Below, in pieces: positions 1 to 33,284 of a stretch of 33,284 nt of DNA. Origin of the DNA: a virus; the IMG/VR virus record IMGVR_UViG_3300028772_000051, positions 1-33,284 of that record. One strand, given 5' to 3'. Within the stretch, counting starts at the first letter, position 1. Each line of letters starts with the position of its first letter. The notes below the pieces were generated by a model. It ran no database searches. It had not been told where the DNA came from and worked only from the letters and a program-made list of their open reading frames with translations. The position numbers and the translations under genes were made by a program.

Positions 1-1
1 A

Positions 2-334
2 GGTTTTAAAGTTGTTCGCTCCAACCACCATTTCGATTGTTCTGTTTGTGATTCTTTGAAAGGCAATTATCCGAAGTGGTTCAAGTTTGTTGGTTGGCAC
101 CCACATTGCCGTTGTCATATCGAAGATATTCTTGCAAGCGAAGAAGAGTTCATCAATCACCAAAAACGAATACTTGCAGGTGAAGATGTAGAACTTAAAT
201 CAAAGAACGAAGTATCAACACTGCCGGAAGGGTTCACTGGGTGGGTTTCCGATAATGAAGAACGGATCACAAATGCAACGAAAAACGGAACACTCCCATA
301 CTTCTTGAAAGACAATGCAAAACACTTGAACTAG
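2..334 (+). CDS. Minor head protein, phage Mu gpF-like (3' end only)
   Basis: This is the C-terminal part of a reading frame that is open from the window edge (codons begin at base 2), so the start lies outside. The visible 110 residues contain a paired-cysteine motif (CSVCDSLKG) followed by GWHPHCRC. This arrangement is typical of the C-terminal part of Mu F-like minor head proteins in Bacteroidetes phages, where the Cys/His cluster probably binds metal. Proteins of this family sit at or near the portal and help head assembly or DNA packaging, and their genes normally follow terminase and portal. That order is consistent with a scaffold and capsid gene downstream, although a block of small genes intervenes here. 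A TTG or other internal codon at 56 is not a plausible start because the homologous region extends upstream of it. Confidence 0.8.
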   Translation, partial: GFKVVRSNHHFDCSVCDSLKGNYPKWFKFVGWHPHCRCHIEDILASEEEFINHQKRILAGEDVELKSKNEVSTLPEGFTGWVSDNEERITNATKNGTLPYFLKDNAKHLN

Positions 335-354
335 CTAGTAATCAACACAATAAT

Positions 355-390
355 GTAAAAGCAATCTGAAAATGGTTGCTTTTACTGTTT
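355..390 (+). terminator. Intrinsic terminator after the minor head gene
   Basis: A perfect 10-bp inverted repeat (GTAAAAGCAA at 355-364, TTGCTTTTAC at 376-385) with an 11-nt loop lies 20 bases after the stop of the minor head gene. The 3' arm carries TTTT and is followed by TGTTT. It probably ends the upstream packaging/portal transcript and separates it from the promoter near 456. Confidence 0.65.
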
Positions 391-455
391 ATATATGTTA
401 CGAACATGGCTATCAGTAAGTTATCACGTTAAACAACATTAATTCACTTCAATTT

Positions 456-500
456 ATGAGCGTATTGCACACACATTTCAATTATTATTGTTAGCTTTAC
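456..500 (+). promoter_or_regulatory. Phage-type promoter/operator, copy 1 (long spacing)
   Basis: ATGAGCGTATTGC (456-468) matches the GTGAGCGTATTAC box seen at four other operon starts in the window. The -7-like box TAGCTTTAC (492-500) and the bases after it closely match those of copies 4 and 5. The distance from the first base of the box to the TA of the -7 box is 36 bases, against 25 or 26 in the other copies, which is one extra helical turn. A poorer -7 candidate, TATTATTG, lies at 483-490, closer to the usual spacing. The right half of the dyad is not conserved in this copy, and a separate terminator lies upstream. Confidence 0.55.
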
Positions 501-534
501 ACATTCTTTTAAACAAACAAATAAACACAAGACA

Positions 535-786
535 ATGTCAGTAGCAACATTACCCCCAACAAAGACCGACAAGGCAGTTGAATTATTCAACCTTGGCAAC
601 ATAGTAGCAGCTTTCGGAATTTTCAAAACGTTCAGAATTGGTTTTTCAGCAGACGAACGTAGAACACTTCAAATAGCACATGAATCAATGACCGGGAAAG
701 AGTCGTTCTACAAGTCATTACAGATTGATACAGACGCTATCAAGACACAAGCCTTACAACTTATCAAATCAAAGTATAATCTTTAA
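535..786 (+). CDS. Small hypothetical phage protein (83 aa)
   Basis: First gene after promoter copy 1, with the ATG 35 bases beyond the -7 box and an A-rich leader (AACACAAGACAATG), as is usual in Bacteroidetes. The protein is soluble and mixed in composition, with a hydrophobic central helix around NIVAAFGIF and no signal peptide or membrane segment. I do not recognise the family. It opens a chain of closely spaced small genes that reaches the scaffold promoter. Codon use matches the neighbours and the coding frame is clean, so a real gene is likely. Function unknown. Confidence 0.65.
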   Translation: MSVATLPPTKTDKAVELFNLGNIVAAFGIFKTFRIGFSADERRTLQIAHESMTGKESFYKSLQIDTDAIKTQALQLIKSKYNL

Positions 787-799
787 ACAGTAGCAGAAA

Positions 800-1075
800 A
801 TGGAAACAATTAATTGGAATGCCCCAAAAAGTGAGCACGAACTTATTGGAAAAATCGTAAAACGTGCAGTAAAAGAATTAGATGAAATAGTAGTCATGGA
901 CTTGAACATGGATGTGACTGCAACTCATTGTAATGGAACTCCTTTGGATTTGGAAAAGCTATTAGCCTTTGATGAATTCAACTTTTCACATGATATTTAT
1001 GGTATCATGGATCATATCGACAGGACCAATGGAAAACTAACTCGTGGTTTTTTACCTCGTTGTTCAAAACACTGA
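800..1075 (+). CDS. Hypothetical phage protein, resembles DUF6874 family
   Basis: The 91-residue protein has a N-terminal half rich in charged helices and a conserved-looking block (MDVTATHCNGTPLDLEKL) followed by an acidic 'DEFNFSHDIYGI' stretch. It ends GKLTRGFLPRCSKH. This pattern resembles small proteins labelled DUF6874 in Bacteroides-group phages, and that assignment is from memory and tentative. The gene starts 14 bases after the preceding stop. The start codon is preceded by CAGTAGCAG, one of several copies of a TAGCAG element found just before start codons in this window. No catalytic motif is visible and the function is unknown. Confidence 0.65.
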   Translation: METINWNAPKSEHELIGKIVKRAVKELDEIVVMDLNMDVTATHCNGTPLDLEKLLAFDEFNFSHDIYGIMDHIDRTNGKLTRGFLPRCSKH

Positions 1076-1079
1076 TGCC

Positions 1080-1283
1080 ATGAAAGTAAATGAATTAGTT
1101 CAAATACTGCAAGAATTAAATCAGGAAGCTGAAATTGTTATTGAACACGATTTAAAATACAATAGAGTGAATAGTAAAATTGACACCAGTAAGCCAATAA
1201 AAGAGATAGAAATCAAGCATGTAAAGTCAAATGAGTTCTTTACTTCTGAATATGCACTTAGCACAACAACAAATTTTAAATAG
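1080..1283 (+). CDS. Small hypothetical protein (67 aa)
   Basis: I chose the ATG at 1080, four bases after the previous stop, rather than the in-frame ATG at 1044. The earlier start would overlap the previous gene by 32 bases, and MKVNELVQILQELNQEAEI looks like a natural N-terminus. The protein is small, lysine- and glutamate-rich, and has no membrane segment or recognisable catalytic motif. The arrangement 'L..L..EAEIVIEHD' resembles short helix-strand phage proteins of unknown role. It is part of the small-gene chain driven from promoter copy 1. Confidence 0.6.
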   Translation: MKVNELVQILQELNQEAEIVIEHDLKYNRVNSKIDTSKPIKEIEIKHVKSNEFFTSEYALSTTTNFK

Positions 1284-1290
1284 TAGCAGT

Positions 1291-1485
1291 ATGAAAAAGC
1301 AAAAATTAAATGCCTATCAAATGAACGGTTACAACAGCCGTGAAGATTATTTGAGGTCTATTTCGGAAGAGAATGGAATTGAATACTCTGTAGTTTTACA
1401 ACTGGCTCAAATGCTCGGAGCAGAAGAAGACTTCGATGGTCTTGTTGTAACGATTGAAGAAAATAGTTTAATCTTTTCAGAATAA
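1291..1485 (+). CDS. Small hypothetical protein (64 aa)
   Basis: The start at 1291 is favoured over an in-frame ATG at 1231 because it follows the previous stop directly and is preceded by TAGTAGCAGT, the same pre-start element found at 22229-22237 and 33104-33113. The product begins MKKQKLNAYQMNGYNSREDY and ends in an acidic, hydrophobic segment. The residues YNSREDYLRSISEENGIE suggest a short helical protein. I do not recognise the family, and no transmembrane segment is present. Its role is unknown, but it belongs to the non-structural block between the minor head gene and the scaffold. Confidence 0.6.
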   Translation: MKKQKLNAYQMNGYNSREDYLRSISEENGIEYSVVLQLAQMLGAEEDFDGLVVTIEENSLIFSE

Positions 1486-1491
1486 AGGAAT

Positions 1492-1782
1492 ATGGCACAC
1501 ACAAACGGAGATTGGCAACGAGTATGGAACACAAAGAATAGTCCTGAAACTTGCATTATCAAAGCAATAGCAAAAGATGGTTCAAAAAAATCTATTTGTA
1601 GAATCATAACAAATGAAAATGATTTTGAAAATGCAAAGTTAATAGTTGCAGCACCGGTAATGCTAGAAGCATTGAAAAGATTTCAAGAAGAATGGGTTGT
1701 AAATGGCAATCCTGCACAAAGAGCAAATAATTATTCAATTGAGAAACAGATAAACGCAGTAATCAAAAGAGCAACAGAATGA
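1492..1782 (+). CDS. Hypothetical phage protein with 'NAKLIVAAPVMLEAL' motif
   Basis: The 96-residue protein has the segment ENAKLIVAAPVMLEALKRF, a motif widely seen in small early proteins of phages and prophages (typically written NA.LIAAAPE.LEAL). The N-terminal part is a short beta-rich region beginning HTNGDWQRVW. These proteins have no assigned function, although they are usually in early or accessory regions. The gene begins 7 bases after the previous stop and overlaps the next gene by 4 bases (ATGA), so it is probably translated together with the RadC-like gene that follows. Confidence 0.7.
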   Translation: MAHTNGDWQRVWNTKNSPETCIIKAIAKDGSKKSICRIITNENDFENAKLIVAAPVMLEALKRFQEEWVVNGNPAQRANNYSIEKQINAVIKRATE

Positions 1783-2228
1783 AAACATACAAAGGCACTC
1801 TTCCAGAAATAGAGTTGAAGTACAAAAAAGGCGATACGCTGAGATGTAAGATTGCTTCATCCAAAGATGCAGCAGAGTTATTCATGAAATTCTATGACCA
1901 GGACGTTTTCGAATTGACAGAAAGTGTAATTGTCATTTACTTGAACTCAGCAAATAATACCATTGGTTGGATGAAGCATTCAACAGGAGCTACAAATCAA
2001 ACCGTTATTGATCCAAAACTTATAGTCGGTGCAGCATTAAAAATGGGAGCTTCCGGAATAATTATTTCGCACAATCACCCAAGCGGAAACGCATTCCCTA
2101 GCACTCATGATAAAGCTGTTACAAAACAGTTGAAAGACGGATGTAAGTTATTCAACATTACATTACTGGATCATATCATTGTTACCGAAGATAGTTATTA
2201 CAGTTTTGGAGATGAAGGAGAAATGTAA
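1779..2228 (+). CDS. RadC-like JAB/MPN-domain protein
   Basis: The 149-residue protein is about the size of the JAB domain alone and lacks the N-terminal helix-hairpin-helix part of full-length RadC. The JAMM metal motif is complete: H98-x-H100 (in SHNHPSG), then ten residues, then D111 (in STHDKA), with an upstream Glu in the FELTES strand. The fold is that of a zinc metallo-isopeptidase, and RadC-type members are common on mobile elements, where their role in repair or anti-restriction is not proven. The start overlaps the previous stop by 4 bases (ATGA). It is unusual to see this gene between the minor head and scaffold genes. Confidence 0.85.
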   Translation: MKTYKGTLPEIELKYKKGDTLRCKIASSKDAAELFMKFYDQDVFELTESVIVIYLNSANNTIGWMKHSTGATNQTVIDPKLIVGAALKMGASGIIISHNHPSGNAFPSTHDKAVTKQLKDGCKLFNITLLDHIIVTEDSYYSFGDEGEM

Positions 2229-2246
2229 ATTTAAAATAAGATAGTT

Positions 2247-2561
2247 ATGAAACGTATTGTAAAAAACAAAATCGAAAAGAAGCCTGTATCAAAAGACGAA
2301 TTGATGGATCAGATAGTTCCTAAGCGTGGAGTTGCCAGTGCAGCAGAAAAACTAAGAGAGTTCAAAGAAAGTAATCAAAAACCAACGGTTCCAGTTTCCT
2401 CACTAAAGTATGGTTTTAAAAAAGCTTTGACATTGTTTGTTTCTCCTGATTTGACAAGAGAACAGATTATCGAGAAGTTCGAAAAACGTTTCAATGCTTC
2501 CGACATAAACATGTACAATGTGAAACGAGAACTAAGAGTAAAAAGAACAGTTAGAACATGA
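2247..2561 (+). CDS. Basic hypothetical protein (104 aa)
   Basis: The protein is strongly basic (N-terminus MKRIVKNKIEKKPVSKDE, C-terminus RELRVKRTVRT). A central segment, DLTREQIIEKFEKRF, could form a helix-turn-helix-like pair, which suggests possible nucleic acid binding, but I recognise no family. It starts 18 bases after the RadC-like gene and overlaps the next gene by 4 bases (ATGA), so it belongs to the same operon. No membrane segment is seen. Confidence 0.6.
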   Translation: MKRIVKNKIEKKPVSKDELMDQIVPKRGVASAAEKLREFKESNQKPTVPVSSLKYGFKKALTLFVSPDLTREQIIEKFEKRFNASDINMYNVKRELRVKRTVRT

Positions 2562-3009
2562 CACATGAAGAATTAGAATTGCTTGAAATAGCAAAAGAAA
2601 TAATCAAAAGCAATAGTCACTTGAATGCTATGCTAAGTGGGAGTTTAATGTTAGCTTATCGTGGAATTGATAAGCGAAGAGAAGCTACTGATATTGATAT
2701 TTTAGTAAGTAGTGTTACTGGTGCATTAATTATTCCTAATGGATTTAAACAAAAGGAAATTGAAACAGAAGAAGAGTATGAAGAATCAGAGTATTGCAGA
2801 TTTATTCTAACAATGATGGTATAAAATTAGATTTCTTCCAAACTGCCGAAATTCCTACTATTGTCGATGGCATTTCATGCGGATCAGTAAGAACGATGCT
2901 TGATGCAAAGTATGAGTATTGGAAAGATAATGGTAACGAAAAACACCGTTTAGATTTGGAATTTTTGAATTATAAATTCCCTATTGAAACAGATGATTTA
3001 CCATGGTAA
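2558..3009 (+). pseudogene. Nucleotidyltransferase-fold protein broken by a -1 frameshift
   Basis: Two frames together encode one protein of about 150 residues. The first (2558-2824) carries the nucleotidyltransferase-like signature LSGSLMLAYRG followed by ATDIDILV. The second continues from about 2804 to 3009 with NNDGIKLDFFQ, and then the conserved-looking DAKYEYWKDNGNEKHRLDLEF. Re-reading the last T of the TTT codon at 2801-2803 joins them cleanly as ..EYCRF-YSNNDG.., so one T appears to be missing near 2803. There is no slippery heptamer here, so a mutation or a sequencing indel is more likely than programmed frameshifting. The family resembles AbiEii/MNT-type nucleotidyltransferases carried by many Bacteroidetes mobile elements. 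Function (toxin, tRNA or protein modification) is not determined. Confidence 0.7.
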
Positions 3010-3044
3010 TTGACCCAATGTAATTTTTTTTATATTTTTTCTTC

Positions 3045-3082
3045 AAAAAGTGAGCGTGTTACGCTCACTTTTTGTATTTTTG
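3045..3082 (+). promoter_or_regulatory. Phage-type promoter/operator, copy 2; perfect dyad, likely also a terminator
   Basis: A perfect 13-bp inverted repeat (AAAAAGTGAGCGT at 3045-3057, ACGCTCACTTTTT at 3061-3073) with a 3-base centre lies 35 bases after the nucleotidyltransferase stop. Its 3' arm ends in TTTTT, so the RNA could terminate the upstream transcript. The -7 box TATTTTTG (3075-3082) begins 25 bases after the first G of GTGAGCG, exactly as in copies 3 and 4. No TTG is seen at the -33 position. It would start the head/tail operon, with a leader of about 90 bases before the scaffold ATG. A further inverted repeat (GAGCTTG / CAAGCTC) lies in this leader. Confidence 0.65.
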
Positions 3083-3170
3083 TGGCCTAACGAGCTTGTA
3101 ACACAGGTCAAAAAAGTGATGTTTGTTGACATGGCAAGCTCATAAAACAAACCATTAATTCATTAATCAA

Positions 3171-3833
3171 ATGAAAACCAAAGTGTTACAACTCCTAAAA
3201 CCCAAAACTGTATCGTTGGGGTTTAGTAAAGAAGAGCTTGAAGGTGTCGCAGCAGACCTTGCTGGAAACTTACAAGAAGATGCAACAGATGAAGCGATTC
3301 AATCCGAAATCGACAAAGTCCTTCCCTATTTGAAAGTGTCTCAGTCAATGGCTAACCGAGTAATCAATGCCGAGAAAGAGAAACTTAACAAGAAACAAGA
3401 ACCCGCACCGGGGTCTGACAAAAAACCTGTTGAACAGAATGATGAAATGCCTGCTTGGTATAAGAAGGAAAAGGAAGAGCAAAAAGCTCTTATTGATTCT
3501 TTGATAAATGCCAATCAAAAGAAAGACCGCAGAGCATCATTTGAAGCAACACTTGAAGGACTTCTACCCCTACAAAAAGCAGCAAAATTGAAAGATTTTG
3601 ACCGTATCAATTTCAAAGATGATGAAGATTTCAATTCCTATGTTACCGAGCAAGAAGAAGTTATGAAAGGTATCAAACAGGAGTTAGCCGACAAAGGTCT
3701 TGAAATTATCGGTGCGCCAGGAGTAGGTGGAAAAGGCGATGTCCCTGATAAGCCATCTGCGGAAGTACTCGAACGTGTTGCTGAAAGAAATGCAGAGCAG
3801 GGAGCAACTGCAATTACCGGGCTCCCAAAATAA
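3171..3833 (+). CDS. Head scaffolding protein
   Basis: The 220-residue protein is highly charged and predicted to be largely helical, with long E/K/Q-rich coiled stretches around residues 60-130 and 150-180. It has no membrane segment or catalytic motif. Its position immediately before a head-fibre-like gene and the major capsid gene is typical for the scaffold that shapes the procapsid and is then removed or degraded. A Pro/Gly-rich linker (GAPGVGGKGDVPDKP) precedes a helical tail that could form the capsid-binding end. The start follows an A-rich leader (TTAATCAAATG) and is the first ATG after promoter copy 2. Assignment is by composition and synteny rather than a specific motif. Confidence 0.7.
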   Translation: MKTKVLQLLKPKTVSLGFSKEELEGVAADLAGNLQEDATDEAIQSEIDKVLPYLKVSQSMANRVINAEKEKLNKKQEPAPGSDKKPVEQNDEMPAWYKKEKEEQKALIDSLINANQKKDRRASFEATLEGLLPLQKAAKLKDFDRINFKDDEDFNSYVTEQEEVMKGIKQELADKGLEIIGAPGVGGKGDVPDKPSAEVLERVAERNAEQGATAITGLPK

Positions 3834-3844
3834 ATTAAATCATC

Positions 3845-4399
3845 ATGAATGTAAAATTTGGACATACCGATCCGGCTGCTGTCGAACAGGTAGTTTTCGA
3901 GCAAGTTCTTGGAGAAAAGCCTGGTGGTGCCTTAGTAGCTAACCCTACTTACGACATTAAGACCGGGACTGCTGTAGGTTTATCTGCAGGTATCCTAAAA
4001 CCAATTAAAGCACTGCGACTTGTAAAGGCTGTTGGTGTTTCTGACACTACCATTGAAGTAGAAAAAGGTAGTGGTGTTATTGTAGGCGAATTTATCGCTA
4101 ACGGTACAAAATCAGTTGCAGTTACTGAGGTTGACACAACTACCAGTACTGTAAAGGATATTGTTACTGCAACTCTTGGTTTGGTTATTCCAGTTGGAAC
4201 AGTACTGTATCAGGCAGCTTCGGCTTCTGCTTCGGCAGCTACTCCAATCTACACACCAAGTTTCCTAACAGGTGCACCGGTGTATGCAGGCGAAGGAGAT
4301 CAACTTGTAAGAGTTATCAACATTGCCAATGTGAGAAAAGAAACGGTTAATGCTTCTACAGAAGTTTTAGCTCTGTTACAAACCATTAAAGCTGTATAA
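3845..4399 (+). CDS. Head fibre / head decoration-like protein
   Basis: The 184-residue protein sits between scaffold and major capsid. The N-terminal segment VKFGHTDPAAVEQVVFEQVL is followed by a beta-rich middle with many Val, Thr and Ala residues, a low-complexity ASASASAA hinge near residue 137, and a C-terminal helix. This resembles proteins called head fibre proteins in Bacteroides phages (related to phi29 gp8.5-type proteins), which decorate the capsid surface. It starts 11 bases after the scaffold stop and ends 2 bases before the capsid start, so it is tightly coupled to capsid expression. The call rests on position and composition; a decoration protein of another family is possible. 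Confidence 0.6.
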   Translation: MNVKFGHTDPAAVEQVVFEQVLGEKPGGALVANPTYDIKTGTAVGLSAGILKPIKALRLVKAVGVSDTTIEVEKGSGVIVGEFIANGTKSVAVTEVDTTTSTVKDIVTATLGLVIPVGTVLYQAASASASAATPIYTPSFLTGAPVYAGEGDQLVRVINIANVRKETVNASTEVLALLQTIKAV

Positions 4400-4401
4400 T
4401 C

Positions 4402-5502
4402 ATGGAAAAACCATTATTTGAGCTAGATCAACCCGGCATGAATGCCGAGGTGAACTCGTATAAACCGGGTACTGGACTTGTTTGGTCCATCTTGTTCCCG
4501 TTGAAGTACACTCCTAAATTTGACCTGAAAGGAATTGAGGGCAATGAAGGAATTCCTATTTCTGCCGACCGTGTTGCATTCAATGTGAAAGCTCCTTTGA
4601 AAACACGAAAGACTGTTGGTTCTTGGAGCGGAAAGCTTGGTAAAATCTCTATGTCGAAAGAGAAAGACGAAGTTCAAATCAACGAATATCGCGACCTTAA
4701 AACAATCTCTGCTGCAAATACACAAGACAAAGCTACTGCAAGGTACTTGGTTGATATGGTGTATGATGACATCAAGGCTTGTTCTGACGGTATCGACTAC
4801 AAAGTTGAAATTGATGCTTTGCGTATCGGCTCAGCCGGAAAGCAAACTTTCCCTGCATCCATTGAGGGTGACATGGCAACTACCGATGAAATCAACTTCA
4901 ATATTGCTGCTGAAAACTTCGTAGGAGTTACAAAAGCTTGGAGTGATATTACTGCTGATGGAATTGGCGATGTTGTGAAAATGCAGAAAGAAATCACTAA
5001 AAAAGGTTTGAAAAAACCAATGTTTGCCATTTTGGAAACTTCCAAATTCGAGCAACTTTTGGCTCAAACTGCTACTGCTAAAAAAGTGGCTTCTATCTTG
5101 ATGAACGTAAGTGGTTTGACTTCAACAGAAGTTCTTTCTGTTGATAACGTAAATGCTTACATGCGCTCAAAAGGGTTTCCTCAGTTCCTTGTTTTGGATA
5201 GTTATGCAACTATCGAAGACAAAGCGGGAAAACAAACTACAATCAAACCTTGGAATGAAAATGTAGTTACTCTTTCGCCTGTTCCACAATTGGGTTGGAC
5301 TTATTACAAGCCTGTTCCAGTTATCGAAGAAACTGCTGCTTTGCAAGCTCAGGGAGCTTTTGCAAAAACAACTGTTTACTCGCAAGTTAACCCTATGTTG
5401 GAGGTTACAATGGCAGAAGCCTATGTACAACCTGCATTGATCAACCGTGCTTCGTTAGTGTTCATCAACACTACCAACGTAGCTTGGAACGGAGGATTAT
5501 AA
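4402..5502 (+). CDS. Major capsid protein (HK97-fold, gpE-like)
   Basis: The 366-residue protein directly follows the scaffold and head-fibre-like genes and has the usual size of an HK97-fold capsid protein. Visible features include an N-terminal arm, the segment VAFNVKAPLKTRKTVGSW near residue 57 that resembles the E-loop/'P-domain' entry of gpE-like capsids, an MVYDDIKACSDGIDYKVEID helix corresponding to the spine helix, and a C-terminal beta region ending INTTNVAWNGGL. No prohead protease is encoded nearby, so head maturation probably does not involve a separate protease. The gene has high G+C for this genome and strong codon bias (AAC, GCT, GGT), consistent with very high expression. Confidence 0.85.
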   Translation: MEKPLFELDQPGMNAEVNSYKPGTGLVWSILFPLKYTPKFDLKGIEGNEGIPISADRVAFNVKAPLKTRKTVGSWSGKLGKISMSKEKDEVQINEYRDLKTISAANTQDKATARYLVDMVYDDIKACSDGIDYKVEIDALRIGSAGKQTFPASIEGDMATTDEINFNIAAENFVGVTKAWSDITADGIGDVVKMQKEITKKGLKKPMFAILETSKFEQLLAQTATAKKVASILMNVSGLTSTEVLSVDNVNAYMRSKGFPQFLVLDSYATIEDKAGKQTTIKPWNENVVTLSPVPQLGWTYYKPVPVIEETAALQAQGAFAKTTVYSQVNPMLEVTMAEAYVQPALINRASLVFINTTNVAWNGGL

Positions 5503-5503
5503 G

Positions 5504-5809
5504 ATGACCAATCTTGCAGCTATAACAGAGGACTTGCAACCATATCCTGTTCGTCAATCATTAATCGTAAGGCAGTGTGAAAAGCACAGCCTTGCGGCTA
5601 CTGAGGCTGTAAGCGATGAAAAAAAGATAGCAATTATTGTTGTTGAAATTTTGTCGCAAATGGTGATGCTCAATAACGTTTCCGAGGGTGGTGTTTCTAT
5701 TTCTTTCAATAAGGAAGAAGTAAACACATTTATCAAACGGAAATGTGTTGAAGCCGGTATTGATTCAACGACTTACATTAAACAAGCAACTGTCGAAAGA
5801 TTAGAATAA
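5504..5809 (+). CDS. Head-tail connector / neck protein (DUF6706-like)
   Basis: The 101-residue helical protein follows the capsid gene by one base. It has the pattern SQMVMLNNVSEGGVSISFN, close to small proteins found right after capsid genes in Bacteroides phages (I recall the label DUF6706), which are thought to be connector components of the gp6/gp15 type. It lies before a second small neck gene and the HK97 gp10-like gene, which is the normal order adaptor, stopper, tail-joining protein. Its stop overlaps the next start (TAATG). The exact place in the neck is an inference from gene order. Confidence 0.6.
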   Translation: MTNLAAITEDLQPYPVRQSLIVRQCEKHSLAATEAVSDEKKIAIIVVEILSQMVMLNNVSEGGVSISFNKEEVNTFIKRKCVEAGIDSTTYIKQATVERLE

Positions 5810-6120
5810 TGAAAGGAACTATTCAGGCAAAAGTAAAAAAGTCAGGCGGTGGACAAACTCCGAAAGGTACTGCTATCCCTGATGTTTTCGATTGGGGCGA
5901 ACCTGTTGAATGTTTGTACAAAGCAAACACTCACAACAACAAAGGCAAGTATCAGGACGGAAATTTTACCCAGTCAGAATATGTCATTACCGTTCAAGAT
6001 CAAAATTTCAACGCTACGCAAGTACTCTTGAAAGACAGTCGTGGAAATGTAGTTTGCGAAAAGCAAGTTCAGTATTTGGAAGTGCTAGAAACAATACAAC
6101 GTGTAAAAATAACTATCTAA
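5809..6120 (+). CDS. Head closure/neck protein
   Basis: The 103-residue protein is beta-rich, beginning MKGTIQAKVKKSGGGQTPKG and containing PVECLYKANTHNNKGKY and ATQVLLKDSRGNVVCEKQ. Its size, fold-like pattern and place between the connector and HK97 gp10-like genes suggest a head-closure (stopper) protein, a small beta-barrel in known siphoviruses. Both ends overlap neighbours by one base (TAATG at each junction), showing translational coupling. No specific family is recognised. Confidence 0.55.
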   Translation: MKGTIQAKVKKSGGGQTPKGTAIPDVFDWGEPVECLYKANTHNNKGKYQDGNFTQSEYVITVQDQNFNATQVLLKDSRGNVVCEKQVQYLEVLETIQRVKITI

Positions 6121-6563
6121 TGCTATCAGACAATAGTTTCAGTATTCATGCCATTCAGGAACAACTCTACAAAGAGATTGAGACCCGAAAGAAAGCTGTT
6201 TTACGAACACTGATATACGTTGGAAAGGAAGCCGTAAACAAGGCTAGAAGTAGTCATAAATACATTGATCAAACAGGTAATCTTACATCGTCAATTGGCT
6301 TTGTCGTTTTGGATGATGGTGTGGTTGTAAGTAAGTCCTCATTCCCTACTGTAAAGAAAGGAAGCAAAGGCAAAAGAGATGGTACCAATTTTCTGAAAAG
6401 CTTAATTGCTGAGAATAAAAAAGGTATGGTTTTGATTGTTGTTGCCGGAATGAATTACGCTAGCTGTGTTGAAGCAATGGGATTGGATGTACTTATTTCT
6501 GCTGAATTATACGCTGAACAAAAGATACCTGAATTATTAAGACAACTAGGATTTGCAGCATGA
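6120..6563 (+). CDS. HK97 gp10-like head-tail joining protein
   Basis: The start at 6120 shares one base with the previous stop (TAATG), which fits the coupling seen in this operon; an upstream in-frame extension to 5910 would overlap almost all of the previous gene and is rejected. The 147-residue product has the helix 'KKAVLRTLIYVGKEAVNKAR' followed by TGNLTSSIGFVV, the classical gp10/gp17-like signature 'G...A...A......TGNLRSS'. Further on, GMVLIVVAGMNYASCVEAMG matches the 'g..Y...vE..g' block of the family. This protein joins heads to tails or aids tail completion. Confidence 0.8.
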   Translation: MLSDNSFSIHAIQEQLYKEIETRKKAVLRTLIYVGKEAVNKARSSHKYIDQTGNLTSSIGFVVLDDGVVVSKSSFPTVKKGSKGKRDGTNFLKSLIAENKKGMVLIVVAGMNYASCVEAMGLDVLISAELYAEQKIPELLRQLGFAA

Positions 6564-6958
6564 AAAAAACAAGTGGACAAATAGAGGAATATGTTTATGT
6601 ATTGATTAATGGTAGTTCGTTGAAAACGGATATCAGAGGTAATATTTATAGACCAGGACTTCGACCAGATAATGCAGATACAGAAGACTTAGTGATTCAA
6701 AGGCCAATTGGTACAGCTAATCAGGTTCAGATTGGAATAGTAAATATCAATGTTTACGTTCCGAATATCACTTCAAATGGGGCTAATGTAAAGGATGTTG
6801 ATAGGTGTGTAGAAATTGAAGTTCTAATGAATTCATTTTTTGAATCACTGTCAGATATCAACTACGACTTTAGTTTAGATGAAATGATTTCAACAGAAAA
6901 AGCAGAAGGGATTGATCAATACTTTGTAAATGCAAGATTAAAATTCAAAACAATTTAA
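6560..6958 (+). CDS. Tail completion / tail terminator-like protein
   Basis: The 132-residue protein lies between the gp10-like gene and the major tail protein, where the tail terminator (gpU/gp17-like, DUF3168-type) normally sits. It has a helix-beta pattern with a strand VQIGIVNINVYVPN and a C-terminal segment YFVNARLKFKTI, which is like the final beta hairpin of tail terminators. It overlaps the previous stop by 4 bases (ATGA). Assignment is from position and overall pattern, not from a unique motif. Confidence 0.6.
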   Translation: MKKTSGQIEEYVYVLINGSSLKTDIRGNIYRPGLRPDNADTEDLVIQRPIGTANQVQIGIVNINVYVPNITSNGANVKDVDRCVEIEVLMNSFFESLSDINYDFSLDEMISTEKAEGIDQYFVNARLKFKTI

Positions 6959-6979
6959 TTTAAAGAAAGGGAAAAATAT

Positions 6980-7480
6980 ATGTCTGAAATAATTATGTCA
7001 TGGAGCGAAGCAGATATCAAGATCGGGAAAACCGGTGCTGCTGATGCTATTGCAGTTACACTTACAGATGTTGGTGTAATCAAAGACAAAACGACCAATA
7101 TGGCTTCTACTGATGGAGCGCAATTGAAAGCAACTGCAACAGGTGGAAAGCTTGTTGCTGTTCAAGGTTCTGACGGAGAAATTACAATCAAAACAAGAAT
7201 TATTGAGCCTGATTTCGAGATGTTGAGCACATTGCTTGACTCTACGTTGAATGTGGCAAAAGACGAATTGATTGTAAAATCACACGTTATCAATGATCCT
7301 TATTCTGTTGTCGTAACTCCAAAAAATCTTGGAGCAACCGGTGTAAAAGTTCGCAAAGCGAGCGTGTCTTACGTTACTGGTAGATCAGAAGAAGAAGGTG
7401 AATTTGCCGATTTGACTTTTATCGTTTTGACTTGTGCTGATGGAGAACTTTACACAAAGTTCAAGAAAAAAGCAGCATAA
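6980..7480 (+). CDS. Major tail protein
   Basis: The 166-residue, beta-rich protein has strong codon bias and lies just before the tail assembly chaperone, which is the conserved place of the tail tube subunit. Features include the N-terminal strand WSEADIKIGKTG, a middle with 'GKLVAVQGSDGEITIKTRII', a long loop, and a C-terminal strand-rich part ending LYTKFKKKAA. The start has an A-rich leader (AAAGGGAAAAATATATG) with a weak purine-rich tract. It is followed by a 163-base non-coding stretch carrying a hairpin and an AGTAG repeat tract. Confidence 0.75.
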   Translation: MSEIIMSWSEADIKIGKTGAADAIAVTLTDVGVIKDKTTNMASTDGAQLKATATGGKLVAVQGSDGEITIKTRIIEPDFEMLSTLLDSTLNVAKDELIVKSHVINDPYSVVVTPKNLGATGVKVRKASVSYVTGRSEEEGEFADLTFIVLTCADGELYTKFKKKAA

Positions 7481-7481
7481 A

Positions 7482-7536
7482 ATTCGGGAAGAATAACTGA
7501 ATATTCGGGAAGAATTACACATTCTTCCCGAATATT
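7482..7536 (+). terminator. Large hairpin after the major tail gene (direct plus inverted repeats)
   Basis: ATTCGGGAAGAAT occurs as two direct copies (7482-7494 and 7503-7515) and one inverted copy (7521-7533). The second and third form a perfect 16-bp stem (7500-7515 with 7521-7536) with a 5-nt loop. There is no T run after it, so it is not a classical intrinsic terminator. It probably reduces read-through or stabilises the abundant major tail mRNA, and the two direct copies would allow alternative pairings. Confidence 0.55.
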
Positions 7537-7562
7537 ATCTATTTACTCCGGAACTTTTCGAC

Positions 7563-7611
7563 AGAGTAGAGTAGAGTAGAATAAAGAAGAGTAGATAAGA
7601 GTAGAAAAAAG
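7563..7611 (+). repeat. AGTAG-rich purine repeat tract, copy A
   Basis: A 49-base, almost all-purine strand with five AGTAG units (three in direct tandem, period 5) lies between the major tail protein and chaperone genes. A second tract of the same type occurs at 21586-21630, and both have related flanks (see findings). It contains no open frame of note and its function is unknown. Confidence 0.75.
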
Positions 7612-7643
7612 CATTTTCGCGAACAATTTTTCAGTATGAAATT

Positions 7644-8144
7644 ATGTCAAAAACAATAGAAACAAAAACGGCTGAAACAATTTTGCAAACACCGAATGTC
7701 TTTGAAATTTGCGGAAGACGTTTTGATGTTGCACCACCAACCACGGCAACGCTCATTCAGGTTTCAAAACTAATGTCACAATTGCCGACCAACCTCGAAA
7801 AAACTGATAATTACATATACGGATCACTAATGATTGCGAAAGACTGCGAAATTATCGGTCTAACAGTTGCAACACTGATTTTAGGTGTGAAAAAACACTC
7901 AAACATATCCGAACAAAAGAATAAAGCCTTAAACTGGCTTAAAATAGGAAAACAGAAAGACCAATCCCAAGAATTCCAATACAAGGAACTTTCTGATTTG
8001 ATTTTAGAAAATTACTCTCCAAGTCAGTTGGACAAGTTAGTTGTTGACCTTTTGACAAGAATGGAGCTAAAAGATTTTTTCGATCTTACCATTTCCCTAC
8101 TCGAAGTAAACCTGCTAAGGAAAACAAAAAGGGAAATGGTTTAA
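7644..8144 (+). CDS. Tail assembly chaperone, short form (gpG-like)
   Basis: The 166-residue zero-frame product is helical (for example ATLIQVSKLMSQL and the C-terminal MELKDFFDLTISLLEVN) and lies between the major tail protein and tape measure genes. This is the conserved place of the gpG-type tail assembly chaperone, which binds the tape measure protein and recruits tail tube subunits. The gene contains a complete -1 frameshift signal at 8075-8140, and its stop at 8142 comes straight after the signal's hairpin. The ATG at 7644 is used; an ATG at 7636 is in another frame. Confidence 0.8.
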   Translation: MSKTIETKTAETILQTPNVFEICGRRFDVAPPTTATLIQVSKLMSQLPTNLEKTDNYIYGSLMIAKDCEIIGLTVATLILGVKKHSNISEQKNKALNWLKIGKQKDQSQEFQYKELSDLILENYSPSQLDKLVVDLLTRMELKDFFDLTISLLEVNLLRKTKREMV

Positions 8145-8362
8145 ACGATAGTATTTGGGCTGTAATAGCAGGGGTTTCTAAGGGTTACACATTGAATTTT
8201 GATTATGTCTTGTATGAACTAAGTTACGCAAATGTAGTCATGTACAGTTCAGTTCTTCCAAGCAACGAAGAAAGCAAAGAACCTGATTTTGACAGTTCTA
8301 AAGATGCTAACGACCCGAATAATTTTAATGATGATACTGACGAAATAATTGTACGAGCATGA
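7644..8362 (+). CDS. Tail assembly chaperone, frameshifted long form (gpGT-like, 239 aa)
   Basis: This product shares 146 residues with the short form (through the codon TTC at 8079-8081) and continues in the -1 frame for 93 more residues to the TGA at 8360-8362. The extension reads through KPAKENKKGNGLNDSIWAV and then YTLNFDYVLYELSYANVVMY before a very acidic tail. The -1 frame is open from 8048, so the slip must occur after that point, and T TTT TTC at 8075 is the only good slippery heptamer. The extension ends by overlapping the tape measure start by 4 bases (ATGA), as expected. It also explains the otherwise empty 214 bases between 8145 and 8358. Confidence 0.8.
8075..8140 (+). promoter_or_regulatory. 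Programmed -1 ribosomal frameshift signal
   Basis: The slippery heptamer T TTT TTC (8075-8081) is in the correct zero-frame phase. After a 6-base spacer comes a perfect 10-bp stem formed by ACCATTTCCC (8088-8097) and GGGAAATGGT (8131-8140), with a 33-base loop. This is the standard layout for -1 frameshifting in tail chaperone genes. The large loop could also form a pseudoknot. Confidence 0.8.
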
Positions 8363-11300
8363 GCGAAAAATGGTGGAAGTCAGGCATTGACAACTCAGGA
8401 TTAAGAAAAGATGCTGACGAAGCGTCAAACATAGTAAACGGATTGAGCAACAAAGTAAAAGCTCAGTCTGCACAAATGGATAGCAGTTTTTCCACTGTCG
8501 GCAAGAGTCTTGCTGCAATCGGTGGGACGGCTGCTATTGCTATGATGGGTAAAGACATTCTCGATACAACAGCTAAGTTTGAAACTTTTGGTATTGTACT
8601 TAGAAATTCTCTTGGTGACTTAGAGGGAGATAAGGCATTAGGAATGATTGCTGATTTTGCAGCAACTACTCCTTTTCAGTTGGATGAAGTAACCGGGTCA
8701 TTCATTAAGTTGACAAATCAGGGATTTACCCCTACACGTCAAGAAATGGTAAAACTAGGTGATTTTGCTTCTTTCACAAAGAAATCGTTTGACCAATTGA
8801 CCGAAGCCGTTCTTGATGCTCAGACAGGCGAATTTGAACGTTTGAAAGAGTTTGGAGTAAAAGCATCTCAATCAGGTGACAAAGTTACTTTCACTTTCAG
8901 GGATCAAAAAACCACCGTTGACAAAACAAATGCTGCAATTCGTGGATATATTCTTTCTCTTGGCGATCTTGAAGGAGTAGCCGGATCAAATGCGAAAATA
9001 GCTGCTGCAATGACAGGTATTATCTCCAATTTGGAAGATAAAATGGCTGCTGCAGCAAACAAAATTGGAACAGACAATAAAACTCTTATTTATGGCATTC
9101 TGAATGGAACTACTGCCATTGTAGATAACTACGAAATGGTTGGTAAGGTTCTTATGGGTCTTGTTGCTACTTATGGAGCTTACAGGGCTGCCGTATTGGT
9201 TGCTACTGCCGTAAGTAAAGGTTATACCATTGCTCAAAATCTTGAATTTGTTTCGTTACTACTTGTCGAAAAAGCACAGCTTGCGGTCAATGCTTCAATG
9301 TTGACGAATCCTTATGTAGCTGCTGCAGTTGCTGTAACCGCATTAGTTGCCGGACTTGCTATTTACTTGTCAACGCTCGAAGATGTCAATCAGACTGAAA
9401 TTTCAAAGAAAACTATTCAGGACAAGGTAAGCAAACAGTATGACGAACAGAAGTCAAAGATCGACATGCTTGTTGGTGTTCTGAATAACGAAAAGGTTGC
9501 ATTATCTGAACGCAAAAACGCCTTGGGCGAACTACAAAAAATAATTCCGAACTACCACGCTTCGTTGGATAATGAAGGTAAACTTATCAATAACAATAAG
9601 TCGGCCATTGACGAATATTTGAAGTCGTTAGAGAAAGAAATTAGACTGCAAGCAGCTAAAGACGAACTAATTGAACTGTATAAGAAAAAGAGACTTCAAG
9701 AAAAAACAGCAAAGGAAAGAGATGCAAGTGCTGCAAGTGCTGAGGCAGCAGCAAATACTACAATTATTGGCGAAAGTCAATTAGGGGGTTCTGCTCGTGG
9801 ATTAATGGCCGGGCAAACTAGAGGTTATGCAAATGCTGCAAAGAAAGAACTCACCGATACAGTAACAGCCATTAAAGCCATTGAAAGCGAACTTACTGCT
9901 GAAATATCTACTACTACGACCAAAATTGTCGCTCCTGAAAAGAACAAAGATTATTGGGAAAAGCAAAAGAAAAATGCTCAGGACGCTTTGGCTTTGATGG
10001 GTGAAGCCAAGAAAGGTTCTAAGGAATGGAACGAACAAGTCCGTCTGTCGAACCAGGCTACTGAGAAATTGAAACTTTGGGACACTACCGGCAAGGTTGC
10101 TACTGAGGTGAATAAGAAAGCTCAGGAAACTGCTGATGCCAATTTGAAGATAAAGAACAACGCTGCAAAAGCTGCTCTTGAACAGAAACAAACCGAGATT
10201 GACAATCAGAACGCTGTCATAGCCACTCAGGAAGATGGTTTTGCTAAGCAGAAATCAGTTATCGAACTTAATCACAAGCAAAGACTACTTGACATTGATA
10301 AACAGGCTCAGGAGCTTGTAGAAAAAGAACAGGAAGCTGAAAAACTGGCTTGGGAGAAAAACGGCAAGAAAGGCGTATTTACTCCGAAGACAACCGATAG
10401 TTCAAACCTATCTGCAGAAAGTAAGAAAACACTATCTGATTCAAAGTTAGTAGTTGATATTACCTACAATGCTGACAACGATAATTTGCTAAAGGAACTT
10501 AGCGACAAGTATGCTTTGTTTGATGAAAAACGAAGAGAAATTGACCGAAAATATTCTGATGATGGTGTAGCTATAAAGGCTATGTTCAGTGGTGAAGAAC
10601 TTGATGTGAAATTGAAAGAACTTGACTCAAGACACAAAGAAGCAATCAAAGGGGTCAATTCTGACGAATCGGATTCTCTATTGAAAACATCAGACCTATT
10701 CATTCAATTGTTTGGTGATGCTTCTATGAAGTCTGTGAATAGTATTCGTGCTATTTCTGCCGAGTCACAAGCATTATTTGATTATCTGAATAACACTTCT
10801 GTTGGCGATCTTACGGACAAGTTTGGATTTTCTAAAGAACAACTGACCTCTTTGAAATTGAGCAAAGAGCAGATGAAAGGGATGAAGGACCAAATAACCA
10901 CCCTGAATGGTACGGCTGACAAAGGTGAGTTAGTATTTGGTGAGTTTGGTGCCAACATCAAGAAAGTGTTTGACGGTTTTGGGAAAGGAAAAAAAACGGT
11001 TGGTGAGACTCAGAAATTAATGGAAGGGTTGCAAGGCACTCTTCAAACTGTTTCTTCATTTGCCGGACAAGCACAAGGACTTCTCAACGCAATGAGTACC
11101 GAAGAGGGCGATGCAGCAAGTTCAGCAGCAAAAAGCATTGGTGCCGTTATGGACGTTGCTAATTCTACCATGCAAGGATTTCAACAAGGCGGTGTTGTTG
11201 GTGCTGCTGTAGCATTTACCATGTCAGTTGCTACTAAGATATTTGAAGCCGAGAAAGCTCACCAAGCTGCGTTGAAAAAATTGCAGGATGAAAAAACGGC

Positions 11301-12435
11301 ACAGCAAAAGGAGTATAACGATTTGTTGATGAAACAAAACGAACTCCTAGAAAATGCAACAAATATTTTTGGAACTGATGCTTATGCAAAGGCCATTGGC
11401 TATGCACAGGTTGCTGATAAAATTAGTGAAGCTCTTTATAGCAAAGAATCAACTGTTGTTCAAAAACGTGGAACTGGAATTTTTGTATCTCTTGTCCCTG
11501 AAATAAAGGAGTATAAAGGTGCAATTGCAGAACTGAACAATGCAAAAGTACAAACCGGTTCGCACAAAACGGGGCTGTTTGGTTGGGGAGGAGAGAAAGC
11601 AGATTATTCAGGCTTATTGGCAACATATCCTAAACTGATTGATGGTCAAGGAAAGCTAAACCAAGAACTGGCTCAATCGATTTTGGATAACAAAACGCTT
11701 GATGAAACGAGTAAAAAGGCTCTGCAATCTGCTTTGGATTATTCAAAAGAATATGATGATGCTTTACAATCATTAAGTGACTATCTAACTACCGTTTTTG
11801 GTTCATTAGGTACTGACATGATGACTGCAATAACAGACAATCTTAACGATACTCAATCAGCGATTGATAAGTTTGGTGAATCTGCTGCAAAGTCTATTGA
11901 AAAGCTAATGACTGATATAGCTTACTCAATGTTTTTGGCTGATAACTTTACGAAGTTATCGAATGACGTAAAAGCTGTTATTGCAGATAATTCACTAACT
12001 CCCGAACAGCAAGCAGCAAAGGATATTGCCTTATTAGGTGATTTTTATTCAAATGTTGGATCAGATGTTGAAGCAGCAAATAAGTTTCTTTCAGATAGTA
12101 AGGATGCAGCAGCAGCAGCCGGTTTTGACCTTTGGAATAAAACTACACGTGAAGCCACGACAAAGGGTTTTGCATCTATGAGTCAAGATACTGGTACTGA
12201 ATTGAACGGTAGATTTACTCACATGGACGGTACCATGACAGAAGTATCAACCAATACTTTAAGAATTGCAGACAGTATGGATTTATTGAAAGCAAATTCA
12301 AGCAGTATTCTTGAAAATGTCATTGAAATAAAAGGTCATACGTCAAGACTTGAAGCCATTGAAAATGGGATAGGTTCAATGAAAATGAGTCTTGATTCAA
12401 TTAATACTAAGGGAATAAATATCAAAGTAGGATGA
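8359..12435 (+). CDS. Tail tape measure protein
   Basis: At 1358 residues this is the second longest gene here and follows the chaperone pair, as expected for the protein that sets tail length. Residues about 40-230 look like the TMP_3-type N-terminal domain (KFETFGIVLRNSLGD, FAATTPFQLDEVTGSFIKL). Two hydrophobic stretches lie near residues 260-345 (for example NPYVAAAVAVTALVAGLAIY), which would insert into the host membrane during DNA injection. Long charged coiled-coil segments follow (about 350-800), then alanine/glycine-rich amphipathic helices. The length would give a tail of roughly 200 nm by the usual 0.15 nm per residue, an inference. The start overlaps the frameshift product by ATGA, and the stop overlaps the next start by 4 bases. 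Confidence 0.9.
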   Translation: MSEKWWKSGIDNSGLRKDADEASNIVNGLSNKVKAQSAQMDSSFSTVGKSLAAIGGTAAIAMMGKDILDTTAKFETFGIVLRNSLGDLEGDKALGMIADFAATTPFQLDEVTGSFIKLTNQGFTPTRQEMVKLGDFASFTKKSFDQLTEAVLDAQTGEFERLKEFGVKASQSGDKVTFTFRDQKTTVDKTNAAIRGYILSLGDLEGVAGSNAKIAAAMTGIISNLEDKMAAAANKIGTDNKTLIYGILNGTTAIVDNYEMVGKVLMGLVATYGAYRAAVLVATAVSKGYTIAQNLEFVSLLLVEKAQLAVNASMLTNPYVAAAVAVTALVAGLAIYLSTLEDVNQTEISKKTIQDKVSKQYDEQKSKIDMLVGVLNNEKVALSERKNALGELQKIIPNYHASLDNEGKLINNNKSAIDEYLKSLEKEIRLQAAKDELIELYKKKRLQEKTAKERDASAASAEAAANTTIIGESQLGGSARGLMAGQTRGYANAAKKELTDTVTAIKAIESELTAEISTTTTKIVAPEKNKDYWEKQKKNAQDALALMGEAKKGSKEWNEQVRLSNQATEKLKLWDTTGKVATEVNKKAQETADANLKIKNNAAKAALEQKQTEIDNQNAVIATQEDGFAKQKSVIELNHKQRLLDIDKQAQELVEKEQEAEKLAWEKNGKKGVFTPKTTDSSNLSAESKKTLSDSKLVVDITYNADNDNLLKELSDKYALFDEKRREIDRKYSDDGVAIKAMFSGEELDVKLKELDSRHKEAIKGVNSDESDSLLKTSDLFIQLFGDASMKSVNSIRAISAESQALFDYLNNTSVGDLTDKFGFSKEQLTSLKLSKEQMKGMKDQITTLNGTADKGELVFGEFGANIKKVFDGFGKGKKTVGETQKLMEGLQGTLQTVSSFAGQAQGLLNAMSTEEGDAASSAAKSIGAVMDVANSTMQGFQQGGVVGAAVAFTMSVATKIFEAEKAHQAALKKLQDEKTAQQKEYNDLLMKQNELLENATNIFGTDAYAKAIGYAQVADKISEALYSKESTVVQKRGTGIFVSLVPEIKEYKGAIAELNNAKVQTGSHKTGLFGWGGEKADYSGLLATYPKLIDGQGKLNQELAQSILDNKTLDETSKKALQSALDYSKEYDDALQSLSDYLTTVFGSLGTDMMTAITDNLNDTQSAIDKFGESAAKSIEKLMTDIAYSMFLADNFTKLSNDVKAVIADNSLTPEQQAAKDIALLGDFYSNVGSDVEAANKFLSDSKDAAAAAGFDLWNKTTREATTKGFASMSQDTGTELNGRFTHMDGTMTEVSTNTLRIADSMDLLKANSSSILENVIEIKGHTSRLEAIENGIGSMKMSLDSINTKGINIKVG

Positions 12436-13265
12436 TAGCAACTTTATACATAGATGGACATGATGTATTTGTCGACTACGGCATTTTCATTACAGAAGGT
12501 GGGTATAATGGTTTGTTGTCATTTCCTAGTCTAAAAGAACCCGACAAAACCGATTGGGCTGAGCGTGATGGAATTGAAGTTGACTTGCTTAACCCGGTGC
12601 TTGATGCAAAGAAATTCTCTGTATCATTTGCTGTAAAATCAAACGGTGACTTCAATGGATTAATGGCATTGATATTCAATCAAGCCTATCACACATTCAA
12701 TTTTGCAGAAGTAGGATTAATTAAGTCGTTACGTGTAGTTTCTTGTTCCGATTTCAAAGGAACGAATAATTCATTAAGGTTTTTTAGTTTAGAGTTCTCA
12801 GATGACTTTCCGTTGAGTGCATACAGTTATCAGGTGCCTGTTTCTACGCAAATTTCACAGCGAGGTTACGAACTGGACAGTAATGATTTTTCAAAATATG
12901 GAGTTGCAATACTGGAAGGATCGGATGCTGAAATTCTTAAGCCAAACGCTGTAAAACCAAACTTGACAGTTAATGTAAAGTATGTATCAGGTCAAACGTA
13001 TTCGAATGATGGTGTTGTTTTTCAGTCGAAAGATGTCAAATTGAAATGCTTATTACTAGCTACTAACATTTCAGAGTTTTGGCGTAATTACAACGCTTTG
13101 CTGTTTGATTTATCAAAGTCCGGACTAAGAACTATCTACTATTCAGGACTAGGTTATAAGTGTCACTATAAGTCTTCTTCTGTTTCAAGATTTGATATGA
13201 AAGGCCGTATATGGTGTGAGTTTGAAATTAGTTTAGTGTTCACAAAATTAGGAGTTCAAAGATGA
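12432..13265 (+). CDS. Distal tail (Dit-like) protein
   Basis: The 277-residue beta-rich protein lies between tape measure and tail tip genes and overlaps both by 4 bases (ATGA). This is the place of Dit, which forms the hexameric hub at the tail end and links the tube to the fibre apparatus. The sequence starts MIATLYIDGHDVFVDYGI, similar in pattern to Dit N-terminal beta domains, and has a second beta-rich half ending RIWCEFEISLVFTKLG. No carbohydrate-binding insertion is obvious. Assignment rests on order and beta pattern. Confidence 0.7.
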   Translation: MIATLYIDGHDVFVDYGIFITEGGYNGLLSFPSLKEPDKTDWAERDGIEVDLLNPVLDAKKFSVSFAVKSNGDFNGLMALIFNQAYHTFNFAEVGLIKSLRVVSCSDFKGTNNSLRFFSLEFSDDFPLSAYSYQVPVSTQISQRGYELDSNDFSKYGVAILEGSDAEILKPNAVKPNLTVNVKYVSGQTYSNDGVVFQSKDVKLKCLLLATNISEFWRNYNALLFDLSKSGLRTIYYSGLGYKCHYKSSSVSRFDMKGRIWCEFEISLVFTKLGVQR

Positions 13266-16200
13266 AAATTTTCAATAATAACATAGAGATAATCGATATA
13301 ATCGTAAAGGATGAAAGTTACCGTTATCGTACTATAATGGGCGAAAACGCATTGACGTTGACGTTCTCACTTTCAACATTTATTGAAATTCCACGTGGTG
13401 CATACGCTGATTTTGAAGGAGAACGCTACACGCTTTTGAAACCTCAGGTTTTCACAGAAATCAGTTCGAAAGAGTTTGAATATACATTGATTTTAGAAAG
13501 TGCAAAAGCACTTCTAGGCCGGTACAAGTTCCGTGATAGTTCATCAAAGAAATTGAAGTTCGCGAATACTGCTAAGGCAAGTGCACACCTGGCAATGTTG
13601 GTTTGGAACTTAAATCAACGTGATTCAGGGTGGAGTGTTGGCGAGTGTATTGATTCAACAGAAAAGGTATTGAATTTCAATCACACCTACTGCGATGAAG
13701 CGTTGAAGATGATAGCACAAAAATTCGATACCGAATTTGAAGTTGTCGGGAAAGTTATTTCGCTTAAGAAAATCGAGTACAACAAAGCAAACCCTCTCCC
13801 ACTTTCGTATGGTTTTGGGAATGGATTCAAGACTGGCATTAAGCGTGAAAACTTCGATAACTCAAAAGCTGTTGAAGTTCTTTTCGTGTCCGGGGGTGAA
13901 AAAAATATAAATGCTTCAACGTATGGATCAAGTGAACTGTTGTTGCCAAAAAATCAGACCTTGGTTTATGAGGGAAGAACCTATATTTCTGACGAAAATG
14001 GTTATTCAATCAGAAGGGCCGATAAGGAATTATTTTCTCATATAGAAGATAGTACTGATTGTTCACACATTTATCCATCACGTATTGGTACCATTTCTAG
14101 CGTTGTAGTAGTTGATGCAGCTAAGAGTTTCTACGATTTTATTGATACAAGCATTCCTGCAGGGCTAGACTATTCCGTTTGTTTGATGGATGGTGAGAAA
14201 ATGACTGTTATTTTTCAGTCAGGAATACTTGAAGGTAAAGAGTTTGACGTAAACTATAGCCACTCAACTAGGAAGTTTGAAATTGTTCCTCAGGAAATTG
14301 ATGGTGTTACAATGCCGAATGCTACATTTAAACCTATTGTTGGTGATACTTATGCAGTTTTCGGAATTAGTTTGCCTGATGCTTATGTATGTGATAATGC
14401 AAGCAAAACAGGAAGTTCTTGGGACATGTTTCGTGAAGCAGCAAAATATTTCTTTGAGAACGAAGACCCACGTTATAGCTTCACAGGTGAACTTGATGGT
14501 GACTGGACAAAAACAGATTGGGTGAATATTGGTGGTAAAATAGTTCTTGGCGGTTATGTGAGCTTTACTAACGAAAAGTTTCAACAAACACCTTTGCTTA
14601 TCAGGATTGTTGGCGTTAAAGACTACATAAACAACCCTCATACTCCTGTCGTTGAACTGTCAAATATTACTGTAGGTGGTAATAGTTTGAGTAGCGAACT
14701 TGGACGAATTGATCAAAACGAAGTTGTTGTTGAAGAATCAAAGAAAGATGCGATCCGTTTTGCAAAGCGTGGTTTCCGAGATGCAAAGCAAACAACAGAA
14801 ATGCTTCAATCGGCATTGTTGAATTTCAGCAGCTCCATTTCTCCGCTAACTGTTCAGACTATGCAGGTGATTGCCGGTGATGAAACACTGCAATTTGAAT
14901 TTGTTTCTAGTTCAACCTCTACCACTTCAGTATCTCATAACGAAAACTACAATCCGGCTACGAAACAATTCAGTTCTGAAGCAGGTATTTTGCAGCATAA
15001 AACGCTTGGAGTAACTACGCTTTCAAGTTCGCACGCTGCATCAGAGTTGAAATGGTGGAATATGACCGCATTTGTTTCGGCTGTATTGGATGATAGTAGT
15101 AAGTCTTACTATTTGTATGCTAAAGTCAGTAAAACGGATAATACAGGTGTTTCCTTACTTTCCGAGAATGCAATAGCCCTCGAAAGCGTTGCAGGGTACT
15201 ATCACCTTTTAATGGGAATTCTCAACTCCGAGAATGATGGTGACAGATCGTACAGTCAGTTTTATGGTTATTCAGAACTTACGCCTGCACGAATGACAGT
15301 GAAGAAAGTCGTCAGTCCAAGCGGAAATACTTTTTTCGATTTGGAAAACGAGGTTATCCAAGGAAATATCAAATTTCAGTCGGGGGTTACTGTTGAGACT
15401 GGTATTAGTAACGCCAAATCAGAAGCAATTCAAACGGCTGCCGGAGATGCTACAGCTAAGGTCAATAATTTGCAGATTGGTGGTGAAAACCTTGTTGATG
15501 ATAGCAGTTATGAAAATGGGCGATCAATTCAAACGTATGGAGCAACACCATCTGGAACTGTAAGTGTAGATACATCTATATTTTTTGATGGAAGTAAATC
15601 TATGAAGCATATATTCAGTAGAAGTCAATCAGATGAGCCTTGTGGAATATATAGCATTATGTCGCAATATGATTTTTTAGACAAAATAAAAGGAAAACAG
15701 ATTGTTCATTCAATATATGTCAAAGCATCAGGGTCGGCAATCGGTCGAACTATAGTACCATATTTATATTTTGGGGCTACCGATAAATACGGAGATAATT
15801 TCACACTTGATGGCAGCTGGCAGCAAATATGGATGACAGCGATTGTTCCGACCAACTCGACAGTGTTCTTTTCTTATATTTTTGGAAATTTTACTTCAGG
15901 TGACATAATTAATGTAGATTGTGTTTTTGTAGGATTTGGAAATAAGGTGACAGATTGGAAATTGTCAAAAAAAGATATAGATGCATTTACAATAGCGAAA
16001 GCAAATGCAGCGGCAGAATTAGCTTATGCAAATGCACAATCGTATGTGAATGCTATAAAAACAGACCTGCAAAGTCAAATTGATGGAAATATAACTTCAT
16101 GGTTTTATGACTACGAACCAACAACATCGAATATTCCTGCTTCAAATTGGAACCCTGATTCTGTAAAAGATATTCATTTAGGTGATTTATTTTATTGGAC

Positions 16201-18622
16201 TTCAAAAGGATGGGCTTATCGTTATATGAAATCAGGCAGCGTCTATTCCTGGACTAAAATATCCGATACCGATGTAACTAAAGCGTTAAATGATGCTGCA
16301 ACGGCTCAAACTATTGCCAATGGTAAGCGCACAACATTCGCAGTACAACCAACTACACCTTATTTGGTCGGTGATTTATGGCTGAACAGTGGTGATTTAT
16401 TTAGTTGTAATGTAGCTCGTTCAACAGGTACTTTTATTGCAAGTGATTGGTCAAAAGGGGTAAAATACACCGATGATACCGTTGCAAATCAAGCTGTAAC
16501 AGCTGCTCAAAATGCTCAAACAACAGCTACTAATGCGGCAAATTCGGCAACAACGGCAAATTCATTACTTGCTGACATAGCTAATGACAATAAGTTGACA
16601 GCTTCTGAAAAACAGCAAACTAAAACCGAATGGGATTCAATCGTATCTGAAAAAACGAAAAATGATACTCAAGCAGATGCTTTTTCGGTTTCAAGAACTG
16701 CATACGGTACGGCATATACTGCATTGAGTAACTACATTACTGCGTTGCTAGCTGATTTGACTACCACAAGCGACATAGTAGGAACCACTTTTAGAACTAA
16801 TTTTAAAGCGTACTATGATGCAAGAATTGATTTGCTAAATTCTATTGCTATAAAGTCAAAAACATTAGCAGATGCAGCACAATCTCAGGCTAATACTGCA
16901 AATGCGAACGCATCGACAGCTCAAAGTACTGCAAATTTAGCTCAAACTAATTTGAATAATTTGCAGATAGGCGGTAGAAATTATTTTTCAAATAGTGAAA
17001 TAAAATCTACGATTGGGTGGGACGCTTATAATTCTTCATTGTCAATAGTTGATAGTTCGTTAAGAGTATTAGGGAGCAATAGCCATGTTGGATTTCTAGC
17101 AACTTACACGCAGGCGATTGATGCGTTTAGAGAGGTCACAATTTCTTTTTATGCAAAAAACAATAAATCAAATCAAATTTCAATAGATTCATGGATTAAT
17201 GGTAACGACAGCTTAAATCTAGGTACAGTAATTGGAAATAGCGGATGGGTTAAATTGATAAAGACATTTGTCCCAAAATACTATCAAGTAAACCAATTAA
17301 GCTCTTCTATGCTGTATGTAATTTCTCATGGAGATAGTGATTTTCAAGTAAAAAATATTAAAATTGAGTACGGGAATAAAGCAACAGATTGGACAGAAGC
17401 CCCCGAAGATGATTACGTAAAGAAAGCTCTTCAATCCAATACAGATATTAATGGCGGTTTATTCAGTACAACATTGATTCAAGTACGAGATACAGATAAT
17501 GTTGTTAAGGGTGGAATGTCAGGCGTACAAAATGATAATGTTGGCATTTGGACAGGTGGAACGTATGCGGATGCAATCGAGGGTATAGCGAAAAATATAT
17601 TAAATAAAAATGGGAATTTCCGACTAGGTGGTGGATTGATTGATTTCGATGCAGCTACACAAATAATGCTGATTAGCGCACTTATTAGAACTGCTGTATC
17701 GGGTGATAGGTTAGAAATAAGTAACTCCAATAACTCTATAACTATTTATGATTATGCTGGGTTAGAGAAAGTAAAAATATCTCCCAAAACAGTATCGCCA
17801 CGTGGTGATATTGGAGGTTCTACAACAGTTACTACAACTACCTATGCAGCGCACTCTAATACGATAGATGAAGATGGTACTGCTAACATTGGGAGTTCTG
17901 AAACAATAACTCTTGACGCAACTAAATTCTTTACCATAGTAACGCCTGCAGTCAACTTCTCACTTTCAGCAAGTGGAGACTACGACGGTATTAATAAAAT
18001 TCACTATACAGGTGATGCAAGCGTTCGTGTTAGTCTATTTGATGTATCAAAAGGAGTATCTGTTTGGGAAAGTAACGAAAGCGTTTCATCAAGTAATTCA
18101 TCCGTATCTGAGGATAGTGGCACTATCGGAGCAAAAACACTTACCGGGATGAAAGGGAGCGTTTACCGTATTGATGTTACGATTAGTATTTCACACGAAG
18201 GTGCAGGAACCGGATTGGCAAGTGCTTCCATTTCGGCAGGGCAAACGCTTACCGGAACTATTGTAAATACTATTTCTGAAATAGGGCTGAATGGGTTTAA
18301 TTTCATAAAATCAGCTACAGAATGGTTACACCTGGGAGATGATGACTTTTCAAGACGTGGAGCAACTGATATACCGGCAGGATTGGGAGGAGGAGGTTTT
18401 TCAAGTGGTGGTGGACTTGCATCTTCTTGGGGTAAATTTCCACCAACAGGTTGTGGTGGAGCTACAACAAAAACAATAACACATGGTATTGGAGATACTG
18501 ATTACGCCATTATAGTAACGATGACATCTAATAATACATTTTATGTAACTGGTAAAACAGCATCCCAAATACAAGTTGTTACATCGGGTTCAGCTGATTT
18601 TATATTTGTTCGTACTAAATAA
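13262..18622 (+). CDS. Tail tip / central fibre protein with carbohydrate-binding-like modules
   Basis: This 1786-residue protein is the last gene of the structural operon. The N-terminal ~400 residues (ending near the 'SELLLPKNQTL' and 'EYNKANPLPLSYGFG' region) resemble Tal/prophage-tail-endopeptidase hubs that bind Dit. Two related beta modules begin LQIGGENLV (near 736) and LQIGGRNYF (near 1234), each ending with a KVTDW or KATDW motif, typical of carbohydrate-binding-like modules in Bacteroidetes phage fibres. Between them is an Ala/Asn/Thr-rich helical linker (DIANDNKLTASEKQQTK) as in DUF1983-type fibre repeats. Near the C-terminus a Gly-rich GGGGFSSGGG hinge precedes a compact beta tip ending FIFVRTK, the likely receptor-contact end. 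The gene ends at a bidirectional terminator. Confidence 0.8.
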   Translation: MKIFNNNIEIIDIIVKDESYRYRTIMGENALTLTFSLSTFIEIPRGAYADFEGERYTLLKPQVFTEISSKEFEYTLILESAKALLGRYKFRDSSSKKLKFANTAKASAHLAMLVWNLNQRDSGWSVGECIDSTEKVLNFNHTYCDEALKMIAQKFDTEFEVVGKVISLKKIEYNKANPLPLSYGFGNGFKTGIKRENFDNSKAVEVLFVSGGEKNINASTYGSSELLLPKNQTLVYEGRTYISDENGYSIRRADKELFSHIEDSTDCSHIYPSRIGTISSVVVVDAAKSFYDFIDTSIPAGLDYSVCLMDGEKMTVIFQSGILEGKEFDVNYSHSTRKFEIVPQEIDGVTMPNATFKPIVGDTYAVFGISLPDAYVCDNASKTGSSWDMFREAAKYFFENEDPRYSFTGELDGDWTKTDWVNIGGKIVLGGYVSFTNEKFQQTPLLIRIVGVKDYINNPHTPVVELSNITVGGNSLSSELGRIDQNEVVVEESKKDAIRFAKRGFRDAKQTTEMLQSALLNFSSSISPLTVQTMQVIAGDETLQFEFVSSSTSTTSVSHNENYNPATKQFSSEAGILQHKTLGVTTLSSSHAASELKWWNMTAFVSAVLDDSSKSYYLYAKVSKTDNTGVSLLSENAIALESVAGYYHLLMGILNSENDGDRSYSQFYGYSELTPARMTVKKVVSPSGNTFFDLENEVIQGNIKFQSGVTVETGISNAKSEAIQTAAGDATAKVNNLQIGGENLVDDSSYENGRSIQTYGATPSGTVSVDTSIFFDGSKSMKHIFSRSQSDEPCGIYSIMSQYDFLDKIKGKQIVHSIYVKASGSAIGRTIVPYLYFGATDKYGDNFTLDGSWQQIWMTAIVPTNSTVFFSYIFGNFTSGDIINVDCVFVGFGNKVTDWKLSKKDIDAFTIAKANAAAELAYANAQSYVNAIKTDLQSQIDGNITSWFYDYEPTTSNIPASNWNPDSVKDIHLGDLFYWTSKGWAYRYMKSGSVYSWTKISDTDVTKALNDAATAQTIANGKRTTFAVQPTTPYLVGDLWLNSGDLFSCNVARSTGTFIASDWSKGVKYTDDTVANQAVTAAQNAQTTATNAANSATTANSLLADIANDNKLTASEKQQTKTEWDSIVSEKTKNDTQADAFSVSRTAYGTAYTALSNYITALLADLTTTSDIVGTTFRTNFKAYYDARIDLLNSIAIKSKTLADAAQSQANTANANASTAQSTANLAQTNLNNLQIGGRNYFSNSEIKSTIGWDAYNSSLSIVDSSLRVLGSNSHVGFLATYTQAIDAFREVTISFYAKNNKSNQISIDSWINGNDSLNLGTVIGNSGWVKLIKTFVPKYYQVNQLSSSMLYVISHGDSDFQVKNIKIEYGNKATDWTEAPEDDYVKKALQSNTDINGGLFSTTLIQVRDTDNVVKGGMSGVQNDNVGIWTGGTYADAIEGIAKNILNKNGNFRLGGGLIDFDAATQIMLISALIRTAVSGDRLEISNSNNSITIYDYAGLEKVKISPKTVSPRGDIGGSTTVTTTTYAAHSNTIDEDGTANIGSSETITLDATKFFTIVTPAVNFSLSASGDYDGINKIHYTGDASVRVSLFDVSKGVSVWESNESVSSSNSSVSEDSGTIGAKTLTGMKGSVYRIDVTISISHEGAGTGLASASISAGQTLTGTIVNTISEIGLNGFNFIKSATEWLHLGDDDFSRRGATDIPAGLGGGGFSSGGGLASSWGKFPPTGCGGATTKTITHGIGDTDYAIIVTMTSNNTFYVTGKTASQIQVVTSGSADFIFVRTK

Positions 18623-18623
18623 A

Positions 18624-18658
18624 AAAATAAGGGCTGCAAAAACTGCAACCCTTATTTT
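18624..18658. terminator. Bidirectional terminator between structural operon and lipoprotein gene
   Basis: AAAATAAGGG (18624-18633) pairs with CCCTTATTTT (18649-18658), and TGCA/TGCA extends the stem inside after one mismatch. A and T runs on both sides let it stop transcripts from both strands. It lies directly after the tail tip stop on the plus strand and just beyond the lipoprotein stop (18674) on the minus strand. Confidence 0.75.
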
Positions 18659-18673
18659 AAATTGTTCTTAATT

Positions 18674-19249
18674 TTATTGTAAATTTTGTGCCTTTAGTGT
18701 CTTGTATTCTGCCCCTGTAATTGGAATGAAAGTAAATGCTTCGTTAAACGTCTTTATCATTAAAGCTTCATCTTTATTTTCGTAAGCTTGCTTTATGATT
18801 ATTTGAGCCGACCGTATTGTTGAGTTCGGAATATAACCAAGAGTATCACGAGGTGCACCAGCGGGGGCATGTAGGTTAAACTTAATTAAAATACAATCAG
18901 CTGATTCTATAAAGTCTGGCACATAATTACCGTCCTGATTGATTATGTCGACTCCATACATTTTTAAGCACGGTGTACTTGAAACAGTATCTCGTTGATT
19001 CGACTCAAAGACTCGTTCCCATTTAAGGTTGTTGAAATTATATTGAATAATTGTAGTTTGCTTTACTATATCCAATGCGCTCAAATGTGTATCTGTAACT
19101 TTTACAAAAGCGGGTGCTTTTGATGCTCCATAAGCGGGTTTAATGCTAATCATAGCATTTGGATCAAGTTTCAAAATATTAGGCTCATCTTTTGAACCGC
19201 ATGATGCGAAAGCAATTGAAATTAGGGTGATGATAATTAGTTTTTTCAT
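18674..19249 (-). CDS. Surface-type lipoprotein, likely lysogenic-conversion 'moron'
   Basis: The 191-residue product has a lipoprotein signal: a basic start (MKK), hydrophobic core (LIIITLISIAFAS) and Cys17. The residues after Cys are GSKDEP, which resembles the acidic/Lys export tag (K-D-E) that sends Bacteroidetes lipoproteins to the cell surface. No enzyme motif is visible; the mature part contains four or so aromatic and beta-like segments and two further Cys residues. It is the only minus-strand gene within the structural/lysis half of the genome, is bounded by a bidirectional terminator and has its own TATATCTTTG promoter. Such genes are often expressed in the prophage state, for instance to block superinfection at the surface. 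That role is an inference. Confidence 0.75.
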   Translation of the reverse strand: MKKLIIITLISIAFASCGSKDEPNILKLDPNAMISIKPAYGASKAPAFVKVTDTHLSALDIVKQTTIIQYNFNNLKWERVFESNQRDTVSSTPCLKMYGVDIINQDGNYVPDFIESADCILIKFNLHAPAGAPRDTLGYIPNSTIRSAQIIIKQAYENKDEALMIKTFNEAFTFIPITGAEYKTLKAQNLQ

Positions 19250-19271
19250 AATTGTATGAATTAAATTTCGA

Positions 19272-19279
19272 CAAAGATA
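19272..19279 (-). promoter_or_regulatory. Host-type promoter (-7 box) of the lipoprotein gene
   Basis: On the minus strand the sequence reads TATATCTTTG, which contains TATCTTTG (19272-19279), a full match to the Bacteroidetes -7 consensus TAnnTTTG, 23 bases before the lipoprotein start. No clear TTTG -33 box is present at the usual distance. The same TATATCTTTG decamer lies before the gene at 25806. Confidence 0.65.
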
Positions 19280-19380
19280 TAGATAATAACATAAATTGAG
19301 GTTTGTTTTTTAAAAGAATTTGATAATTGACACTAGAATGTTATCAATTTGCTGATTTATTGCATGTTTTTCAGAAATAA

Positions 19381-19413
19381 GTGAGCGTATTACAATCATA
19401 TTTTATATTTTTG
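19381..19413 (+). promoter_or_regulatory. Phage-type promoter/operator, copy 3 (lysis operon)
   Basis: GTGAGCGTATTACAATCA (19381-19398) is identical to copy 4 over its whole length. The -7 box TATTTTTG begins 25 bases after the first G. The right half of the dyad (ACAATCA) is degenerate compared with copies 2 and 5. It lies 49 bases before the holin start. The gene upstream is divergent, so no terminator function is needed here. Confidence 0.7.
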
Positions 19414-19461
19414 TAGAGTAAAGTTTATCAATTTTGAAATAATGTAATATAGTCAATTACT

Positions 19462-19941
19462 ATGAATGATTTATTCTATCAATTGTATGATTTCTTGAAG
19501 AACGCTATTGTAATGATAGTCACGACATTATTCACAATTTACATGCAACTTGAAGATGTTTACATCCTGATTTTCTTTGCTTTTGTGGCAAACATAGCAG
19601 CAGGAATTTATACTGATGTAAACGTAAATAATAAGCCATTCAAAATTGACAAGGCATTCGAAGCATTTAAGCATTTTGGTTTTTATGTCTTTTTGGTGTA
19701 TTTCATTTATAGTACAGGAGTAAGGACAAAGGACGAATACATTCAAGTGCTTGGAGTAAAGTGGACTACGCTGATTGTAATTTATTTCTACATAACAAAC
19801 ATTCTAAGGAATGGAACGCTGATATGGCCTGACAATAAGACAATATCATTTCTGTACTTGGTTTTCTCAACTCAGATTTTCGACCGATTAAAGAGTGCAT
19901 TAGGTTTTAAAGCTAACAATAATAAAGACAATGAATTATGA
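19462..19941 (+). CDS. Holin (phi29-like holin family-like)
   Basis: The 159-residue protein has about four hydrophobic segments (near residues 13-30, 33-50, 68-85 and 98-115) with short charged loops and a basic C-terminus. Size, topology and its place directly before an amidase gene match the phi29-type holins of Bacteroidetes and Gram-positive phages. It would form holes in the inner membrane to release the amidase at lysis time. It is the first gene after promoter copy 3, and its stop overlaps the amidase start by 4 bases (ATGA). Confidence 0.75.
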   Translation: MNDLFYQLYDFLKNAIVMIVTTLFTIYMQLEDVYILIFFAFVANIAAGIYTDVNVNNKPFKIDKAFEAFKHFGFYVFLVYFIYSTGVRTKDEYIQVLGVKWTTLIVIYFYITNILRNGTLIWPDNKTISFLYLVFSTQIFDRLKSALGFKANNNKDNEL

Positions 19942-20537
19942 GAATTTTAATTGACAATGGTCATGGTATTGAAACACCTGGCAAGCGTTCGCCTGTATGG
20001 CCGGACAAGTCACAGCTACTTGAATACAAGTATGCACGTGAGATTGCTCAACTTGTAGCAGCAAAGCTTAAGAAATTAGGACTTGTTGTTGATTTGATTG
20101 TTCCCGAAGAGAATGATATTCCACTTACTGAACGTTGCAAAAGAGTAAACAAAATTGCTTCAATCGTTGGAGCAAAGAACTGCTTGCTTGTCTCAATTCA
20201 TGCAAATGCGAGTGACACGAATGCGGAAGCTCGTGGTTGGGAAGTTCACACGTTCACTGGTCAAAGCATTTCTGATGTTTATGCTACAGTTTTTTGGAAA
20301 GAAGCAGAAGCGATTTTGAAACAAGAAACAAAAATGCGTGGCGATTGGTCGGATAAGGACCCGGACTATGACAGCAATTTTGCTATGTTGCGTGACACGG
20401 TTTGTCCTTCTGTTTTGACAGAGAACTTATTTATGACCAACGACCAGGATTGTAAGTTTCTGTTGTCTGCAGCAGGTAAGAAAGCCGTTGTTGATCTGCA
20501 TGTAAATGCAATTGTAAAAATAGCTAACTTGTCATGA
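19938..20537 (+). CDS. N-acetylmuramoyl-L-alanine amidase (endolysin)
   Basis: The 199-residue protein is a single Amidase_3 domain. Zinc ligands are visible as H9 (in DNGHG), E29 (in LLEYKY) and H88 (in SIHAN), and the catalytic Glu is E162 (in LTENLFMTN). It cuts the bond between N-acetylmuramic acid and L-alanine of peptidoglycan. No signal peptide is present, so release through the holin is expected. There is no extra cell-wall-binding domain, as is typical for phages of Gram-negative hosts. Its start overlaps the holin stop by 4 bases and its stop overlaps the next start by 4 bases. Confidence 0.92.
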   Translation: MRILIDNGHGIETPGKRSPVWPDKSQLLEYKYAREIAQLVAAKLKKLGLVVDLIVPEENDIPLTERCKRVNKIASIVGAKNCLLVSIHANASDTNAEARGWEVHTFTGQSISDVYATVFWKEAEAILKQETKMRGDWSDKDPDYDSNFAMLRDTVCPSVLTENLFMTNDQDCKFLLSAAGKKAVVDLHVNAIVKIANLS

Positions 20538-20782
20538 AAAAGCTGAAACGTTGGTGGATAAGGTTCACCAATCCTACACCCAAGAAGTGGAAGGATGCAC
20601 GAAATTATTTTGGCGGGGTAGCTGCCGGGATTACAGGTGGATTAGTTGCTGTAAAAGTAGTTGATCTATCAATGCCCGATTCAACAAAAACGGTTCTCAC
20701 CGTTGCCCTGTTCATTGCTGCAAGCCTTACAGCGTATTGTCAAAGTCATGAAACTAACACCAAACAAGATGAAAACAAGTAA
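20534..20782 (+). CDS. Small membrane protein of the lysis cassette
   Basis: The 82-residue protein has a strongly basic N-terminus (KKLKRWWIRF), then two hydrophobic segments, roughly residues 26-43 (YFGGVAAGITGGLVAVKVV) and 53-70 (VLTVALFIAASLTAY), and an acidic polar tail. The two-segment layout suggests a second holin or an antiholin, although no family is recognised. It overlaps the amidase by 4 bases (ATGA) and the next gene by 14 bases, so it is part of the lysis operon. Confidence 0.65.
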   Translation: MKKLKRWWIRFTNPTPKKWKDARNYFGGVAAGITGGLVAVKVVDLSMPDSTKTVLTVALFIAASLTAYCQSHETNTKQDENK

Positions 20783-21521
20783 ACGAACTTTTTTAAAAAC
20801 TCTGTTTTTGATATTAGTCAAAAACGAACGTTGGTTCCATAGTCCGAAAAACATTGATGCTTTGATCTATCGGGAACAAAGGAGAAACATGATTGCATAT
20901 TCGTGGAGTTTCTTAGCCGTTTTCATTGTTGGGTTATTGTTTGTTGGGTGTTCAACTACCAAAACAACCAAAATAAAGACCGACCAAGCGATTTCTAGCG
21001 ATACACAGGTCAAAAAGTCTTCCGAACTAACCAATACTACCAACTTGGTAGATAAGTCGATTATATCGAATAATACGTCAATTGGAAAAACATTGGATAT
21101 TACTGAAAATGAGATTGGCGAGGTTACAGGTAAGTTGACTATTTTCGATACTTCATTGCCGGTAGATGCTAAGACTGGAAAACCGCCTGCAAAATCTGAA
21201 TTAGTTTGGACTAATAAAAAAACTACTCAGAAAAGTGAAAATCAAAAATCGAATGTTGTTACTACGGATCAGAAAAAGAATGATTTGAAAATTGACGAAA
21301 AAAGCGTTTCGAAAAACAAATCAGACAGTTCGGCCAATGTAAAAGCTAAAACGAAAACGGAAGATACAACAACCGTGAAAAAATTACCAAATATGTCTTT
21401 GATACTGCTTGGTGTTCTCGGTGTTACTGTTCTACTTATTTTCGTTTTCAAAATTCCAATTGTTGAGTTATTTGTAAAAATGTTTTCTTTCGTCAGAAAA
21501 ATTCTCGGAAAACAGAAATAA
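20769..21521 (+). CDS. Spanin-like lipoprotein with C-terminal membrane anchor
   Basis: From ATG 20769 the protein has 250 residues. Cys61 lies in a lipobox (LLFVGCSTT) preceded by a hydrophobic stretch, and a C-terminal segment (MSLILLGVLGVTVLLIFVF) would span the inner membrane. Between them is a long Lys/Ser/Thr/Asp-rich hydrophilic linker with no enzyme motif. Outer membrane lipid plus inner membrane anchor is the topology of unimolecular spanins, which fuse the two membranes at the end of lysis. An in-frame ATG at 20889 would give a normal lipoprotein signal (Cys21, 210 residues) and is preceded by AAAGGAG, so it may be the true or a second start. The start 20748 is also possible. Confidence 0.65.
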   Translation: MKTSKRTFLKTLFLILVKNERWFHSPKNIDALIYREQRRNMIAYSWSFLAVFIVGLLFVGCSTTKTTKIKTDQAISSDTQVKKSSELTNTTNLVDKSIISNNTSIGKTLDITENEIGEVTGKLTIFDTSLPVDAKTGKPPAKSELVWTNKKTTQKSENQKSNVVTTDQKKNDLKIDEKSVSKNKSDSSANVKAKTKTEDTTTVKKLPNMSLILLGVLGVTVLLIFVFKIPIVELFVKMFSFVRKILGKQK

Positions 21522-21585
21522 TTCAGGAACAATTGGTAAAACTTCCCGAACTTTTGGCAATTATTCCGTCTCGCGCGCGGATCAT

Positions 21586-21630
21586 AAGAGTAGAGTAAAG
21601 TAGAGAAGAATAGAGTAGAGTAGAAAAGAG
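21586..21630 (+). repeat. AGTAG-rich purine repeat tract, copy B
   Basis: Forty-five bases of nearly pure purine strand with four AGTAG units and variants lie after the lysis cassette. It matches the tract at 7563-7611, and the sequence before it (ATTCAGGAACAAT, CTTCCCGAACTTTTGGC) also resembles the region before the first tract. A CG-rich block (TCGCGCGCGG, 21571-21580) directly precedes it and is absent in copy A. The whole 21522-21869 gap holds this tract, a terminator and promoter copy 4, and no gene. Confidence 0.75.
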
Positions 21631-21682
21631 ATTTTTCCGAAAAAATATACTGCTGTTTTATACTGTTTAAAATTTGTTTGAT

Positions 21683-21718
21683 AAGCCGTTAGCCTGTGAA
21701 GGTCAACGGCTTTTTTTT
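21683..21718 (+). terminator. Intrinsic terminator of the lysis operon
   Basis: AAGCCGTT (21683-21690) pairs with AACGGCTT (21705-21712), an inner CCT/AGG extends the stem, and eight T residues follow (21711-21718). It lies about 160 bases after the spanin-like gene and 70 bases before promoter copy 4. Confidence 0.85.
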
Positions 21719-21788
21719 GTTAGTAAACGTCAACAAAAAGAAGAATACAGTTAATCAAACTTAAAACAAAGAAACATTCTCGCAAAAT

Positions 21789-21822
21789 GTGAGCGTATTA
21801 CAATCATATTTGCTAGTTTTAC
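21789..21822 (+). promoter_or_regulatory. Phage-type promoter/operator, copy 4
   Basis: GTGAGCGTATTACAATCA (21789-21806) is identical to copy 3. TAGTTTTAC (21814-21822) serves as -7 box, again starting 25 bases after the first G, and is followed by ATATTATT as in copy 5. The upstream operon has its own terminator, and the dyad here is degenerate. It would drive the genes from 21870 to about 25771. Confidence 0.7.
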
Positions 21823-21869
21823 ATATTATTAATTCAATATAAAACTAACAGTTTAAAAACAGTATAAAA

Positions 21870-22226
21870 ATGAAAGCAATAATCGTAAAAGACAATGATT
21901 TTAAGACAATTGGTTTTGAGGTTACCTCTAAAGCAGAAAATGGATTAAGAGGTGAAACAATACTATTTAGTTGGGGAATATCCTCAACACTAAAAAGCAA
22001 CTTTCAAAAGGAAGTCAATGCAAATCATTGGTTAGTTCAAATTTTCGATTTAGTTAAGCTTAAAGGAGTTCTTCAAGAACAAGAAGAAGGTGTTCGTGAG
22101 TTCTTTAGTGTTGCAGGTAAGAATAAATTAATCAAAGACGGACAAGGTGTTGATGTCAATGATTATAAGCAAAGAGTTGAAATTACAAAAATGAAAATTG
22201 AAAATATAGTTAAGAATATAATTTAA
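21870..22226 (+). CDS. Hypothetical protein (118 aa)
   Basis: First gene after promoter copy 4, with a 48-base A-rich leader. The protein begins with a beta strand (MKAIIVKDNDFKTIGFEV), then a middle with VNANHWLVQIFDLVKLKG, and a helical C-terminus. No motif or membrane segment is recognised. The LKGVLQEQEEGVREFF region looks like a helix. Function unknown; its place beside a methyltransferase operon hints at an accessory or anti-restriction role, which is speculative. Confidence 0.6.
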   Translation: MKAIIVKDNDFKTIGFEVTSKAENGLRGETILFSWGISSTLKSNFQKEVNANHWLVQIFDLVKLKGVLQEQEEGVREFFSVAGKNKLIKDGQGVDVNDYKQRVEITKMKIENIVKNII

Positions 22227-22237
22227 AAAGTAGCAGT

Positions 22238-23149
22238 ATGGAAACAAATTATTTATCACATTTACAGGAATCAGCTTACCGGGCATTTTATTGGACTTCA
22301 TTCAGTCCTGATGTTAGAGGTAAACAGTGTATTGACGAACATGAATCACAGCTGAGTGATGACATTAAATCTATCCCAAGTTCGGAGCATGAAAGATACA
22401 TCGCAAAATATGTAGAACTATTCTCTAAATGGTTGAGTGCTCATTCAAGGTGTGCAAGTTCAGCAATAACAGGTGGATCAGGGTTCAATGTTAGAAGAGC
22501 TGAGAAAGCAAACAACAGTGAGCGTAACGCTTATAAAAACTTTGACGAGTGGAGAACCAATGCAAAGAAATCTATTGAAAAACGTATCGAGCAAAATAAG
22601 CCAGAAGCACAAAAGAAATCAGAAGCATGGCAGCGATTAGAAAAAGATATTTTGCATTCTGCAGCAGTAATTCACGGTATAAACAAAGGGCTTGAAAGGG
22701 GCTGTAGTAAAGCTCTTTTTGTCAGTTCAATTTATCAAAAGACTGAAACATTCGCTAAGAAAGGGGACTTTGAAACTGTTCAGCTAGCAATTAATTGTAT
22801 TCGTAACTTCAACGAAACAATGTCTGTAGTAATTACCGAAAGACACAAGTTTTTCAAGTTGGCTGAAAAGGCCGAAGCAAAGAAAGAAAGTATTGAGGAA
22901 CGTTCACAAATGGAAAATCAAGAGCTTTTGATAATTGGCGGTAAAGTTATCTACAATTACGAAATTGACAGATTGCAACTTGAATTTGACGAAAAGCCCT
23001 CCTATAGTATTATTCAAGAATTAAAAAGTCATGCGTTCAAATGGGCTCCGTCCACCGGAGTTTGGCAAAGACAATTGACTGGGAATGCGATTTATTCGAC
23101 TAAGCTATTTTTGAAGAGTAATAATTTATTTATATCTAAATCAGAATGA
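22238..23149 (+). CDS. Accessory protein with C-terminal 'KWAPSTGVWQRQLTGNA' domain
   Basis: The 303-residue protein has a long helical N-terminal two-thirds, very rich in Glu, Lys and Ala, including 'RYIAKYVELFSKWLSAHSRC' and a glycine-rich segment (TGGSGFNVRRA). The C-terminal 80 residues carry a conserved pattern in which I see GGKVIYNYEIDRLQLEFDEK, then HAFKWAPSTGVWQRQLTGNA. This tail is common in large polyvalent proteins, plasmid antirestriction-like and helicase-associated proteins of Bacteroidetes mobile elements. Its biochemical role is unknown. The start is preceded by AGTAGCAGT. The next gene, the methyltransferase, starts 4 bases after its stop. Confidence 0.65.
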   Translation: METNYLSHLQESAYRAFYWTSFSPDVRGKQCIDEHESQLSDDIKSIPSSEHERYIAKYVELFSKWLSAHSRCASSAITGGSGFNVRRAEKANNSERNAYKNFDEWRTNAKKSIEKRIEQNKPEAQKKSEAWQRLEKDILHSAAVIHGINKGLERGCSKALFVSSIYQKTETFAKKGDFETVQLAINCIRNFNETMSVVITERHKFFKLAEKAEAKKESIEERSQMENQELLIIGGKVIYNYEIDRLQLEFDEKPSYSIIQELKSHAFKWAPSTGVWQRQLTGNAIYSTKLFLKSNNLFISKSE

Positions 23150-23153
23150 TATT

Positions 23154-24557
23154 ATGAATGAAGATATAAAATTGATTTACGTTGATTTATTTTGTGGAGC
23201 AGGTGGAACTTCCACAGGAGTTGAAAGTGCAAAAGTAAGAAAAGAACAATGTGCCAAGGTAATCGCTTGTGTCAATCACGATAAAAATGCGATTGCTTCG
23301 CATGAAGAAAACCACCCTGATGCGCTTCACTTCACCGAGGATATAAGAACACTCGACCTATCAAAGCTTATTGCACATGTTCAGTTTATGCGCATTATGT
23401 ACCCAAATGCAAAGCTTGTTCTTTGGGCTTCGTTAGAGTGCACAAACTTCAGTAAGGCAAAAGGTGGACAGTCGAGAGATGCAGACAGTAGAACGCTTGC
23501 AGAACATTTATTCAGGTACATAGAAGCTCTTAATCCTGATTACGTTCATATTGAGAACGTAGAAGAATTTATGAGTTGGGGTGAGTTGGATGATAATGGA
23601 AAACCAGTTAGTAGAAATAATGGAAAAGATTATATCCGATGGATGAAGCAAGTTTGCTCTTATGGATATGATTCAGATTTCAGAATTTTGAACTCAGCAG
23701 ATTTTGGAGCATATACTTCACGCAAGCGATTGTTTATTCAATTCGCAAAATACGGTTTACCTATCAACTGGCCTGAACCTACACATTGCAAAGGTGGATC
23801 GGTTGGAATGTTTGATTTCAAAAAATGGAAGCCAGTAAAAGAAGTACTCGACTTCACGGATGAAGGTGTGTCAATTTTCACACGAAAGAAAGATTTATCC
23901 GAAAAAACGCTAGAACGGATTCATGCGGGACTGATCAAGTTTGTTGCAGGTGGAAAAGACAAATGGATTTTGAAATACAATTCCACTAATGGGAAAACAG
24001 GGAAACATAATCCACCATCTGTAGATGATCCTTGTCCAGTAGTTAGTACACAAGGAAGATTGGGAATTGTAAAGTGTGATTTTCTATCAATATACAATTC
24101 AGGTAATCCGGATCATAGAAATACTTCAATAAATGATCCTTGTGGAGTAGTTACAACGAATAACCGTTTTGCAAAAGTTCAATGTGATTTTTTATCAGCT
24201 TATTATGGAAATGGTGACAATGTTAGTTCTGTGAATAATCCAAGTCCAACCGTAACGACAAAAGACAGATTAGCTTTAGTTTCTCCACGATTCATTGATC
24301 AACAATTTGGACAGTCAAAGCCTGCATCAATTGAAAAACCATGCGGTGCATTAACTGCAAATCCAAAGTACAACCTGGTAACATGTAATCGATTTATTGT
24401 AAATCAGTATTCAGGAGGTGGTCAACATTCAGACGTAAATAATCCGTGTCCTGCTGTTTTATCAACTCCAAAACAAAATCTAGTTACCTTGAAACCGTGG
24501 ATAATGAATACCAACTTAGCAATATTGGCAGCTCGATTGATGAACCATCCAAAGTAA
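23154..24557 (+). CDS. C5-cytosine DNA methyltransferase, N-terminal part (frameshift-truncated)
   Basis: The visible frame has 467 residues. Motif I is VDLFCGAGG (residues 10-18), the catalytic Cys96 is in the motif IV variant LECTNFSKAKGG (instead of PPCQ), the ENV motif is E134-N135-V136, and the motif VIII region reads SRKRLFIQF. From about residue 270 there are repeats of about 34 residues with the pattern 'P(C/S)..V.T..R...V' (for example DPCGVVTTNN, NPSPTVTTKD, KPCGALTANP, NPCPAVLSTP), in the place of the target recognition domain. The frame ends at 24557 in an unrelated ..RLMNHPK tail. The correct continuation is in the -1 frame from about 24518 and carries motifs IX-X. The truncated form lacks motif X and is probably inactive unless the sequence has an error. 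Confidence 0.85.
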   Translation: MNEDIKLIYVDLFCGAGGTSTGVESAKVRKEQCAKVIACVNHDKNAIASHEENHPDALHFTEDIRTLDLSKLIAHVQFMRIMYPNAKLVLWASLECTNFSKAKGGQSRDADSRTLAEHLFRYIEALNPDYVHIENVEEFMSWGELDDNGKPVSRNNGKDYIRWMKQVCSYGYDSDFRILNSADFGAYTSRKRLFIQFAKYGLPINWPEPTHCKGGSVGMFDFKKWKPVKEVLDFTDEGVSIFTRKKDLSEKTLERIHAGLIKFVAGGKDKWILKYNSTNGKTGKHNPPSVDDPCPVVSTQGRLGIVKCDFLSIYNSGNPDHRNTSINDPCGVVTTNNRFAKVQCDFLSAYYGNGDNVSSVNNPSPTVTTKDRLALVSPRFIDQQFGQSKPASIEKPCGALTANPKYNLVTCNRFIVNQYSGGGQHSDVNNPCPAVLSTPKQNLVTLKPWIMNTNLAILAARLMNHPK

Positions 24558-24967
24558 TTACAGCTAATCGTAAATGGCATTACCTGATGAACCCGCAATT
24601 TGGTAACCAGGTTCGCTCGGTTGATGATCCATGTTTCACTTTGATTGCTAGAATGGACAAAATGCCCCCTTATTTCATAGTTGCAGAAGATGGTAAAATG
24701 CAAATTCGAATTGAGAAAGATGATTCTGAATTTACCGTAAAAATCAAAGAATTCATGTCGATTTACGGAATAGTTGACATTAAAATGCGAATGCTGAAAA
24801 TTCCTGAACTCAAAATGATAATGGGATTCCCAAAGGATTACAAGCTTATCGGAACGCAGGCAGAGCAAAAGAAATATATAGGTAATGCAGTAGAGGTAAC
24901 GATGGCAAGAGTCCTTTGTGAAGCAGTAGCAATTAAATTACATCAACAAACAAAAATAGCAGTATGA
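24518..24967 (+). pseudogene. C-terminal part of the C5-cytosine methyltransferase (out of frame)
   Basis: This fragment continues the methyltransferase in the -1 frame. It starts inside a repeat (SNIGSSIDEPSKVITANRKW), includes one more (VRSVDDPCFTLIARMDKMPP), and ends with the conserved motif IX-X region, RMLKIPELKMIMGFPKDYKL and KKYIGNAVEVTMARVLCEAV. The join is clean if one T is added after position 24517 (..NTN-F-SNIG..). A GTG at 24446 opens a slightly longer frame, but its first 25 residues do not resemble the family. The fragment alone cannot be an active enzyme. Its stop overlaps the start of the next gene (ATGA). Confidence 0.75.
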
Positions 24968-25158
24968 AAGCAAAACAGAAACTTGAAGATTACCGTGTTA
25001 CGGTACAACTACAAATTGTAGAAATTGAGGTAAAAGCTACATCAAAGACAGACGCAAAGAAAAAGGCACTTAGTCGCCTTTCAAGAAAAAACCCAGTTAA
25101 ATTAATCCATACAGGATATCCATCAAACAGAAAAGAAATTTATATTGATAAATTATGA
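24964..25158 (+). CDS. Small basic hypothetical protein (64 aa)
   Basis: A lysine-rich 64-residue protein with a probable beta-alpha layout (YRVTVQLQIVEIEVKATSKT, then KKKALSRLSRKNPVKLI). It starts within ATAGCAGTATG, the same pre-start context seen at other genes here, and overlaps the methyltransferase stop by 4 bases. The pattern of two strands around a helix is seen in small phage proteins of unknown role; no family is recognised. Confidence 0.6.
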   Translation: MKAKQKLEDYRVTVQLQIVEIEVKATSKTDAKKKALSRLSRKNPVKLIHTGYPSNRKEIYIDKL

Positions 25159-25379
25159 ACAATCCAAACAGAAAAGACCTGAGACGGTTGAAGTCAATTC
25201 AAGTAATGACAGCAAATTTGCAGTCTGCTTATTCCGGACTGTCGGAAGAAACTCAAACATTCCTACTCGAAGAGTTTGAAGGAGAAACGCAACTTAATCT
25301 TTGTAGATTTGAAGATAATGTTGCAGAGACTATCAGAGAATTGAAAAAGCCAGTTGAAAAAGTAAAAAAGGAGAAATAA
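25155..25379 (+). CDS. Small hypothetical protein (74 aa)
   Basis: The 74-residue acidic protein overlaps the previous stop by 4 bases (ATGA). It is mainly helical, beginning MNNPNRKDLRRLKSIQVMTA, with a region LSEETQTFLLEEFEGETQ and a basic tail (KKPVEKVKKEK). I recognise no family; the coupling suggests it works with or is co-regulated with the preceding gene. Confidence 0.55.
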   Translation: MNNPNRKDLRRLKSIQVMTANLQSAYSGLSEETQTFLLEEFEGETQLNLCRFEDNVAETIRELKKPVEKVKKEK

Positions 25380-25383
25380 AAGT

Positions 25384-25771
25384 ATGGAAAATCAAGAATT
25401 TAAACCAACAATCAAGCAGCTTGATAATATGGCACATGCATTAGGAATTACGTTATATGATGCATTGGTTAACCCAAGAAAGGAATACAAATCACTACCT
25501 AGTTCGTTTTATAGAAACTACTTTCAAGTAGCTGATGACGAAAAATGGAATGTATTGTGCGATAATGGATATGCATGCAGTTGCATTGGATGGTCAAGGG
25601 TATTGTTACGGTGATAGAGTTAGAATACTAAGCATGGTCGGTAATGACGTTGAGTGTATAACTGAATTCTACAAGTACAGTGAAAATGATACTCGTATGG
25701 ATTGGAAAGAAGGGCGAAAATATCATTGTAAAGTTTCGGACTTATGGCCGGACGTTTATCATCAGGATTAA
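25384..25771 (+). pseudogene. Hypothetical protein broken by a 4-bp tandem duplication
   Basis: The first frame (25384-25614) encodes MENQEFKPTIKQLDNMAHAL.. through ..CDNGYAC. The second, out of frame (about 25579-25771), continues with VALDGQGYCYGDRVRILSMV and ends in WPDVYHQD. The junction contains ATGCATGCA (25571-25579); removing one ATGC unit restores a single frame reading ..CDNGYAVALDGQGYCYGDRV... The combined product would be about 128 residues with a C-terminal beta-rich part (GDRVRILSMVGNDVEC resembles an SH3-like barrel). Family not recognised. The break could be a real mutation or an assembly artefact. Confidence 0.65.
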
Positions 25772-25781
25772 ATGAATTTTA

Positions 25782-25789
25782 TATCTTTG
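25782..25789 (+). promoter_or_regulatory. Host-type promoter (-7 box) of the 25806 gene
   Basis: TATATCTTTG contains TATCTTTG at 25782-25789, a full match to TAnnTTTG, 17 bases before the ATG. The same decamer precedes the minus-strand lipoprotein gene. A TTT at 25755-25757 is too far away to be a good -33 box. Confidence 0.65.
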
Positions 25790-25805
25790 TAAAAAATTAA
25801 ATTAT

Positions 25806-26201
25806 ATGATACCAACAGAATTATTCCCAAAATACTGGATTTCATTATGTTCAGATTACCCTTACAATAGTGCTGATATTGGAATATTGATTGAGATTCT
25901 ATACAAATTAAAAAACAAAATAGTTCCAAAAGAGGATGAGTGTAGGCAAACTATTGAGCATGCAAAGTCTCATAATTTAAGCTTAATAGATTCAGCATAT
26001 ACATTATTCACTACCCCAACAAGTAAAATAATAAACTTAAATTTGCGTACTCCAAATGAGCAGGCAAAAGAGTTAATTGATAAGCTCGGAAAAGATGGAG
26101 CATTGCGACAATGTTTTGGAGAATGGAATAATACAGACACTTTGGAAGAAGAGAAATTTTGGAATGAGGTTGAAGAAATTATACGCTCTGAAATGCGTTA
26201 A
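25806..26201 (+). CDS. Hypothetical protein beside attP (131 aa), own promoter
   Basis: The product is soluble, without signal peptide or membrane segment, and starts MIPTELFPKYWISLCSDYPY. It contains helical stretches (ELIDKLGKDGALRQCFGEWN) and an acidic C-terminus. I recognise no family. Unlike its neighbours it has its own host-like TATATCTTTG promoter, its base composition is similar to the rest, and it sits between the methyltransferase operon and the attachment region. In many temperate phages this place holds genes expressed in the lysogen, such as exclusion or defence genes. That is an inference from location and promoter only. Confidence 0.6.
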   Translation: MIPTELFPKYWISLCSDYPYNSADIGILIEILYKLKNKIVPKEDECRQTIEHAKSHNLSLIDSAYTLFTTPTSKIINLNLRTPNEQAKELIDKLGKDGALRQCFGEWNNTDTLEEEKFWNEVEEIIRSEMR

Positions 26202-26218
26202 AATAGCTAGGATTTCAA

Positions 26219-26461
26219 CAGATGGACATTTGGTGGACAAAAACACACCATTAAAAAAAGCTAATCGCTCGTTATGAGCCGATTAGCTTTTTGTTTTGTG
26301 ACCCAGGAGGGGACTGATGGTTGAAATAGCATGATTTTGGATAGTATTTCAAAATGTTCAAGAACCTCTGATTCACTGTGCAAAGATAATAAAAATGTTT
26401 AAATAGGTTCATGTTGGTTCAAGTTAATTTACATCAGGTGGACAATTCGTGGACAAAAACA
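26219..26461 (+). other. Probable phage attachment region (attP) with paired integrase arm sites
   Basis: Two 27-bp direct repeats with 24 identical bases lie at 26219-26245 and 26435-26461. Each contains two TGGACA half-sites 11 bases apart (26223, 26234 and 26439, 26450). Between them TGTGACCCAGGAGGGGA (26297-26313) reads, on the minus strand, TCCCCTCCTGGGTCACA, like the 3' T-stem/acceptor end of a tRNA gene. Two flanking arm-type sites around a central core, next to the integrase, is the normal attP layout. An inverted repeat TTGAAATA/TATTTCAA lies at 26321-26352. The tRNA identity of the core is not certain. Confidence 0.55.
26255..26292. terminator. Bidirectional terminator beside the attP core
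   Basis: AAAAAGCTAATCG (26255-26267) pairs with CGATTAGCTTTTT (26280-26292), with an inner CTC/GAG pair and a short loop. It ends the 25806 transcript. On the minus strand it follows directly after the tRNA-end-like core, so after integration it could serve as the terminator for the rebuilt host tRNA gene. Confidence 0.8.
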
Positions 26462-26462
26462 T

Positions 26463-26470
26463 TATCTTTG
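26463..26470 (+). promoter_or_regulatory. Integrase promoter (-7 box TATCTTTG)
   Basis: TATCTTTG (26463-26470) matches the Bacteroidetes -7 consensus and lies 19 bases before the integrase ATG. It begins 1 base after the right arm-type repeat (ending at 26461), so integrase bound there would be expected to block its own promoter. Confidence 0.6.
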
Positions 26471-26489
26471 CATTAATAAACAAAGTAGC

Positions 26490-27812
26490 ATGGCAACAAT
26501 AACATTAAGTCTATCAAAGAAATGTAATGAAATTGGAAAATCTGAAATAATGTTGAGATTTTCCATCAGTAAAGTTCAAAGATACAGAATAAAATCAAAT
26601 TTATTCGTGTCGGCCAGTCGTTGGTCAAAGAAGAATGAAATATCTATTCCTAAGATTGAAACAGAAGAACGCCAACAGCTCGTTTCATTAGCTTCTAGGT
26701 TCGATAATTTGAAAGTACATATATTCAAATGTTTTGAAAATTCAGACAAATCACAAGTTACTAAAGAATGGTTATTTGAATGTGTTGATAGATTTCATTT
26801 CCCTGAAAAATATATTGAAGTGATCCATGAGCCAACGTTCTTTGATGTCGTGGACGAATTTCTATCAAAACGTAAATTATCTGCCGGAAGACTTCGTTCG
26901 ATAAATGTTGTATTCCGATCATTGAAGCGTTACCAATTGTATAAGCAAAAAACGAATGAATTGTTCATTTTAGATTTGAAAAATATAGATGAAAATATAC
27001 TTGCTGACATTGAAAAATTTTTCAAGGATGAACCGACTGTTTTTGCCAAGTACCCGGACATTTACAAAATTGTAAAAGAGTCAAGAAATCCTGAGCCAAG
27101 AGGACAGAACACGGTGAATGATATGTTGGTTAAGCTAAGAACGTTTTTTATTTGGTGCACCGATAATGAGAAGATTGATTCAAATCCGTTTAAGAAGTTC
27201 CCAGTATCAGAGTGTATTTATGGAACTCCGTACTATATTAAGATAAGCGAAAGAAATCAGCTTTATGCAAAGAACATGAAAAAGTTACCATCGCTAGCGG
27301 TACAAAGAGATATTTTTGTGTTGCAGTGTCTTATTGGTTGCCGTGTTGGTGATTATTACAAAATGAAGATGTCAAACATAATGGATGGTGCCATTGAGTA
27401 TATTGCCGGAAAAACAAAAGATGGTAATCCGATTACTGTACGTGTTCCTCTCAATTCCATTGCGCTTGAAATTATCGAGCGTTATAAGGATGCTAATAGA
27501 GAATCACTAATGCCATTTATCAGCGAACAGAAATACAATGAAGCTATCAAAGAAATGTTCACGTTTGCAAAACTGAATAGAATGGTAACGGTTCTTAATC
27601 CTACCACAAGGGAAGAGGAAAAAAAACCGTTAGATAAAATAGCATCCTCGCACCTGGCACGAAGATCATTTATAGGAAATTTGTACAAGCAAGTCAAGGA
27701 CCCAAATTTAGTAGGATCATTATCCGGCCATAAAGAAGGAAGCAAAGCATTTGCCCGTTACCGAGACATTGACGAAGAAATCAAGACTGACTTGGTGAAT
27801 CTACTTCTGTAG
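26490..27812 (+). CDS. int: Tyrosine-type phage integrase
   Basis: The 440-residue protein has the Bacteroidetes layout: an N-terminal arm-DNA-binding region (about residues 1-80), a SAM-like core-binding domain (about 105-215) and a C-terminal catalytic domain. Catalytic residues are visible: R285 (in GCRVGD), H388 and R391 (in SHLARRSF), H414 (in SGHKEGS) and the nucleophile Y424 (in FARYRDI). It catalyses site-specific recombination between attP and a host attB. It sits immediately downstream of the attP-like region, with a TATCTTTG promoter and AAAGTAGC just before the ATG. Its last 32 bases overlap, tail to tail, the end of the minus-strand HTH gene at 27781. Confidence 0.93.
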   Translation: MATITLSLSKKCNEIGKSEIMLRFSISKVQRYRIKSNLFVSASRWSKKNEISIPKIETEERQQLVSLASRFDNLKVHIFKCFENSDKSQVTKEWLFECVDRFHFPEKYIEVIHEPTFFDVVDEFLSKRKLSAGRLRSINVVFRSLKRYQLYKQKTNELFILDLKNIDENILADIEKFFKDEPTVFAKYPDIYKIVKESRNPEPRGQNTVNDMLVKLRTFFIWCTDNEKIDSNPFKKFPVSECIYGTPYYIKISERNQLYAKNMKKLPSLAVQRDIFVLQCLIGCRVGDYYKMKMSNIMDGAIEYIAGKTKDGNPITVRVPLNSIALEIIERYKDANRESLMPFISEQKYNEAIKEMFTFAKLNRMVTVLNPTTREEEKKPLDKIASSHLARRSFIGNLYKQVKDPNLVGSLSGHKEGSKAFARYRDIDEEIKTDLVNLLL

Positions 27813-28122
27813 TTTCTTTTCTGTTGTAGCCAACGTTTTTGTGAACTACTTTTTGAAACTTTGGATTTTCAACACCGAACATCCAACCCTTTCCAGTCAT
27901 TAGCCACTCTGCAGAAACGCCAAAGTCTGCTATAAGATGGGAAGCCCAAATAAGTTGGAACATGTCTGATTTTGGGTCTTTGCGAACGTTGTTCAATGTC
28001 CAACGATTAATGTCGTACTTGTCAGTGAAAGATTTTACACCTCTCAATTGTCTGTTTGAAATTAGTACATCCAATGCTTCATAGAAGCGATTAATGATTT
28101 TGACACTTTCAGGATTATTCAT
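27781..28122 (-). CDS. CI-like repressor-type HTH protein (113 aa)
   Basis: I chose the ATG at 28122, which overlaps the previous gene's stop (ATGAATAA), over the longer frame from 28170, which would overlap that gene by 56 bases. The protein has a helix-turn-helix region with KSFTDKYDINRWTLNNVRKD and then the repressor-like motif FGVSAEWLMTGKGWMFG, as in CI/phage repressor N-terminal domains ('..WLLTGKG'). The C-terminal part is short and Lys-rich, without the LexA-type protease domain. It is probably a DNA-binding regulator in the immunity operon. The gene ends inside the integrase gene on the opposite strand. Confidence 0.75.
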   Translation of the reverse strand: MNNPESVKIINRFYEALDVLISNRQLRGVKSFTDKYDINRWTLNNVRKDPKSDMFQLIWASHLIADFGVSAEWLMTGKGWMFGVENPKFQKVVHKNVGYNRKETTEVDSPSQS

Positions 28123-28321
28123 GGCTAACTGCTGTTTGAAGTAAATATAATTCCTCAATGTATTCTCCAAGGTTCATATCCTCTTTGCCATCTTTTACAA
28201 ATGACTTGTCAAGTTCAATTTTTGCTGCTTGAATTTCTGTAGCAAATTGTCCTGCAGTAATATTGTTGGCTACTGCTTGTTTGTAAAGTAATAACAGTTT
28301 TTCTAGTTGTTCTGTTTTCAT
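28115..28321 (-). CDS. Small helical hypothetical protein (68 aa)
   Basis: The protein begins MKTEQLEKLLLLYKQAVANN and is predicted almost entirely helical, with a leucine-rich N-terminus. It lies between the zinc-ribbon gene and the HTH gene in the minus-strand immunity operon, 11 bases after the zinc-ribbon stop, and overlaps the next start (ATGAATAA). It could be a small partner or antirepressor of a regulator, but no family is recognised. Confidence 0.6.
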   Translation of the reverse strand: MKTEQLEKLLLLYKQAVANNITAGQFATEIQAAKIELDKSFVKDGKEDMNLGEYIEELYLLQTAVSHE

Positions 28322-28332
28322 ATTCGTTGTTG

Positions 28333-28869
28333 TTAACTGTATATTATATATGAAAGTATTGATCCGACTGCAATAAATATCACCAATATGCCGGCACAGC
28401 CTGATTTTTTCGCTGATATTATATTGTGCTTTGCTTTGATAAATTCGACTTTTGATTTAGCTGTTTGTAAATCAACGTTCTTTTTATCGCGATATAATTT
28501 GATTGCATCAATAATATCACCTTTTTGAATGATTGGAATGAGAAGTTCTTCAATATCTTCGTCAGCCGAACTTATAGTAAGAGCTTCACCTGCTTTGAAC
28601 TTGTTCCCACACTTAAGACATGTTATTGATACATCTTTGCTGCCGATTGTTCCGGCTAACACTCCTACTCCACCTGTAAGCAATGCTCCTGCCAGTGCCT
28701 TACTTCCGCTAAATCCTTTTTGTTCTGAGTGAAGTTCTTTTGAATAGCATTTTGGACAGCATAAGTATTCCTCTTGAATTTTTGTAGCTATTGGGTTACC
28801 GCAGTGAGGACATGATACAGCTTTGTCGCTTACCTCTTTCCCGCATTCTGTGCAATTAATTAATGCCAT
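28333..28869 (-). CDS. Zinc-ribbon protein with membrane anchor and L7/L12-like motif
   Basis: The 178-residue protein begins with a zinc ribbon (CTECGKEVSDKAVSCPHCG), followed by a second CxxC pair (CCPKC) and a third (CLKC) around residue 85, so two metal sites are likely. A glycine-rich hydrophobic stretch (GSKALAGALLTGGVGVLAGT) lies between them. Near residue 120-145 is DIIDAIKLYRDKKNVDLQTAKSKVEF (only part quoted: DAIKLYRDKKNVDL), resembling the ribosomal L7/L12 C-terminal motif. The last 25 residues are a membrane segment (AGILVIFIAVGSILSYII). Such proteins are scattered in bacterial genomes with unknown role; one in a phage immunity operon could act in exclusion or stress sensing, which is speculative. 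Confidence 0.7.
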   Translation of the reverse strand: MALINCTECGKEVSDKAVSCPHCGNPIATKIQEEYLCCPKCYSKELHSEQKGFSGSKALAGALLTGGVGVLAGTIGSKDVSITCLKCGNKFKAGEALTISSADEDIEELLIPIIQKGDIIDAIKLYRDKKNVDLQTAKSKVEFIKAKHNIISAKKSGCAGILVIFIAVGSILSYIIYS

Positions 28870-28870
28870 G

Positions 28871-29215
28871 TTATTTGTTTAATGAGTTTTCTATGAGTGT
28901 AATAAGTCTGTCAATTTGCTGATCCTTTCGTTCCAGGCTATCGGCTTGTTTTTTCATTATCTCAAAAGCAATTTGAAGTTCATTTTTATGACCACCATAA
29001 TGTGGGTGTTCATCAGATACAATTCCACTTTCTGTGTAATATCTCATTATGTTCTCTTTTCCGTATTTGTCAATTAAAATATTTAATTGCTCTTCGGTCA
29101 GGTCTTTTCCGTCATTTTCAATCGCAGATATATTCGGCTGTTTACAACCTAACAGTATCGCTGCATCTTTTTGTGTTATACGATGCTCTTTTCGCAAACT
29201 TTGTAAATCAAACAT
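28871..29215 (-). CDS. XRE-family HTH regulator, probable phage repressor
   Basis: The 114-residue protein has a Cro/CI-type HTH: LRKEHRITQKDAAILLGCKQ, then PNISAIENDGKDLTEEQLN. A linker with HPHY and a coiled-coil C-terminus (QADSLERKDQQIDRLITLIE) probably dimerises it. It is the first gene of the leftward operon and is divergent from the Cro-like gene at 29393, the classical arrangement of a lysogeny switch. The palindromes at 29281-29322 are its likely operators. It lacks a LexA-type self-cleavage domain, so induction would have to use another mechanism. Confidence 0.8.
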   Translation of the reverse strand: MFDLQSLRKEHRITQKDAAILLGCKQPNISAIENDGKDLTEEQLNILIDKYGKENIMRYYTESGIVSDEHPHYGGHKNELQIAFEIMKKQADSLERKDQQIDRLITLIENSLNK

Positions 29216-29280
29216 GTATCTATTTTTAATTAAAATAAATATGTATATATGTGAATAAACATTAATTATGCAACAATATC

Positions 29281-29322
29281 ATCAATATATCATTGATATA
29301 TCAATTATATTCGATACTTTTA
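29281..29322 (+). promoter_or_regulatory. Early rightward promoter with overlapping palindromic operator
   Basis: ATTGATATATCAAT (29292-29305) is a perfect 14-bp palindrome, and the neighbouring ATCAAT/ATTGAT pair (29281-29297) forms a second, overlapping dyad. A TTG at 29293-29295 lies exactly 19 bases before TACTTTTA (29315-29322), which suits a -33/-7 pair for the Cro-like operon. A repressor bound to the palindrome would cover the -33 box. An ACCACT/AGTGGT inverted repeat lies further downstream in the leader. Confidence 0.6.
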
Positions 29323-29392
29323 CACTATAATATAAAACCACTAAACAAAAGTAGTAAAAAGTGGTATATCGACACACATAAATTAAAATTAT

Positions 29393-29632
29393 ATGGAAAA
29401 TATGACATCCGAAAGTCAATCGAAAATCGATTTAAAGACTTTTTACAAGAATCTGCCAAGGGCAGTAGCTCCAAAAACTGATTTTGTTGAACGTGTTGCA
29501 CTTCAGTGTAATGTAAATGAGCAAACAGTTAGAACATGGGTTGCAGGGACTAATAAACCAAGCGATCCTGCATATATCGAAATATTGGTAAAAGAAACCG
29601 GCATTGCTGCCGAAAATCTATTTGAAAAATGA
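29393..29632 (+). CDS. Cro-like HTH protein (79 aa)
   Basis: The protein has a compact HTH: residues 25-50 include KTDFVERVALQCNVNEQTVR followed by TWVAGTNKPSDPAYIEILVK. It is divergent from the XRE repressor gene, with the operators between them, so a Cro-like or early regulator role is likely. An internal ATG at 29402 (MTSESQ) is also possible. It overlaps the next gene by 4 bases (ATGA). Confidence 0.75.
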   Translation: MENMTSESQSKIDLKTFYKNLPRAVAPKTDFVERVALQCNVNEQTVRTWVAGTNKPSDPAYIEILVKETGIAAENLFEK

Positions 29633-30180
29633 CAGAGTTTAGCACTGATCCAATGACTGGCGAAGGGATGTACAGAAGAGTTGGTGAATCTGTAGTTAAT
29701 CAGTTTACCTTAAAAGACACTGACATTGCAGCCGAATTGCTCGAAAGAAGTGAAACGTTTTATCCTGAACAAGCAGAAGCTTTAAAAAAGGAGTATGCAA
29801 AAAGTTCTGCCAATAAACCGTATTACGATTTTTTGAGAGCCCGGAGAATAATAAACTGTTGCTTTGGAGAAAATGACCGTCAACCCGATGTTGACCAGTT
29901 TGGAAATTACAATTTCGAAATGGTAAAATGTCCATTGATAGCAGAATGTAAGTATTTCAAAATTATTTGTCAGCCGAAATTTGATAGTACGCTATCAGCA
30001 AGAGAGTTGGAAGTAATGAAAAAGTACTATGAAAACTGTAAAACTGAAACGATAGCAGAGGACTTGTTTCTTTCTATCCACACAGTAAAGAACCACCGAA
30101 GAAATGCACTTCAAAAGCTTGGATTGCATTCACTTATTGAATTTAAAGATTACGCACATAACAACAAACTTTTCAAGTAA
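29629..30180 (+). CDS. LuxR/GerE-type HTH regulator with Cys cluster
   Basis: The 183-residue protein has a C-terminal LuxR-type HTH: LSARELEVMKKYYENCKTET, then IAEDLFLSIHTVKNHRRNAL and QKLGLHSL, with the typical Glu, Leu, Thr-Val-Lys and His residues of GerE domains. Before it is a cysteine-containing segment (INCCFGEN, VKCPLIAECKYFKIICQ) that could bind metal or sense redox state. Proteins of this type are frequent in the early operon of Bacteroides-group prophages and are candidates to activate later promoters. The start overlaps the Cro-like stop by 4 bases, and its stop overlaps the next start (TAATGG). Confidence 0.8.
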   Translation: MTEFSTDPMTGEGMYRRVGESVVNQFTLKDTDIAAELLERSETFYPEQAEALKKEYAKSSANKPYYDFLRARRIINCCFGENDRQPDVDQFGNYNFEMVKCPLIAECKYFKIICQPKFDSTLSARELEVMKKYYENCKTETIAEDLFLSIHTVKNHRRNALQKLGLHSLIEFKDYAHNNKLFK

Positions 30181-30455
30181 TGGAAAACGTAGCAGAACCA
30201 ATTGTAGAAGTATCAAAAGTGTTCAATCTAAGTATGGAACACGACACAGCAAATCACACGTGGACACAGAAAATTGACCCTTTCACTGTATTTGTTGATT
30301 TAAAAAATAAAGTGATTAAAACGTTCAAAAATGGTAAAGAGATAGAATTACTTAGTTTCAAGGATCATTCGTTTAGCCTTTTGGATTACGAAAATCTACT
30401 GATGACAGTAGAGCAAAATGCAAATGAATTAAAGCAGTTTAGCAATGAATCTTGA
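30180..30455 (+). CDS. Hypothetical early protein (91 aa)
   Basis: A 91-residue protein starting MENVAEPIVEVSKVFNLSME, with beta strands in the middle (FTVFVDLKNKVIKTFKNGKE) and a helical, acidic tail. The ATG shares one base with the LuxR-type stop (TAATGG), so translation is coupled. It overlaps the next gene by 11 bases. No family recognised. Confidence 0.6.
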   Translation: MENVAEPIVEVSKVFNLSMEHDTANHTWTQKIDPFTVFVDLKNKVIKTFKNGKEIELLSFKDHSFSLLDYENLLMTVEQNANELKQFSNES

Positions 30456-30699
30456 CCCGAACACACCAGTATGGCAGTTGACAGTAGGGCAGTTCACAGA
30501 ACTAATGACTTCTCTACAACCAAAGCCAGTAGAGCTTGTTCCTGAGGAAGTAATTCTAAACACAAAGGAAGCAGCAGCCTATTTGAAAGTTAGCATCAGC
30601 ACACTGAACCGTTGGAATAAAGATTACTTGAAAAGTGATAAAAAAGGCGGTATTCGAAGATACCGAAAAAGTGAATTGGACAAAATTTTAAACAAATAA
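30445..30699 (+). CDS. Excisionase-like / MerR-type HTH DNA-binding protein
   Basis: The 84-residue protein has an N-terminal 'VWQLTVGQFTELM' helix and then a HTH_17-type domain: ILNTKEAAAYLKVSISTLNR, with the wing WNKDYLKSDKKGGIRRYRKS. This pattern is typical of small excisionases and related helix-turn-helix proteins on Bacteroidetes mobile elements. It could control integrase directionality, although it lies 2.6 kb from int and in the early operon. It overlaps the previous gene by 11 bases. Confidence 0.75.
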   Translation: MNLDPNTPVWQLTVGQFTELMTSLQPKPVELVPEEVILNTKEAAAYLKVSISTLNRWNKDYLKSDKKGGIRRYRKSELDKILNK

Positions 30700-30702
30700 A
30701 AC

Positions 30703-31083
30703 ATGAAAACAAAAGATATTGAAGAAATTATAAGTTTATGTGAACCATTAGCTTTGATAATGTCTGAATTAAGTAAGTCAGATGAAAATTCGCTAACACA
30801 AATCGCTAAAAGTGCAATCAAAATAAAACCCGTATTGGAAGATTTTGTAAATGTAAATCAAGGAATATCTCAAAAAAAATATCTAAAATTAGAATCTAGC
30901 AAGCAAGATTTTTGCGATAATGTCGATGGGTTGGTTGACTCAATTGATGATTTACAGGAATTAATAGAAGATGAAGGTTTTGATGCATGTAATGACATTA
31001 TGAATTTAGAGGACATTCGAACTTGGCTATTTAGAATAATGGATTATAAAAATGTAAAAAACAAATCAGCCGAAAAGGCATAA
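30703..31083 (+). CDS. Acidic hypothetical early protein (126 aa)
   Basis: The protein is acidic and mostly helical, starting MKTKDIEEIISLCEPLALIM and including DNVDGLVDSIDDLQELIEDE. It has no signal peptide, membrane segment or recognised motif. It lies 3 bases after the excisionase-like gene and 10 bases before the Rad50-like ATPase gene, so it is in the same early operon. Function unknown. Confidence 0.55.
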   Translation: MKTKDIEEIISLCEPLALIMSELSKSDENSLTQIAKSAIKIKPVLEDFVNVNQGISQKKYLKLESSKQDFCDNVDGLVDSIDDLQELIEDEGFDACNDIMNLEDIRTWLFRIMDYKNVKNKSAEKA

Positions 31084-31093
31084 ATACAGCAGT

Positions 31094-33025
31094 ATGAAAA
31101 TAACACTAAAAAAGCTGACACTCCGAGGATTTAGAGGGGTCGTTTCAGAAAGTTTTGAGTTTATCGGTCGTGAAACTTTCATTCATGGTCGAAACAAAGC
31201 AGGAAAAACATCGCTATACGATGCTTTCCTATGGGTGAATTTCGGAAAGGACCACTTGGATCGTTCCGATTATCAATTGAAAACTCGTGATTTACTTGGT
31301 AACACGAAACCAAAAACAGAATGCGAAGTTGAAGAAGTTCTTGATGTAGATGGTAAGATTACTACACTCAGACGAGTGTACGGTGAAAATTGGGTAAAAC
31401 CAAAAGGAGAAGCCGAAGAAGTATTCAAAGGAAATACAACGACCTATTATATCAATGATGTGGACGTACCAAAATCTGAGTACGATGCTTTTGTATTAGG
31501 TCTTTGTGGTGAAAAAGTTTTCAAGTCAATTACCAACCCGCATTATTTCCCAAGTCTTAGTAAGGACGAACAGAGAGCTTTATTATTCAGCATGGCCGGA
31601 GAAATAACCAACGAATCGGTTGCAGCAACTAACAAAGCATTTCAAGAGTTATTGACTGAAATTACTGGTGTTTCGTTTGACTCTTTCCGTAAGGAATTGG
31701 CAGCCAAAAAACGCAGGATAAAAGAGGAGTTAGCCGGTATTGAACCGAGAATTGACGAGTTGAAAAGAACGATGCCCGAAATTCCCGATCTTGATGCAAT
31801 CAACAAAGAATTGGAAGAAAAGAAAGGTAAAATTGAACTTGTCGAAATGTCAATTTCAGACATTGCTAAACAGTCCGAAAGCGTTCAGAAAGAACGGTTA
31901 GAATGGCAGGGTGAAATCAACAAGTTGGAGCTTGAAAACCAACAACTAGGCTTTGAAGAAACTCAAAAGCAATCGCAAGCAATTCAGGAAGTAAAACGTA
32001 AGATTGATGTCGTAAAATCAAGTAACCTTGAAGTAGAAAACAAAGAAGCTCAACGGAAACAGAAAGTAGTTTCTTTGAATAAAGAAAAGGACGAAAAGCT
32101 TGAAATTATTGCACAGTATCGCAAAGAATATCAGAATATAAATGCTGAAACTCTAACATTTCCCGAAGGAGCTTTTGAATGTCCTACCTGCAAACGATTA
32201 CTTGAACCGTCAGACATTGATGCAAAGCAAGCTGAATTGGTAGCCAATTTCAACAACGAAAAGGCAAGACGGATTGAAGAAAATAAGAAGAAAGGTCTTG
32301 CGATTAAAACTCGATTGGATGAAATTGAGAAAGAACTTGAACAGCTTGTTGTACCTGTTGAAGCTGAAAAGTTCACAGGCACAAAGTTGGATATTCTAAA
32401 CGAAGAACTTGTAAAAGTATCACAGCCGATACCGTTAACCGAAAAGCAAAACGAAAACCAAGGAAAAATAAACTGGTTCCGTTCCAAGCTCAATGAAGAA
32501 GTAAATTTGCAAGGAAATCAACGCTTCATTGAAGAAAAGAACCAACTGCAAGGCGAGATTGATAAATTGAAAGAACGACTTGCATTGAAAGACGTTGTTG
32601 AAAATACGAATACCCGGATCAAGCAACTAGAAGGACAATTCAAAACACTCAACCAGGAGTTGGCCCATCTTGAAAGAAAAGAATTTACGCTGAAAGAATT
32701 TGAATTTGCAAAGAATACTGAATACGAAGTTCGTATCAATCAAATGTTCAAATATGTAAAATTCAAGTTATTTGCTCAGCAAGTAGATGGTCAGATTATC
32801 CCAACTTGTGAAGCTATGATTGATGGAGTTCTTTACTCTACTTTGAACAATGCAGATCAATACAAATGCGGTTTGGATATTATCAATACCATTTCAGCCT
32901 ATAACGATAAGTACGCACCTATATGGCTTGACAACCGTGAGGGAGTAACTGAAATCCCTGAAATGACAGCACAAGTTATCAATTTGGTTGTAAATCCTGA
33001 GAAACAAAAACTTACTATCGTTTAG
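31094..33025 (+). CDS. Rad50/SbcC-like ATPase with zinc hook
   Basis: The 643-residue protein has an SMC/Rad50-type ATPase head split between both ends. Walker A is GRNKAGKT (residues 32-39). Long coiled coils (about 190-340 and 390-560) flank a zinc-hook-like CPTC at residues 363-366. Near the C-terminus PIWLDNREGVTEI looks like the Walker B/D-loop region. Members act in recombination, repair or end processing of phage DNA, usually with a nuclease or single-strand annealing partner. No partner (Mre11/SbcD-like nuclease, RecT or Erf) is visible in the window, and it may lie to the right. The start is preceded by TACAGCAGT, like other starts in this phage. Confidence 0.85.
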   Translation: MKITLKKLTLRGFRGVVSESFEFIGRETFIHGRNKAGKTSLYDAFLWVNFGKDHLDRSDYQLKTRDLLGNTKPKTECEVEEVLDVDGKITTLRRVYGENWVKPKGEAEEVFKGNTTTYYINDVDVPKSEYDAFVLGLCGEKVFKSITNPHYFPSLSKDEQRALLFSMAGEITNESVAATNKAFQELLTEITGVSFDSFRKELAAKKRRIKEELAGIEPRIDELKRTMPEIPDLDAINKELEEKKGKIELVEMSISDIAKQSESVQKERLEWQGEINKLELENQQLGFEETQKQSQAIQEVKRKIDVVKSSNLEVENKEAQRKQKVVSLNKEKDEKLEIIAQYRKEYQNINAETLTFPEGAFECPTCKRLLEPSDIDAKQAELVANFNNEKARRIEENKKKGLAIKTRLDEIEKELEQLVVPVEAEKFTGTKLDILNEELVKVSQPIPLTEKQNENQGKINWFRSKLNEEVNLQGNQRFIEEKNQLQGEIDKLKERLALKDVVENTNTRIKQLEGQFKTLNQELAHLERKEFTLKEFEFAKNTEYEVRINQMFKYVKFKLFAQQVDGQIIPTCEAMIDGVLYSTLNNADQYKCGLDIINTISAYNDKYAPIWLDNREGVTEIPEMTAQVINLVVNPEKQKLTIV

Positions 33026-33038
33026 TAATCTTTAACTC

Positions 33039-33078
33039 AATAAGTGAGTGTATAACACTCACTTATTGCTAGATTTAC
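33039..33078 (+). promoter_or_regulatory. Phage-type promoter/operator, copy 5; perfect dyad, likely also a terminator
   Basis: AATAAGTGAGTGT (33039-33051) and ACACTCACTTATT (33055-33067) form a perfect 13-bp dyad around a 3-base centre, 14 bases after the ATPase stop. The arms differ from copy 2 at two places in each arm, and the changes compensate each other, so the dyad itself is selected. The -7 box TAGATTTAC (33070-33078) begins 26 bases after the first G. The following ATATTATT matches copy 4. Confidence 0.65.
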
Positions 33079-33113
33079 ATATTATTTAAAACAAACAAAT
33101 TTATAGTAGCAGT

Positions 33114-33284
33114 ATGGAAAATTACAAGACAAAAGAAGAAGTTGAAAAACTCTTAGGTGTAAAAATTGAAATTAAAGACGGAAAATTTCATTATGGCGGT
33201 TCTCTCGACCTACGTGGTACGCAAATCAGTGTCCTACCCGATAACTTGACAGTTGGCGGTTCTCTCGACCTACGTGGTACGCAA
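33114..33284 (+). CDS. Repeat protein with 20-residue LRR-like units (3' truncated by window)
   Basis: The ATG at 33114 is preceded by TAGTAGCAGT. The first 57 residues begin MENYKTKEEVEKLLGVKIEI and run into the repeat unit GGSLDLRGTQISVLPDNLTV. The next unit starts 60 bases later and is identical at DNA level to the window edge. Such 'GGSLDLxGTQIxxLPDNLxV' repeats are found in phage and bacterial proteins with beta-helix or leucine-rich folds of unknown function. The gene continues beyond the window. Confidence 0.75.
   Translation, partial: MENYKTKEEVEKLLGVKIEIKDGKFHYGGSLDLRGTQISVLPDNLTVGGSLDLRGTQ
33195..33284 (+). repeat. 60-bp tandem repeat inside the LRR-like gene
   Basis: The 30-base sequence at 33195-33224 recurs without change at 33255-33284, giving a period of 60 bases (20 codons). 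Identity extends through synonymous positions, so the repeat is recent or kept uniform by recombination. The array is cut by the window edge. Confidence 0.85.

Follow-up and report, generated by a model that had tools for sequence, protein, structure and literature searches.

In phage lambda, the CII activator is encoded soon after cro and works on several promoters from their -35 regions, including one that faces cI; it recognises direct repeats, and the structural genes are not under its control. In the sigma appropriation described for the T4 middle promoters (PMC2988021), MotA acts together with AsiA, the host -10 element is kept and a phage box centred near -30 replaces the -35 element. 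Bacteroidota primary-sigma promoters are described (PMC7366714) as having TTTG at -33 and TAnnTTTG at -7. The DNA analysed here, a stretch of 33,284 nucleotides called the window below, belongs to a temperate phage whose hosts are gut-type (Bacteroidota) bacteria. Its promoters resemble the MotA/AsiA type in that the downstream host element is kept and a phage box stands in place of the -35/-33 element. They share the -7 box type with the Bacteroidota primary-sigma promoters, but the -33 element is absent in nearly all copies and a palindrome is found in its place. MotA, however, is a monomer with a double-wing fold that requires AsiA and reads a non-palindromic box, whereas here we find a 19–23 bp palindrome and a candidate regulator with a GerE domain. 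As with CII, this candidate is encoded soon after cro and a weak site faces CI in three related phages, but the sites are palindromes rather than direct repeats and precede late operons.

The five boxes that a sequence-only reading of this DNA had placed at 456, 3050, 19381, 21789 and 33044, each before the first gene of an operon, are all present and all intergenic. The palindromy of the boxes had been overlooked in that reading: each is one arm of a palindrome of 19–23 bp, AAGTGAGYGTATTACRCTCACTT, whose arms match imperfectly in copies 1, 3 and 4; of the 12 position pairs flanking the centre (±1 to ±12), 6, 11, 7, 9 and 11 are paired in copies 1 to 5, respectively. All five sites are on the plus strand. 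Site 1 (454–476) precedes a small-gene block starting at 535. The near-perfect site 2 (3048–3070) is followed by the -7 box TATTTTTG at 3075–3082 and by the head/tail operon (3171), and site 3 (19379–19401) by the same -7 box at 19406–19413 and the lysis operon (19462). Site 4 (21787–21809), with the -7 box TAGTTTTA at 21814–21821, precedes the gene at 21870, after which come a primase-like gene (22238) and a methyltransferase gene (23154). Site 5 (33042–33064), also near-perfect, is located after an SbcC-like gene and has its -7 box TAGATTTA at 33070–33077, the next gene starting at 33114. The palindrome centre lies 16–17 nt before the TA of the host-type -7 box in copies 2–5, and the box-to-TA distances, counted from the first base of the box and given as 25, 25, 25 and 26 nt for these copies, were reproduced; in copy 1 the -7-like box, TAGCTTTA at 492–499, has its TA 27 nt after the centre and the box-to-TA distance is 36 nt.

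The -7 boxes are of the host consensus type and lie a median of 45 nt before the ATG. The claim that no TTG/TTTG -33 box accompanies them holds for the window, where TTG 21–23 nt before the TA is absent in all five copies (copy 1 judged by eye), but not for a longer, 52-kb form of this phage, in which two additional sites both carry TTG (GTGATTG) at the -33 distance. Among the palindromic promoters compared, which have the palindrome 15–18 nt before the -7 box, TTG was found at 21–23 nt in 4 of 54, against 9 of 12 early promoters (P = 3e-6, like all our P values nominal because the sites within one phage are not independent); for the 9/12 count the nearest early box was chosen by eye, additional early boxes in phage Versailles and the window were passed over, and two records that gave none (G005 and G010; such numbers are our handles for related records) were left out. 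The early promoter of the window (29292–29322, plus strand) consists of the operator ATTGATATATCAAT (29292–29305), with TTG at the -33 distance, and the -7 box TACTTTTA (29315–29322).

Matches to GTGAGCGTATTAC with up to two mismatches number six in the window, the sixth being the opposite arm of copy 2, against 0.40 expected, and six were reached in none of 100 dinucleotide shuffles; with three mismatches the excess was not significant (10 window matches against 5.49 expected, reached by 7 of 100 shuffles). A position matrix built from the sites of this same phage scored the five at 23.5–32.7 bits and the next best place in the window at 10.4 bits; in 100 shuffles that preserve two-base blocks only, the maxima went up to 22.3, slightly below the 23.5 of site 1. 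The exact palindrome GTGAGYGTNNNACRCTCAC was found in 29 stretches among all viral contigs, four of them from three records of the same phage. Rfam at gathering scores gave no matches in the window, and a consensus fold of three sequences revealed no compensatory pairs in a candidate conserved leader hairpin after site 2.

Related phages were gathered with the LuxR/GerE-type protein as bait, and its gene is therefore in all these records. A recurrent in-register palindrome of their own was found in five of the six relatives at 59–69% LuxR identity and in five of the 12 scanned relatives at 42–50%. No such regulon was found in the sixth close relative, a 4.9-kb fragment (G007, 68% LuxR identity), in the other seven of the 12, in any of the seven scanned below that range, or in the second LuxR prophage of G009. 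Since the initial seeds in the relatives had been picked for having an in-register box, we ran two counts by distance and by shifted register. Using matrices that start from consensus strings chosen after seed inspection, 54 of the 90 sites in 11 records had the box at 15–18 nt, with at most four at any other single distance. At least three distinct in-register palindromes were present in 10 of the 26 scanned records, a count that omits low-GC seeds, against 1, 1, 0, 3 and 0 of 26 in five shifted control registers and none of 26 when the box was reversed; among eight control phages that lack LuxR, one likewise had three in-register palindromes. Versailles has two in this strict count and three in the matrix scan. 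The set contains some redundancy: G001 is the same phage as the window, and G027 is nearly the same as Versailles.

The relatives have kept the places of the sites, which are mostly intergenic, but not the operator letters. Palindromes with different letters follow the SbcC-like gene in G001, G003, G004, G005, G006 and G008 and precede the first head-operon gene in G001, G004, G006, G008 and G018. About seven operator codes can be distinguished: window/G003, G004–G006, G008, G009/Versailles, G016, G018 and, weakly, G028, whose motif is weak and AT-rich. In nine LuxR phages without the regulon (G010–G015, G017, G019 and G020) a search for another palindrome type produced no convincing candidate; a palindrome does recur in G015, out of register. 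For many of the 63 genome and 49 viral loci collected, the scan covered stretches rather than whole records (104 stretches, L063–L166). The place after the SbcC-like gene, used as an anchor in further loci, yielded no new operators. Given that the palindromes stand in the -33 position and that the relatives keep their places while changing their letters, the palindrome is probably bound by a phage-made switch protein that activates later genes. The related phages give good support to the suggestion that the box replaces or covers the -33 element and marks a regulon with a dedicated regulator.

The best and most likely candidate for a palindrome-binding activator is the LuxR/GerE-type protein (phrog_10300; 29629–30180, plus strand) encoded after cro in the early operon. 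Its C-terminal part matches the Pfam GerE domain at 54.4 bits (cut-off 23.5, E = 9e-15), and the structure predicted for it agrees with NarL and GerE along some 60 residues. The best solved-structure matches, nearly all within residues about 102–178, are a NarL–DNA complex and GerE, both DNA-binding dimers. The candidate shares the C-terminal GerE domain with LuxR/NarL/GerE regulators but differs from them in its N-terminal part, where residues 1–115 had no Pfam match, whether to a receiver or autoinducer-binding domain or to any other, and where four cysteines (C77, C101, C107 and C114) are invariant. The odd-centred operator is a further difference: well-known GerE-type operators have an even number of bases, and the odd centres of the late palindromes here count against a GerE-type binder.

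We consider it reasonably likely that the boxes are the operators of one phage-encoded regulon served by a dimeric activator, most likely this LuxR/GerE-type protein. The protein would be made from the early lytic operon directly after cro and would bind as a homodimer to the 19–23 bp palindromes, whose centres would lie about 27–28 bp before the transcript start if the usual -7 placement is assumed. The bound dimer would cover the place of the missing -33 box, contact the host RNA polymerase carrying the primary sigma factor and so switch on the post-early operons for replication, packaging, head/tail, lysis and primase/methyltransferase functions.

Among the three kinds of regulator offered by the sequence-only reading, a dedicated activator fits best, and the LuxR-type protein is the leading candidate for it; a repressor fits less well and an alternative sigma factor is improbable. 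A Cro-like small HTH-type protein (29393–29632, plus strand), the first gene product of the early operon, could serve the same regulon as binder of the palindromes, alone or with the LuxR-type protein. Its gene adjoins LuxR in every motif-bearing record, and operator similarity tracks Cro and the GerE domain equally (rho 0.42 for each over the same pairs), so that the correlation does not separate the two proteins. Against the LuxR-type protein as binder, G009 and G018 have identical recognition helices across the 19 residues compared, yet an operator similarity of only 0.41. Lambda Cro and CI operators are odd-centred, and the late palindromes resemble them in this respect. Against the Cro-like protein stands the early operator ATTGATATATCAAT, found among the compared genomes only in the window, G004 and G001. 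It lies before cro in G004 as well, yet the late palindrome of G004 differs strongly from that of the window (similarity 0.13, among the least alike pairs). The CI/Cro-type sites and the late sites are therefore apparently read by different proteins, the XRE-type pair of Cro and the divergently encoded CI-like (HTH_3) regulator (28871–29215, minus strand) probably using ATTGATATATCAAT, and we regard Cro as the binder of the late sites as unlikely.

Less likely still is that the palindromes are repressor operators at which a lysogenic repressor or LuxR blocks sigma at otherwise competent promoters. The sites do overlie the -33 position and the spacer of the promoter, where repressors classically act, and weaker late-type sites occur in the interval from cro to CI in G008, G009 and Versailles and immediately ahead of cro in G004. 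A repressor fits less well because a -33 TTG, kept by the early promoters of the same phages, is missing from most of the palindromic promoters; in addition, the candidate regulator belongs to the early lytic operon rather than to the CI unit, and no late-type palindrome was found in the early region of the window, whose CI–cro control region does not carry the same operator (best late-type matrix score -3.6). Intrinsic termination of the upstream operons is a highly improbable account. Copies 2 and 5 would form stable hairpins (-19.3 and -18.2 kcal/mol), and copy 2 is flanked by A and T runs, but a stable GC-rich hairpin with a T run was not found in every copy: copy 4 folds weakly, and copies 1 and 3 no better than shuffles. 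A terminator, moreover, requires no common sequence and no set spacing from a -7 box beyond it. Both functions, operator and terminator, could be combined in copies 2 and 5. The idea that the LuxR-type protein is itself an alternative sigma factor appears the least probable of all, although its counterpart in Versailles, WAK79119.1, is annotated so and weak sigma region 4 matches exist (E = 2e-4 only, below the curated cut-off and in the GerE part). It is disfavoured because the -7 box follows the host consensus, the element upstream of it is palindromic with two-fold symmetry and the GerE match is far better; a domain search found no match to sigma region 2.

A broader and more tentative possibility, which we would not yet expect to prove right, is that a whole group of temperate Bacteroidota phages redirects the RNA polymerase of the host by means of a protein that has a GerE domain and a cysteine-rich N-terminal part and replaces sigma region 4 at -33, each lineage having a private palindromic code in which operator and regulator change together. 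With private codes, fixed promoter places and such joint change, co-resident prophages would be insulated from each other. Literature searches returned papers on MotA, Versailles and Bacteroides promoters and none on such a regulon; the timing of gene expression in Bacteroidota phages is hardly described in the papers returned. The present analysis yields a defined regulon, a candidate activator and a series of distinguishable operator codes, one of which belongs to Versailles, a named prophage of Bacteroides caecimuris that has been induced, and late gene control in gut phages thus becomes directly testable. If the proposed mechanism is true, it would provide orthogonal activator/promoter pairs for Bacteroides, and it would mean that the -33 box of Bacteroidota can be replaced wholesale.

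The 33,284-base virus record encodes a temperate phage with an integrase, CI-like and Cro-like regulators, an SbcC-like nuclease subunit, a primase-like protein, a methyltransferase, head and tail proteins and an endolysin. The five boxes reported by the sequence-only reading at 456, 3050, 19381, 21789 and 33044 are present at these positions, are more than chance, and each prove to be a single arm of a palindrome, AAGTGAGYGTATTACRCTCACTT, whose arms pair at 11 of 12 positions in copies 2 and 5 and at 6, 7 and 9 of 12 in copies 1, 3 and 4. A position matrix built from the five sites recovers them at 23.5–32.7 bits, the next best place in the window reaching at most 10.4 bits; as the matrix derives from this phage's own sites, the evidence is this gap and not the scores themselves. 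In G001, a 52,205-base record carrying the same phage, the matrix finds eight places, seven scoring at least 23 bits and an eighth, at 17.8 bits, within the gene of the LuxR/GerE-type protein (window 29629–30180). Outside the window, G001 adds two sites, one ahead of a replication-initiation gene and the other ahead of an operon reaching the terminase small subunit and portal genes, so that an upstream site exists for every large block that comes after the early operon.

In copies 2–5, a TAnnTTTG/TTTA element of the host −7 type (consensus from an excerpt of PMC7366714) has its TA 16 or 17 nt downstream of the palindrome centre; in copy 1 the distance to the box is 27 nt. With the TA near −11, the palindrome would span roughly −38 to −17 and so take in both the −33 position and the spacer.

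Relatives were gathered via the LuxR-type protein (9 loci at first, followed by 63 genome loci and 49 viral ones together with an alignment), and the controlled scan covered 26 records, mostly whole contigs. Recurrent palindromes of the same register in other letters occur in the related phage records G003 (ATGTGAGTACAATATACTCATTT and others), G004 (AAAGGTCGTTAATAACGACCTTT), G005 and G006 (AAAGGTCTCTAATGGAGACTTTT and others), G008 (AAGCGTTTATAATACAAACGCTT, 8 of 8 in register), G009 from Dysgonomonas (AAGTGTGTTTGTCAGACACATTA), G016 (AATGAGGTTTATTAAACCTTGTT) and G018 (AAGTGTCTTATTATTAGACACTT), in Versailles, a prophage of Bacteroides caecimuris (AAATGTGTTTAGCGAACACATTT), and in weaker, AT-rich form in G028. 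The sequence-only reading was correct about the family, which extends further than sequence alone could reveal. Four of the 12 new records scanned once the hypothesis existed were positive (G008, G009, G016 and G018). The literature search found no description of this regulon; an excerpt of PMC10197239 counts Versailles as one of 13 induced prophages, so that one member is active.

Matrices applied to 11 records gave 90 places, 54 of them with a box at 15–18 nt; no other distance exceeded four places (26–28 nt, four in all). Occurrence inside coding regions as often as before operons, which would have spoken against the family, is not what the relatives display: 49 of the 54 lie outside called ORFs, although ORFs cover 83–93% of these records, and 49 of the 54 have a called ATG no more than 160 nt away. 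The remaining 36 places lack an in-register box; many of them score weakly, but some in G009 and Versailles strongly. At least three distinct in-register palindromes were present in 10 of 26 records, against 1, 1, 0, 3 and 0 of 26 for five shifted registers and 0 of 26 for a reversed box. Seven of eight control Bacteroidota phages or pieces with no LuxR relative at 1e-4 gave at most one; the other, Alistipes phage AS73P1, has no detected relative of this LuxR and three ATTCTTTTGGTAGTTAAAATAAA-like palindromes in register, which are either chance or another regulon. To judge from these patterns, the palindromic operators almost certainly constitute one regulon.

Several other features of the window deserve mention. 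At the end of the contig (33194–33284), the gene that follows site 5 contains a 31-nt repeat coding for LDLRGTQ-type peptide repeats. Two purine-rich GAGTAGAGTAGA repeat copies (7568–7627 and 21587–21646; 78% alike over 60 nt) are present, one ahead of 7644 and the other upstream of site 4. The DNA methyltransferase match (23154–24967) is divided between overlapping frames, 23154–24557 and 24446–24967. The motif AGCAGTATG at 22232, 24958, 31088 and 33108 (also 1285) precedes the starts 22238, 24964, 31094 and 33114; it resembles an initiation signal specific to the phage, Shine-Dalgarno sites being mostly missing from this phylum. The head-operon 5' leader directly after site 2 (3085–3150) contains GAGCTTGTAACACAG, common to the window, G004 and G006; its arms GAGCTTG and CAAGCTC could pair, the letters of G008 differ there, and no compensatory pairs emerged from a consensus fold of three sequences.

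A TTG stands 21–23 nt before the TA in 9 of 12 phages at the box nearest upstream of cro (early promoter 29292–29322 in the window), in 4 of 54 palindromic promoters (two of the four in G001) and in 18 of 90 other intergenic boxes before ORFs; the nominal P for the palindromic promoters is 3e-6 against the early promoters and 0.055 against the other boxes. By this measure the early promoters look self-sufficient, unlike most of the palindromic ones. The contrast favours activation, which is quite likely how the sites act. Among known systems, T4 MotA comes closest in the way it works: according to an excerpt of PMC2988021, a phage box near −30 takes the place of the −35 element and the −10 is retained. 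The regulator domain and site symmetry differ, so the likeness is one of action, and membership is not claimed.

The palindromes are probably bound by the LuxR-type protein, as its sequence and predicted structure (mean pLDDT 89.5) suggest: its last ~60 residues match NarL on DNA and GerE. The N-terminal part is covered by none of the listed structure matches; cysteines 77, 101, 107 and 114 are unchanged in all 30 of the aligned sequences, and our guess is a zinc site. The Cro-like protein (29393–29632), whose gene is the constant neighbour of the LuxR-type gene in records with the motif, is a candidate binder as well, since operator similarity follows both proteins equally (rho 0.42 for each, over identical pairs); yet the window and G004 share the early operator ATTGATATATCAAT while their late palindromes rank among the least similar. 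The LuxR-type protein has difficulties of its own, as G009 and G018 have an identical recognition helix and only partly similar operators, and the regulon was not detected in many phages with a more distant LuxR. It was found in five of six records at 59–69% identity to the window protein, the sixth, G007, being a 4.9-kb fragment that ends within its 68%-identical LuxR gene and lacks sites of any known code; in five of 12 scanned at 42–50% (Versailles and G027 counted once); and in none of seven scanned below that band. Around the second LuxR-type gene of the G009 contig (59.9–60.5 kb), in another prophage, no palindrome regulon was found within 54–100 kb.

In G008, G009 and Versailles the interval from cro to CI contains a weaker site, in register toward CI, and G004 has a site just before cro without an in-register box; the matrix scan gave no late-type site in the window's cro/CI region (CI-like, 28871–29215, minus strand). 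These weak sites suggest that the regulator may have its own operon or CI as a further target. Phage lambda CII acts somewhat like this.

In G001, G003, G004, G005, G006 and G008 there is a site after the SbcC-like gene, and in G001, G004, G006, G008 and G018 there is one ahead of the first head-operon gene; the SbcC-like genes of Versailles, G009 and others have no site after them. The same places with different letters would be the promoter map expected when operator and regulator drift together.
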